Source of the DNA: Phytopythium helicoides | Lineage: Eukaryota > Oomycota > Peronosporomycetes > Pythiales > Pythiaceae | DNA length: 64,000 bases | Direction: 5' to 3' | Assembly: GCA_024867545.1 (NCBI GenBank) | Contig: JANFNE010000008.1 | Location: forward strand, 62,001-126,000 | Shown here: in pieces, positions 1-64,000 of the stretch | How the letters are laid out: each line of letters starts with the position of its first letter | Numbering within the stretch: the stretch's first letter is position 1 | Program-made: the position numbers and the translations under genes | Notes under the pieces: model-generated | Told to the model about the DNA's origin: nothing | The model's input: only the letters and a program-made list of their open reading frames with translations | Database searches by the model: none

Positions 1-282
1 GAGTGGCGCAAGCGCTACTTCGTGCTCAAGGGCAACAAGCTCTACTTCTGCCGCGCGCGCGGAGAGCCCGCGCACGGGCTCATCGACCTGGCCGACTGCC
101 TGACGGTCAAGTCGGCCGAGGAGAAGACCAACAAGCGCTTCTGCTTCGAGGTCGCCACGCCAGACTCGACCTACTACATGCACGCCGAGAACGAGAAGCA
201 GAAGGACGAGTGGATCGGCGCCATCGGCCGCGCCATCGTCAAGTTCTCCAGCTCCTTCACGGGCGACCAGGACGACGACTGA
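1..282 (+). CDS. PH-domain protein, C-terminal end (5' truncated by window)
   Basis: The frame is open from base 1 and ends with TGA at 280-282. The 93 visible residues read as most of a pleckstrin-homology domain: a WRKRYFVL first strand, a FCFEV strand, a Y-x-HAENE turn and the C-terminal helix with KDEWIGAIG, whose Trp is the PH hallmark. A short acidic tail (DQDDD) follows. PH domains bind phosphoinositides or proteins and bring their carrier to membranes; ligand specificity cannot be read here because the start of the domain and anything N-terminal lies outside the window. The next gene is convergent, about 420 bp away. Confidence 0.85.
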   Translation, partial: EWRKRYFVLKGNKLYFCRARGEPAHGLIDLADCLTVKSAEEKTNKRFCFEVATPDSTYYMHAENEKQKDEWIGAIGRAIVKFSSSFTGDQDDD

Positions 283-699
283 CGCCCAGAGCAAGGCTGT
301 AGTGATTCATGAACGCTAATGGACGGAGCTTCCCGATTGATACGCCACCCGGGCATTTCTCAGTTACATTTGAGAGCGGCTTATAGGCACGGCACTACCG
401 GAATATGCATTGTACACAGATTGCGAACGCCACAATGTTGCTGACAGCGTCGAGCGCGTGATGGCGCTGCAAACGCTGGGGAGCGCACTGGTCTGATCGA
501 CGCAGCGCTGGTGGGAGCTGCTAGCATTGGCAGCTTCTTGGGGGGAGAAACAAGAGGAACGGCCACTTCACCGCAGGGCGTTCAAGACTGCAGTCGTCTC
601 ATTGCCACTTTCCCCTTGCCTTTCGCCATGATGAAATCCTGGCTTTGAGACAGGTGCCTTGATCTTGTTGGCGTTGCTTGAGTGCCATTATCCATAAAT
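283..699. other. Intergenic, convergent 3' ends
   Basis: This stretch lies between the PH-domain gene (+) and the lipid kinase (-). I see no convincing ORF, repeat or RNA gene in it; it presumably holds both 3' UTRs. Confidence 0.5.
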
Positions 700-2850
700 T
701 TACTTCTCAGACAGAGCCTTGAACAGGCTGGGAACGACCTCCATCCGCCACGGACCGCCGCTCAGCACCTCGCCGTCGTTGTTCATCGCATCCTTTTCGT
801 TGTCTGGCAAGACCTCGACAGCCTTTACCTTGATGTACGAGACCAGCGGGCTATTCATCTCCTTCCCGAACAGGTACAGAATGCCGAGCTGCAGCTCCCG
901 CAGAATGTTGCCCTTGCGAGTGATAATGAGGTCGATGTTGCCATCAGATGGGTGCGCATACACGCCGTCAGGAGTAATGTTGACAATGCCAACCACCACA
1001 TAGCGACCCGACTCCTCCGTCCAGACCTCCTCAGGATACCGGTTGCGGCTTGCTGGGCTGCGGATCGCGCCACCGTAGCCCATCCAAGATTTGCGGCTCA
1101 TTCCACTCTGTCGATCAAAGTCGTACACATTGCCCTCCTCCATCTCGAACTGGTCGAGCGCACCGGCATCGCGGATGTCGTCGTACTTGCACAGAGTAGG
1201 CTGCGGGTCGGTGCGCACGTACCGCACCTTGCCCGTGTGCTTGATTGGCATGAACACGGCGCGCTTGGCCTTCAGGAATGTGTAGCGAGAAGTGCCCATC
1301 CAACGGTAGCGCTCCGACTCGGCGGCAATATCGCCGGCAACACCCCATCCAAGACCACAGTAGCTGTAATGGACCTTCTCCGGCTCAGCGGCAGCAGTGG
1401 CCGTGACCACGTCAAGCGGACGGATCTTGCGCTTCAAGATGCAGTACACCGAAGCCTCGACGGTCGGGATACCAACGCCAGTGCCGAAGGCGTTTTGTGT
1501 ACCCGCTGAAATCAGCGAAATAGGAGTGCCGGCAACGATCTCGCGCCACTCGTGCTCGGGTCGAGAGAGCAGGCCATTCATGAACTCTCCAAGCGTACCA
1601 TCGCCTCCGATGAACACAAGTGCCTCAAAACCATCGTCGGGCGAGTATTCCTTGCCCATGTCGATGGCGTGGCCACCGTAAGTCGTCTCTTCGACCTCGT
1701 ACGCGAAGTTGCCGAGGTCGAAGTACTTCTTGACGCGCTCCTCCCAAATGCGGCGAGCCTGGCGCTTGCCAGAGTGAGGGTTGACCACAACCTTAATGCG
1801 ACGCTTCTCCGAGATGGGCGGTGCGCGAGCCTGCCATCGGACGAGCTCCTGGATCATGTTGACCCATTTCTCGGCCATCTCGACCACCTCTTCAGAGACC
1901 TTGAAATCCAGGACACGAGGCTGTCTCCGGAGCGCAGAGGCGCCAGTTCCTTTGCCCTTGGCAAAATAGTGCACGCGGAAGACACCCTTCTTGCCGGCGA
2001 TATGCTCGGCGCCGACGAGGTCGTCTGTGTCGATGGTGCCCTTGATCTTGTTGCTGCAGTTGGCATGAGAACGGGGCTGTCAACGACTTTTGCAGAAATG
2101 GTCAAGAACGAAGCAGATCCAACACGAACCGGCGCGTCCACGAGAGCATCTCCTCATCGAGGCGGAGCGTGCACTTGCGGTGCTTGTGGCGTACCGCCGT
2201 GGTAAGCGTGTACTCGATGGGCGTCTCTCGGCGAGAGTAGGCCTGCGCATGTCAGGATTAGTACTTCTCCCACCCTAGCCAGCTCAACAAGTCTCCCGCA
2301 CCTGCACGCGTCGGATGTTCTCGCGCACGCTTTCACGCGGGTTGTCGAAGGTGAACTCTCCGATGGAGGTGGCGCGCATGGAGAGCGCCGTCTTGGCGAG
2401 CTCCCTGGCCGACTCCCTCGACAGCTGCTTGACGTACGTGTGGCTGCGGTGGAATCCGCCCGACTTGCTGGTGCTGCCGGGCGATCGCGCCGGCAGGCTG
2501 TGCAGCTGCCTCTGCGCGGGCGCCGAGAGCTGCGGCAGGAAGTAGCCGGCCTGTGCGGCTTCGTCGCCCTCTGGTGTCTTGGGCGTGCCCACCTCATCCT
2601 CGAGCATGACGGTGGGCTGGTTGCTGTCATGGCTCGCGCCCTTGCGGCTGTCGTAGCGCGGCGACAGCACGTTCGAGTTGGCCGACGACGCGTACGACGC
2701 GCTGGCCGCGCTGCGCTCCACGGCCGGCGGCAGCTCGAGCCCGAGCGCGAGCGCCTTGACGCCGCTCAGCCTTCGGGCGCTCGGGGGCGTGCCCAGCTCC
2801 AGCTCGTCGCTGTACGGCGCCTCGGTGGGCGTCATGGCGCCGGTCGTCAT
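700..2850 (-). CDS. PH plus diacylglycerol/sphingosine-kinase-like lipid kinase
   Basis: Three exons on the minus strand: 2850-2302, 2242-2130 and 2053-700, about 671 residues. Introns 2301-2243 and 2129-2054 have GT-AG ends and keep the frame. The start is the ATG at 2850 (MTTGAM). Residues 1-185 are low complexity. A PH-like segment follows (YTLTTAV..KCTLRL..MLSWTRR, ending EKWVNMIQELVRW). Then comes a DAGK catalytic domain: KVVVNPHSGK nucleotide-binding start, FIGGDGTLGEF (GGDGT near residue 369, the nucleotide-binding motif of DAG, sphingosine and ceramide kinases) and SAGTQNAFG. This order resembles sphingosine or ceramide kinases. The lipid substrate cannot be decided from sequence. No signal peptide or membrane helix is seen, so it is probably cytosolic and membrane-recruited. 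Confidence 0.85.
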
Positions 2851-3309
2851 GGCCTTTCTCGATGCGACCGAGGGGTTTTGTTTCCGTGCCGAGAGGATAA
2901 GAAGACGGGTCGACTGACTGCCTGCCTGCCTGCGCCTGTGACGGCAAATAGAAGAGTGACGGCGGCGGTTGCCGCCGCGCTATACTGGGCGCCAGTCACC
3001 GACCGTTCGACACTGGCGCTTCCGCCCGCATCTGCAATCCGCGCGCGCCGCGTCGTAAATCGCCGCGCTGTCCATTAAATCCGCGCGCGCGCCTCACTGG
3101 CGCTATTCCATACCGTACCGGCAAATCCGCGCTCCGAGGCGGCTAAATCCCCGCCATCGTGATTACTCCGAATCACGCCCGCCTTGTTTATTCACGGCGC
3201 CAAGGCGAACAAGGACAAAGCTGCTCGCCAGCCTTGCCGCCATACGTTGGGCAGCATGTCGGAGCTGTGCTGATTGCGCCAAGCTCCGTGTCCCATTGGC
3301 AGACGTTCA

Positions 3310-3366
3310 GGCGTCAACCATAGTGAAGCACGGCGTCAACCGTAGTGTAGGTGCACGGCGTCAATC
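3310..3366. repeat. Short degenerate tandem repeat
   Basis: The word GGCGTCAACCRTAGTG occurs at 3310-3325 and 3332-3347, followed by a shortened third copy (GGCGTCAATC, 3356-3365). Spacing is about 22 bp. It lies in the divergent intergenic region and its role is unknown. Confidence 0.6.
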
Positions 3367-3984
3367 TCCCGGAACGCGCGCGGCGTTTACGTCGGGATGC
3401 GATTTGCGCTTTTGGCGTCATGCGGTCACCAACATTACGCCAAGCTGGGGGCGGAAAGCGACGCTGAGACGGCCGCCGAGGGGGCTGATTGCTCTCGAGA
3501 GCAGGGCTGCTTGCGGCCGTGCTTGCCGTGCTTGCTCCCCCGCGTCATCTCGAGAAGATCGCGGCGGCTTGGCTCAGCTCCTGCGTCTCACTGGCGATGC
3601 CATCTCGTGTGATCACCACCCGCAGCCAACCACAAAGATCCTTCTCTCCCTCTGCTGCCAAGAAAAATGGACCTATCGTAGTGAGACAGCACAGAGTGAA
3701 GCTGTATCCGCTCAACGACCGCGGAGGATCCATCGGCCACTGTGCAGCATCACGTGGAGATTGATTGGCGACCGATAGATTCACCAGGACCGTCCACCGT
3801 CCGTCTAGGATCCCTTTCAACTGCATGCATGTATCCCCGAAGCTCTCTATGGCTCCATTGCGGGACGGACGCCGAACCTCAGGTTTTAGTTTTTAGTCGA
3901 ACTTTGCGCACTAGTTTGTGGGTCAAATGCACATTCTGTGCTGGACCTCTTGCCCGAATTGACCAAATTGCGACAATTCATTTT

Positions 3985-4040
3985 TTGTCCAATCAGAATA
4001 TTTAAGCGTCTGTATACTTCCTAATACTAGCCAATCAAAT
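3985..4040 (+). promoter_or_regulatory. Possible promoter with two CCAAT boxes
   Basis: CCAATC occurs at 3989-3994 and again at 4031-4036, about 190 and 145 bp upstream of the PRP4-like start codon, in a locally AT-rich stretch with a TATTTAAG word near 3998. This is a consensus-level reading only; the transcription start was not determined. Confidence 0.3.
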
Positions 4041-4180
4041 GCGCTCTGAAACGGGCCGGGTCTTCGCAATCCAAACCCGTCCACCCAACCCGTCTTTCGC
4101 CTTTCGACACCAAAGGAAAGAAAATCACTTGACCTCAGTATACCGCCGTCGTTTCCGAGGCAACCGACACCTCGCAGCTC

Positions 4181-6361
<2,181 letters not shown>

Positions 6362-6841
6362 GGGCTGAACCAGTTCACCAACTCGATCAAGCCGCTAACG
6401 ACCACATCATGGCGCACTCGGATTCAGCAACGCAGTAGGTCCGCAATTCTACATTTCTTGCATAGCTTCTGTTCCATCATCGATGGTCTAGAGCATGGTT
6501 TGGTAGCCACATTGACTGACCCAATGCTATGTTTTCCGTTTTGCACGCTTCATTCGACGGGGCTTTGTCGCGGGGGAGCTGGATCTCTCCCACTCTACCT
6601 TGCTTAATGCTTCGACTTTTGATCTATGCGCTTTCTGGTTGATTACACGGTATTGCCACCTTGGTGGAAGCAATCCTGCTACTGAGGCACAAAATGTTGT
6701 TGTGGTCCATTCATGAGATCTCCCCAGACTTTCTTTCACCATGGGCAAATCGAGTAATGAATCACTTCACTTGACAAACGAAAACACAATTGACTCTCGA
6801 GCACTTGATGAAAAGACGACTTTGAAGGTTGCAATGGAAGG
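6362..6841. other. Intergenic, between PRP4K and the array
   Basis: This stretch holds the 3' flank of the PRP4-like gene and runs up to the left edge of the amplified array. I see no credible ORF, repeat or RNA gene. Confidence 0.45.
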
Positions 6842-6969
6842 CAAAACCAGATTCAGCTCCATTCACACCTGACCGCCACGCTCACGAAAGCTTCGTGAAC
6901 ACCTCTATCTGCATATATAAATCGAGTCCACAAGCCGTGGTCAAGACTGCGATCATTCACTACTATCAC

Positions 6970-7905
6970 CTAACCCATGGCCTTCGCGATGGCCGCAAAC
7001 ACCTTCTCTGGGTCCTCCAAGTGAGGGTAGTGACCGCACTCGTCCTCCATCGACACCGTCGCATGCGGAACGACGCTCGTGATCCACTCGCCTTCCTTGT
7101 CGGCGTCCGGGTAGTCGGGGTCCTTGCGTCCAAGGAATGCCACCACAGCCACTTCCGGCGCCAGCTTCGCAACCGCTGACTCGACGCCGTCCTTGCGCGC
7201 ATTCATGAAGTACCGCGTGTTGGTGATGCCACGTCGATTGTCTTTCAGGTGCTTGCGCAAAATCTCCATCTCGCTGTCCAGGTCGCTTGGCTGATGCACC
7301 GGATACAGTGAGCGGTAGTACCACGTCCATACGCCGTTTCCCCACAGCGAGTTGAAGAGCACCGGCGCCACGACCCGGAACACGGCCGCCACCATCGGAG
7401 CATCTCGAAGAACCGGACCAAGCAACACCAGACCTCGAATGTGGCCGCTCAGCGCCGACGCACTCGCATGAACGGCAGCGAGCACCATGGATCCGGCCGC
7501 CAACGAGTTGCCGAGCAGCACGAACCTCGTCGTCGGGTCCTCCGTGTGCAGCTCAGTCATGAGTTGCGTGACGTCAGCAGCGACCGACTCGGGACTGAAG
7601 GTCGGGTACGAGTGCGACTTGTCGTCGATGGTAGCCTCCTCGAACCGTCCCGTCGAGTCTCCGAAGCCGCGCAGGTCTCCGAGCAGCACGCGCCAGCCGA
7701 GGCGGTCGTGCAGCAGCGGCGCGAGCAGGCGGAACTGTCGGCGCGTGTCGCCGATGCCCGGCAGGCAGATGGCGACGGTGGCTCCCGCCGTGGGTGAGTG
7801 TGGCCGCGAGTCCTCGAAGAAGACGGTGGCGTCGCTGGTACGCGAGACGCGCAGCAGGTAGTCGCTCGACAGCGGGAAGACGCGCGGGACGGAAGGCGAC
7901 GGCAT
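6970..7905 (-). CDS. H1: alpha/beta hydrolase (L type)
   Basis: An intronless 311-residue protein starting at the ATG at 7905; the frame is open one codon pair further to a TTG, which I do not use. The fold is read from PGIGDTRRQF (oxyanion region), the RGFGDSTG turn, the nucleophile elbow GNSLAAG with Ser134, the probable acid Asp262 in GRKDPDYPD, and His292 in ECGHYPHLEDP. The elbow has Ala where the canonical G-x-S-x-G motif has its last Gly. Such proteins are soluble esterases, lipases or related hydrolases; the substrate is unknown. No signal peptide is seen. It is the leftmost copy, lies 3' of B1 on the same strand, and is convergent with the PRP4-like gene. Confidence 0.88.
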   Translation of the reverse strand: MPSPSVPRVFPLSSDYLLRVSRTSDATVFFEDSRPHSPTAGATVAICLPGIGDTRRQFRLLAPLLHDRLGWRVLLGDLRGFGDSTGRFEEATIDDKSHSYPTFSPESVAADVTQLMTELHTEDPTTRFVLLGNSLAAGSMVLAAVHASASALSGHIRGLVLLGPVLRDAPMVAAVFRVVAPVLFNSLWGNGVWTWYYRSLYPVHQPSDLDSEMEILRKHLKDNRRGITNTRYFMNARKDGVESAVAKLAPEVAVVAFLGRKDPDYPDADKEGEWITSVVPHATVSMEDECGHYPHLEDPEKVFAAIAKAMG

Positions 7906-8496
7906 GGCCAAGACGCAGGCGGAGACGCAGGCAGACGTGCGAGGTCCGCGGAGAGTTGGGCAGTGAGCCTAGCGGACGAGCGCCGCGAGCGTCATGGGCG
8001 TCGCCAGCCGACGAGCGAGGCAGCAGGCGAGGTGCATGATGATGGCGGAGGCGCGCGGCATGATCGGATGGAGCACGTAACGGACGCGGGGTCGGATACG
8101 TGTGGCAAAAGCGAAGCCGACATGGGTACACTGCACTGTCCAGACGAGACGAGCCGAGATTGCTGTGCTGCTTCCCGAGCGAGTTGTGGTGAGCCTTCGC
8201 TTCCTTCCGAGACCAGAGCTGTGCTGCCGCGCGTGAGCTCTCGCGTGATGTGGCGGTAGACGTGGGTGAGTTGACGACGAAAGCATGAGGAGACGATGAA
8301 AAGCGGCTAAAGGATGTGTTTCTTGATCGGAGCTTAGGGAAGCGCTAGCTAACAATAATGGCGAGTGCGCTGCAAAGAGCTCGTCGACTGGCTGGCTGGG
8401 TACGCAGTCGATGACGGGGAGCGAGCGGAGACCGCACTGTGCGTGCGTTGCCATGACGAGGCACTCGATAGATAGATAAATACATATCACGCTGAC
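7906..8496 (-). promoter_or_regulatory. B1-H1 spacer: B 3' flank and H leader with uORF
   Basis: 590 bp between the B1 stop and the H1 start. The part nearest H1 carries a short upstream ORF at 8061-7969 (30 codons, starting MPRASAIIM, ending TAG), about 65 bp before the H1 ATG. The same uORF precedes H2 and H3 but not H4 or H5. The B-proximal half carries another open frame beginning MATHAQCGL that recurs, with frameshifts, in every spacer; I treat it as non-coding. Confidence 0.5.
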
Positions 8497-11400
8497 CTAG
8501 CGGAAGCGAGACGCCTTGCCGGTATCACTCGCGTCGCGGAGAGCCTGGATGCGCTTCAGGTTCGCCTCACGCTGCGACTGGAAGCGCAAGCTCTCGCTGA
8601 ACGCGAGAGCGCGCTGTGGGGGCCTCAGTGGGGCGGTCGAGGGTTTCTTGCTGCAGCTGATGCTGCTCGGGATGGTTCGGGCGGTGGAGGTGGTTCGGGT
8701 GGTGGAGATGGAGGCATGACGCGTTGCTCGCTGCGAGTTCATCTTCAGCTGCTGCGCTGCGCGAGCGCGGCGTTCTTTCGCGAGCATCCGTCCCGCTTGG
8801 TATTGCTGCGACTCGCCGTACTTAATATATCGCGAGTCGGCGGCGGGCGGTATCCAGGTTGGCCGATGGCGCTCACCTCGAGCTCGAGCAGTGGCCTTGA
8901 CCTTCTTGCTGCTGCTCGTGACAGTCGGCGCGGTGATAGCCGGCGATATGGTCGATGTCGTGGTCACTACCTCAGGCGTCGAGGCTGCGACAGCGGTCGG
9001 GTCGTCATCGCTATCCGGATTGGATGCGGGCTTAGTGCTCCACGTCACGGTGAGCATCCTTTCAAGCTGGGAGAGTTCGCCAGCGATGTCATCGTAGCTC
9101 TTGATGCCTTCCTCACTCGCCGGTGTAGTATCGAGCGTCACGGGCGTCTCAGGCGTCACCGACGTCAATGTTATCTCGAGCGCGTCAGCAGTAGCTGTTG
9201 TCTCCTCGGGAACTACGATGTCATCGATAGCAGTGGGGTCTTCGGTAGCTGTGAGCTCGTCTGCAGCGATGAGCTCGTCGGCAGCTGTGGTCGTGTTAGC
9301 AGAGGCATCGCTACTGGAACTCTCGACACCGGATGTACCATCGGGAGACGCTCCACCAGCGCAGTCGACACAAGCATCGGTACTTGTCGGCACGACACGG
9401 CGGCGAGCCAGGATGGCATCGGCAGCGCCTTTCTCGAAGATCTCAGCAAGGGCCGGTACGGACCGCTCGGCTTGTGTCGGGAGAGTATGCTTGGCGATCG
9501 GCGTGGCGCTACAATACCCACTCAACCGACTCAGATACACGGCGGCGACACGGCGCTTGTTCTCGTACTCCAATGCCGTAGTGGTTGTACATGGAGAGCT
9601 CTGGTATTCGTCACTGCGTTGATGGTCCGTGATACGCTCAGGATCGGGACGTGCTTGCTGCGCGGCTCGCTCAGGACCGGTCGAATCACACCTGCGACTG
9701 CTGCTGACATTGTCTTGAGTCTTCCCACTGCTGCTACGGTCGTCGTCGTCGTCGTCGTCGTCATCGTCGTCCGCCTCCAGTCGTGACCAAGGATCTGCTC
9801 TCGACGTTGTAATGAGAACGTCGCATGAACTGAGAAGGTCGTGGCTGGATGCGTCGGTCTCTGCTGTCGTAATGAGGACGCAGAGATCCGGCTGGGCGGT
9901 CGTCGCTTGGACGGCAGGAACTACTACCGAAGCAGCAGTAGCGGTAGTGGTTGACTGGATGGCAGCACAACTCGTTGAATCTTGGTTCGCAATATGATTG
10001 TATGCGGTCTCGAGAGTCAGGTCGTTCGTCGCAGGAAGGGTGATGATATCCATGTGAGTCGTCGTCGTTTCCACTTCCACTTCTTCTTGAGTGTCGGCAC
10101 CTTCTCCAGCTTCGTCGGCGTCTTTCTCGTCATCGTGGTCAATGTTTCCCTCGACGAAGTGAAGATATCCATCATCCGTAATGCCAACAGGTACCAATGG
10201 CTCCTCCGATGCGAGGTTGTTGCTGTCCGTTGAGCTAATGTGGCTGCAGTTGGTGATGTCGTCGCAGTTGGTCGATGCTACGCTGGGACTGGAACTGCTC
10301 CGACCTTCCTCGTCGTCGTCGTGATTGTTGTGCTCTTCCTGTTGCTCTTCCTCCTCCTCCTCCTCATACACGAGGCGCGGAACGCCGCTGTCGCTGTCGA
10401 AGTCACTGTCGATGTGGCTGTGGCTGTGGCTGTGGCTGTGGCTGTGGCTGTGGCTGCGGCTGTGGCTGTCACCCCAGAATCCACTCGAACAGTTCAGACC
10501 CAGCAGGCTGCGAAACAACCCGATCGTGTTCGTGTCGTTGTCGACGTCGTAGTATCCATGGGATTCGAAGAAGGCGACGCCGTCGTCCACCTCTCCACTG
10601 TAGATGGCTCGCAGGTGTCTGTCGAACGGCGTCTTGCTGACTGACGGGACATCAGATAACGCGGTGGCATCCAGGCTGGTACTGGAAGACTTGGCGCGGG
10701 TACTGTCGCTGGCCCAGAACTCGACTTCAGACTCGACCTCGACTTTGACCACGGTCCCAGTCACGTTCGCATCCATCGGCACCGTATCGAGGTAACTGTG
10801 CTCCTCGAAGAAGGCGAGTCCATCGACGTCCTCGCCCGCGTACAGCGCACGAAGATGCTGGTCGAAGAGCGACTCGTTCGTGAGGGAAGGTTCTGGGTCG
10901 CTCGTGCACGATCCATCGCTGTTGCTGTTGCTGTTGCTGTTGTTGATGTTGATGTTGAAGCTGAAGCCATCGGTGTTCAGGATATCGTAGTAGTCGGACA
11001 AGGCATCGCGGTTGTCCTTGACGTCATCGGCGGTGGCGGCACTCTCAAAGTCGCACTCTTCTTCCTCACTGTCGATCCGCAAGTCGCCGTCGATACCGAC
11101 ATCACTCTCGCTGTTCTCCGTCTCGGACGCGTCGTCAAGCTGCTCCATCTTGTCTTCCTGTGCGAGCTCCCACTGCTCGAGGGCCTCACGAGCCGACTCG
11201 AGCCGCTTGGTCGCCGCAGCGAGCTCGCGCTGGCGCTCTCTCTCGTGCTGCCAGTCCACGTCTCGCTCGAGGTCGTGTCGGGTCGTGATCGCCGCCTTGT
11301 TCTTGTCGGCCGCGAGCACGGCGGCCATGGTGGTCGGGAAGCGCGGCGTGGCGGCCATCACGGCCTCCATCTCGCTCCTGCGCTCAATCTCTCGCTGGGT

Positions 11401-11547
11401 CTCGAGCGCGCGCTCGTGTCGGTGCTTGGCGTCCATCGCGTCCAGCTGGCGCTCGGCGGCCTGGAGGGCGTCGGTCGAGGCGGTCGAGGCAGTCGAGGCG
11501 GTCGAAGAGGTCGAATAGGTCGAGGAGGTCATGGCGCGGACGGACAT
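8497..11547 (-). CDS. B1: large acidic low-complexity protein of unknown function (L type)
   Basis: Intronless, 1,016 residues from the ATG at 11547, the first ATG shared by all nine copies; the frame is open about 63 codons further but has no ATG there. I do not recognise the family. Order of features: Ser/Thr/Ala-rich N-terminus; charged, probably helical residues 25-150 (REIERRSEME, WQHERERQREL); acidic stretch; two copies of a repeat of about 30 residues, FDxHLRAxYxGE..DGxAFFExHxYxD, near 224-253 and 305-335; a His-Ser dipeptide run; a Glu/Asp-rich region with a weaker third repeat (DGYLHFVEG, near 457); a run of 11 Asp near 593; Thr/Ser/Ala-rich region; a conserved basic C-terminus with WIPPAADSRY, YGESQQYQAG and a final ASRFR. 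No signal peptide, membrane helix, RxLR or LFLAK-type effector motif was seen. Confidence 0.8.
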   Translation of the reverse strand: MSVRAMTSSTYSTSSTASTASTASTDALQAAERQLDAMDAKHRHERALETQREIERRSEMEAVMAATPRFPTTMAAVLAADKNKAAITTRHDLERDVDWQHERERQRELAAATKRLESAREALEQWELAQEDKMEQLDDASETENSESDVGIDGDLRIDSEEEECDFESAATADDVKDNRDALSDYYDILNTDGFSFNININNSNSNSNSDGSCTSDPEPSLTNESLFDQHLRALYAGEDVDGLAFFEEHSYLDTVPMDANVTGTVVKVEVESEVEFWASDSTRAKSSSTSLDATALSDVPSVSKTPFDRHLRAIYSGEVDDGVAFFESHGYYDVDNDTNTIGLFRSLLGLNCSSGFWGDSHSRSHSHSHSHSHSHSHIDSDFDSDSGVPRLVYEEEEEEEQQEEHNNHDDDEEGRSSSSPSVASTNCDDITNCSHISSTDSNNLASEEPLVPVGITDDGYLHFVEGNIDHDDEKDADEAGEGADTQEEVEVETTTTHMDIITLPATNDLTLETAYNHIANQDSTSCAAIQSTTTATAASVVVPAVQATTAQPDLCVLITTAETDASSHDLLSSCDVLITTSRADPWSRLEADDDDDDDDDDDRSSSGKTQDNVSSSRRCDSTGPERAAQQARPDPERITDHQRSDEYQSSPCTTTTALEYENKRRVAAVYLSRLSGYCSATPIAKHTLPTQAERSVPALAEIFEKGAADAILARRRVVPTSTDACVDCAGGASPDGTSGVESSSSDASANTTTAADELIAADELTATEDPTAIDDIVVPEETTATADALEITLTSVTPETPVTLDTTPASEEGIKSYDDIAGELSQLERMLTVTWSTKPASNPDSDDDPTAVAASTPEVVTTTSTISPAITAPTVTSSSKKVKATARARGERHRPTWIPPAADSRYIKYGESQQYQAGRMLAKERRARAAQQLKMNSQRATRHASISTTRTTSTARTIPSSISCSKKPSTAPLRPPQRALAFSESLRFQSQREANLKRIQALRDASDTGKASRFR

Positions 11548-12437
11548 GGCGAGGGCGGTCGTGGCGGACGGAGGCGGGCGGCGGGCGCTCGGTGGGCTGG
11601 CGGACGGAGGCGGGCGGTTCGTCTCGAAGGCGGCGGTGGCGCTCGAGAACTGGGCGGCGCCAGGCGCCAGCGGCGGTCGCGAGCCATCACGGGCGGTCGA
11701 CGCCCCATGATTGACGGAGAAGGCCGAGCGAGGCAAGGAAGTGGACGGAAAGGCGAGCGCGCGCGCGACCGCCGCACCGCGACCGCCGGAAGTATAGGTT
11801 CAAGGATCCGCTCGGTCGATGGCTTCAACTTGCGAACACATACAGACGGCAAGTCAGGTTACACTGTAGGTGATCATGGCGTGGGGCGGGGTGGCTTAGC
11901 TGTGTGGGTCACATGAAGGACCTGGCGTCCGCCGAGCACGCGCGAGGTGGGAGCACTCGGCAATATGAACGGACCCATGAGGGTTTCCCTTAAGCTCTAG
12001 CTTGAGGTGTCGTAGTTGAGCGTGAGTTCTTGTGGTTGGATGCATGCTTGGTCGATTGGATCAGTGCAGAAAGTGGCAAAGAGAGAAATATTGCCGTGCC
12101 TTTGAGGACGCCGTCGACCGTGACGATGCCAATTTCCATTTCTAGTGGCGTCGACTGCTACTAGTCATCAGCGCCGCAATTTACTCTGGCTGGTATGGCT
12201 CACCAGTAGAAAAAGAGAGAGAGAGAGAAAGGTCAGAAAGGTGTCGTCCTTGAGTTGCTGTGGATCCAGCAAACGCAGCGCATTTGCCTCAGGAAGTTTC
12301 AATAAAAGTCAAAACCAGATTCAGCTCCATTCACACCTGACCGCCACGCTCACAAAAGCTTCGTGAACACCTCTATCTGCATATATAAATCGAGTCCACA
12401 AGCCGTGGTCAAGACTGCGATCATTCACTACTATCAC
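11548..12437 (-). other. H2-B1 spacer: H2 3' flank and B1 5' region
   Basis: The full-length form of the unit's 5' B region, with the H 3' flank still attached. It contains the counterpart of the MEIDIVTVD ORF seen in the right half, but here a short deletion and substitutions break the frame (an ATG near 12140 reads MEIGIVTVD and then diverges and stops). A GA dinucleotide run lies at 12214-12227. No gene is supported. Confidence 0.55.
12214..12227. repeat. (GA)n microsatellite
   Basis: Seven consecutive GA dinucleotides lie in the H2 3' flank. The right-half copies have a T-rich run at the equivalent place instead. Confidence 0.8.
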
Positions 12438-13373
12438 CTAACCCATGGCCTTCGCGATGGCCGCAAACACCTTCTCTGGGTCCTCCAAGTGAGGGTAGTG
12501 ACCGCACTCGTCCTCCATCGACACCGTCGCATGCGGAACGACGCTCGTGATCCACTCGCCTTCCTTGTCGGCATTCGGGTAGTCGGGGTCCTTGCGTCCA
12601 AGGAATGCCACCACAGCCACTTCCGGCGCCAGCTTCGCAACCGCTGACTCGACGCCGTCCTTGCGCGCATTCATGAAGTACCGCGTGTTGGTGATGCCAC
12701 GTCGATTGTCTTTCAGGTGCTTGCGCAAAATCTCCATCTCGCTGTCCAGGTCGCTTGGCTGATGCACCGGATACAGTGAGCGGTAATACCACGACCATAC
12801 GCCGTTTCCCCACAGCGAGTTGAAGAGCACCGGCGCCACGACCCGGAACACGGCCGCCACCATCGGAGCATCTCGAAGAACCGGACCAAGCAATACCAGA
12901 CCTCGAATGTGGCCGCTCAGCGCCGACGCGCTCGCATGAACGGCAGCGAGCACCATGGATCCGGCCGCCAACGAGTTGCCGAGCAGCACGAACCTCGTCG
13001 TCGGGTCCTCCGTGTGCAGCTCAGTCATGAGTTGCGTGACGTCAGCAGCGACCGACTCGGGACTGAAGGTCGGGTATGAGTGCGACTTGTCGTCGATGGT
13101 AGCCTCCTCGAACCGTCCCGTCGAGTCTCCGAAGCCGCGCAGGTCTCCGAGCAGCACGCGCCAGCCGAGGCGGTCGTGCAGCAGCGGCGCGAGCAGGCGG
13201 AACTGTCGGCGCGTGTCGCCGATGCCCGGCAGGCAGATGGCGACGGTGGCTCCCGCCGTGGGTGAGTGTGGCCGCGAGTCCTCGAAGAAGACGGTGGCGT
13301 CGCTGGTACGCGAGACGCGCAGCAGGTAGTCGCTCGACAGCGGGAAGACGCGCGGGACGGAAGGCGACGGCAT
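12438..13373 (-). CDS. H2: alpha/beta hydrolase (L type)
   Basis: 311 residues from the ATG at 13373. It is nearly identical to H1; the translated copies differ at only two places that I see (GVWSWYY for GVWTWYY, and PDYPNAD for PDYPDAD). The catalytic Ser134, Asp262 and His292 contexts are intact, so it should be functional if H1 is. It lies between B1 and B2 on the same strand. Its leader is about 33 bp shorter than that of H1, the segment just upstream of the uORF start being deleted. Confidence 0.88.
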   Translation of the reverse strand: MPSPSVPRVFPLSSDYLLRVSRTSDATVFFEDSRPHSPTAGATVAICLPGIGDTRRQFRLLAPLLHDRLGWRVLLGDLRGFGDSTGRFEEATIDDKSHSYPTFSPESVAADVTQLMTELHTEDPTTRFVLLGNSLAAGSMVLAAVHASASALSGHIRGLVLLGPVLRDAPMVAAVFRVVAPVLFNSLWGNGVWSWYYRSLYPVHQPSDLDSEMEILRKHLKDNRRGITNTRYFMNARKDGVESAVAKLAPEVAVVAFLGRKDPDYPNADKEGEWITSVVPHATVSMEDECGHYPHLEDPEKVFAAIAKAMG

Positions 13374-13932
13374 GGCCAAGACGCAGGCGGAGACGCAGGC
13401 AGACGTGCGAGGTCCGCGGAGAGTTGGGCAGTGAGGCTAGCGGACGAGCGCCGCGAGCGTCATGGGCGTCGCCAGCCGACGAGCGAGGCAGCAGGCGAGG
13501 TGCATGATGATGGCGGAGGCGCGCGGCATGATACGTGTGGCAAAAGCGAAGCCGACATGGGTACACTGCACTGTCCAGACGAGACGAGCCGAGATTGCTG
13601 TGCTGCTTCCCGAGCGAGTTGGGGTGAGCCTTCGCTTCCTTCCGAGACCAGAGCTGTGCTGCCGCGCGTGAGCTCTCGCGTGTTGTGGCGGTAGACGTGG
13701 GTGAGTTGACGACGAAAGCATGAGGAGACGATGAAAAGCGGCTAAAGGATGTGTTTCTTGATCGGGAGCTTAGGGAAGCGCTAGCTATCAATAATAGTGA
13801 GTGCGCTGCAAAGAGCTCGTCGACTGGCTGGCTGGGTTCGCAGTCGATGACGGGGAGCGAGCGGAGACCGCACTGTGCGTGCGTTGCCATGACGAGGCAC
13901 TCGATAGATAGATAAATACATATCACGCTGAC
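13374..13932 (-). promoter_or_regulatory. B2-H2 spacer: H leader with uORF
   Basis: The L-type uORF (MPRASAIIM, 30 codons) is intact at 13529-13437, but the sequence immediately upstream lacks about 33 bp present in the H1 leader: CGGCATGAT joins directly to ACGTGTGGC. The remainder is B2 3' flank. Confidence 0.5.
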
Positions 13933-16320
13933 CTAGCGGAAGCGAGACGCCTTGCCGGTATCACTCGCGTCGCGGAGAGCCTGGATGCGCTTCAGGTTCG
14001 CCTCACGCTGCGACTGGAAGCGCAAGCTCTCGTTGAACGCGAGAGCGCGCTGTGGGGGCCCCAGTGGGGCGGTCGAGGGTTTCTTGCTGCAGCTGATGCT
14101 GCTCGGGATCGTTCTGGCAGTGGAGGTGCCGGCATGACGCGTTGGTGGCTGCGAGTTCTTCAGCTGCTGCGCTGCGCGAGCGCGGCGTTCTTTCGCGAGC
14201 ATCCGTCCCGCTTGGTATTGCTGCGACTCGCCGTACTTCATATATCGCGAGTCGGCGGCGGGCGGTATCCAGGTTGGCCGATGGCGCTCACCTCGAGCTC
14301 GAGCAGTGGCCTTGACCTTCTTGCTGCTGCTCGTGACAGTCGGCGCGGTGATAGCCGGCGATGTGGTCGATGTCGTGGTCACTACCTCAGGCGTCGAGGC
14401 TGCGACAGCGGTCGGGTCGTCATCGCAATCCGGATTGGATGCGGGCTTAGTGCTCCACGTCACGGTGAGCATCCTTTCAAGCTGGGAGAGTTCACCAGCG
14501 ATGTCATCGTAGCTCTTGATGCCTTCCTCACTCGTCGGTGTAGTATCGACCGTCACGGGCGTCTCAGGCATCACCGGTGTCAATGTTATCTCGAGGGCAT
14601 CAGCAGTAGCTGTTGTCTCCTCGGCAACTACGATGTCATCGATAGCTGTGGGGTCTTCGGTATCTGTGAGCTCGTCTGCAGCGATGAGCTCGTCGGCAGC
14701 TGTGGTCGAGTTAGCAGAGGTATTGGTATTGGAACTCTCGACACCGGATGTACCATCGGGAGACGCTCCACCACCGCAGTCGACAGAAGCATCGGTACTT
14801 GTCGGCACGACACGGCGGCGAGCCAGGATGGCATCGGCAGCGCCTTTCTCGAAGATCTCAGCAAGGGCCGGTACGGACCGCTCGGCTTGTGTCGGGAGAG
14901 TATGCTTGGCGATCGGCGTGGCGCTACAATACCCACTCAACCGACTCAGATACACGGCGGCGACACGGCGCTTGTTCTCGTACTCCAATGCCGTAGTGGT
15001 TGTACATGGAGAGCTCTGGTATTCGTCACTGCGTTGATGGTCCGTGATACGCTCAGGATCGGGACGTGCTTGCTGCGCGGCTCGCTCAGGACCGGTCGAA
15101 TCACACCTGCGACTGCTGCTGACATTGTCTTGAGTCTTCCCACTGCTGCTACGGTCGTCGTCGTCGTCGTCGTCGTCATCGTCGTCCGCCTCCAGTCGTG
15201 ACCAAGGATCTGCTCTCGACGTTGTAATGAGAACGTCGCATGAACTGAGAAGGTCGTGGCTGGATGCGTCGGTCTCTGCTGTCGTAATGAGGACGCAGAG
15301 ATCCGGCTGGGCGGTCGTCGCTTGGACGGCAGGAACTACTACCGAAGCAGCAGTAGCGGTAGTGGTTGACTGGATGGCAGCACAACTCGTTGAATCTTGG
15401 TTCGCAATATGATCACGCGCGGTCTCGAGAGTCAGGTCGTTCGTCGCAGGAAGGGTGATGATATCCATGTGAGTCGTCGTCGTTTCCACTTCCACTGCTT
15501 CTTGAGTGTCGGCACCTTCTCCAGCTTCGTCGGCGTCTTTCTCGTCATCGTGGTCAATGTTTCCCTCGACGAAGTGAAGATATCCATCATCCGTAATGCC
15601 AACAGGTACCAATGGCTCCTCCGATGCGAGGTTGTTGCTGTCCGTTGAGCTAATGTGGCTGCAGTTGGTGATGTCGTCGCAGTTGGTCGATGCTACGCTG
15701 GGACTGGAACTGCCGCGACCTTCCTTCTCGTCGTCGTGATTGTTGTGCTCCTCCTGTTGCTCTTCCTCCTCCTCCTCCTCATACACGAGGCGCGGAACAC
15801 CGCTGTCGCTGTCGAGGTCACTGTTGCAATCACTGTGGCTGTGGCTGTGGCTGTGGCTGTGGCTGTGGCTGTCACCCCAGAATCCACCCGAACCGTTCAG
15901 ACCCAGCAGGCTGCGAAACAACCCGATCGTGTTCGTGTCGTCGTCGACGTCGTAGTATCCATGGGATTCGAAGAAGGCGACGCCGTCGTCCACCTCTCCG
16001 CTGTAGATGGCTCGCAGGTGTCGGTCGAATGGCGTCTTGTCGACTGATGGGACATCAGATGGCGCGGTGGCATCCAGGCTGGTACTGGAAGACTTGGCGC
16101 GGGTACTGTCGCTGGCCCAGAACTCGACTTCAGACTCGACCTCGACTTTGACCACGGTCCCAGTCACGTTCGCATCCATCGGCACCGTATCGAGGTAACT
16201 GTGCTCCTCGAAGAAGGCGAGTCCATCGACGTCCTCGCCTGCGTACAGCGCACGAAGATGCTGGTCGAAGAGCGACTCGTTCGTGAGGGAAGGTTCTGGG
16301 TCGCTCGTGCACGATCCATC

Positions 16321-16351
<31 letters not shown>

Positions 16352-16956
16352 TTGATGTTGAAGCTGAAGCTGACGCCATCGGTGTTCAGGATATCGTAGT
16401 AGTCGGACAAGGCATCGCGGTTGTCCTTGACGTCATCGGCGGTGGCGGCACTCTCAAAGTCGCACTCTTCTTCCTCACTGTCGATCCGCAAGTCGCCGTC
16501 GATACCGACATCACTCTCGCTGTTCTCCGTCTCGGACGCGTCGTCAAGCTGCTCCATCTTGTCTTCCTGTGCGAGCTCCCACTGCTCGAGGGCCTCACGA
16601 GCCGACTCGAGCCGCTTGGTCGCCGCAGCGAGCTCGCGCTGGCGCTCTCTCTCGTGCTGCCAGTCCACGTCTCGCTCGAGGTCGTGTCGGGTCGTGATCG
16701 CCGCCTTGTTCTTGTCGGCCGCGAGCACGTCGGCCATGGTGGTCGGGAAGCGCGGCGTGGCGGCCATCACGGCCTCCATCTCGCTCCTGCGCTCAATCTC
16801 TCGCTGGGTCTCGAGCGCGCGCTCGTGTCGGTGCTTGGCGTCCATCGCGTCCAGCTGGCGCTCGGCGGCCTGGAGGGCGTCGGTCGAGGCGGTCGAGGCA
16901 GTCGAGGCGGTCGAAGAGGTCGAAGAAGTCGAGGAGGTCATGGTGCGGACGGTCAT
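13933..16956 (-). CDS. B2: large acidic low-complexity protein (L type)
   Basis: 1,007 residues from the shared ATG at 16956, same layout as B1. Differences from B1 include MTVRTM for MSVRAM at the start, a longer Asn-Ser run before the first FDxHLRA repeat, SHSHSH followed by DCNSDLDSD instead of HIDSDFDSD, and a shorter segment near the C-terminus (NSQPPTRHAG). No frameshift or stop was seen. It is the last left-half copy that still has an H gene on its 3' side. Confidence 0.8.
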
Positions 16957-17785
16957 GGCGAGGGCGGTCGTGGCGGACGGAGGCGGGCGGCGGGCGCTCG
17001 GTGGGCTGGCGGACGGAGGCGGGCGGTTCGTCTCGAAGGCGGCGGTGGCGCTCGAGAACTGGGCGGCGCCAGGCGCCAGCGGCGGTCGCGAGCCATCACG
17101 GGCGGTCGACGCCCCATGATTGACGGAGAAGGCCGAGCGAGGCAAGGAAGTGGACGGAAAGGCGAGCGCGCGCGCGACCGCCGCACCGCGACCGCCGGAA
17201 GTATAGGTTCAAGGATCCGCTCGGTCGATGGCTTCAACTTGCGAACACATACAGACGGCAAGTCAGGTACACTGTAGGTGATCATGGGGTGGCTTAGCTG
17301 TGTGGGTCACATGAAGGACCTGGCGTCCGGCGCCGAGCACGCGCGGCATGATCGGATGGAGCACGTAACGGACGCGGGGTCGGATACGTGTGGCAAAAGC
17401 GAAGCCGACATGGGTACACTGCACTGTCCAGACGAGACGAGCCGAGATTGCTGTGCTGCTTCCCGAGCGAGTTGGGGTGAGCCTTCGCTTCCTTCCGAGA
17501 CCAGAGCTGTGCTGCCGCGCGTGAGCTCTCGCGTGTTGTGGCGGTAGACGTGGGTGAGTTGACGACGAAAGCATGAGGAGACGATGAAAAGCGGCTAAAG
17601 GATGTGTTTCTTGATCGGGAGCTTAGGGAAGCGCTAGCTATCAATAACAGTGAGTGCGCTGCAAAGAGCTCGTCGACTGGCTGGCTGGGTTCGCAGTCGA
17701 TGACGGGGAGCGAGCGGAGACCGCACTGTGCGTGCGTTGCCATGACGAGGCACTCGATAGATAAATAAATACATATCACGCTGAC
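16957..17785 (-). other. B3-B2 spacer with first H-deletion scar
   Basis: The B2 5' region is joined directly to the B3 3' flank; the hydrolase gene and its 3' flank are missing. At 17334-17350 sequence matching the upstream side of a full unit (GCCGAGCACGCGCG) runs straight into sequence matching the H leader (GCGCGGCATGATCGG); the shared GCGCG marks the junction. About 1.58 kb has been lost relative to the B1-H2-B2 arrangement. Confidence 0.75.
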
Positions 17786-19009
17786 CTAGCGGAAGCGAGA
17801 CGCCTTGCCGGTATCACTCGCGTCGCGGAGAGCCTGGATGCGCTTCAGGTTCGCCTCACGCTGCGACTGGAAGCGCAAGCTCTCGCTGAACGCGAGAGCG
17901 CGCTGTGGGGGCCTCAGTGGGGCGGTCGAGGGTTTCTTGCTGCAGCTGATGCTGCTCGGGATGGTTCGGGCGGTGGAGGTGGTGGCATGACGCGTTGCTC
18001 GCTGCGAGTTCATCTTCAGCTGCTGCGCTGCGCGAGCGCGGCGTTCTTTCGCGAGCATCCGTCCCGCTTGGTATTGCTGCGACTCGCCGTACTTCATATA
18101 TCGCGAGTCGGCGGCGGGCGGTATCCAGGTTGGCCGATGGCGCTCACCTCGAGCTCGAGCAGTGGCCTTGACCTTCTTGCTGCTGCTCGTGACAGTCGGC
18201 GCGGTGATAGCCGGCGATGTGGTCGATATCGTGGTCACTACCTCAGACGTCGAGGCTGCGACAGCGGTCGGGTCGTCATCGCAATCCGGATTGGATGCGG
18301 GCTTAGTGCTCCACGTCACGGTGAGCATCCTTTCAAGCTGGGAGAGTTCGCCAGCGATGTCATCGTAGCTCTTGATGCCTTCCTCACTCGCCGGTGTAGT
18401 ATCGAGCGTCACGGGCGTCTCAGGCGTCACCGACGTCAATGTTATCTCGAGGGCATCAGCAGTAGCTGTTGTCTCCTCGGCAACTACGATGTCATCGATA
18501 GCTGTGGGGTCTTCGGTATCTGTGAGCTCGTCTGCAGCGATGAGCTCGTCGGCAGCTGTGGTCGAGTTAGCAGAGGTATTGGTATTGGAACTCTCGACAC
18601 CGGATGTACCATCGGGAGACGCTCCACCACCGCAGTCGACAGAAGCATCGGTACTTGTCGGCACGACACGGCGGCGAGCCAGGATGGCATCCGCAGCGCC
18701 TTTCTCGAAGATCTCAGCAAGGGCCGGTACCGACCGCTCGGCTTGTGTCGGGAGAGCACACTTGGCGATCGACGTGGAGCTACAATACCCACTCAACCGA
18801 CTCAGATACACGGCGGCGACACGGCGCTTGTTCTCGTATCCCAATGCCGTAGTGGTTGTACATGGAGAGCTCTGGCATTCGTCACTGCGTTGATGGTCCG
18901 TGATACGCTCAGGATCGGGACGTGCTTGCTGCGCGGCTCGCTCAGGACCGGTCGAATCACACCTGCGGCTGCTGCTCACATCGTCTTGAGTCTTCCCACT
19001 GCTGCTACG

Positions 19010-19042
<33 letters not shown>

Positions 19043-20170
19043 CGCCTCCAGTCTTGACCCAGGATCTGCTCTCGACGTTGTAATGAGAACGTCGCGTGAA
19101 CCGAGAAGATCGTGGCTGGCTGCGCCGGCCTCTGCTGTCGTAATGAGGACGCAGAGATCCGGCTGGGCGGTCGTCGCTTGGACGGCAGGAACCAGTAGAG
19201 AAGCAGCAGTAGCGGTAGTGGTTGACTGGATGGCAGCACAGGTCGTCGAAGCTTGGTTCGCAATATGATCACGCGCGGTCTCGAGAGTCAGGTCGTTAGT
19301 CGCAGGAAGGGTGATGATATCCATGTGAGTCGTCGTCGTTTCCACTTCCACTTCTTCTTGAGTGTCGGCACCTTCTCCAGCTTCGTCGGCGTCTTTCTCG
19401 TCATCGTGGTCAATGTTTCCCTCGACGAAGTGAAGATATCCATCATCCGTAATGCCAACAGGTACCAATGGCTCCTCCGATGCGAGGTTGTTGCTGTCCG
19501 TTGAGCTAATGTGGCTGCAGTTGGTGATGTCGTCGCAGTTGGTCGATGCTACGCTGGGACTGGAACTGCCGCGACCTTCCTTCTCGTCGTCGTGATTGTT
19601 GTGCTCCTCCTGTTGCTCTTCCTCCTCCTCCTCCTCATACACGAGGCGCGGAACACCGCTGTCGCTGTCGAGGTCACTGTTGCAATCACTGTGGCTGTGG
19701 CTGTGGCTGTGGCTGTGGCTGTCACCCCAGAATCCACCCGAACCGTTCAGACCCAGCAGGCTGCGAAACAACCCGATCGTGTTCGTGTCGTCGTCGACGT
19801 CGTAGTATCCATGGGATTCGAAGAAGGCGACGCCGTCGTCCACCTCTCCGCTGTAGATGGCTCGCAGGTGTCGGTCGAATGGCGTCTTGCCGACTGATGG
19901 GACATCAGATGGCGCGGTGGCATCCAGGCTGATACTGGAAGACTTGGCGCGGGTACTGTCGCTGGCCCAGAACTCGACTTCAGACTCGACCTCGACTTTG
20001 ACCACGGTCCCAGTCACGTTCGCATCCATCGGCACCGTATCGAGGTAACTGTGCTCCTCGAAGAAGGCGAGTCCATCGACGTCCTCGCCTGCGTACAGCG
20101 CACGAAGATGCTGGTCGAAGAGCGACTCGTTCGTGAGGGAAGGTTCTGGGTCGCTCGTGCACGATCCATC

Positions 20171-20201
<31 letters not shown>

Positions 20202-20806
20202 TTGATGTTGATGTTGAAGCTGAAGCCATCGGTGTTCAGGATATCGTAGTAGTCGGACAAGGCATCGCGGTTGTCCTTGACGTCATCGGCGGTGGCGGCA
20301 CTCTCAAAGTCGCACTCTTCTTCCTCACTGTCGATCCGCAAGTCGCCGTCGATACCGACATCACTCTCGCTGTTCTCCGTCTCGGACGCGTCGTCAAGCT
20401 GCTCCATCTTGTCTTCCTGTGCGAGCTCCCACTGCTCGAGGGCCTCACGAGCCGACTCGAGCCGCTTGGTCGCCGCAGCGAGCTCGCGCTGGCGCTCTCT
20501 CTCGTGCTGCCAGTCCACGTCTCGCTCGAGGTCGTGTCTGGTCGTGATCGCCGCCTTGTTCTTGTCGGCCGCGAGCACGGCGGCCATGGTGGTCGGGAAG
20601 CGCGGCGTGGCGGCCATCACGGCCTCCATCTCGCTCCTGCGCTCGAGCTCTCGGTGGGTCTCGAGCGCGCGCTCGTGTCGGTGCTTGGCGTCCATCGCGT
20701 CCAGCTGGCGCTCGGCGGCCTGGAGGGCGTCGGTCGAGGCGGTCGAAGAGGTCGAGGCGGTCGAAGAGGTCGAATAGGTCGAGGAGGTCATGGCGCGGAC
20801 GGACAT
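17786..20806 (-). CDS. B3: large acidic low-complexity protein (L type)
   Basis: 1,006 residues from the shared ATG at 20806. It differs from B1/B2 in a block around the Asp run (EAGAASHDLLGSRD, DPGSRLEAD, GYCSSTSIAKCAL) that it shares with B4 and B5. It is almost identical to B4: by eye the only differences are one Asn-Ser dipeptide and Val versus Gly before the Glu run (PRLVYEEE/PRLGYEEE). The frame is intact. Confidence 0.8.
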
Positions 20807-21578
20807 GGCGAGGGCGGTCGTGGCGGACGGAGGCGGGCGGCGGGCGCTCGGTGGGCTGGCGGACGGAGGCGGGCGGTTCGTCTCGAAGGCGGCGGTGGCG
20901 CTCGAGAACTGGGCGGCGCCAGGCGCCAGCGGCGGTCGCGAGTCATCACGGGCGGTCGACGCCCCATGATTGACGGAGAAGGCCGAGCGAGGCAAGGAAG
21001 TGGACGGAAAGGCGAGCGCGCGCGCGACCGCCGCACCGCGACCGCCGGAAGTATAGGTTCAAGGATCCGCTCGGTCGATGGCTTCAACTTGCGAACACAT
21101 ACAGACGGCAAGTCAGGTACACTGTAGGTGATCATGGGGTATGATCGGATGGAGCACGTAACGGCCGCGGGGTCGGATACGTGTGGCAAAAGCGAAGCCG
21201 ACATGGGTACACTGCACTGTCCAGACGAGACGAGCCGAGATTGCTGTGCTGCTTCCCGAGCGAGTTGGGGTGAGCCTTCGCTTCCTTCCGAGACCAGAGC
21301 TGTGCTGCCGCGCGTGAGCTCTCGCGTGTTGTGGCGGTAGACGTGGGTGAGTTGACGACGAAAGCATGAGGAGACGATGAAAAGCGGCTAAAGGATGTGT
21401 TTCTTGATCGGGAGCTTAGGGAAGCGCTAGCTATCAATAACAGTGAGTGCGCTGCAAAGAGCTCGTCGACTGGCTGGCTGGGTTCGCAGTCGATGACGGG
21501 GAGCGAGCGGAGACCGCACTGTGCGTGCGTTGCCATGACGAGGCACTCGATAGATAAATAAATACATATCACGCTGAC
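20807..21578 (-). other. B4-B3 spacer with second, larger deletion
   Basis: Like the B3-B2 spacer but about 57 bp shorter: the stretch holding the first scar is itself gone, so ATCATGGGGT joins ATGATCGGATGG at about 21140. The same junction is seen in the next two spacers to the right, so it arose once and was copied. Confidence 0.75.
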
Positions 21579-22802
21579 CTAGCGGAAGCGAGACGCCTTG
21601 CCGGTATCACTCGCGTCGCGGAGAGCCTGGATGCGCTTCAGGTTCGCCTCACGCTGCGACTGGAAGCGCAAGCTCTCGCTGAACGCGAGAGCGCGCTGTG
21701 GGGGCCTCAGTGGGGCGGTCGAGGGTTTCTTGCTGCAGCTGATGCTGCTCGGGATGGTTCGGGCGGTGGAGGTGGTGGCATGACGCGTTGCTCGCTGCGA
21801 GTTCATCTTCAGCTGCTGCGCTGCGCGAGCGCGGCGTTCTTTCGCGAGCATCCGTCCCGCTTGGTATTGCTGCGACTCGCCGTACTTCATATATCGCGAG
21901 TCGGCGGCGGGCGGTATCCAGGTTGGCCGATGGCGCTCACCTCGAGCTCGAGCAGTGGCCTTGACCTTCTTGCTGCTGCTCGTGACAGTCGGCGCGGTGA
22001 TAGCCGGCGATGTGGTCGATATCGTGGTCACTACCTCAGACGTCGAGGCTGCGACAGCGGTCGGGTCGTCATCGCAATCCGGATTGGATGCGGGCTTAGT
22101 GCTCCACGTCACGGTGAGCATCCTTTCAAGCTGGGAGAGTTCGCCAGCGATGTCATCGTAGCTCTTGATGCCTTCCTCACTCGCCGGTGTAGTATCGAGC
22201 GTCACGGGCGTCTCAGGCGTCACCGACGTCAATGTTATCTCGAGGGCATCAGCAGTAGCTGTTGTCTCCTCGGCAACTACGATGTCATCGATAGCTGTGG
22301 GGTCTTCGGTATCTGTGAGCTCGTCTGCAGCGATGAGCTCGTCGGCAGCTGTGGTCGAGTTAGCAGAGGTATTGGTATTGGAACTCTCGACACCGGATGT
22401 ACCATCGGGAGACGCTCCACCACCGCAGTCGACAGAAGCATCGGTACTTGTCGGCACGACACGGCGGCGAGCCAGGATGGCATCCGCAGCGCCTTTCTCG
22501 AAGATCTCAGCAAGGGCCGGTACCGACCGCTCGGCTTGTGTCGGGAGAGCACACTTGGCGATCGACGTGGAGCTACAATACCCACTCAACCGACTCAGAT
22601 ACACGGCGGCGACACGGCGCTTGTTCTCGTATCCCAATGCCGTAGTGGTTGTACATGGAGAGCTCTGGCATTCGTCACTGCGTTGATGGTCCGTGATACG
22701 CTCAGGATCGGGACGTGCTTGCTGCGCGGCTCGCTCAGGACCGGTCGAATCACACCTGCGGCTGCTGCTCACATCGTCTTGAGTCTTCCCACTGCTGCTA
22801 CG

Positions 22803-22835
<33 letters not shown>

Positions 22836-24593
22836 CGCCTCCAGTCTTGACCCAGGATCTGCTCTCGACGTTGTAATGAGAACGTCGCGTGAACCGAGAA
22901 GATCGTGGCTGGCTGCGCCGGCCTCTGCTGTCGTAATGAGGACGCAGAGATCCGGCTGGGCGGTCGTCGCTTGGACGGCAGGAACCAGTAGAGAAGCAGC
23001 AGTAGCGGTAGTGGTTGACTGGATGGCAGCACAGGTCGTCGAAGCTTGGTTCGCAATATGATCACGCGCGGTCTCGAGAGTCAGGTCGTTAGTCGCAGGA
23101 AGGGTGATGATATCCATGTGAGTCGTCGTCGTTTCCACTTCCACTTCTTCTTGAGTGTCGGCACCTTCTCCAGCTTCGTCGGCGTCTTTCTCGTCATCGT
23201 GGTCAATGTTTCCCTCGACGAAGTGAAGATATCCATCATCCGTAATGCCAACAGGTACCAATGGCTCCTCCGATGCGAGGTTGTTGCTGTCCGTTGAGCT
23301 AATGTGGCTGCAGTTGGTGATGTCGTCGCAGTTGGTCGATGCTACGCTGGGACTGGAACTGCCGCGACCTTCCTTCTCGTCGTCGTGATTGTTGTGCTCC
23401 TCCTGTTGCTCTTCCTCCTCCTCCTCCTCATACCCGAGGCGCGGAACACCGCTGTCGCTGTCGAGGTCACTGTTGCAATCACTGTGGCTGTGGCTGTGGC
23501 TGTGGCTGTGGCTGTCACCCCAGAATCCACCCGAACCGTTCAGACCCAGCAGGCTGCGAAACAACCCGATCGTGTTCGTGTCGTCGTCGACGTCGTAGTA
23601 TCCATGGGATTCGAAGAAGGCGACGCCGTCGTCCACCTCTCCGCTGTAGATGGCTCGCAGGTGTCGGTCGAATGGCGTCTTGCCGACTGATGGGACATCA
23701 GATGGCGCGGTGGCATCCAGGCTGATACTGGAAGACTTGGCGCGGGTACTGTCGCTGGCCCAGAACTCGACTTCAGACTCGACCTCGACTTTGACCACGG
23801 TCCCAGTCACGTTCGCATCCATCGGCACCGTATCGAGGTAACTGTGCTCCTCGAAGAAGGCGAGTCCATCGACGTCCTCGCCTGCGTACAGCGCACGAAG
23901 ATGCTGGTCGAAGAGCGACTCGTTCGTGAGGGAAGGTTCTGGGTCGCTCGTGCACGATCCATCGCTGTTGCTGTTGCTGTTGCTGTTGTTGATGTTGATG
24001 TTGAAGCTGAAGCCATCGGTGTTCAGGATATCGTAGTAGTCGGACAAGGCATCGCGGTTGTCCTTGACGTCATCGGCGGTGGCGGCACTCTCAAAGTCGC
24101 ACTCTTCTTCCTCACTGTCGATCCGCAAGTCGCCGTCGATACCGACATCACTCTCGCTGTTCTCCGTCTCGGACGCGTCGTCAAGCTGCTCCATCTTGTC
24201 TTCCTGTGCGAGCTCCCACTGCTCGAGGGCCTCACGAGCCGACTCGAGCCGCTTGGTCGCCGCAGCGAGCTCGCGCTGGCGCTCTCTCTCGTGCTGCCAG
24301 TCCACGTCTCGCTCGAGGTCGTGTCTGGTCGTGATCGCCGCCTTGTTCTTGTCGGCCGCGAGCACGGCGGCCATGGTGGTCGGGAAGCGCGGCGTGGCGG
24401 CCATCACGGCCTCCATCTCGCTCCTGCGCTCGAGCTCTCGGTGGGTCTCGAGCGCGCGCTCGTGTCGGTGCTTGGCGTCCATCGCGTCCAGCTGGCGCTC
24501 GGCGGCCTGGAGGGCGTCGGTCGAGGCGGTCGAAGAGGTCGAGGCGGTCGAAGAGGTCGAATAGGTCGAGGAGGTCATGGCGCGGACGGACAT
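21579..24593 (-). CDS. B4: large acidic low-complexity protein (L type)
   Basis: 1,004 residues from the shared ATG at 24593, intact, nearly identical to B3 over its whole length. Its C-terminal half and 3' flank also match B5. It is the middle member of the compact H-less run. Confidence 0.8.
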
Positions 24594-25365
24594 GGCGAGG
24601 GCGGTCGTGGCGGACGGAGGCGGGCGGCGGGCGCTCGGTGGGCTGGCGGACGGAGGCGGGCGGTTCGTCTCGAAGGCGGCGGTGGCGCTCGAGAACTGGG
24701 CGGCGCCAGGCGCCAGCGGCGGTCGCGAGTCATCACGGGCGGTCGACGCCCCATGATTGACGGAGAAGGCCGAGCGAGGCAAGGAAGTGGACGGAAAGGC
24801 GAGCGCGCGCGCGACCGCCGCACCGCGACCGCCGGAAGTATAGGTTCAAGGATCCGCTCGGTCGATGGCTTCAACTTGCGAACACATACAGACGGCAAGT
24901 CAGGTACACTGTAGGTGATCATGGGGTATGATCGGATGGAGCACGTAACGGCCGCGGGGTCGGATACGTGTGGCAAAAGCGAAGCCGACATGGGTACACT
25001 GCACTGTCCAGACGAGACGAGCCGAGATTGCTGTGCTGCTTCCCGAGCGAGTTGGGGTGAGCCTTCGCTTCCTTCCGAGACCAGAGCTGTGCTGCCGCGC
25101 GTGAGCTCTCGCGTGTTGTGGCGGTAGACGTGGGTGAGTTGACGACGAAAGCATGAGGAGACGATGAAAAGCGGCTAAAGGATGTGTTTCTTGATCGGGA
25201 GCTTAGGGAAGCGCTAGCTATCAATAACAGTGAGTGCGCTGCAAAGAGCTCGTCGACTGGCTGGCTGGGTTCGCAGTCGATGACGGGGAGCGAGCGGAGA
25301 CCGCACTGTGCGTGCGTTGCCATGACGAGGCACTCGATAGATAAATAAATACATATCACGCTGAC
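24594..25365 (-). other. B5-B4 spacer (H-less)
   Basis: Same length and same deletion junction (at about 24927) as the B4-B3 spacer. Nothing else is recognisable. Confidence 0.7.
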
Positions 25366-26589
25366 CTAGCGGAAGCGAGACGCCTTGCCGGTATCACTCG
25401 CGTCGCGGAGAGCCTGGATGCGCTTCAGGTTCGCCTCACGCTGCGACTGGAAGCGCAAGCTCTCGCTGAACGCGAGAGCGCGCTGTGGGGGCCTCAGTGG
25501 GGCGGTCGAGGGTTTCTTGCTGCAGCTGATGCTGCTCGGGATGGTTCGGGCGGTGGAGGTGGTGGCATGACGCGTTGCTCGCTGCGAGTTCATCTTCAGC
25601 TGCTGCGCTGCGCGAGCGCGGCGTTCTTTCGCGAGCATCCGTCCCGCTTGGTATTGCTGCGACTCGCCGTACTTCATATATCGCGAGTCGGCGGCGGGCG
25701 GTATCCAGGTTGGCCGATGGCGCTCACCTCGAGCTCGAGCAGTGGCCTTGACCTTCTTGCTGCTGCTCGTGACAGTCGGCGCGGTGATAGCCGGCGATGT
25801 GGTCGATATCGTGGTCACTACCTCAGACGTCGAGGCTGCGACAGCGGTCGGGTCGTCATCGCAATCCGGATTGGATGCGGGCTTAGTGCTCCACGTCACG
25901 GTGAGCATCCTTTCAAGCTGGGAGAGTTCGCCAGCGATGTCATCGTAGCTCTTGATGCCTTCCTCACTCGCCGGTGTAGTATCGAGCGTCACGGGCGTCT
26001 CAGGCGTCACCGACGTCAATGTTATCTCGAGGGCATCAGCAGTAGCTGTTGTCTCCTCGGCAACTACGATGTCATCGATAGCTGTGGGGTCTTCGGTATC
26101 TGTGAGCTCGTCTGCAGCGATGAGCTCGTCGGCAGCTGTGGTCGAGTTAGCAGAGGTATTGGTATTGGAACTCTCGACACCGGATGTACCATCGGGAGAC
26201 GCTCCACCACCGCAGTCGACAGAAGCATCGGTACTTGTCGGCACGACACGGCGGCGAGCCAGGATGGCATCCGCAGCGCCTTTCTCGAAGATCTCAGCAA
26301 GGGCCGGTACCGACCGCTCGGCTTGTGTCGGGAGAGCACACTTGGCGATCGACGTGGAGCTACAATACCCACTCAACCGACTCAGATACACGGCGGCGAC
26401 ACGGCGCTTGTTCTCGTATCCCAATGCCGTAGTGGTTGTACATGGAGAGCTCTGGCATTCGTCACTGCGTTGATGGTCCGTGATACGCTCAGGATCGGGA
26501 CGTGCTTGCTGCGCGGCTCGCTCAGGACCGGTCGAATCACACCTGCGGCTGCTGCTCACATCGTCTTGAGTCTTCCCACTGCTGCTACG

Positions 26590-26622
<33 letters not shown>

Positions 26623-28410
26623 CGCCTCCAGTCTTGACCCAGGATCTGCTCTCGACGTTGTAATGAGAACGTCGCGTGAACCGAGAAGATCGTGGCTGGC
26701 TGCGCCGGCCTCTGCTGTCGTAATGAGGACGCAGAGATCCGGCTGGGCGGTCGTCGCTTGGACGGCAGGAACCAGTAGAGAAGCAGCAGTAGCGGTAGTG
26801 GTTGACTGGATGGCAGCACAGGTCGTCGAAGCTTGGTTCGCAATATGATCACGCGCGGTCTCGAGAGTCAGGTCGTTAGTCGCAGGAAGGGTGATGATAT
26901 CCATGTGAGTCGTCGTCGTTTCCACTTCCACTTCTTCTTGAGTGTCGGCACCTTCTCCAGCTTCGTCGGCGTCTTTCTCGTCATCGTGGTCAATGTTTCC
27001 CTCGACGAAGTGAAGAGATCCATCATCCGTAATGCCAACAGGTACCAATGGCTCCTCCGATGCGAGGTTGTTGCTGTCCGTTGAGCTAATGTGGCTGCAG
27101 TTGGTGATGTCGTCGCAGTTGATCGCTGCTACGCTGGGACTGGAACTGCCGCGACCTTCCTTCTCGTCGTCGTGATTGTTGTGCTCCTCCTGTTGCTCTT
27201 CCTCCTCCTCCTCCTCATACCCGAGGCGCGGAACGCCGCTGTCGCTGTCGAGGTCACTGTCGCTGTCGAGGTCACTGTCGATGTGGCTGTGGCTGTGGCT
27301 GTGGCTATAGCTGTGGCTGCGGCTGTGGCTGTCACCCCAGAATCCACCCGAACCGTTCAGACCCAGCAGGCTGCGAAACAACCCGATCGTGTTCGTGTCG
27401 TTGTCGACGTCGTAGTATCCATGGGATTCGAAGAAGGCGACGCCGTCGTCCACCTCTCCGCTGTAGATGGCTCGCAGGTGTCGGTCGAATGGCGTCTTGC
27501 CGACTGATGGGACATCAGATGGCGCGGTGGCATCCAGGCTGATACTGGAAGACTTGGCGCGGGTACTGTCGCTGGCCCAGAACTCGACTTCAGACTCGAC
27601 CTCGACTTTGACCACGGTCCCAGTCACGTTCGCATCCATCGGCACCGTATCGAGGTAACTGTGCTCCTCGAAGAAGGCGAGTCCATCGACGTCCTCGCCC
27701 GCGTAGAGTGCACGAAGATGCTGGTCGAAGAGCGACCCGTTCGTGAGGGAAGGTTCTGGGTCGCTCGTGCACGATCCATCGCTGTTGCTGTTGCTGTTGC
27801 TGTTGTTGATGTTGATGTTGAAGCTGAAGCCATCGGTGTTCAGGATATCGTAGTAGTCGGACAAGGCATCGCGGTTGTCCTTGACGTCATCGGCGGTGGC
27901 GGCACTCTCAAAGTCGCACTCTTCTTCCTCACTGTCGATCCGCAAGTCGCCGTCGATACCGACATCACTCTCGCTGTTCTCCGTCTCGGACGCGTCGTCA
28001 AGCTGCTCCATCTTGTCTTCCTGTGCGAGCTCCCACTGCTCGAGGGCCTCACGAGCCGACTCGAGCCGCTTGGTCGCCGCAGCGAGCTCGCGCTGGCGCT
28101 CTCTCTCGTGCTGCCAGTCCACGTCTCGCTCGAGGTCGTGTCTGGTCGTGATCGCCGCCTTGTTCTTGTCGGCCGCGAGCACGGCGGCCATGGTGGTCGG
28201 GAAGCGCGGCGTGGCGGCCATCACGGCCTCCATCTCGCTCCTGCGCTCGAGCTCTCGGTGGGTCTCGAGCGCGCGCTCGTGTCGGTGCTTGGCGTCCATC
28301 GCGTCCAGCTGGCGCTCGGCGGCCTGGAGGGCGTCGGTCGAGGCGGTCGAAGAGGTCGAGGCGGTCGAAGAGGTCGAAGAAGTCGAGGAGGTCATGGTGC
28401 GGACGGTCAT
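25366..28410 (-). CDS. B5: large acidic low-complexity protein (L type, mosaic)
   Basis: 1,014 residues from the shared ATG at 28410, intact. The C-terminal half is the same as B4. The N-terminus carries MTVRTM as in B2, and the His-Ser region has the variant SYSHSHSHSHIDSDLDSD with a duplicated DSDLDSD block shared only with B6. The first repeat is preceded by NGSLFDQ (NESLFDQ elsewhere). Confidence 0.8.
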
Positions 28411-29182
28411 GGCGAGGGCGGTCGTGGCGGACGGAGGCGGGCGGCGGGCGCTCGGTGGGCTGGCGGACGGAGGCGGGCGGTTCGTCTCGAAGGCGGCGGT
28501 GGCGCTCGAGAACTGGGCGGCGCCAGGCGCCAGCGGCGGTCGCGAGTCATCACGGGCGGTCGACGCCCCATGATTGACGGAGAAGGCCGAGCGAGGCAAG
28601 GAAGTGGACGGAAAGGCGAGCGCGCGCGCGACCGCCGCACCGCGACCGCCGGAAGTATAGGTTCAAGGATCCGCTCGGTCGATGGCTTCAACTTGCGAAC
28701 ACATACAGACGGCAAGTCAGGTACACTGTAGGTGATCATGGGGTATGATCGGATGGAGCACGTAACGGCCGCGGGGTCGGATACGTGTGGCAAAAGCGAA
28801 GCCGACATGGGTACACTGCACTGTCCAGACGAGACGAGCCGAGATTGCTGTGCTGCTTCCCGAGCGAGTTGGGGTGAGCCTTCGCTTCCTTCCGAGACCA
28901 GAGCTGTGCTGCCGCGCGTGAGCTCTCGCGTGTTGTGGCGGTAGACGTGGGTGAGTTGACGACGAAAGCATGAGGAGACGATGAAAAGCGGCTAAAGGAT
29001 GTGTTTCTTGATCGGGAGCTTAGGGAAGCGCTAGCTATCAATAACAGTGAGTGCGCTGCAAAGAGCTCGTCGACTGGCTGGCTGGGTTCGCAGTCGATGA
29101 CGGGGAGCGAGCGGAGACCGCACTGTGCGTGCGTTGCCATGACGAGGCACTCGATAGATAAATAAATACATATCACGCTGAC
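28411..29182 (-). other. B6-B5 spacer (H-less)
   Basis: The same compact spacer and the same junction (about 28744) as the two to its left. Confidence 0.7.
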
Positions 29183-32100
29183 CTAGCGGAAGCGAGACGC
29201 CTTGCCGGTATCACTCGCGTCGCGGAGAGCCTGGATGCGCTTCAGGTTCGCCTCACGCTGCGACTGGAAGCGCAAGCTCTCGCTGAACGCGAGAGCGCGC
29301 TGTGGGGGCCTCAGTGGGGCGGTCGAGGGTTTCTTGCTGCAGCTGATGCTGCTCGGGATGGTTCGGGCGGTGGAGGTGGTGGCATGACGCGTTGCTCGCT
29401 GCGAGTTCATCTTCAGCTGCTGCGCTGCGCGAGCGCGGCGTTCTTTCGCGAGCATCCGTCCCGCTTGGTATTGCTGCGACTCGCCGTACTTCATATATCG
29501 CGAGTCGGCGGCGGGCGGTATCCAGGTTGGCCGATGGCGCTCACCTCGAGCTCGAGCAGTGGCCTTGACCTTCTTGCTGCTGCTCGTGACAGTCGGCGCG
29601 GTGATAGCCGGCGATGTGGTCGATATCGTGGTCACTACCTCAGACGTCGAGGCTGCGACAGCGGTCGGGTCGTCATCGCAATCCGGATTGGATGCGGGCT
29701 TAGTGCTCCACGTCACGGTGAGCATCCTTTCAAGCTGGGAGAGTTCGCCAGCGATGTCATCGTAGCTCTTGATGCCTTCCTCACTCGCCGGTGTAGTATC
29801 GAGCGTCACGGGCGTCTCAGGCGTCACCGACGTCAATGTTATCTCGAGGGCATCAGCAGTAGCTGTTGTCTCCTCGGCAACTACGATGTCATCGATAGCT
29901 GTGGGGTCTTCGGTATCTGTGAGCTCGTCTGCAGCGATGAGCTCGTCGGCAGCTGTGGTCGAGTTAGCAGAGGTATTGGTATTGGAACTCTCGACACCGG
30001 ATGTACCATCGGGAGACGCTCCACCACCGCAGTCGACAGAAGCATCGGTACTTGTCGGCACGACACGGCGGCGAGCCAGGATGGCATCCGCAGCGCCTTT
30101 CTCGAAGATCTCAGCAAGGGCCGGTACGGACCGCTCGGCTTGTGTCGGGAGAGTATGCTTGGCGATCGGCGTGGCGCTACAATACCCACTCAACCGACTC
30201 AGATACACGGCGGCGACACGGCGCTTGTTCTCGTACTCCAATGCCGTAGTGGTTGTACATGGAGAGCTCTGGTATTCGTCACTGCGTTGATGGTCCGTGA
30301 TACGCTCAGGATCGGGACGTGCTTGCTGCGCGGCTCGCTCAGGACCGGTCGAATCACACCTGCGACTGCTGCTGACATTGTCTTGAGTCTTCCCACTGCT
30401 GCTACGGTCGTCGTCGTCGTCGTCGTCGTCATCGTCGTCCGCCTCCAGTCGTGACCAAGGATCTGCTCTCGACGTTGTAATGAGAACGTCGCATGAACTG
30501 AGAAGGTGGTGGCTGGATGCGTCGGCCTCTGCTGTCGTAATGAGGACGCAGAGATCCGGCTGGGCGGTCGTCGCTTGGACGGCAGGAACCAGTAGAGAAG
30601 CAGCAGTAGCGGTAGTGGTTGACTGGATGGCAGCACAGGTCGTCGAAGCTTGGTTCGCAATATGATCACGCGCGGTCTCGAGAGTCAGGTCGTTAGTCGC
30701 AGGAAGGGTGATGATATCCATGTGAGTCGTCGTCGTTTCCACTTCCACTTCTTCTTGAGTGTCGGCACCTTCTCCAGCTTCGTCGGCGTCTTTCTCGTCA
30801 TCGTGGTCAATGTTTCCCTCGACGAAGTGAAGAGATCCATCATCCGTAATGCCAACAGGTACCAATGGCTCCTCCGATGCGAGGTTGTTGCTGTCCGTTG
30901 AGCTAATGTGGCTGCAGTTGGTGATGTCGTCGCAGTTGGTCGATGCTACGCTGGGACTGGAACTGCCGCGACCTTCCTTCTCGTCGTCGTGATTGTTGTG
31001 CTCCTCCTGTTGCTCTTCCTCCTCCTCCTCCTCATACCCGAGGCGCGGAACGCCGCTGTCGCTGTCGAGGTCACTGTCGCTGTCGAGGTCACTGTCGATG
31101 TGGCTGTGGCTGTGGCTGTGGCTATAGCTGTGGCTGCGGCTGTGGCTGTCACCCCAGAATCCACCCGAACCGTTCAGACCCAGCAGGCTGCGAAACAACC
31201 CGATCGTGTTCGTGTCGTCGTCGACGTCGTAGTATCCATGGGATTCGAAGAAGGCGACGCCGTCGTCCACCTCTCCACTGTAGATGGCTCGCAGGTGTCT
31301 GTCGAATGGCGTCTTGCCGACTGATGGGACATCAGATGGCGCGGTGGCATCCAGGCTGATACTGGAAGACTTGGCGCGGGTACTGTCGCTGGCCCAGAAC
31401 TCGACTTCAGACTCGACCTCGACTTTGACCACGGTCCCAGTCACGTTCGCATCCATCGGCACCGTATCGAGGTAACTGTGCTCCTCGAAGAAGGCGAGTC
31501 CATCGACGTCCTCGCCTGCGTACAGCGCACGAAGATGCTGGTCGAAGAGCGACTCGTTCGTGAGGGAAGGTTCTGGGTCGCTCGTGCACGATCCATCGCT
31601 TAAGCTGTTGCTGTTGCTGTTGTTGATGTTGAAGCTGACGCCATCGCTGTTCAGGATATCGTAGTAGTCGGACAAGGCATCGCGGTTGTCCTTGACGTCA
31701 TCGGCGGTGGCGGCACTCTCAAAGTCGCACTCTTCTTCCTCACTGTCGATCCGCAAGTCGCCGTCGATACCGACATCACTCTCGCTGTTCTCCGTCTCAG
31801 ACGCGTCGTCAAGCTGCTCCATCTTGTCTTCCTGTGCGAGCTCCCACTGCTCGAGGGTCTCACGAGCCGACTCGAGCCGCTTGGTCGCCGCAGCGAGCTC
31901 GCGCTGGCGCTCTCTCTCGTGCTGCCAGTCCACGTCTCGCTCGAGGTCGTGTCTGGTCGTGATCGCCGCCTTGTTCTTGTCGGCCGCGAGCACGGCGGCC
32001 ATGGTGGTCGGGAAGCGCGGCGTGGCGGCCATCACGGCCTCCATCTCGCTCCTGCGCTCGAGCTCTCGGTGGGTCTCGAGCGCGCGCTCGTGTCGGTGCT

Positions 32101-32221
32101 TGGCGTCCATCGCGTCCAGCTGGCGCTCGGCGGCCTGGAGGGCGTCGGTCGAGGCGGTCGAAGAGGTCGAGGCGGTCGAAGAGGTCGAAGAAGTCGACGA
32201 GGTCATGGCGCGGACGGTCAT
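29183..32221 (-). CDS. B6: large acidic low-complexity protein (L type, mosaic)
   Basis: 1,012 residues from the shared ATG at 32221, intact. The C-terminal third matches B3-B5. The block around the Asp run (DPWSRLEAD, KTQDNVSSS, GYCSATPIAKHTL) instead matches B1/B2, and the His-Ser block matches B5, so the gene is a patchwork of left-half alleles. It is the last minus-strand copy; its start faces H3 across the array's orientation switch. Confidence 0.8.
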   Translation of the reverse strand: MTVRAMTSSTSSTSSTASTSSTASTDALQAAERQLDAMDAKHRHERALETHRELERRSEMEAVMAATPRFPTTMAAVLAADKNKAAITTRHDLERDVDWQHERERQRELAAATKRLESARETLEQWELAQEDKMEQLDDASETENSESDVGIDGDLRIDSEEEECDFESAATADDVKDNRDALSDYYDILNSDGVSFNINNSNSNSLSDGSCTSDPEPSLTNESLFDQHLRALYAGEDVDGLAFFEEHSYLDTVPMDANVTGTVVKVEVESEVEFWASDSTRAKSSSISLDATAPSDVPSVGKTPFDRHLRAIYSGEVDDGVAFFESHGYYDVDDDTNTIGLFRSLLGLNGSGGFWGDSHSRSHSYSHSHSHSHIDSDLDSDSDLDSDSGVPRLGYEEEEEEEQQEEHNNHDDEKEGRGSSSPSVASTNCDDITNCSHISSTDSNNLASEEPLVPVGITDDGSLHFVEGNIDHDDEKDADEAGEGADTQEEVEVETTTTHMDIITLPATNDLTLETARDHIANQASTTCAAIQSTTTATAASLLVPAVQATTAQPDLCVLITTAEADASSHHLLSSCDVLITTSRADPWSRLEADDDDDDDDDDDRSSSGKTQDNVSSSRRCDSTGPERAAQQARPDPERITDHQRSDEYQSSPCTTTTALEYENKRRVAAVYLSRLSGYCSATPIAKHTLPTQAERSVPALAEIFEKGAADAILARRRVVPTSTDASVDCGGGASPDGTSGVESSNTNTSANSTTAADELIAADELTDTEDPTAIDDIVVAEETTATADALEITLTSVTPETPVTLDTTPASEEGIKSYDDIAGELSQLERMLTVTWSTKPASNPDCDDDPTAVAASTSEVVTTISTTSPAITAPTVTSSSKKVKATARARGERHRPTWIPPAADSRYMKYGESQQYQAGRMLAKERRARAAQQLKMNSQRATRHATTSTARTIPSSISCSKKPSTAPLRPPQRALAFSESLRFQSQREANLKRIQALRDASDTGKASRFR

Positions 32222-32831
32222 GGCGAGGGCGGTCGTGGCGGACGGAGGCGGGCGGCGGGCGCTCGGTGGGCTGGCGGACGGAGGCGGGCGGTTCGTCTCG
32301 AAGGCGGCGGTGGCGCTCGAGAACTGGGCGGCGCCAGGCGCCAGCGGCGGTCGCGAGCCATCACGGGCGGTCGACGCCCCATGATTGACGAAGAAGGCCG
32401 AGCGAGGCAAGGAAGTGGACGGAAAGGCGAGCGCGCGCGCGACCACCGCACCGCGACCGCCGGAAGTATAGGTTCAAGGATCCGCTCGGTCGATGGCTTC
32501 AACTTGCGAACACATACAAACGGCAAGTCAGGTTACACTGTAGGTGATCATGGCGTGGGGCGGGGTGGCTTAGCTGTGTGGGTCACACTACGTCTAGACA
32601 GTGCAGTGTACCCATGTCGGCTTCGCTTTTGCCACACGTATCCGCCACCGCGGCCGTTACGTGCTCCATCCGATCATGCCGCGCGCCTCCGCCATCATCA
32701 TGCACCTCGCCTGCTGCCTCGCTCGTCGGCTGGCGACGCCCATGACGCTCGCGGCGCTCGTCCGCTAGGCTCACTGCCCAACTCTCCGCGGACCTCGCAC
32801 GTCTGCCTGCGTCTCCGCCTGCGTCTTGGCC
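32222..32831. promoter_or_regulatory. Head-to-head junction of the array (B6 and H3 5' regions)
   Basis: 610 bp separating the divergent starts of B6 (-) and H3 (+). Up to about 32587 the sequence is a normal B 5' region read outward (GGCTTAGCTGTGTGGGTCAC). From about 32591 it is a normal H leader read forward (ACAGTGCAGTGTACCC, then the L-type uORF at 32676-32768). The few bases between (around ACTACGT) belong to neither. This is the point at which the array inverts. Confidence 0.8.
32676..32768 (+). other. Upstream ORF in the H3 leader
   Basis: A 30-codon ORF (starts MPRASAIIM, ends AALVR, stop TAG) about 65 bp before the H3 ATG. It is conserved in the leaders of H1 and H2. In H4 and H5 a small insertion shifts its frame so that it stays open past the hydrolase start. 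It could modulate translation. Its Arg-rich, hydrophobic composition also resembles a targeting peptide, but I see no intron that would join it to H. Confidence 0.4.
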
Positions 32832-33767
32832 ATGCCGTCGCCTTCCGTCCCGCGTGTCTTCCCGCTGTCGAGCGACTACCTGCTGCGCGTCTCGCGTACC
32901 AGCGACGCCACCGTCTTCTTCGAGGACTCGCGGCCACACTCACCCACGGCGGGAGCCACCGTCGCCATCTGCCTGCCGGGTATCGGCGACACGCGCCGAC
33001 AGTTCCGCCTGCTCGCGCCGCTGCTACACGACCGCCTCGGCTGGCGCGTGCTGCTCGGAGACCTGCGCGGCTTCGGAGACTCGACGGGACGGTTCGAGGA
33101 GGCTACCATCAACGACAAGTCGGACTCGTACCCGACCTTCAGTCCCGAGTCGGTCGCCGCCGACGTCACGCAGCTCATGACCGAGCTGCACACGGAGGAC
33201 CCGACGACGAGGTTCGTGCTGCTCGGCAACTCGTTGGCGGCCGGATCCATGGTGCTCGCTGCCGTTCATGCGAGGGCGTCGGCGCTAAACGGCCACATTC
33301 GAGGTCTGGTGTTGCTGGGTCCGGTTCTTCGAGATGCTCCGATGGTGGCGGCCGTGTTCCGGGTCGTGGCGCCGGTGCTCTTCAACTCGCTGTGGGGAAA
33401 CGGCATATGGACGTGGTACTACCGATCACTGTATCCGGTGCGCCAGCCAAGCGACCTGGACAGCGAGATCGAGATCTTGCGCAAGCACCTGAAAGACAAT
33501 CGACGCGGCATCACCAACACGCGATACTTCATGAATGCGCGCAAGGACGCCGTCGAGTCGGCTGTTGCGAAGCTGGCGCCGGAAGTGGCTGTGGTGGCGT
33601 TCCTGGAACGCAAGGACCCAGACTACCCGGACGCCGACAAGGAAGGCGAGTGGATCAAGAGTGTCGTTGCGCATGCGACGGTGTCGATGGAGGACGACTG
33701 CGGTCACTATCCTCACTTGGAGGACCCAGAGAAGGTGTTTGCGGCCATCGCGAAGGCCATGGGGTAG
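32832..33767 (+). CDS. H3: alpha/beta hydrolase, L/R chimera
   Basis: 311 residues from the ATG at 32832. The leader and first codons are L type (no Ser-Pro insertions), whereas from about codon 50 onward it is R type (INDKSDSYP, HARASALNG, EIEILRK, WIKSVVAHA, EDDCGHYP). The switch lies between about 32955 and 32982. The nucleophile Ser134 and His292 are intact. The loop with the presumed catalytic Asp reads FLERKDPDYPD instead of FLGRKDPDYPD, a Gly to Glu change three residues before that Asp, which may affect activity. Confidence 0.87.
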   Translation: MPSPSVPRVFPLSSDYLLRVSRTSDATVFFEDSRPHSPTAGATVAICLPGIGDTRRQFRLLAPLLHDRLGWRVLLGDLRGFGDSTGRFEEATINDKSDSYPTFSPESVAADVTQLMTELHTEDPTTRFVLLGNSLAAGSMVLAAVHARASALNGHIRGLVLLGPVLRDAPMVAAVFRVVAPVLFNSLWGNGIWTWYYRSLYPVRQPSDLDSEIEILRKHLKDNRRGITNTRYFMNARKDAVESAVAKLAPEVAVVAFLERKDPDYPDADKEGEWIKSVVAHATVSMEDDCGHYPHLEDPEKVFAAIAKAMG

Positions 33768-34605
33768 GCAGTAGTAGTGAATGCAGCCTTGAACACGGTT
33801 TGTGGACTCGATTTGTATATATATGCAGACTGAGCTGTCCACGAAGCTTTAGTGAGCGTGGCGGTCAGGTGTGAATGGAGCTGGAGCTGGTTTTGGCTTT
33901 GATTGAGACTTCCTGAGGTGAAAGCACTACGTTAGCTGGATCCACAGCAACTCAAGGACGACACCCTTCTAACCTTTCTTTTTGTTTTTTTACTCGTGAG
34001 CGACACCAGAGTAAATTGCGGCGTTGATGACTAGTAGCAGTCGACGCCACTAGAAATGGAAATTGACATCGTCACGGTCGACGGCGTCCTCAAAGAAAGG
34101 CACGGCAATATTTCTCGCTTTGACTCTCCCTGCACTGATCCAATCGACCAAGCATGCATCGAACCACAAGAACTCACGCTCAACTTCGACACCTCAAGCT
34201 CGAGCTTAAGGGAAACCCTCATGAGTCCGTTCGTATTGCCGAGTGCTCCCATCCAGGTCCTGCATGTGGCCCACACACCTGAGCCACACCGCACCACGCC
34301 ATGATCACCTCCCTGACTTGCCGTCTGGATGCTCGCAAGTTGAAGCCATCGACCGACGGATCCTTGAACCTATACTTCCGGCGGTCGCGGTGCGGCGCGA
34401 GCGCTCGCCTTTCCCTCCACTTGCCTCGGCCTTCTCCGTCAATCATGGGGCGTCGACCGCCCGTGATGGCTCGCGACCGCCGCTGGCGCCTGGCGCCGCC
34501 CAGTTCTCGAGCGCCACCGCCGCCTTCGAGACGCCCCGCCCGCCCCGCGCCGCCAGCCCACCAAGCGACCGCCACCCGCCTCCGTCCGCCACGACCGCCC
34601 TCGCC
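33768..34605 (+). other. H3-B7 spacer
   Basis: H 3' flank and B 5' region of R type. It contains an open frame from the ATG at 34056 (82 codons, MEIDIVTVD) that recurs at the same place before B8 and B9 with 88 codons. The frame into B7 is open upstream of its shared ATG, with a further ATG at 34264. Confidence 0.5.
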
Positions 34606-36415
34606 ATGACCGTCCGCGCCATGACCTCTTCGACCTCTTCGACCTCTTCGACCTCTTGGACTGCCTCGACCGACGCACTCCAGGCCGCCAAGCGCCAGCT
34701 GGACGCGATGGACGCCAAGCACCGACACGAGCGCGCGCTCGAGACCCAGCGAGAGCTCGAGCGCAGGAGCGAGATGGCGGCCGTGTTGGCCGTCACGCCC
34801 CGCTTCCCGACCACCATGGCCGCCGTGCTCGCGTCCGACAAGAACAAGGCGGCGCTCACGACACGCCACGACCTCGAGCGAGACGTGGACTGGCAGCACG
34901 AGAGAGAGCGCCAGCGCGAGCTCGCTGCGGCGACGAAGCGGCTCGAGTCGGCTCGCGAGGCCCTCGAGCAGTGGGAGTTGGCGCAGGAAGACAAGATGGA
35001 GCAGCTTGACGACGCGTCCGAGACGGAGAACAGCGAGAGTGACCTCGGTATTGTCGGCGACTTGAGGAGCGACAGCGAGGAAGAAGAGCGCGACTTTGAG
35101 AGTGCCGCCACCACCGATGACAACAACGACAACAGCGATGCCTTCTCCGACTACTACGATATCCTGAACAACGAATGCGAAAGTGACGGCTTCAGCATCA
35201 ACAACAGCTTCAGCGATGGATCATCCACGAGCGACCCAGCGCCTTCCCTCACGAACGACTCGCTCTTCGATCAGCATTTGCGTGCACTGTACGCGGGCGA
35301 GGACGTCGATGGACTCGCCTTCTTCGACGAGCACAGTTACCTCGATACGGCGCCGATGGATACGAACGTGACTGGGACCGTGGTCAAAGTCGAGGTCGAG
35401 TCTGAAGTCGAGTTCTGGGCCAGCGACAGTACCCGCGCCAAGTCTTCCAGTACCAGCCTGGGTGCCACCGCGCCATCTGATGTCCCATCAGCCCATCAGT
35501 CGGCAAGACGCCGTTCGACAGACACCTGCGAGCCATCTACAGTGGAGAGGTGGACGACGGCGTCGCCTTCTTCGAATCCCATGGATACTACGACGTCGAC
35601 AACGACACGAACACGATCGGGTTGTTTCGCAGCCTGCTGGGTCTGAACGGTTCGGGTGGATTCTGGGGTGACAGCCACAGCCACAGCCACAGCCACAGCC
35701 ACAGCCACAGCCACAGCCACAGCCACAGCCACAGCCACAGCGACAGCCACAGTGATCGCAACAGTGACCTCGACAGCCACATCGACAGTGACTTCGACAG
35801 CGACAGCGGCGTTCCGTGCCTCGGGTATGAGGAGAAGGAAGAGCAACAGGAAGAGCACAACAATCACGACGACGAGAAGGAAGGTTGCGGCAGTTCCAGT
35901 CCCAGTGTAGCATCGACCAACTGCGACGACATCACCAACTGCAGCCACATTAGCTCAACGGACAGCAACAACCTCGCATCGGAGGAGCCATTGGTACCTG
36001 TTGGCATTACGGATGATGGATCTCTTCACTTCGTCGAGGGAAACATTGACCACGATGACGAGAAAGACGCCGACGAAGCTGGAGAAGGTACCGACACTCA
36101 AGAAGAAGTGGAAGTGGAAACGACGACGACTCACATGGATATCATCACCCTTCCTGCGACGAACAACCTGACTCTCGAGACCGCGCGTGATCGTGTTGCG
36201 AACCAAGCTTCGACGAGCTGTGCTGCCATCCAGTCAACCACTATCGCTGCTGCAGCTTCTCTACTGGTTCCTGCTGTCCAAGCGACGACCGCCCAGCCGG
36301 ATCTCTGCGTCCTCATTACGACAGCAGAGGCCGGCGCATCCAGCCACGATCTTCTCGGTTCACGCGACGTTCTCATTACAACGTCGAGAGCAGATCCTTG
36401 GTCACGACTGGAGGC

Positions 36416-36454
<39 letters not shown>

Positions 36455-37740
36455 CGACGACCGTAGCAGTAGTGGGAAGGCTCAAAACAATGTCAGCAGC
36501 AGCCGCAGGTGTGATTTGACCGGTCCTGAGCGAGCCGCGCAGCAAGCACGACACGATCCTGAGCGTATCACGGACCACCAACGCAGTGACGAATACCAGA
36601 GCTCTCCATGTACAACCACTACGGCATTGGGATACGAGAACAAGCGCCGTGTCGCCGCCGTATATCTGAGTCGGTTGTCTGGGTATTGTAGCTCCACGCC
36701 GATCGCCAAGTGTGCTCTCCCGACGCGAGCCGAGCGGTCCGTACCGGCCCTTGCTGAGATCTTTGAGAAAGGTGCTGCGGATGCCATCCTGGCTCGCCGC
36801 CGTGTCGTGCCGACAAGTACCGATGCTTCTGTCGACTGCGGTGGTGGAGCGTCTCCCGATGGTACATCCGGTGTCGAGAGTCCCAATACCAATACCTCTG
36901 CTAACTCGACCACAGCTGCCGACGAGCTCATCGCTGCAGACGAGCTCACAGATACCGAAGACCCCACAGCTACTGACGAGATCGCGTCCGCTGAAGAGAT
37001 TGTCGTCACCAGTACACCTGTAACGAAATCTGAGATCGAGATAGACCTGATTGCTGCTGATGCGCTCGAGACGAAAGTGACGCCGGTGACGCCTGAGACG
37101 CCCTGAGACGCCTATGACACCCGTGACGCTTGAGGCAAACCCGTTGAGTGAGGAAGGAGTCAAGAGCTACGAAGACATCGCTGACGAACTCTCTCAGCTC
37201 CAAAGGATGCTCACCGTGACGTGGAGCACTGAGCTCGTATCCAATCCGGATAGCGATGACGATTCAACCGCTGTCACAGCCTCGATGTCTGAGGTAGTGA
37301 CCACGATATCGACCACATCGCCGACTATCACCGCGCCGACTGTCACGAGTAGCAGCAAGAAGGTCAAGGCCACTGCTCGTGGTGAGCGCCGTCGCCCAAC
37401 CTGGATACCGCCCGCAGCCGACTCGCGATATATGAAGTACGGCGAGTCGCAGCAATACCAAGCGGGACGGATGCTCGCCAAAGAACGCCGCGCTCGCGCA
37501 GAGCAGCAGCTGAAGACGAACTCGCAGCCAGCAACGCGTCATGCCGCCACCTCCACCGCCAGAACTATCCTGGATATCCCGAGCAGCATCAGCAGCAAGA
37601 AAAAACCCTCGACCGCCCCACAGCGCGCTCTCGCGTTCAACGAGAGCTTGCGCTTCCAGTCGCAGCGTGAGGCGAACCTGAAGCGCATCCAGGCTCTCCG
37701 CGACGCGAGTGATACCGGCAAGGCGTCTCGCTTCCGCTAG
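34606..37740 (+). pseudogene. B7: frameshifted B gene with an L-type tract in an R-type gene
   Basis: It starts at the shared ATG 34606 in R-type sequence. At about 35488-35503 the word CCCATCAG is tandemly duplicated (8 bp), shifting the frame and giving a stop at 35646 after about 346 codons. The B-like frame resumes one frame over and runs to 37106. Near 37104 one extra C in a GAGACGCC repeat returns it to the original frame, which continues to the stop at 37740. From about 35500 to 36965 the sequence is L type (DDGVAFFESHGYYD, SSTPIAKCAL, SANSTTAADEL); then R type resumes (IASAEEIV). The His-Ser and Asp runs are the longest in the array. Unless the indels are assembly errors, only a truncated protein can be made. 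Confidence 0.8.
35670..35756 (+). repeat. (CACAGC)n coding microsatellite, longest allele
   Basis: Repeated CACAGC hexamers encode alternating Ser-His. The run is at its longest here in B7, with about ten His-Ser pairs before variant repeats (GACAGC, CACATC) begin. Every B copy has a different number, down to three or four in B8 and B9. Confidence 0.85.
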
Positions 37741-38344
37741 AAAGTCCCCGCTCCAGCCAGGTGAACGTAATTTATCTATCGATTGCCTCGTCATGGCAAC
37801 GCACAGTGCGGCTCCGCTCGCTCTCCGTCATCGACTGCGTACCCAGCCAGCCAGTCGACGAGCTCTTTGCAGCGCACTCACTATTAGCTAGCGCTTCCCT
37901 AAGCTCCCGATCAATAAACACATCCTTTAGCCGCTTTTCCTCGTCCACTCACTCACATCTACCATCACAACACGCAAAAACTCACGCGCTGCAGCACAGC
38001 TCTGGTCTCGGAAGGAAGGCTCACCACAACTCGCTCGGGACGCAACGCTCTCGGCTCGTCTCGACAGTGCAGTGTACCCATGTCCGCTTCGCTTTTGCCA
38101 CACGTATCCGACACCGCGGCCGTCACGTGCTCCATCCGATCATGCCGCGCGCTTCCGCCGTCATCATGCACCCTCGCCTCTCCTCGTCTCGCCTGCTGCC
38201 TCGCTCGTCGGCTGGCGACGCCCATGACGCTCGCGGCGCTCGTCCGCTAGGCTCACTGCCCGACTCTCCGCGGACCTCGCACGCCGCCTCCCCACCCGCC
38301 CTCCCGCCTGCGTCTCCGCCTGCGTCTCCGCCTGCGTCTTGGCC
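37741..38344 (+). other. B7-H4 spacer (R type)
   Basis: B 3' flank with AATAAA at 37913-37918, a plausible polyadenylation signal (the left copies have AAGAAA at this place), followed by an H leader. In the R-type leader the uORF starting MPRASAVIM near 38142 carries a 13-bp insertion, so it does not stop at the usual TAG and continues out of frame over the H4 start. Confidence 0.5.
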
Positions 38345-39307
38345 ATGCCATCGACTTCGCCTTCGCCGTCGCCTTCGGTCCCGCGCGTCTTCCCGCTGTC
38401 GAGCGACTACCTGCTGCGCGTATCACGTACCAGCGACGCCACCGTCTTCTTCGAGGACTCGCGGCCCCACTCACCCAACTCGCCCACCACAGGAGCCACC
38501 GTCGCCATCTGCCTGCCGGGTATCGGCGACACGCGCCGACAGTTCCGCCTGCTCGCGCCGCTGCTGCACGACCGCCTCGGCTGGCGCGTGCTGCTCGGAG
38601 ACCTGCGCGGCTTCGGAGACTCGACGGGACGGTTCGAGGAGGCTACCATCAACGACAAGTCGGACTCGTACCCGACCTTCAGTCCCGAGTCGGTCGCCGC
38701 CGACGTCACGCAGCTCATGACCGAGCTGCACACGGAGGACCCGACGACGAGGTTCGTGCTGCTCGGCAACTCGTTGGCGGCCGGATCCATGGTGCTCGCT
38801 GCCGTTCATGCGAGGGCGTCGGCGCTAAACGGTCACATTCGAGGTCTGGTGTTGCTGGGTCCGGTTCTTCGAGATGCTCCGATGGTGGCGGCCGTGTTCC
38901 GGGTCGTGGCGCCGGTGCTCTTCAACTCGCTGTGGGGAAACGGCATATGGACGTGGTACTACCGATCACTGTATCCGGTGCGCCAGCCAAGCGACCTGGA
39001 CAGCGAGATCGAGATCTTGCGCAAGCACCTGAAAGACAATCGACGCGGCATCACCAACACGCGATACTTCATGAATGCGCGCAAGGACGCCGTCGAGTCA
39101 GCTGTTGCGAAGCTGGCGCCGGAAGTGGCTGTGGTGGCGTTCCTGGGACGCAAGGACCCAGACTACCCGGACGCCGACAAGGAAGGCGAGTGGATCAAGA
39201 GTGTCGTTGCGCATGCGACGGTGTCGATGGAGGACGACTGCGGTCACTATCCTCACTTGGAGGACCCAGAGAAGGTGTTTGCGGCCATCGCGAAGGCCAT
39301 GGGGTAG
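38345..39307 (+). CDS. H4: alpha/beta hydrolase (R type)
   Basis: 320 residues from the ATG at 38345. Compared with H1 it has a longer Ser-Pro N-terminus (STSPSPSPS) and an NSPTT insertion before the first core strand; both are shared with H5. The elbow GNSLAAG, the GRKDPDYPD loop and CGHYPHLEDP are intact. R-type substitutions include INDKSDSYP, VRQPSDLDSEIE and IKSVVAHA. It precedes B8 and follows B7 on the same strand. Confidence 0.88.
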   Translation: MPSTSPSPSPSVPRVFPLSSDYLLRVSRTSDATVFFEDSRPHSPNSPTTGATVAICLPGIGDTRRQFRLLAPLLHDRLGWRVLLGDLRGFGDSTGRFEEATINDKSDSYPTFSPESVAADVTQLMTELHTEDPTTRFVLLGNSLAAGSMVLAAVHARASALNGHIRGLVLLGPVLRDAPMVAAVFRVVAPVLFNSLWGNGIWTWYYRSLYPVRQPSDLDSEIEILRKHLKDNRRGITNTRYFMNARKDAVESAVAKLAPEVAVVAFLGRKDPDYPDADKEGEWIKSVVAHATVSMEDDCGHYPHLEDPEKVFAAIAKAMG

Positions 39308-40183
39308 GTAGTAGTAGTGAATGCAGCCTTGAACACGGTTTGTGGACTCGATTTATATATATGCAGACTGAGCTGTCCACGAAGCTTTAGTGAGCGTGGC
39401 GGTCAGGTGTGAATGGAGCTGAATCTGGTTTTGACTTTGATTGAGACTTCCTGAGGTGAAAGCACTATGTTAGCTGAGTCCACAGCAACTCAAGGACGAC
39501 ACCTTTCTAACCTTTCTTTTTTCTTTTTTACTGGTGAGCGACACCAGAGTAAATTGCGGCGCTGATGACTAGTAGCAGTCGACGCCACTAGAAATGGAAA
39601 TTGACATCGTCACGGTCGACGGCGTCCTCAAAGAAAGGCACGGCAATATTTCTCGCTTTGACTCTCCCTGCACTGATCCAATCGACCAAGCATGCATCGA
39701 ACCACAAGAACTCACGCTCAACTTCGACACCTCAAGCTCGAGCTTAAGGGAAACCCTCATGAGTCCGTTCGTATTGCCGAGTGCTCCCATCCATCTCGCG
39801 CGTGTGTTGCAGTGCTCGGCTCGGCGGACGCCAGGTCCTGCATGTGGCCCACACACCTGAGCCACACCGCACCACGCCATGATCACCTCCCTGACTTGCC
39901 GTCTGGATGCTCGCAAGTTGAAGCCATCGACCGACGGATCCTTGAACCTATACTTCCGGCGGTCGCGGTGCGGCGCGAGCGCTCGCCTTTCCCTCCACTT
40001 GCCTCGGCCTTCTCCGTCAATCATGGGGCGTCGACCGCCCGTGATGGCTCGCGACCGCCGCTGGCGCCTGGCGCCGCCCAGTTCTCGAGCGCCACCGCCG
40101 CCTTCGAGACGCCCCGCCCGCCCCGCGCCGCCAGCCCACCAAGCGACCGCCACCCGCCTCCGTCCGCCACGACCGCCCTCGCC
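39308..40183 (+). other. H4-B8 spacer with a conserved 88-codon ORF
   Basis: H 3' flank and B8 5' region. An ORF at 39594-39860 (MEIDIVTVDG, 88 codons) is also present before B9 (45071-45337) and, shorter, before B7. It has no recognisable domain. The B8 frame itself is open back to an ATG at 39692, which would add 164 residues. I prefer 40184 because the extension is interrupted in the left copies. Confidence 0.45.
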
Positions 40184-41904
40184 ATGACCGTCCGCGCCAT
40201 GACCTCTTCGACCTCTTCGACCTCTTCGACCTCTTGGACTGCCTCGACCGACGCCCTCCAGGCCGCCAAGCGCCAGCTGGACGCGATGGACGCCAAGCAC
40301 CGACACGAGCGCGCGCTCGAGACCCAGCGAGAGCTCGAGCGCAGGAGCGAGATGGCGGCCGTGTTGGCCGTCACGCCCCGCTTCCCGACCACCATGGCCG
40401 CCGTGCTCGCGTCCGACAAGAACAAGGCGGCGCTCACGACACGCCACGACCTCGAGCGAGACGTGGACTGGCAGCACGAGAGAGAGCGCCAGCGCGAGCT
40501 CGCTGCGGCGACGAAGCGGCTCGAGTCGGCTCGCGAGGCCCTCGAGCAGTGGGAGTTGGCGCAGGAAGACAAGATGGAGCAGCTTGACGACGCGTCCGAG
40601 ACGGAGAACAGCGAGAGTGACCTCGGTATCGTCGGCGACTTGAGGAGCGACAGCGAGGAAGAAGAGCGCGACTTTGAGAGTGCCGCCACCACCGATGACA
40701 ACAACGACAACAGCGATGCCTTCTCCGACTACTACGATATCCTGAACAACGAATGCGAAAGTGACGGCTTCAGCATCAACAACAGCTTCAGCGATGGATC
40801 ATCCACGAGCGACCCAGCGCCTTCCCTCACGAACGAGTCGCTCTTCGATCAGCATTTGCGTGCACTGTACGCGGGCGAGGACGTCGATGGACTCGCCTTC
40901 TTCGACGAGCACAGTTACCTCGATACGGCGCCGATGGATACGAACGTGACTGGGACCGTGGTCAAAGTCGAGGCCGAGTCTGAAGTCGAGTTCTGGGTCA
41001 GCGACGGTACCAGCGCCAAGTCTTCCACTACCAGCCTGGATGCTACCGCGCCATCTGATGTCCCGCCAGTCGGCGAGACACCGTTCGACAGACACCTGCG
41101 AGCCATCTACAGTGGAGAGGTGGACGACGGCCTCACCTTCTTCGAATCGCATGGATACTACGACATCGACAACGACAACGACACGAACACGGTCGGGTTG
41201 TTTCGCAGCCTGCTGGGTCTGAACGCTTCGGGTGGATTCTGGGGTGACAGCCACAGCCACAGCCACAGCCACAGTGACCGTGACCGTGACAGCGGCCGTC
41301 CACGCCTCGACTATGAGGAGGAGGAAGAGCAAAAGGAGGAGCAGAACGAGGAGGAGGAGGAAGGCCGCAGCAATTCCAGTCCCAGCGTAGCAGCGACAAA
41401 CTGCGACGACAACTGCAACTGCAGCCACATTAGCTCAACGGACAGCAGCAACCTCGTATCGGAGGAGCCATTGGTGTTTGTTGGCATTACGGATGCTGGA
41501 TCTCTTCACTTCGTCGAGGGAAACATTGACCACGATGACGAGAAAGACGCCGACGAAGCTGGAGAAGGTGCCGACACTCAAGAAGCAGTGGAAGTGGAAA
41601 CGACGACGCCTCACATGGATATCATCACCCTTCCTGCGACGAACGACCTGACTCTCGAGACCGCATACAATCATATTGCGAACCAAGATTCGACGAGCTG
41701 TGCTGCCATCCAGTCAACCACTATCGCTGCTGCAGCTTCTCTACTGGTTCCTGCCGTCCAAGCGACGACCGCCCAGCCGGATCTCTGCGTCCTCATTACG
41801 ACAGCAGAGGCCGGCGCATCCAGCCACGATCTTCTCAGTTCACGCGACGTTCTCATTACAACGTCGAGAGCAGATCCTGGGTCACGACTGGAGGCGGACG
41901 ACGA

Positions 41905-41941
<37 letters not shown>

Positions 41942-43225
41942 CGTAGCAGCAGTGCGAAGACTCAAGACGATGTCAGCAGTAGTCGCAGGCGTGATTCGAC
42001 CGACCCTGAGCGAGCCGCGCAGCAAGCACGTCACGATCCTGAGCGTATCTCGGACCAACAACGCGGTGACGAATGCCAGAACTCTCCACGCACAACCATC
42101 ACGGGATTGGAATACGAGAACAAGCGCCGTGTCGCCGCCGTGTATCTGAGTCGGTTGACTGGGTTTTGTAGCGCCACGCCGATCGACAAGCGTGCTCTCG
42201 CGACACAAGCCGAGCGCTCCGTACCGGCCCTCGCTGAGATCTTTGAGAAAGGCGCTGCCGATGCCATCTTATCCCGCCGCCGTGTCGTGCCGACATCTAC
42301 CGATGCTTCTATCTACTTCGCTGGTGGAGCTTCTGCCGATGAGATTTCCGGTGTCGAGAGCTCCAGTATCGAGACCTCTGCTGACGAGATCACAGCTGTC
42401 GAGGAGATCACAGCTGCCGACGAGATCACAGCTACCGATGAGATCACAGCTACTGACGAGATCGCGTCCGCTGAAGAGATTGTCGCTACCAGTACACCTG
42501 TAACGAAATCTGAGATCGAGATAGACCTGATTGCTGCTGATGCGCTCGAGACGAAAGTGACGCCGGTGACGCCGGTGACGCCTGAGACGCCTATGACACC
42601 CGTGACGCTTGAGGCAAACCCGTTGAGTGAGGAAGGAGTCAAGAGCTACGAAGACATCGCTGACGAACTCTCTCAGCTCCAAAGGATGCTCACCGTGACG
42701 TGGAGCACTGAGCCCGCATCCAATCCGGATAGCGATAACGATTCGACCGCTGTCACAGCCTCGATGTCTGAGGTAGTGACCACGACATCGACCACATCGC
42801 CGACTATCACCGCGCCGACTATCACCGCGCCGACTGTCACTAGTAGCAGCAAGAAGGTCAGGGCCACTGCTCGTGGTGAGCGCCGTCGCCCAACCTGGAT
42901 ACCGCCCGCCGCCGACTCGCGATATATGAAGTACGGCGAGTCGCAGCAATACCAAGCGGGACGGATGCTCGCGAAAGAACGCCGCGCTCGCGCAGAGCAG
43001 CAGCTGAAGACGAACTCGCAGCGAGCAACGCGTCATGCCGCCACCTCCACCGCCAGAACTATCCCGAGCAGCATCAGCAGCACGAAAAAACCCTCGACCG
43101 CCCCACAGCGCGCTCTCGCGTTCAACGAGAGCTTGCGCTTCCAGTCGCAGCGTGAGGCGAACCTGAAGCGCATCCAGGCTCTCCGCGACGCGAGTGATAC
43201 CGGCAAAGCGTCTCGCTTCCGCTAG
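40184..43225 (+). CDS. B8: large acidic low-complexity protein (R type, intact)
   Basis: 1,013 residues from the shared ATG; an upstream in-frame ATG at 39692 is the alternative. It is the only uninterrupted R-type B gene here and so the reference for that subfamily. Both repeats (FDQHLRALYAGE, FDRHLRAIYSGE) are present, the second followed by DGLTFFESHGYYD. The His-Ser run is short and leads into SDRDRDSGRPRLDYEEEEE. There is a long Asp run, then a Thr/Glu-rich block of EITA-type repeats (ADEITA, TDEITA) absent from L types. The basic C-terminus is conserved. Confidence 0.8.
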
Positions 43226-43817
43226 AAAGTCCCCGCTCCAGCCAGGTGAACGTAATTTATCTATCGATTGCCTCGTCATGGCAACGCACAGTGCGGCTCC
43301 GCTCGCTCTCCGTCATCGACTGCGTACCCAGCCAGCCAGTCGACGAGCTCTTTGCAGCGCACTCACTATTAGCTAGCGCTTCCCTAAGCTCCCGATCAAT
43401 AAACACATCCTTTAGCCGCTTTTCCTCGTCCACTCACTCACGTCTACCATCACAACACGCGAGAGCTCACGCGCTGCAGCACAGCTCTGGTCTCGGAAGG
43501 AAGGCTCACCACAACTCGCTCGGGACGCAACGCTCTCGGCTCGTCTCGACAGTGCAGTGTACCCATGTCCGCTTCGCTTTTGCCACACGTATCCGACACC
43601 GCGGCCGTCACGTGCTCCATCCGATCATGCCGCGCGCTTCCGCCGTCATCATGCACCCTCGCCTCTCCTCGTCTCGCCTGCTGCCTCGCTCGTCGGCTGG
43701 CGACGCCCATGACGCTCGCGGCGCTCGTCCGCTAGGCTCACTGCCCGACTCTCCGCGGACCTCGCACGCCGCCTCCCCACCCGCGCTCCCGCCTGCGTCT
43801 CCGCCTGCGTCTTGGCC
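43226..43817 (+). other. B8-H5 spacer (R type)
   Basis: Closely matches the B7-H4 spacer, including AATAAA (at about 43398) and the frame-shifted uORF. No separate gene is supported. Confidence 0.5.
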
Positions 43818-44780
43818 ATGCCATCGACTTCGCCGTCGCCGTCGCCTTCGGTCCCGCGCGTCTTCCCGCTGTCGAGCGACTACCTGCTGCGCGTATCACG
43901 TACCAGCGACGCCACCGTCTTCTTCGAGGACTCGCGGCCCCACTCACCCAACTCGCCCACGACAGGAGCCACCGTCGCCATCTGCCTGCCGGGTATCGGC
44001 GACACGCGCCGACAGTTCCGCCTGCTCGCGCCGCTGCTACACGACCGCCTCGGCTGGCGCGTGCTGCTCGGAGACCTGCGCGGCTTCGGAGACTCGACGG
44101 GACGGTTCGAGGAGGCTACCATCAACGACAAGTCGGACTCGTACCCGACCTTCAGTCCCGAGTCGGTCGCCGCCGACGTCACGCAGCTCATGACCGAGCT
44201 GCACACGGAGGACCCGACGACGAGGTTCGTGCTGCTCGGCAACTCGTTGGCGGCCGGATCCATGGTGCTCGCTGCCGTTCATGCGAGGGCGTCGGCGCTA
44301 AACGGTCACATTCGAGGTCTGGTGTTGCTGGGTCCGGTTCTTCGAGATGCTCCGATGGTGGCGGCCGTGTTCCGGGTCGTGGCGCCGGTGCTCTTCAACT
44401 CGCTGTGGGGAAACGGCATATGGACGTGGTACTACCGATCACTGTATCCGGTGCGCCAGCCGAGCGACCTGGACAGCGAGATCGAGATCTTGCGCAAGCA
44501 CCTGAAAGACAATCGACGCGGCATCACCAACACGCGATACTTGATGAATGCGCGCAAGGACGCCGTCGAGTCAGCTGTTGCGAAGCTGGCGCCGGAAGTG
44601 GCTGTGGTGGCGTTCCTGGGACGCAAGGACCCAGACTACCCGGACGCCGACAAGGAAGGCGAGTGGATCAAGAGTGTCGTTGCGCATGCGACGGTGTCGA
44701 TGGAGGACGACTGCGGTCACTATCCTCACTTGGAGGACCCAGAGAAGGTGTTTGCGGCCATCGCGAAGGCCATGGGGTAG
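43818..44780 (+). CDS. H5: alpha/beta hydrolase (R type)
   Basis: 320 residues from the ATG at 43818, almost identical to H4. The one amino-acid difference I see is TRYLMNARK for TRYFMNARK. The catalytic motifs are intact. It is the rightmost hydrolase, followed on the same strand by the broken B9. Confidence 0.88.
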   Translation: MPSTSPSPSPSVPRVFPLSSDYLLRVSRTSDATVFFEDSRPHSPNSPTTGATVAICLPGIGDTRRQFRLLAPLLHDRLGWRVLLGDLRGFGDSTGRFEEATINDKSDSYPTFSPESVAADVTQLMTELHTEDPTTRFVLLGNSLAAGSMVLAAVHARASALNGHIRGLVLLGPVLRDAPMVAAVFRVVAPVLFNSLWGNGIWTWYYRSLYPVRQPSDLDSEIEILRKHLKDNRRGITNTRYLMNARKDAVESAVAKLAPEVAVVAFLGRKDPDYPDADKEGEWIKSVVAHATVSMEDDCGHYPHLEDPEKVFAAIAKAMG

Positions 44781-45660
44781 GTAGTAGTAGTGAATGCAGC
44801 CTTGAACACGGTTTGTGGACTCGATTTGTATATATATATGCAGAGTGAGCTGTCCACGAAGCTTTAGTGAGCGTGGCGGTCAGGTGTGAATGGAGCTGAA
44901 TCTGGTTTTGGCTTTGATTGAGACTTCCTGAGGTGAAAGCACTACGTTAGCTGGGTCCACAGCAACTCAAGGATGACACCTTTCTAACCTTTCTTTTTTC
45001 TTTTTTACTGGTGAGCGACACCAGAGTAAATTGCGGCGCTGATGACTAGTAGCAGTCGACGCCACTAGAAATGGAAATTGACATCGTCACGGTCGACGGC
45101 GTCCTCAAAGAAAGGCACGGCAATATTTCTCGCCTTGACTCCCCCTGCACTGATCCAATCGACCAAGCATGCATCGAACCACAAGAACTCACGCTCAACT
45201 TCGACACCTCAAGCTCGAGCTTAAGGGAAACCCTCATGAGTCCGTTCGTATTGCCGAGTGCTCCCATCCATCTCGCGCGTGTGTTGCAGTGCTCGGCTCG
45301 GCGGACGCCAGGTCCTGCATGTGGCCCACACACCTGAGCCACACCGCACCACGCCATGATCACCTCCCTGACTTGCCGTCTGGATGCTCGCAAGTTGAAG
45401 CCATCGACCGACGGATCCTTGAACCTATACTTCCGGCGGTCGCGGTGCGGCGCGAGCGCTCGCCTTTCCCTCCACTTGCCTCGGCCTTCTCCGTCAATCA
45501 TGGGGCGTCGACCGCCCGTGATGGCTCGCGACCGCCGCTGGCGCCTGGCGCCGCCCAGTTCTCGAGCGCCACCGCCGCCTTCGAGACGCCCCGCCCGCCC
45601 CGCGCCGCCAGCCCACCAAGCGACCGCCACCCGCCTCCGTCCGCCACGACCGCCCTCGCC
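44781..45660 (+). other. H5-B9 spacer with a conserved 88-codon ORF
   Basis: Same content as the H4-B8 spacer, including the MEIDIVTVDG frame at 45071-45337. Confidence 0.45.
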
Positions 45661-48482
45661 ATGACCGTCCGCGCCATGACCTCTTCGACCTCTTCGACCT
45701 CTTCGACCTCTTGGACTGCCTCGACCGACGCCCTCCAGGCCGCCAAGCGCCAGCTGGACGCGATGGACGCCAAGCACCGACACGAGCGCGCGCTCGAGAC
45801 CCAGCGAGAGCTCGAGCGCAGGAGCGAGATGGCGGCCGTGTTGGCCGTCACGCCCCGCTTCCCGACCACCATGGCCGCCGTGCTCGCGTCCGACAAGAAC
45901 AAGGCGGCGCTCACGACACGCCACGACCTCGAGCGAGACGTGGACTGGCAGCACGAGAGAGAGCGCCAGCGCGAGCTCGCTGCGGCGACGAAGCGGCTCG
46001 AGTCGGCTCGCGAGGCCCTCGAGCAGTGGGAGTTGGCGCAGGAAGACAAGATGGAGCAGCTTGACGACGCGTCCGAGACGGAGAACAGCGAGAGTGACCT
46101 CGGTATCGTCGGCGACTTGAGGAGCGACAGCGAGGAAGAAGAGCGCGACTTTGAGAGTGCCGCCACCACCGATGACAACAACGACAACAGCGATGCCTTC
46201 TCCGACTACTACGATATCCTGAACAACGAATGCGAAAGTGACGGCTTCAGCATCAACAACAGCTTCAGCGATGGATCATCCACGAGCGACCCAGCGCCTT
46301 CCCTCACGAACGAGTCGCTCTTCGATCAGCATTTGCGTGCACTGTACGCGGGCGAGGACGTCGATGGACTCGCCTTCTTCGACGAGCACAGTTACCTCGA
46401 TACGGCGCCGATGGATACGAACGTGACTGGGACCGTGGTCAAAGTCGAGGTCGAGTCTGAAGTCGAGTTCTGGGTCAGCGACGGTACCAGCGCCAAGTCT
46501 TCCACTACCAGCCTGGATGCTACCGCGCCATCTGATGTCCCGCCAGTCGGCGAGACACCGTTCGACAGACACCTGCGAGCCATCTACAGTGGAGAGGTGG
46601 ACGACGGCCTCACCTTCTTCGAATCGCATGGATACTACGACATCGACAACGACACGAACACGGTCGGGTTGTTTCGCAGCCTGCTGGGTCTGAACGCTTC
46701 GGGTGGATTCTGGGGTGACAGCCACAGCCACAGCCACAGCCACAGCCAGCCACAGCCAGTGACCGTGACCGTGACCGTGACAGCGGCCGTCCACGCCTCG
46801 GCTATGAGGAGGAGGAAGAGCAAAAGGAGGAGCAGAACGAGGAGGAGGAGGAGGAAGGCCGCAGCAATTCCAGTCCCAGCGTAGCAGCGACAAACTGCGA
46901 CGACAACTGCAACTACAGCCACACTCTCGAGACCGCGTGTGATCGTGTTGCGAACCAAACTTCGACGAGTTGTGCTGCCATCCGGTCAACCACTACCGCT
47001 GCTGCAGCTTCTTCTGTACTGGTTCCTGCCGTCCAAGCGACGACCGCCCAGCCGGCTCTCTGCGTCCTCATTACGACAGCAGAAGCCGACGCATCCAGCC
47101 ATGATCTTCTCAGTTCATGCGACGTTCTCATTACAACGTCGAGAGCAGATCCTTGGTCAGGACTGGAGGCGGACGACGACGACGACGACAGCAGTGGGAA
47201 GACTCAAGACGATGTCAGCAGCAGTCGCAGGCGTGATTCGACCGACCCTGAGCGAGCCGTGCAGCAAGCACGTCACGATCCTGAGCGTATCTCGGACCAA
47301 CAACGCGGTGACGAATGCCAGAACTCTCCACGCACAACCATCACGGGATTGGAATACGAGAACAAGCGCCGTGTCGCCGCCGTGTATCTGAGTCGGTTGA
47401 CTGGGTTTTGTAGCGCCACGCCGATCGACAAGCGTGCTCTCGCGACACAAGCCGAGCGCTCCGTACCGGCCCTCGCTGAGATCTTTGAGAAAGGCGCTGC
47501 CGATGCCATCTTATCCCGCCGCCGTGTCGTGCCGACATCTACCGATGCTCCTATCTACTTCGCTGGTGGAGCTTCTGCCGATGAGATTTCCGGTGTCGAG
47601 AGCTCCAGTATCGAGACCTCTGCTGACGAGATCTCTGCTGACGAGATCACAGCTGTCGAGGAGATCACAGCTACCGACGAGCTCATAGCTACCGAGGAGA
47701 CCACAGCTACTGACGAGATCGCGTCCGCTGAAGAGATTGTCGTCACCAGTACACCTGTAACGACATCTGAGATCGAGATAGACCTGATTGCTGCTGATGC
47801 GCTCGAGACGAAAGTGACCCCGGTGACGCCGGAGACGCCTGAGACGCCTATGACACCCGTGACGCTTGAGGCAAACCCGTTGAGTGAGGAAGGAGTCAAG
47901 AGCTACGAAGACATCGCTGACGAACTCTCTCAGCTCCAAAGGATGCTCACCGTGACGTGGAGCACTGAGCCCGCATCCAATCCGGATAGCGATGACGATT
48001 CGACCGCTGTCACAGCCTCGATGTCTGAGGTAGTGACCACGACATCGACCACATCGCCGACTATCACCGCGCCGACTATCACCGCGCCGACTGTCACGAG
48101 TAGCAGCAAGAAGGTCAGGGCCACTGCTCGTGGTGAGCGCCGTCGCCCAACCTGGATACCGCCCGCCGCCGACTCGCGATATATGAAGTACGGCGAGTCG
48201 CAGCAATACCAAGCGGGACGGATGCTCGCGAAAGAACGCCGCGCTCGCGCAGAGCAGCAGCTGAAGACGAACTCGCAGCGAGCAACGCGTCATGCCGCCA
48301 CCTCCACCGCCAGAACTATCCCGAGCAGCATCAGCAGCAACAAAAAACCCTCGACCGCCCCACAGCGCGCGCTCGCGTTCAACGAGAGCTTGCGCTTCCA
48401 GTCGCAGCGTGAGGCGAACCTGAAGCGCATCCAGGCTCTCCGCGACGCGAGTGATACCGGCAAGGCGTCTCGCTTCCGCTAG
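45661..48482 (+). pseudogene. B9: frameshifted and internally deleted B gene (R type)
   Basis: R-type sequence matches B8 to the His-Ser run. At 46738-46760 the hexamer repeat has slipped (CACAGCCAGCCACAGCCAG), moving the downstream coding sequence into another frame; the original frame stops at 46884 after 407 codons. Further on, at about 46924, roughly 225 bp present in B8 (about 41428-41652) is missing, joining CAGCCAC to TCTCGAGACC. The Asp run is cut to about five residues. From 46785 to 48482 the B frame is open to the normal ASRFR end. It is the terminal unit of the array; the 3' flank matches other units to about 48650. Confidence 0.8.
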
Positions 48483-48907
48483 AAAGTCCCCGCTCCAGCC
48501 AGGTCAACGTAATTTATCTATCGATTGCCTCGTCATGGCAACGCACAGTGCGGCTCCGCCCGCTCTCCGTCATCGACTGCGTACCCAGCCAGCCAGTCGA
48601 CGAGCTCTTTGTCACTAGTAGCTAGCGCTTCTCGATTAATAAGAATTCCTTTTGCTACTTTGCTTTGGTTGGTCTGTTGCTTGCTTTATTGGAGCCCCGC
48701 GATCGTAGAGTAGTTTGTTCGCCCCGAATCGACGTCTAAGTTCTGATGATCATTTTGCCTCTATGAAATTGGTCTACCTTCAAGTACTGGTGCGTTGGAT
48801 CCGAGCAGTTATTCGCGGATCACCACGCTGAAGATATACAATATCCACAGCACTACGGAGACCATCGACAACTGTTGTGTTGGCTCATACGATTCGTATT
48901 GTGCAGC
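48483..48907. other. Right edge of the array and intergenic DNA
   Basis: Up to about 48650 this is a degraded version of the B 3' flank; beyond that the sequence is unique. It lies between B9 (+) and membrin (-), convergent. No gene was seen. Confidence 0.5.
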
Positions 48908-49806
48908 TTACTCTTGCCTGGCGTAGACGACACATGCGTACAGGAACACCAGCGTGACGACCATTCCGACAATAACAATCCAGAAGTCCACCGTGTCGCG
49001 GCGCTCAATCACGCGCAGCAGTGAGCTTGATAGCCCCAGCCGGTTGGCAATGTCCAGCAGCTTGGTTCGGACATTCTGTTGTTGAAACGTGCCGACGGAA
49101 GTGAGACTGCGAAGCAACTATGCTGGAGTACAGACGAAACGCACCTTCATGCGGTTGCGCTGCTCGCCCAGGTCTCCCAGAATGGATTGTGACAGGCTCG
49201 TGAGCTCGGAGACCATCGTGGACGACCGCTGCAGCGACTCGGACTCCTGCGCCGCGTACATGGCGCTGTTGGAGCTCTCGAATCCCTGTAAAAGCCTATC
49301 AGAACGGAGCTTCCCCCGTGCAGCCACCAAGAGTCAGCAAAGCCTCACCGCGCCCGTCCTCCGGCTCAGCAGCGACTCGCGCTCGCGCGCTTCAACCGCG
49401 CGCCGGTTGACCGTGTAGATGTGCTGCTCGAGTGTGTTGCCCAGCGCCTGCGTCTCGCTGCGCAGCTGGCTCAGCTTCCTGTCCACAGGCATCGCCAGGT
49501 GAGCCCCCGCCGCCCACCCCGCCTCATCCCCACGCTACAAGCAGCGCACTTTGCCCAGGTGTCGCGCTCGGCCGGGCGCGCGTGCACGTTGACGAGCGAC
49601 TCGAGCTGCCAGAGCAGCTGCTGCAGCTGGCTGAGGTTGCCGCGCGCCTCGCCCTGCAGCTCGTCGTCCGACTTGCCGCCCGTGCGGCCCGAGTCCAGGT
49701 AGCTCATCTGCATCTTGAGCTCGAACTGAAGCTTGCGCGCCTGCGGGTACAGCGAGTCCAGCGTCGCCGTCGGCGGCAGCGCCGCCCCGCCGAACGGCGG
49801 CTGCAT
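48908..49806 (-). CDS. GOSR2: Membrin-type Golgi Qb-SNARE (GOSR2/Bos1)
   Basis: Four exons on the minus strand: 49806-49550, 49478-49349, 49285-49145 and 49075-48908; about 231 residues; all introns GT-AG, 63 to 71 bp. It starts MQPPFGG; the stop is TAA at 48910-48908. The N-terminal half is helical (QLQQLLWQLESLVNV). The middle has ARERESLLSRR, like the HAREQQERQREELLSR region of human GOSR2. The SNARE motif runs through SELTSLSQSILGDLGEQRNRMK into KLLDIANRLGLSSSLLRVIERR, closely matching [22 protein letters not shown] of GOSR2. A single C-terminal membrane anchor (IVIVGMVVTLVFLYACVVY) ends the protein. The family acts in ER-to-Golgi and intra-Golgi vesicle fusion with syntaxin-5, Bet1 and Sec22. 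Confidence 0.9.
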
Positions 49807-51295
49807 GCTCCACCGGCCTTTCTCGGATCGAAAAGTGGGGAGCTGCGCACAAGGCGACGACAGGGCCTCTACGAATTGATCGCTACATATTGGGTGATGG
49901 AGGGTATGAGATACAAAAGGGGTTGGGAATTCCCGGATAAGTGCGATCCGACCCCCTCCGTGCGGAGAGACGGGGCGGGTCGGATCACAACGAGAGTGGA
50001 ACGTATTGGTACCGTGAGATCGAATATTCATCTTTACGATATGTTATGAAGGGGTTAGCCGACCAATCACCGCGGCGGACGCGATGCACGACCACGCTCG
50101 TCGCCGGTCGTGGTTCCGTTTTTTTACCCAGGCATGCCGGTTGGTCGCCGCATAGAAGCCTCCAGCGTGGAGATGACGCGAAGCGAGGCTCGACACGACG
50201 GCAAAAACTGTTCTCGGACGAGCTTGCCGTGCTCTACGCTCAGCTGCGCTGCGTACTGATGTCGCGGCGGCACGGTACATGCAGATGGTCCTTTGGGTCA
50301 AGCGCTTGGACAGAGATGCTCCTTGCACTCTTCACGCGGGCTGTGTGGAGGCGTGCACCACCTGCTATTACTGTAGTACGTCTCCATCCCCCACACAGAT
50401 AGGATCATGCATCGCTCACGCGAGTGTTAATGGCGGGTTGCTTTGCTCACCGGCTTTGCCGCCTTGAAGTCTCACAGACGCGCAGGTGGTGGGCGGATCC
50501 GTCCGTCACCCACCGAAGAAAGCAGCCCCGTGTCTCTCGCGTCCACGACGGCACCGAACTAATGATGTAGGATTTACGACCGAAAGGAGGGGCGATCTCT
50601 TGACACTGAGGCGACGGTCGAGTTCTTCTTCGCGAGCGCTCGCCAGCCCTCCGCACGGACGCGAATACAACACGGACATATGTCGTCAAGGTGGACGCAA
50701 GGAGGACCTGCTCGGTACTCGGCGGCGGCGCGTGGCCCGTCCGTGGTACCTGCTGGCGACCTCAGCGCCATCCAATTGGGGGAACTTCGTCATCGATCTA
50801 GGCTGATCCTTCTCGAAGCTCCCCCCTTCTTCAATTCTCTGGAGGCATCCTCCACGTTCGCTCGCCTCTGCATAATCACTTGTACTCCCCATGGGGTGCG
50901 AAGCGATACAGTACGCTGCTGCGTGTGACTTGCTCTGGGAGGCTGGAACGCATCGAACACATACAAAGGCGCCGCCAACAGCGTGGGGTCCGCAAAGAAA
51001 AGCGGCTGACATCAGTCGACCAGAGGGTATTATTTGTCGCAGGTGGTAGCGAATTCGGTCGTGTTCTCTCCTCGAGCCGCGCGCGATACCAGTCAGCAGT
51101 CTAGGGCCGCCCCGTCCCCGGCGGCTGGGTGGCGCGTATCAACTCTCCGAGGTCGGTCGCGAGCGGTGGTCGCCCATACCACCACAGGGGAATTTGCGGT
51201 CAAGCCGGCAGCTAGGGCAACGCAAAACAGAACGAACGGCGTCCGCCCTCGGATCCCGAGAAAGGACGCGGTCCACGGCGGAATCGCGGCAGCGG
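49807..51295. other. Divergent intergenic region, 1.5 kb
   Basis: It lies between membrin (-) and the SAP-like gene (+). Several ORFs of 60 to 150 codons occur but none shows a domain. The notable content is an imperfect hairpin at 49941-49988 and a shorter inverted repeat near 50486-50512 (GGTGGG..CCCACC around GGATCC). Confidence 0.5.
49941..49988. repeat. Nested inverted repeat (potential hairpin)
   Basis: The arms GTGCGATCCGACCC and GGGTCGGATCAC pair apart from one bulge. Between them CTCCG-TG-CGGAG can form an inner stem. It lies about 135 bp upstream of the membrin start. It could be a remnant of a small inverted-repeat element or a structured site; there is no evidence for either. Confidence 0.6.
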
Positions 51296-54024
51296 ATGGA
51301 CGCGCAGGCGCTCGCGGAGGCCCCGGCGGCCAGCGGCGAGGACGCGGCGCGTGCGGCGGCCGACGAGGCCAAGCAGGGGGAGGAGGCGGCGGCGGAGGCC
51401 CAGCGGCGGCCGAGCGAGGCTGCCGAGGCTCCCAGGAGGCCTAGCGAGGCCGACGAGGCGCCCAGGAGGCCCAGTGAGGCAGCAGACAGGAGCCAGAGGC
51501 GGACCGGCGACGCCAACACGCAGGGGGTGACCGTGTCGGCGCTGCCCGCGTCGTTCCCGTCGCCGACCGATGGGAACGTGACGAGTCCGCTTGGAGGACT
51601 GCCCTCGCCCGTGGGGGCCGCGCCGCAGATGAGAGCTACCTACTTCAACGCCAACACGTCGCCAGTGCAGGCAGAGGCGTGGACGCCCTCGAGGGGGCAG
51701 AAGCGACAGCTACCGCAGGTCTACGACCAGTACTCGCCCACGAGCGAGGCCACAGCCACGCAGGCAGCAGCGTACGCGGACGCGTACGCGAGACAGAGGA
51801 GGGCGGCCACCAGTCCTGGGAACAGCACTCCTGGGGTCTTGAACCGAAGCGGACCCAATGCAGCGGCGGCGGTGGCGCAGACGGCGCCTCGCATTGAACT
51901 CGGCCCGCCGAGGGAGGACCCGTCCATCTACGATCCCCCGGGAGGAGACTCGCAGAGTCCGCGCGACAACACTCGCTACGAGACCTGGACATCGAAACAG
52001 CTCAGGAAAAAATGCTCGCACCTGAAACTGCGCGGGCTCAAGAACGTCAAGAAGCACGTCATGGTCGAGGCATTATACAGGTACTACCGCAACCAGCGCC
52101 TCAAGGAGGCAGCAGCTGCAGACGGGAACCACGCTGGCCCCAGCTCCGTCGTTTCAAGCAAGTCCATGACGTCGCCCCAGCGCCAACACTATCAGGCTCT
52201 AAGGAGGCGGTCGCCCGGAGGCAGCAACTCCTTGAGTGCATTCAGCGCTGGTGGCGGTTCGTCGGGAGCGACGACCGCTCGAAGTGGCGAGTGGGTCGGA
52301 TGGACTTCAGCCAGCCGAGAGAGCACACTACGACGACATGTACTACAGCAGCAGCTCGCGTGTGGGGCGGAGCGCCTTGTATCATGGAAATACAACGCCT
52401 CCATCTACGTCGATGACATTCGCTGGCGCGGCGAACGAGTTGCGGCAGCTGCAAGCGAGGCAAATGGTGTCTCGACTCGCCCCCATGACAACAGTCAGCC
52501 AGACCAGGAATCGATATCAATCGATGGACGAAGAGACCAAGGGAGAAACGCTGTACAAAGAAGTGCCGGTTACGTCAGAAGACGTGGTTCGGCTGGTGGA
52601 CGTGGTGCTCTCGCCCGAGTTCGTGGACCGCCTGACGAACGAGCTCTCGCGGTGGCAATTCTGGGTTGACATTCGAGAGAAGTACGTGTCACTGCTACAG
52701 CGTGGACGTCACTTATCGGCCGATGGCAGCATTTCGAGTGGAAGTGGTGGCCACAACAGCGGAGGCGGAGGGGTTTCATCATCAACCACCACCAGCCAGT
52801 CGCAGCAGCCTCGAAACTTCAAGTGGAGTAGCATGCAGCTGTGGGAGATCTGGAAGGAGCTGACGTTCGCGTACACCAAGACGTGTTTCGAGTTTACGGC
52901 TGCTGGTATGAAGAGTGAGCCACGCTGCGTGTTGACCGGGGAACGGGGGTACTCGTCCGGCAGCCCCTTGTTTCTAAACCGATTGGCTGTGTGAACTCGC
53001 AACTAACGGACTATGTGTGCTTGTAGGCGTGGACGAACAGGAGTTCATCAACTTCTGCGATGGTCGCCCTGATGTATATTACTTGCACCAGCGTCTGCAT
53101 GCGCGTCCGGACCTGCTGCATTTGATCAAATCGAATGAGTACATTGACGAGAAGTATATCAACGACGCAGCCGAGCTCCAGCAGCAGCAACAGCAGCAAC
53201 AGCAACAACATCAGCAGCAACAGCAGCAACAACAGCAACAACAACAGCAACGAGGGACTCCGACGTCGCCTCCTCAGCAGCCATCTTCCCAACCCGCTCC
53301 GCCCAGAACTGGTGGGATCAGCGCTCTTATGGCTTCCGCTGCAAGCAGCAGACTGTCTCCTCACAAACGATACAAGCGGACCACCCCGACACCAGCAGCA
53401 GCCGCGGTTGTCAACAACAGCACCTCGCGAGCGGCTACAGCGACTTTCCACTCCAGTTCAGGTGCTGGAACGACAAGTGGTAGCGGCAGCGGCAATACTG
53501 GGAACAGTGGGAGTGGAAGCGGCAGCGGCAGCGGGAACCGGAACAACAGCAACGATAGCAGCGGCAACGACAGCGGTGACTGCAGCAACAGCCCCGCGAA
53601 TGGCGAATCCGCCGGCGCCTCCGGCAGCGGCTCGGGCAGTGGATCTGGCAGCGGATCTGGCAGTGGGTCCGGAAGCAGTGGCAACTCGCCGAATGTGCTG
53701 CAGGAAGAGGGTAGTACGGAAAACTCGGAGACCACGGGCGAGGACGGCAGCAATACGACGGCCAACTCAAACTCGAGCGGCAACTCTGGTAGTGGCGAAG
53801 AGGCGTTGCGCGTCGCGGTGGCCGAGCAAAAGTACTTCAGCCTCTTGCTGCAGAACTTCGAGACGATTTTCGAGTCGTTGCACAACAAGAAGATTCTGCT
53901 GGCGAACTTGCGCAAGGACAAACAGGCTCCCGACCACCTCATCACGGACCTACACAATGACATCCACGTGCTGTCAGCTCTCAAGAAGGAGTTCCGCAAC
54001 AAGCTGCGTCGCACCCTACTGTAG
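51296..54024 (+). CDS. SAP-like, polyGln and Ser/Gly-rich protein
   Basis: Three exons, 51296-52250, 52315-52905 and 53027-54024, about 847 residues. Introns are 64 and 121 bp, GT-AG; the first splice is my best frame-consistent choice. The N-terminus has Ala/Glu-rich repeats (EAPRRPSEA, three copies). Residues 231-265 (WTSKQLRKKCSHLKLRGLKN..MVEALYRYY) resemble a SAP DNA-binding motif. A segment around SEDVVRLVDVVLSPEFVDRL and WQFWVDIREKYVSLLQ is followed by EFINFCDGRPDVYYLHQRL, which looks folded. Then come 24 Gln-rich codons and long Ser/Gly/Asn runs. The C-terminal 75 residues (YFSLLLQNFETIFESL..LKKEFRNKLRRTLL) look helical. It is possibly a nuclear regulatory protein; the family was not recognised. 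Confidence 0.75.
53179..53250 (+). repeat. CAG/CAA repeat encoding polyglutamine
   Basis: 24 codons, all CAG or CAA except one CAT. The CAG/CAA mixture lowers the chance of simple slippage expansion. Confidence 0.9.
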
Positions 54025-55244
54025 GCGGTAGGCTGCCTATTTGGAAGCGGGCGGGTCATGTATTTGATATCTCAGTGTGCTATTGAGGAGGAGGGATAGG
54101 ATTTGTGCATTCCGCGGCGTGAAAAGTGCGAATGCGAAGCACAGGATATTTAACCGTTAATTTCCCTACGCGGTGCTCATACTAGCTCGCTAGGAAATTG
54201 GCTATGTTTGCGTGTGAAGGCTACCAGTTTGTTTCCTCCCACGCCTAGCTTGGTTAATGCTTCAGCGGCTCCATCGTCTCCATCGTCTCCTTCGTTTCCA
54301 TCATTTCCTTCGTTGTCGTCGTCTCTGTTGGCTCCGTCGTTTCTGTCGTCTCCGCCGCTTTCTTCTTGCTAGCGCCGTGGCTAAACGCCCGTCGCCTGTT
54401 AGCTTTCGCCATCCTCCGTGAGTCTGCGCTCTGGTGGGAGACTCCAACTGAATCAACACGGCGCTGTCGAAGACTCTGCCTTGCTCCAACTGGTGAAACA
54501 GCGCAAGGAATGTCGAGTCGTCTGGCCGCGGAAAAGAGGATTGGCGAGCTTCTCAGGTCGGTCGTCGCCGCAGCTGCGAGCTGGAAGGTCGAGGCGTGAC
54601 GTGCAGTGTCGCTCATGGCCATCATGGTCGTCGTCGTCGGAAAGATCCGGCAGCTTGGGAGGCCTAGGGTCGAACTAGTCGGGAAAGTGCGGCCGCTTGG
54701 ACTCCATCTTGCAAATTCCCGACTGAGAGAGGAACGCTTGGACTTGAATGGCTAGCCTTGCCGAGAGTGCAAGTTGAAGTCCTCAAACTTTCGTGACATC
54801 CCTCCCTTTTCACTTGCGAAATGAATTCAAAGTCAGATGAACTCCATCCTACTGCCTCTATTGTTCATGCGAGCAGCCAGGACTCGACACTTTGTTGCAT
54901 GGAAGAACGGTCGCAAGCGGCAGAGCGAAGATGCAGGCTTGCGAACCTGTGGGTAGGCATCCACGATACAACCAATGAGCTCTCGGCAAGCCTTGTACGT
55001 GACCGAGAAAATCCAGTCGAGTAGTGTAGTGTCCGTTGAGTCGCCTTGGCAGTCTTCATGGGTGTGCTGGGCTCCAAGGGCTCCATGTGTGAGCAGCGTT
55101 CGTTTCACTTCGCATCATGCAGAGGTTGAATCACTTGCGGTCCGTTTATTTATGTCGGAAGATCCAAAATGCTTTTTGAGCAATCGTGTTCTTAATCTAA
55201 CACCTTGGCTCTCAGAGCTCGCCTTCCGCGCATCATTCTCTACC
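54025..55244. other. Intergenic, 1.2 kb, with one doubtful ORF
   Basis: It lies between the SAP-like and ankyrin genes. The only notable open frame is 54625-54254 on the minus strand, listed separately. The rest shows no domain or structured element. Confidence 0.45.
54254..54625 (-). CDS. Hypothetical 123-residue protein, doubtful
   Basis: An ORF from the ATG at 54625 (MMAMSDTARHAS). The C-terminal 30 residues are a degenerate Thr/Glu/Met repeat (ETTETTEPTETTT, METKETMETME) encoded by trinucleotide-like DNA. No domain is recognised. A second frame across the same DNA (FLALFHQLEQGRVFDSAV) looks equally protein-like, so an intron may be present and this model may be wrong. It could also be non-coding. 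Confidence 0.25.
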   Translation of the reverse strand: MMAMSDTARHASTFQLAAAATTDLRSSPILFSAARRLDIPCAVSPVGARQSLRQRRVDSVGVSHQSADSRRMAKANRRRAFSHGASKKKAAETTETTEPTETTTTKEMMETKETMETMEPLKH

Positions 55245-56804
55245 ATGGGTGCTGGTGCCAGCGACTACTTTACTTCCTATGCGGACGTGAGTCACGGATA
55301 TCTGGACGCAGAGCTGGCTATGGAAGACCTACACGACCTGGCAGCTCGAGGTCGATTTCATCATGTACGCATCCGACTCAAGCAGGGACTAGACCCGAAC
55401 GGAATCCGGAGGAACTACGATAGTGACAGCGACAGCGATGGAGGCGACGAATACGCAAGAGGCGACACCCCTCTTATTTGCGCTGCAAGGTGAAAGATAA
55501 ATGTTGGTGGTGAAGTTGATTTGATGCCGGCTTTATTTGTTGATGTCGAGATTGCCTCTTTTGAGACAGGGGACACCAGTGGAACAAGGGCCGTGAGCGA
55601 CACATTCGCACCATGGCCGCGCTCGTCGAGTTTGGCGCTGCGGTCAACAAGTACAACCGGGTGAGAAGTGCGCCGTTTGATTGACAGTCATATCTACTTT
55701 GAGGTATCATTTTTACCATGGCGATGTGTAGTTGGAGCAGACCGCGCTCTTCGTTGCGTGCGATCGTGACCTTCTAGTCATCGCCGAATGGCTCGTACAG
55801 CATGGTGCCGACACCAATAAAGCATGCAAGGTTAGCACATGGAGAATTTCTGCCATCGGCAAAAAAAAAAAAAAACTGACAGGCAAATGCTGCAGACAGG
55901 AGAAACGCCACTCATGTGTGCGTATCGGAATGAGAATGCCGCCCTTGTCGAATTGCTGCTTCGCCATGGAGCACGAGTGGAGCGACCTCCACCGCAGCTC
56001 AGTTGTGTCAAGGTACTATATCCTATTAAATGCCCGCCTGGACAGGAACTAATATAGCCCATGGCGTAGTTCCCAACACTCACAAACCAAGTAACAGCAA
56101 AGAAAGCATCCGCAGAACAAGCCAAAATGAATGATGATGCAGCTGAAGAACTTGATCCACCCGCACACCCACACTGGATAGTGCAGGCTATCCGACGCCC
56201 GATGACAACTCCAGAAACCAGGAGAAAGCTGCGCAAGAGCAACCAGCTACCCGAGGATTCAACTCTCCAGACAATTCACGGCACCATCGAAAAAGCCGTC
56301 GAAAAAGAGCAAGAACAGCGACAACAGCTCATCAAAGAGGTCGAAGACGCGCAACGAATCGAGGATCAACGAGTTTATCATGCCCAACTTGCAAGTGAGA
56401 GCCGCAAGCGACGTGATCGGCGTCGAACCCAGCGTGAGGATGCGAGTCGACTCCGACTTCAACACGCTGCCGAACTCAAGATGGAGCGGCTGGCACCTCG
56501 TTCAACTCACTCCCAGCATACAGGTGGCACCGCATCCACGCTTCATGGACATAAGGTAGAGCTGCTTAGCTGGGAGCGCTCCATCGATTTATCGAGTACA
56601 CGTCCTCGTTGGGTCGCTCAGGCAGTTTGGTCCGAGCAGCAGCGTGAAGGTCGCTCGAAGCAGCGTGGACTAGTTCAAGAGTGCCAAACTATGGTTGAGG
56701 CGATGCAGCGCGCAAAGACTCGCCGAGAACGATTGTTGGCTAGCTCCTACTCTTTCGAGCATCGGTTCTCGTCCGGAGACGGCTCCAGTGTGAGTTGTCA
56801 ATAG
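55245..56804 (+). CDS. Ankyrin-repeat protein with basic, helical C-terminus
   Basis: Five exons, 55245-55489, 55570-55660, 55732-55830, 55896-56012 and 56070-56804, about 428 residues. All introns are GT-AG, 57 to 80 bp, and keep frame. The start is MGAGASDYF; Gly2 in MGAGAS could suit N-myristoylation. Ankyrin repeats read RGDTPLICAAR, then RTMAALVEFGAAVNKYN, TALFVACDRDLLVIAEWLVQHGADTNK and TGETPLMCAYRNENAALVELLLRHGARV, with exon ends close to repeat boundaries. The last exon encodes a charged helical region (QRIEDQRVYHAQLASES) with many Arg and Lys. Ankyrin repeats bind partner proteins; no partner can be inferred. A run of 15 A lies in the third intron just before its acceptor. Confidence 0.8.
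55861..55875 (+). repeat. A15 homopolymer inside intron 3 of the ankyrin gene
   Basis: Fifteen A, some 20 bp before the 3' splice site, in place of the usual pyrimidine-rich stretch. Confidence 0.9.
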
Positions 56805-56969
56805 TGAACGTCCGGCAGTTGAAGATCGCGAGTCCTAATTGCGGCACGTGTGTTTGAACGGACGCGCGCCTACTCCGGCTCGTCGTTTCTCGCTGGCCCG
56901 CCTCGCCACCACATTCCCCAACGCTGTTGGTTGCGAGCTGAGGGCATTGAGTAGCTGGCGATTGTGGTC

Positions 56970-58076
56970 ATGGCATCCCGCATGAGCGAGCACCACCAGG
57001 AGGAGGTAAAGACGACGATCAGTGGGAACGTTAGAGTATCTGTTCCTGATGACCGAGCTTGTGGGGATGAAGCTGTCCAGATTCCTCAAGTTCTTCCGCT
57101 CGCGGATGAAGACGCACATCGAGAACATCGAGGCTGACTTTGAAGACACATGCTCTGATAGGTGACCACGTTGTCTAGACGAGCTCGTAGTGTCACCAAT
57201 CACTCCAGGAATCGCTCACTTCTTGGTGTTGCTCGTCAGACTTTCGGGAGATGACATGTACAGCCAGAAGGACGTCAAGGACGCCATCAACTCGCTCTGC
57301 TTTGCCGTCAAGGTCGCTGCTTGTCGTGCAAACTTTTGATGCCCCCAAAGAAATCTTGACTGACAGTATGGATAAACAGGCTAACGTCCGAAGCGAGCTG
57401 CAGGACACGATCAATATGATGGCGCTGCTGCTGCGCCAGATCTTCACTGAGGCCGAGGACAGCGTGCGTCTGCTAGCCCCAAAGTTTACTTCAAATAGCA
57501 CCTGAATGCTAACAACTGGATGGCGCACGGCAGAAACTCTCGTTAGAGCTAGATATTGGCATGGTCGAGGATCGATCGCTACTGGAGAGAGTGGAGCGAC
57601 TGAGCGTGGCCGAGTGGGTCTCGGACAGTCGAGCCAGCATCAGCGTGCTGCCATCCTCCGGCTCGGACAAGGACAAGGAGAAAGTGACAGCAGCGGCTGC
57701 TGCGGCAGCCAAAGCTAAAGCCAAGGAGGAGGAGATAGCTCGACAACTCGAGCGTGAGAAGAAGCAGCACGAGGAGGAGATCCGAGCGGCTGCGGTGGCT
57801 TCCAAGCAGCAGCAGGACGCACAGGAGGCGGCCCACGCGAAAGAGCTCAAGCGACTACAGCGAAAGCTCGACGCAGCCTCAGACCGTGCCGAAGAGCTCG
57901 CCGGGCAGCTGGAGGAGGCCCAGCAGCATGTGGCAGCCACCAAGCAGTTCCTGGCGCTCAAGAAGATGGTGAGCACCAAAAACGACCAGCTGCAGGAGCT
58001 GCGTCGACGACTGCGGCGCTATGAGCCCGACGCCGGCGACGACGATGACGCGAAGAACGCGGACGACGACGAGTAG
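56970..58076 (+). CDS. LZTFL1: LZTFL1 homologue (BBSome regulator)
   Basis: Five exons, 56970-57005, 57073-57161, 57240-57312, 57380-57463 and 57534-58076, about 274 residues (human about 299). Spliced, the N-terminus reads MASRMSEHHQEELSRFLKFF, aligning with the EHHQNEVINYMRFARSK start of human LZTFL1. SELQDTINMMALLLRQIFTEAE aligns with SELINTAYTNVLLLRQLFAQAE, and the end KKMVSTKNDQLQELRRRL..YEP aligns with KEILTKKNDQIKDLRKRL..YEP. Between lies a long coiled coil (Ala/Lys/Glu-rich, residues about 135-250), then an Asp-rich tail. In animals LZTFL1 binds the BBSome and controls its entry into cilia; here a role in zoospore flagella is a reasonable inference. Confidence 0.88.
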
Positions 58077-58528
58077 AGCTCGGTCGCGGGCAAGGAATGG
58101 TGTGCCTGCATACCCCCACCTTACATGAATGATACTGCTCTGGCCGGTGTGGTTTCCATTCCAAGTTGTGGTCGTCTCGTTGGAGATTCCATTACGATAA
58201 TAGACCTGTTCCCCCATTGGAGCCTCCGACGGAGGCGCAGCGTCGAGTCCGCAACCTGTCCAATCGCCAGGAAGAGCGCGGACAGCTACAGCACCGGCAG
58301 CAGTCGCGAGACCGCTGCCACCACCGCCACCACCCGCTCCCTGGCTCCTTCCAAGCTGCTAAAACCTCTCCGCTGCGCTAGAACCGAAACGCGCGCGCGA
58401 GGACGGAGACGAGCAAGCAGCTTCGCGAAGAAGAGAGCCACAACGCCAACCCTGTCCACTCGCTGCCGCCCGCCGCCGCCCCGGTGCGCGCGCTCCGACC
58501 ATCTAGCTCGCTCGCATGGCCGCGGAGT
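58077..58528. other. Intergenic, convergent 3' ends
   Basis: It lies between LZTFL1 (+) and RPL39 (-). Several open frames run through it, one of 333 codons (58125-59126) that also crosses RPL39 antisense, but composition and lack of any domain suggest GC-driven chance ORFs. No gene is supported. Confidence 0.45.
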
Positions 58529-58845
58529 TTACAGACCAAGCTTGGTGCGGCGCCAGTGGCGGCGCTTCATGTTGTACTTGATCGTGTTGTCCGTGCGCAG
58601 GCGGATCCACTGCGGGATCGGGCGGTTCTGCTTCTGCTTCTTGGCGAGGATGCGCTTGGTGCGGAAGGTCTTGTGCGACGGCTGCAGTGGATCGGGCATA
58701 GCGCGCGTTAGACTCGGCCCCAGCGCCCCAAACCGGCACGAGCAGCACGCTCAGCGCGCGCCCGAGGCCCCCAGCGGGTCCTCGCGGGCCCTCGGACGCT
58801 CGCAGACGCGCCACTCGCGCCCCAAGCGCAGCGGAGACCTACCAT
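58529..58845 (-). CDS. RPL39: 60S ribosomal protein eL39, split after the ATG
   Basis: Two exons: 58845-58843 (just the ATG) and 58681-58529. The intron starts GTAGGT immediately after the ATG and ends CTGCAG. The spliced protein starts [19 protein letters not shown], ends HWRRTKLGL, and is exactly 51 residues, the standard length for eL39, with the family-typical NRPIPQWIR in the middle. Without the intron, an in-frame ATG at 58699 would add five unrelated residues (MPDPLQ), so the spliced model is preferred. eL39 is a small basic protein lining the peptide exit tunnel of the large ribosomal subunit. Confidence 0.93.
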
Positions 58846-59333
58846 TTTGGAAGGAAAGTCGTAACCTGGGGAATACCCGCGGCCGTGGGGAGCTGCGCGT
58901 CGGCGCTCTCGTCGCCAGCCAGCCAAATTCCGGCAATGAAAGCGCCGCGGTGCGTAATTACCATCCCGTAAAAATCCCCTCCGTAAAAAGCACCCATCGG
59001 AGCTTTCACTTCAAAAGTGGCTCTACAAACTACTATAAATTACACGCATGTCCCATGGGTGCATTGCTAGCTGATTGCACCCAACGGGCGCCTTTCTCGA
59101 TGACGCGGGGCGCTCACTCGCGCTGAGATCGCCGCGCTCGCAGGTGCGTCAACCGCCGCCGCTGATTGGCGCGCGGCTGCCAGTGGCGCTAGACGCGTGG
59201 CTGGGGCCGCGGGGGGAGCTCTTCCGCCCCAAAAATCCACTCGCCGCGTCTGATTTTCCACCGACACTAACGCCGCGCATGGGTGCGCTCCTCTCTGCCT
59301 GCAGACCGACCGGCTCAGTCGCCAAGCGCCAGC
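58846..59333. promoter_or_regulatory. Shared divergent promoter region of RPL39 and GPCR-PIPK
   Basis: 488 bp between two divergent starts. The AT-richest part is near 58950-59050, with CCGTAAAAA twice (58967-58975 and 58981-58989). No defined core element was identified. Confidence 0.4.
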
Positions 59334-62300
59334 ATGATGCACAGCGACTCGTCCGCGTCCTCGGCGACCGCGCGCGGGGCAGACGCGCTCGTCACGTCCT
59401 CCAGCGACGAGTTCTCCGTCTCGCCGCCGTCTACGGACCGATCGGCGGCCTTCAGCGCGGACGCTGACCCGCCCGTGCTGCCTGTGACCACGCGCTCGTC
59501 GGTGTCCATGCGCAGAGAATCCACCGAGAGCACATCCACGGACGCCAGCGTCAGCACCTACGGCAGCAGATACTCGAGGCAGTTCCCAGAGCGCATCAGC
59601 TCCTCGTCGCAGTCGGGGAACGAGACCAGCAGCTCCAGGGGCCGCCAGTCCACGATCCGCTTCCGCCGCTCGCCGCCCAACAGCAACTCGTCCTCCAAGC
59701 ACAACATGGCGCTGCGGGACTCGATGCTCTCGCGCATGTCCTCCAGCATGGGCCTCCGGGACACGTTCTTTGGCGGGAAACGCGCGCCTGACCCGCTGCA
59801 CCTGTCGCCGCAGCAAGAGTTCAGCCTCGACGTCATCGACGAGAGCGGTGGCATCGACGAAAACATTGGGCAGATCCTCAGGCCAGCAGTGGACTTTCGC
59901 AAATGGTCGACGGAGGGATACATTGTCACCGGCATCGGACTCGTGACGTTCGTGACAACACTCCTCGCGGCTCTCTTCACCGAAAACCTCACCGGCTACA
60001 CGATCAACCCGGGTCTCGTATTCGGGTCGCTGCAGACCCTCTTCCTTTGCGCGATCGTGTTTGTCACCTACCACGGCGTGCAGCCCTTCCGCGCGCATCC
60101 GAACCCGCTCATTCTATACAAGTGCGTCGTTGACATTGCGCTCGCCCTGCGCTTCCTGAGCGACCCTTTTCTGCAAGAACTCGGCATTTACCAACCCGAT
60201 GACAGCTCGAGCTGCGGGTTTCTGTCAGGAGTGACCCAATTTCTCTACCTCGCAAGTGACTCGTGGTACTTTGCGCAGACCATCGACCTGTACACATCGC
60301 TTACGAACCCGTTCACGAGTGTCAAGATGAACCGTGCCAGGTACAAGATAATGGTGTACTCGATCGCGGGCCTCGCGGGTCTTTGCACCATGCTGATTCC
60401 TGGTGCGCACGGTTTAGCTGATGGGAAATACTGCTGGACAAGCCGTGGATCAAAGACGGAGCGAAACTTTTGGCGCCTCAACACATCCAGTTGGCTGCTC
60501 TTTTACAACTTTATGATCGTGTTCTACCTCACTGGTGTCAGTGTGATGGTGTTTGGCTTCAAGCGACTTCGGTCTGGGCTGCGCGTCACACTCAACACTC
60601 GAAGAGAGATGCTGAGGAACGGCGCCATCAGCATCACAAGCTACACCATCTACTGGACGATCGTGTTTTTCTGGTATGCTCTATCATTCCACACGCGCAC
60701 CAAGTACACGAACGAAAGCGGTGACATTTCCCCGAGCATGATCTTCCGTGCCTTTACGTACACGCTTTCGGGGCGAGGTCTTGTCGACTACTTTGTGTGG
60801 TTCATGACGAACCGCCCATCTGAGATTCGCGACAACTGGCTCAAGTTTTCGTCCGAGTCGGCCGACAAGAAGTTTAGCGCACAACTCAATACTGCGCTGC
60901 AGCAGGAGCTTATTTATTTCACCATTGAAGGTATGACCAGGTCGATCCAATTGTCGGAAGAGGAGCTTCTCCGCCAGCGAGATCGGTCTCCGTCTCGAGT
61001 GGAGTTCATGCATGATGAAGAAGATGGTTCTTCCGAGCCGCCACCCGTGGAGGCTGAAGTGCGAGAAAATCGCAAGTTTTCAGACATTCTCTCTGGCGGA
61101 CTCAGGGGCAGTGACGATCAACGAAAGCAAAAGCGCTCGATCAGTGGTAAGGGTTCGTTCACGTTTGATATTCCTGCCCAGCGACCGCCAGCAAAGCAAG
61201 CCTCAGCCGTGTCATCGACTGGGAGCGAGTCTGGGGCAACAACAACTTCAACAAACCATATCAAGTTCACTCCGTATCGCCCGCTGTACTTTGCCGAGCT
61301 GCGTCAAGCATATGGTATCAAAGCCGTTGACTTCCTTCAGTCATTCCAGACTAGTACCAAGCCTAGTATCAGTGAAGGTGCCAGTGGCGCGTTCATGTTT
61401 TTCAGCGGCGACAAGAAGTACATTGTAAAGTCGATGGCTGAGGAGGAAGCTCGGTTCCTCTGCGAGATTGCTGAAGACTATGTCGAGTACCTGATCACAA
61501 ACCCAGGCTCATTTGTCACCAAGTTCTACGGTTGCTTTAAGATCACGCTGTACGACACAAGCTTCTACTTTGTGGTGATGGAGAATCTGTTTGACATTGC
61601 CGAGAAAGGTGTTCAAATTCACCACCGTTTTGACATCAAGGGCTCGTGGGTGAACCGCAGCTACAAGCGTCCACGCCGTGGCGCAAAAGTCAAGTGCCGC
61701 CATTGCTCCATGATGTTCAAGTACGGCGCCAAGAAGTCGACTTTGCAGTGCCCAAACGTTGTCGGTCTCCATGAGCCCAACGTTGTTCTGAAAGACAACG
61801 ACCTTCGCACGCGGATGCGCATCGGTCTTGAAGAGGGCAAACAATTGTTTGAGCAGTTGCGCGAAGATTCGCTCTTCTTGTGCCAGCGAGGCATCATGGA
61901 CTACAGCTTGTTGCTCGGCGTCGTGGATATCGAGTTTATCATTGACCAGCAGGAGAAGGGATCGTTGCGGCGAAACACTGCAACGACCCAAGCGACGGAA
62001 GCGACAGTATCCAGCAGCGTCAGCAGCGACAGCTTTTTGTCCGTGGAGTCGTCCGATATAAGTCTAGGGTCTGCGGGCAGTACCAATAGTACCAACAGCT
62101 CGTCACTGAACAAGCATGCCCACGAGCATGATCTTGCCAGCCTCGTTCCATCTGCCGTGAGCGCTCAAGCTGGAAGCGATGCGTCGATCGCATCCCGTGA
62201 GGCGCACAAGGTGCGCAAGAGCAAGCGGATCTTTGGTCCCGGCTACTACTATGTGGGTGTCATCGATATTTTGCAGACGTGGACATTGCAAAAGCGCGCC

Positions 62301-62762
62301 GAGCGCTTTTGGAAGGTTTACTTTCAGCAATGTGACGCCGAGGGGTTGTCGGCCATCGATCCCGTGCGCTACCAGAAGCGCTTTGAGTCCAAGTTGCGCG
62401 AAATCATTGCGATCCCGAAGGAATACCACCGAGCGAAGGCGCGTGATAGCCGACGCATCATCAATCAGACTCGCATGGTCGACTCGGTGCAGAGGCTGAG
62501 TCCCGTGATCCAGGCTGTTGGCGCGCTGATGGAGCACCGCCCCAACGCCACCGCAGACGTGGACGATCTCGACGAGGGGCGGCGCGAACGTCTCGAGTCG
62601 GAGGACGACGAGTTGGGCATGTCAACGGCGTCGACTGGGGACGACCTCGAGCAGGCGAACCGCAACCCGCAGCCGATTCTGATGCAGTTCAACCAGCAGC
62701 TCGTCTCGTCGTCATCCATGCGCAACAGCTTGCATCTGACGGACCTCATGACATCGGCGTGA
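59334..62762 (+). CDS. GPCR-PIPK: seven-helix receptor fused to PIP kinase
   Basis: Intronless, 1,142 residues from the ATG at 59334 (MMHSDSS); the frame is open slightly upstream only to a GTG. Residues 1-190 are Ser/Arg-rich. A multi-helix membrane region follows, first helix near 196 (VTGIGLVTFVTTLLAALF) and last near 434-452 (YTIYWTIVFFWYALSF). After a Ser-rich linker comes the kinase: SGAFMFFSGDKKYIVKSM near 685-700 (ATP loop and lysine), RFDIKGSWVNRS near 765, MDYSLLLGV near 855, a Ser/Asn-rich insert of about 100 residues, GVIDILQTWTLQKRAERFWK near 972 and FESKLREIIAIP near 1015. PIPKs phosphorylate phosphatidylinositol phosphates. The receptor-kinase fusion is known from oomycetes and Dictyostelium, where members affect growth and development. 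The catalytic motifs look intact; ligand and lipid preference are unknown. Confidence 0.93.
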   Translation: MMHSDSSASSATARGADALVTSSSDEFSVSPPSTDRSAAFSADADPPVLPVTTRSSVSMRRESTESTSTDASVSTYGSRYSRQFPERISSSSQSGNETSSSRGRQSTIRFRRSPPNSNSSSKHNMALRDSMLSRMSSSMGLRDTFFGGKRAPDPLHLSPQQEFSLDVIDESGGIDENIGQILRPAVDFRKWSTEGYIVTGIGLVTFVTTLLAALFTENLTGYTINPGLVFGSLQTLFLCAIVFVTYHGVQPFRAHPNPLILYKCVVDIALALRFLSDPFLQELGIYQPDDSSSCGFLSGVTQFLYLASDSWYFAQTIDLYTSLTNPFTSVKMNRARYKIMVYSIAGLAGLCTMLIPGAHGLADGKYCWTSRGSKTERNFWRLNTSSWLLFYNFMIVFYLTGVSVMVFGFKRLRSGLRVTLNTRREMLRNGAISITSYTIYWTIVFFWYALSFHTRTKYTNESGDISPSMIFRAFTYTLSGRGLVDYFVWFMTNRPSEIRDNWLKFSSESADKKFSAQLNTALQQELIYFTIEGMTRSIQLSEEELLRQRDRSPSRVEFMHDEEDGSSEPPPVEAEVRENRKFSDILSGGLRGSDDQRKQKRSISGKGSFTFDIPAQRPPAKQASAVSSTGSESGATTTSTNHIKFTPYRPLYFAELRQAYGIKAVDFLQSFQTSTKPSISEGASGAFMFFSGDKKYIVKSMAEEEARFLCEIAEDYVEYLITNPGSFVTKFYGCFKITLYDTSFYFVVMENLFDIAEKGVQIHHRFDIKGSWVNRSYKRPRRGAKVKCRHCSMMFKYGAKKSTLQCPNVVGLHEPNVVLKDNDLRTRMRIGLEEGKQLFEQLREDSLFLCQRGIMDYSLLLGVVDIEFIIDQQEKGSLRRNTATTQATEATVSSSVSSDSFLSVESSDISLGSAGSTNSTNSSSLNKHAHEHDLASLVPSAVSAQAGSDASIASREAHKVRKSKRIFGPGYYYVGVIDILQTWTLQKRAERFWKVYFQQCDAEGLSAIDPVRYQKRFESKLREIIAIPKEYHRAKARDSRRIINQTRMVDSVQRLSPVIQAVGALMEHRPNATADVDDLDEGRRERLESEDDELGMSTASTGDDLEQANRNPQPILMQFNQQLVSSSSMRNSLHLTDLMTSA

Positions 62763-62934
62763 ACCGGTCCATTCTCCGTATGAGCAGAGGCCAGAATACA
62801 CTAGAGTCGGTAGGTAGGAATCCCATCGTTTCATACACTATTAGATTGTTGACTGTGAACTTCAGTGGTTGCTTCCGCAGCAAGGAGTACGTAAGTCTCG
62901 ACATTCAGTACGAAGCATGGTGTGGCTGGGACTA

Positions 62935-63255
62935 TCAAAACGTGCAGCGCGCCGCGTCGTTCTCTATTGGGTCCGCAAAAGCAAAGCGCCAATCCTCCGG
63001 AATCACGCACTGCACTACGTAGAGGGCCGTGACTGCCTCTGTCAAGGCTGTGGTTGTTTTTGTCTGGCCGCGGATAACTTCCATCTGATCGTTGATTACC
63101 GCTGCCTGGTTAAGGCTCTCCAACTGGCCGTTGATCTCTTCGACAGAAGCCACAGCTGCGTCAACGAGCGCCTTGGGAACGGCGGCAAAGACCGTGAGTA
63201 CGTAGGCGAGCGTCGCCGGCGTCTTGATTTCGTGAGGAGTGTACGGAGATTTCAT
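62935..63255 (-). CDS. Small protein of unknown function
   Basis: 106 residues from the ATG at 63255 (MKSPYTPHEIK); an in-frame ATG at 63300 would add 15 residues encoded by the local 20-bp repeat, so I chose the downstream start. The sequence looks coding: ATLAYVLTVFAAVPKALVDA and EEINGQLESLNQAAVINDQ are helix-like. No family was recognised, and no signal peptide or membrane helix is convincing. It is convergent with the GPCR-PIPK. Confidence 0.5.
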   Translation of the reverse strand: MKSPYTPHEIKTPATLAYVLTVFAAVPKALVDAAVASVEEINGQLESLNQAAVINDQMEVIRGQTKTTTALTEAVTALYVVQCVIPEDWRFAFADPIENDAARCTF

Positions 63256-63260
63256 AGCAG

Positions 63261-63316
63261 GTGGAGCTCTATCAGCAAATGCGTGGAGCTCTATCAGCAT
63301 GCGTGGAGCTATGGGA
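63261..63316. repeat. 20-bp tandem repeat
   Basis: The word GTGGAGCTCTATCAGCA occurs at 63261-63277 and 63283-63299 and, degenerate, from 63303 (GTGGAGCTATGGGA). It lies just upstream of the small minus-strand gene and offers it an alternative start. Confidence 0.75.
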
Positions 63317-63411
63317 CCAAAGGGACACGGGTAGCAGCGGTGAAATCGCCGAATTATTGTGCAGAGTTATGATCTGAACTCGCCTCGAACTTACGCTTAC
63401 TCGATTGACAG

Positions 63412-64000
63412 TCAGTTTAGGAGAGCTACCATAACGGAGAGAGCAAGCGCCGGTGTAAGAGCGACTCCAGCAGACGAAGTGACTCCATAGGTGGCACCGT
63501 CGATTGTTGCGTAGGCAATGAGACCGATAGAACCGATTTTGATGCAGCTACCCATGTCTTCAGCTGCAATTGTCAAGTAGGAAGGAGTCCCGGTGCAATT
63601 CGCCTCGGTATAGTGCGAGCTCGTGACGACTTTGCTGGATGAGAAGGTAAACTTCTTGGACGTTCCGTCCGTCTGTGGGTTGCACCGCGCTGTCTCGAGT
63701 GACGTAGTCATTTGTGAGTCGCTTGTCACCTCGAACGATGTGCACGGCGTGTCTGCATAGATCATCCAGGTGACCGTGTGTCTACATCAGTCCCGAGCGT
63801 CTTTTTGGTGTATGCGAGAGTTGAAGCCGAGTCGGACGTGCAGCAGCCTGTGACGTAGCCGTTCGATGTTGCGTAGGAGAGCACGTCGCAGGTTGTATTC
63901 TCGGTGCACGAACCACCTGACGCCACGACGTACTGTAGTTGTTCTGGACGACCTTCCCGGAGCACGAACTTGAGTCGTACACAGTGTAGACCGTGAGCGG
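63412..64000 (-). pseudogene. Cys-rich, GPI-anchor-like secreted protein gene, frameshifted, partial
   Basis: This is the 3' part of a minus-strand gene whose start lies beyond the window. Three frames in succession carry protein-like, Thr/Ser/Cys-rich sequence: YTVYDSSSCSGKVVQNN at the edge, then SGGSCTENTTCDVLSYATSN to KKTLGTDVDT (stop at 63762), then MIYADTPCTSFEVTSDSQ to the stop at 63412. Frame changes fall near 63930-63945 (around TACAGTAC) and near 63770-63785. No normal-length intron fits either. The end (GVTSSAGVALTPALALSVMV) is small residues plus a hydrophobic tail, typical of a GPI-anchor signal. The paired Cys suggest an extracellular protein. Either it is a pseudogene or there are two indel errors in the assembly. 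Confidence 0.55.

What the first reader, a model, noticed from the sequence alone, without database searches (positions are those of the whole stretch)
6842..48650. A 42-kb array co-amplifying an alpha/beta hydrolase with a large protein of unknown family
Five H and nine B genes, seven B copies intact, alternate in an array that makes up two thirds of the window, between single-copy housekeeping genes. Two structurally unrelated genes kept together through repeated duplication suggest selection on dosage or on the pair. B has no domain I can name. This is the best candidate here for an undescribed system.
Basis: partly seen in the sequence, partly recalled or inferred. Interest (0 to 1): 0.85.

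Follow-up and report, generated by a model that had tools for sequence, protein, structure and literature searches.

The report
Tandem array of orphan coiled-coil genes
A 42-kb stretch of this oomycete chromosome is a partly inverted tandem array of a fast-evolving protein-coding gene (B) without known relatives, in which an ordinary esterase-like gene (H) was copied along in some units and lost from others, so it looks more like an expanding orphan gene family than a two-gene system.

Summary
The array is real (window 6828-48631): five intact H and nine B genes, seven intact, in an inverted half joined to a direct half. B is protein-coding: 108 of 108 pairwise indels are multiples of 3, against 18 of 87 in spacers, with moderate purifying selection between divergent types. 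It is a ~1,004-residue acidic, mostly disordered protein with conserved helical ends, no Pfam family and no relative found in two protein-database searches. H is an ordinary alpha/beta-hydrolase conserved in oomycetes. H and B duplicated as a unit (similar dS), so co-amplification is confirmed. Selection on the pair is not supported: four B-to-B spacers here lost H, among them those of the most similar copies (B3-B5); a nine-copy B array on another contig has no H; at a third B locus H is a relic. Against this, H-bearing units also duplicated recently, and the array's H copies are the only intact ones found and are strongly constrained. Best reading: an orphan B family expanding by unequal exchange and gene conversion, with H a linked passenger. 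B also carries a module shared with one PH-domain protein, suggesting a chimeric origin. B's molecular function was not shown.

The parts
6828..48631 (.). Whole array (limits of repeat homology)
   Evidence: BLASTN of both edges against the core of the array
6970..7905 (-). H1, alpha/beta-hydrolase, intact
8497..11547 (-). B1, intact
12438..13373 (-). H2, intact
11945..13529 (-). H2-bearing segment whose counterpart is absent from the four B-to-B spacers
   Evidence: CGCGCG shared by both flanks at the B3-B2 junction (read from the sequences printed)
13933..16956 (-). B2, intact
17786..20806 (-). B3, intact; no H between B3 and B2
21579..24593 (-). B4, intact; one substitution from B3 in the aligned N, middle and C parts
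25366..28410 (-). B5, intact
29183..32221 (-). B6, intact; last copy of the inverted half
32587..32591 (.). Inversion junction: upstream region of B6 (minus) joined to B-downstream sequence leading to H3 (plus); approximate
32832..33767 (+). H3, intact
34606..37740 (+). B7, frame-disrupted; mosaic: ends like B8, middle like B4 (gene conversion)
38345..39307 (+). H4, intact (start read from the upstream sequence printed)
40184..43225 (+). B8, intact (open frame extends upstream to 39692)
43818..44780 (+). H5, intact (start read from the upstream sequence printed)
45661..48482 (+). B9, frame-disrupted, with an internal deletion of 222 nt relative to B8

Best explanation
B is a protein-coding gene family, probably lineage-specific, spread by ordinary recombination. 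A B-H-B arrangement was duplicated as a B-H unit, partly inverted, and homogenised by gene conversion (seen in B7). In one unit H was then deleted, apparently at short microhomology, and the H-less B unit multiplied to give B3-B6. H is a constrained esterase that hitchhikes; B is what the arrays of this genome share. Inferred, not shown: B is a long acidic intracellular scaffold- or linker-type protein whose conserved helical ends dimerise or dock and whose disordered middle changes fast; its copies are kept for B dosage or B sequence diversity.
For: Unit duplication: H dS between halves 0.099-0.148, B8 versus B1 or B4 dS 0.148-0.155 in the middle, 0.110-0.122 in the N-domain. H loss: the four B-to-B spacers keep both flanks but lack the 1.58-kb H segment. 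B without H: C64 array, nine copies, six open from the conserved start; at C74 an intact B preceded by an H relic, 60.8 bits against at most 29.2 in 200 block-shuffled controls. Coding: 108 of 108 pairwise indels in frame in B, 18 of 87 in spacers; in 7 of 7 comparisons amino-acid changes were fewer than in each of 500 simulations. Conversion: B7 is closer to B4 than to B8 in 10 of 11 blocks from column 750 to 2400 and closer to B8 in most others. Protein form: AlphaFold2 mean pLDDT 39.9, confident only in parts of helices near both ends; pI 4.4, polar N-terminus.
Against: H is not freely lost: all five array copies are intact with dN/dS 0.06-0.18, more constrained than B, and the only other full-length H found (C16) has a broken frame. 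H-bearing units duplicated recently too (H4/H5 dS 0.013; B8/B9 98.5%). B-H adjacency is also seen outside this array (C74 relic), which could be read as an old partnership. Between close B copies dN/dS is often 0.5-0.8 and in a few C64/C74 comparisons about 1.1 (few changes), so constraint on B is shown mainly between divergent types. The scaffold role rests on composition and a low-confidence model. No expression data.
Confidence: 0.6

Rival explanations
1. The pair is selected together: B and H act in one pathway or complex, and the array raises the dosage of both.
For: Co-duplication with similar dS; recent duplication of H-bearing units; five of five H intact under strong constraint; B-H adjacency also at C74.
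Against: Four B-to-B spacers lost H; C64 array without H; H decayed at C74; H relatives occur in named oomycetes for which no B relative was found in the same database.
Confidence: 0.18
2. H dosage is what is selected; B is only the repetitive substrate that drives unequal exchange.
For: H more constrained than B; intact H found only in the array; Phytophthora pseudosyringae has two different H proteins with consecutive locus numbers and the same listed contig length, so H duplicates elsewhere.
Against: B is itself coding and constrained; a B array exists without H; an H-less unit multiplied here.
Confidence: 0.12
3. B is a selfish or conflict-driven family (for example acting at spore or gamete formation) whose arrays expand for their own sake.
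For: No relative found, loci on C79, C64 and C74 plus decayed pieces, a middle region that is largely unalignable between types, a module shared with an unrelated gene, gene conversion.
Against: No functional data; these are features of any fast-evolving tandem family.
Confidence: 0.05
4. Assembly artefact: falsely expanded or inverted repeats.
For: B3 and B4 almost identical; reads not available.
Against: Most copies differ by private indels and are 90-99% identical in DNA; the array lies inside a 1.21-Mb contig; a separate array exists on C64.
Confidence: 0.03

Closest known systems
M96 mating-specific gene family of Phytophthora (PMC5999078, passages seen; Cvitanich et al. 2006 seen only as a reference there)
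   Same: Protein-coding family in clusters of tandem repeats, variable copy number between species, some copies with internal stops, concerted evolution considered.
   Different: M96 proteins have signal peptides, are high in Gly, Ser and Tyr and have a median mature size of 271 aa; B4 is 1,004 aa, acidic, with a polar N-terminus. No second gene in the unit is mentioned in the passages seen.
Avr3a segmental duplication of Phytophthora sojae (PMC2661136, abstract and passages seen)
   Same: Four copies of a 10.8-kb unit in which one gene is accompanied by four others.
   Different: An RXLR effector locus. B4 has no signal-like N-terminus; RXLR motifs were not searched. Here part of the array is inverted and lacks the second gene.
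Alpha/beta-hydrolase superfamily (Pfam Abhydrolase_6) for H
   Same: Fold, Ser-Asp-His residues; relatives in Phytophthora, Nothophytophthora and Pythium at 44-57% identity.
   Different: Substrate unknown; the best structural matches are mostly bacterial esterases and other hydrolases, near 20% identity at the top.

Membership tests
Abhydrolase_6 (H) | Profile score above the curated cut-off | tested here: met
   62 bits against 26.3 for H1
Abhydrolase_6 (H) | Ser-Asp-His catalytic residues | tested here: met
   5 of 5 H copies; Ser in 34 of 35 aligned rows (one gap), Asp and His in 35 of 35
Abhydrolase_6 (H) | Alpha/beta-hydrolase fold | tested here: met
   Model mean pLDDT 93.2, best PDB match E 7e-16
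Abhydrolase_6 (H) | Hydrolase activity | not testable with these tools
   no assay
Protein-coding tandem gene family (B) | Reading frame preserved by selection | tested here: met
   In-frame indels 108 of 108 against 18 of 87; dN/dS 0.32-0.42 in the N- and C-domains between types; simulations 7 of 7. Close pairs show weaker constraint
Protein-coding tandem gene family (B) | Transcribed and translated | not testable with these tools
   no RNA or protein data
Any described protein family (B) | Match to a Pfam model above its cut-off | tested here: not met
   Zero families for two C79-type copies and the C74 copy; one sub-threshold hit, 17.8 against 27 bits, for a C64 copy
M96 family | Short secreted Gly/Ser/Tyr-rich protein | tested here: not met
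   B4: 1,004 aa; S 11.8, A 11.7, D 10.2, T 10.2, G 4.5, Y 1.7 percent; polar N-terminus. M96 sequences themselves were not compared
Co-selected two-gene system | Both genes always present together | tested here: not met
   B without H in four spacers here, in C64, and with only a relic at C74
Mobile element | Transposase or reverse-transcriptase domain, terminal repeats | tested here: inconclusive
   No such domain in B; terminal repeats were not searched for systematically

The most novel reading that the evidence does not exclude
B founds a new oomycete-lineage protein family whose arrays work as diversity generators: two conserved helical ends hold a disordered middle that exchanges modules (one shared with a PH-domain protein gene and doubled), shuffled by gene conversion across an inverted array, possibly under genetic conflict, with the H esterase as an old linked partner.
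Probability: 0.12. Interest if true: 0.7.

Novelty: new member of a known kind. Interest (0 to 1): 0.36.

Why it matters
It shows, in one stretch of sequence, how an apparently orphan coding family expands: composite-unit duplication, inversion, gene conversion, then loss of the companion gene and multiplication of the rest. It warns that physical co-amplification is not by itself evidence of functional coupling. The B family (at least 14 copies open from the conserved start in this genome, at three loci) is an undescribed target for functional work, as far as the searches here go.

Tried and rejected
Homology of B: a search with the whole B8 protein (the 7,989 candidates sharing most words were scored, none at E<=0.001; low-complexity words may have crowded that list) and with the conserved N-domain of the C74 copy (3,310 candidates, none at E<=10); PDB sequences (one hit, E 0.47, taken as chance; none with the profile at E<=10); viral contigs (30 pattern stretches, none confirmed) and prokaryote genomes (174 stretches, none confirmed), which are not real tests for an oomycete gene. 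The protein database admits only 0.55-1.75 times the query length, so short or split gene models would be missed.

Noncoding satellite reading of B: rejected by in-frame indels and constraint. The overlapping antisense open frames (for example 8716-9786 +) are regarded as by-products of composition; they were not tested for selection.

A trace of H in C64 spacers: one 29-bp match just upstream of the H start proved to lie in a short GC-rich repeat not collinear with the spacer; rejected.

A fold search with the B model was not run, since mean pLDDT was 39.9. Rfam and tRNA scans of the window were empty. Codon-position tests alone were weak (p 0.0055 to 0.74 over nine comparisons). Literature: looked for oomycete tandem or orphan families; nothing in the listings pointed to this family, and only two papers were opened. 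(a guess at the genus) did not settle the species. One search failed on a sign and was not repeated.
Full report
WHAT IS THERE. Repeat homology runs from 6828 to 48631. The minus-strand half reads, 5' to 3', B6, B5, B4, B3, B2, H2, B1, H1; the plus-strand half reads H3, B7, H4, B8, H5, B9. The halves meet head to head near 32.59 kb. The window is contig C79:62001-126000 of a 49.06-Mb, 100-contig assembly; C79 is 1.21 Mb long. Flanking genes carry DAGK_cat, protein-kinase and PIP5K domains. The named H relatives of highest score come from Phytophthora, Nothophytophthora and Pythium, so the genome is an oomycete's; the species was not determined.

H. All five copies are open, and the one scanned (H1) matches Abhydrolase_6; Ser, Asp and His are in place in all five. 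A 41-row alignment gave a confident model (pLDDT 93.2), whose best solved matches are bacterial esterases near 20% identity. Pairwise dN/dS among the five is 0.06-0.18 over ten pairs. Outside the array the genome search found one other full-length H-like sequence, at C16:381001-381917, as three pieces in different frames; its DNA is 85% identical from start to stop codon with a frame broken twice, and its flanks match only in one 62-bp stretch (76%) downstream. So the array carries the only intact H found.

B IS A GENE. Nine copies share start and stop motifs; seven are open between them. Among the seven intact coding regions 108 of 108 pairwise indels are multiples of three; in H-to-B and B-to-H spacers 10 of 40 and 8 of 47 are (pairwise counts are not independent events). 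In four pairs of a C79-type with a C64- or C74-type copy, the N-domain (147-149 codons) has dN/dS 0.37-0.42 and the C-domain (113-116 codons) 0.32-0.40; the middle is saturated or unalignable. Between close copies the ratio is higher, often 0.5-0.8 in the middle, and about 1.1 in three comparisons of C64 or C74 copies that rest on few changes. Observed amino-acid changes were below the minimum of 500 simulations in 7 of 7 comparisons; a simple test of codon positions was weak. B4 is 1,004 aa, pI 4.4, rich in S, A, D, T and E. AlphaFold2 on nine paralogues is confident only in parts of two N-terminal helices (20-65, 74-144) and two C-terminal ones (908-934, 966-1002); 817 of 1,004 residues are below 50.

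WHERE ELSE B OCCURS. Searches with a C79-type and a C64-type B protein show: a minus-strand array at C64:1000-42689, nine copies, of which I count six open from the conserved start to the stop (copies 2, 3, 6, 7, 8, 9), two frame-disrupted (1, 4) and one interrupted by open frames with reverse-transcriptase and BED-finger matches, the latter barely above its cut-off; one intact copy at C74:67152-69815 with further fragments at C74:64-66 kb and 118-121 kb; and decayed pieces at C79:164-166 and 223 kb and, more weakly, C79:297 and 307 kb and C11:469 kb. That is at least 14 open copies (7+6+1). Counts are lower bounds by the tool's own statement.

HISTORY OF THE PAIR. Between the halves H differs by dS 0.099-0.148 (six pairs), and B8 differs from B1 or B4 by 0.110-0.122 in the N-domain, 0.148-0.155 in the middle and 0.069 in the C-domain, as expected if the two genes were copied together. 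The four spacers B3-B2, B4-B3, B5-B4 and B6-B5 retain both flanks of the H segment but not the segment; at the B3-B2 junction both flanks share CGCGCG, and the other three spacers lack 54 bp more. Since both halves carry H, its absence here is best read as loss, followed by multiplication of the H-less unit: B3-B6 are 98.5-100% identical, B3-B5 99.3-100%, the closest in the array. H-bearing units are not much older: B8 and B9 are 98.5% identical and H4 and H5 differ by dS 0.013. At C74 a C79-type B end and its downstream spacer are followed after about 20 bp by a 146-bp H relic (68% identity; 60.8 bits against at most 29.2 in 200 shuffles of three-base blocks), then by the intact B, which with its upstream region is of C64 type. 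So a B-H-B order exists outside this array, and H died there. No H was found in C64. B7 is a mosaic: closer to B4 than to B8 in 10 of 11 blocks from alignment column 750 to 2400, closer to B8 on most blocks either side, which indicates gene conversion between the halves.

A CHIMERIC MIDDLE. Each C79-type B has two copies of a module of about 50-65 residues (FDxHLRAxYxGxxxDGLxFFxxH), one of them partial in B7. It was not found in C64- or C74-type copies; the only other match, among 19 of 19 candidates scored, is a 650-codon frame at C73:72758-74707 with a PH domain (33.1 against 25.1 bits). One module is 59-61% identical to it, the other 43-50%. Gain by B from the PH gene followed by doubling is the simplest reading, but loss from the other B types is not excluded.

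VERDICT. Co-amplification is confirmed; selection on the pair is not supported, though not excluded, because H is well kept where it remains and H-bearing units also duplicated recently. On checking that last point against I lowered the best explanation from 0.65 to 0.60 and raised the pair reading from 0.15 to 0.18. The closest precedents are tandem families such as M96 (PMC5999078, passages seen) and multi-gene repeated segments such as Avr3a (PMC2661136, abstract and passages seen). The role of B as a scaffold or linker is inference from composition and a weak model.

Noticed in passing
C64:18060-22721 (L054 and neighbours): A 1,553-codon frame whose tested part (907 aa) matches RVT_1 above cut-off and RT_RNaseH_2 just below it: a retrotransposon inserted in a B copy of the C64 array.
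   Followed up: partly
C64:43329-44414 (L039, L059): A 361-codon frame next to the C64 array; 322 aa tested give a weak, sub-threshold match to the Cas12f1-like TNB domain (18.8 against 26.3 bits), possibly a Fanzor-like relic (the name Fanzor is recalled).
   Followed up: no
C73:72758-74707 (L067): PH-domain protein, one copy found, sharing a module with the C79-type B proteins.
   Followed up: partly
C74:117216-118316 (L023): Sir2-family frame beside B fragments.
   Followed up: no
C16:381001-381917 (L006-L008): Frame-broken H-like sequence, 85% DNA identity limited to the coding region apart from a short downstream stretch.
   Followed up: yes
window 59283-62762: Open frame with a PIP5K domain and a weak, sub-threshold 7tm_2 match, like the GPCR-PIPK fusion of oomycetes (that name is recalled).
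   Followed up: no
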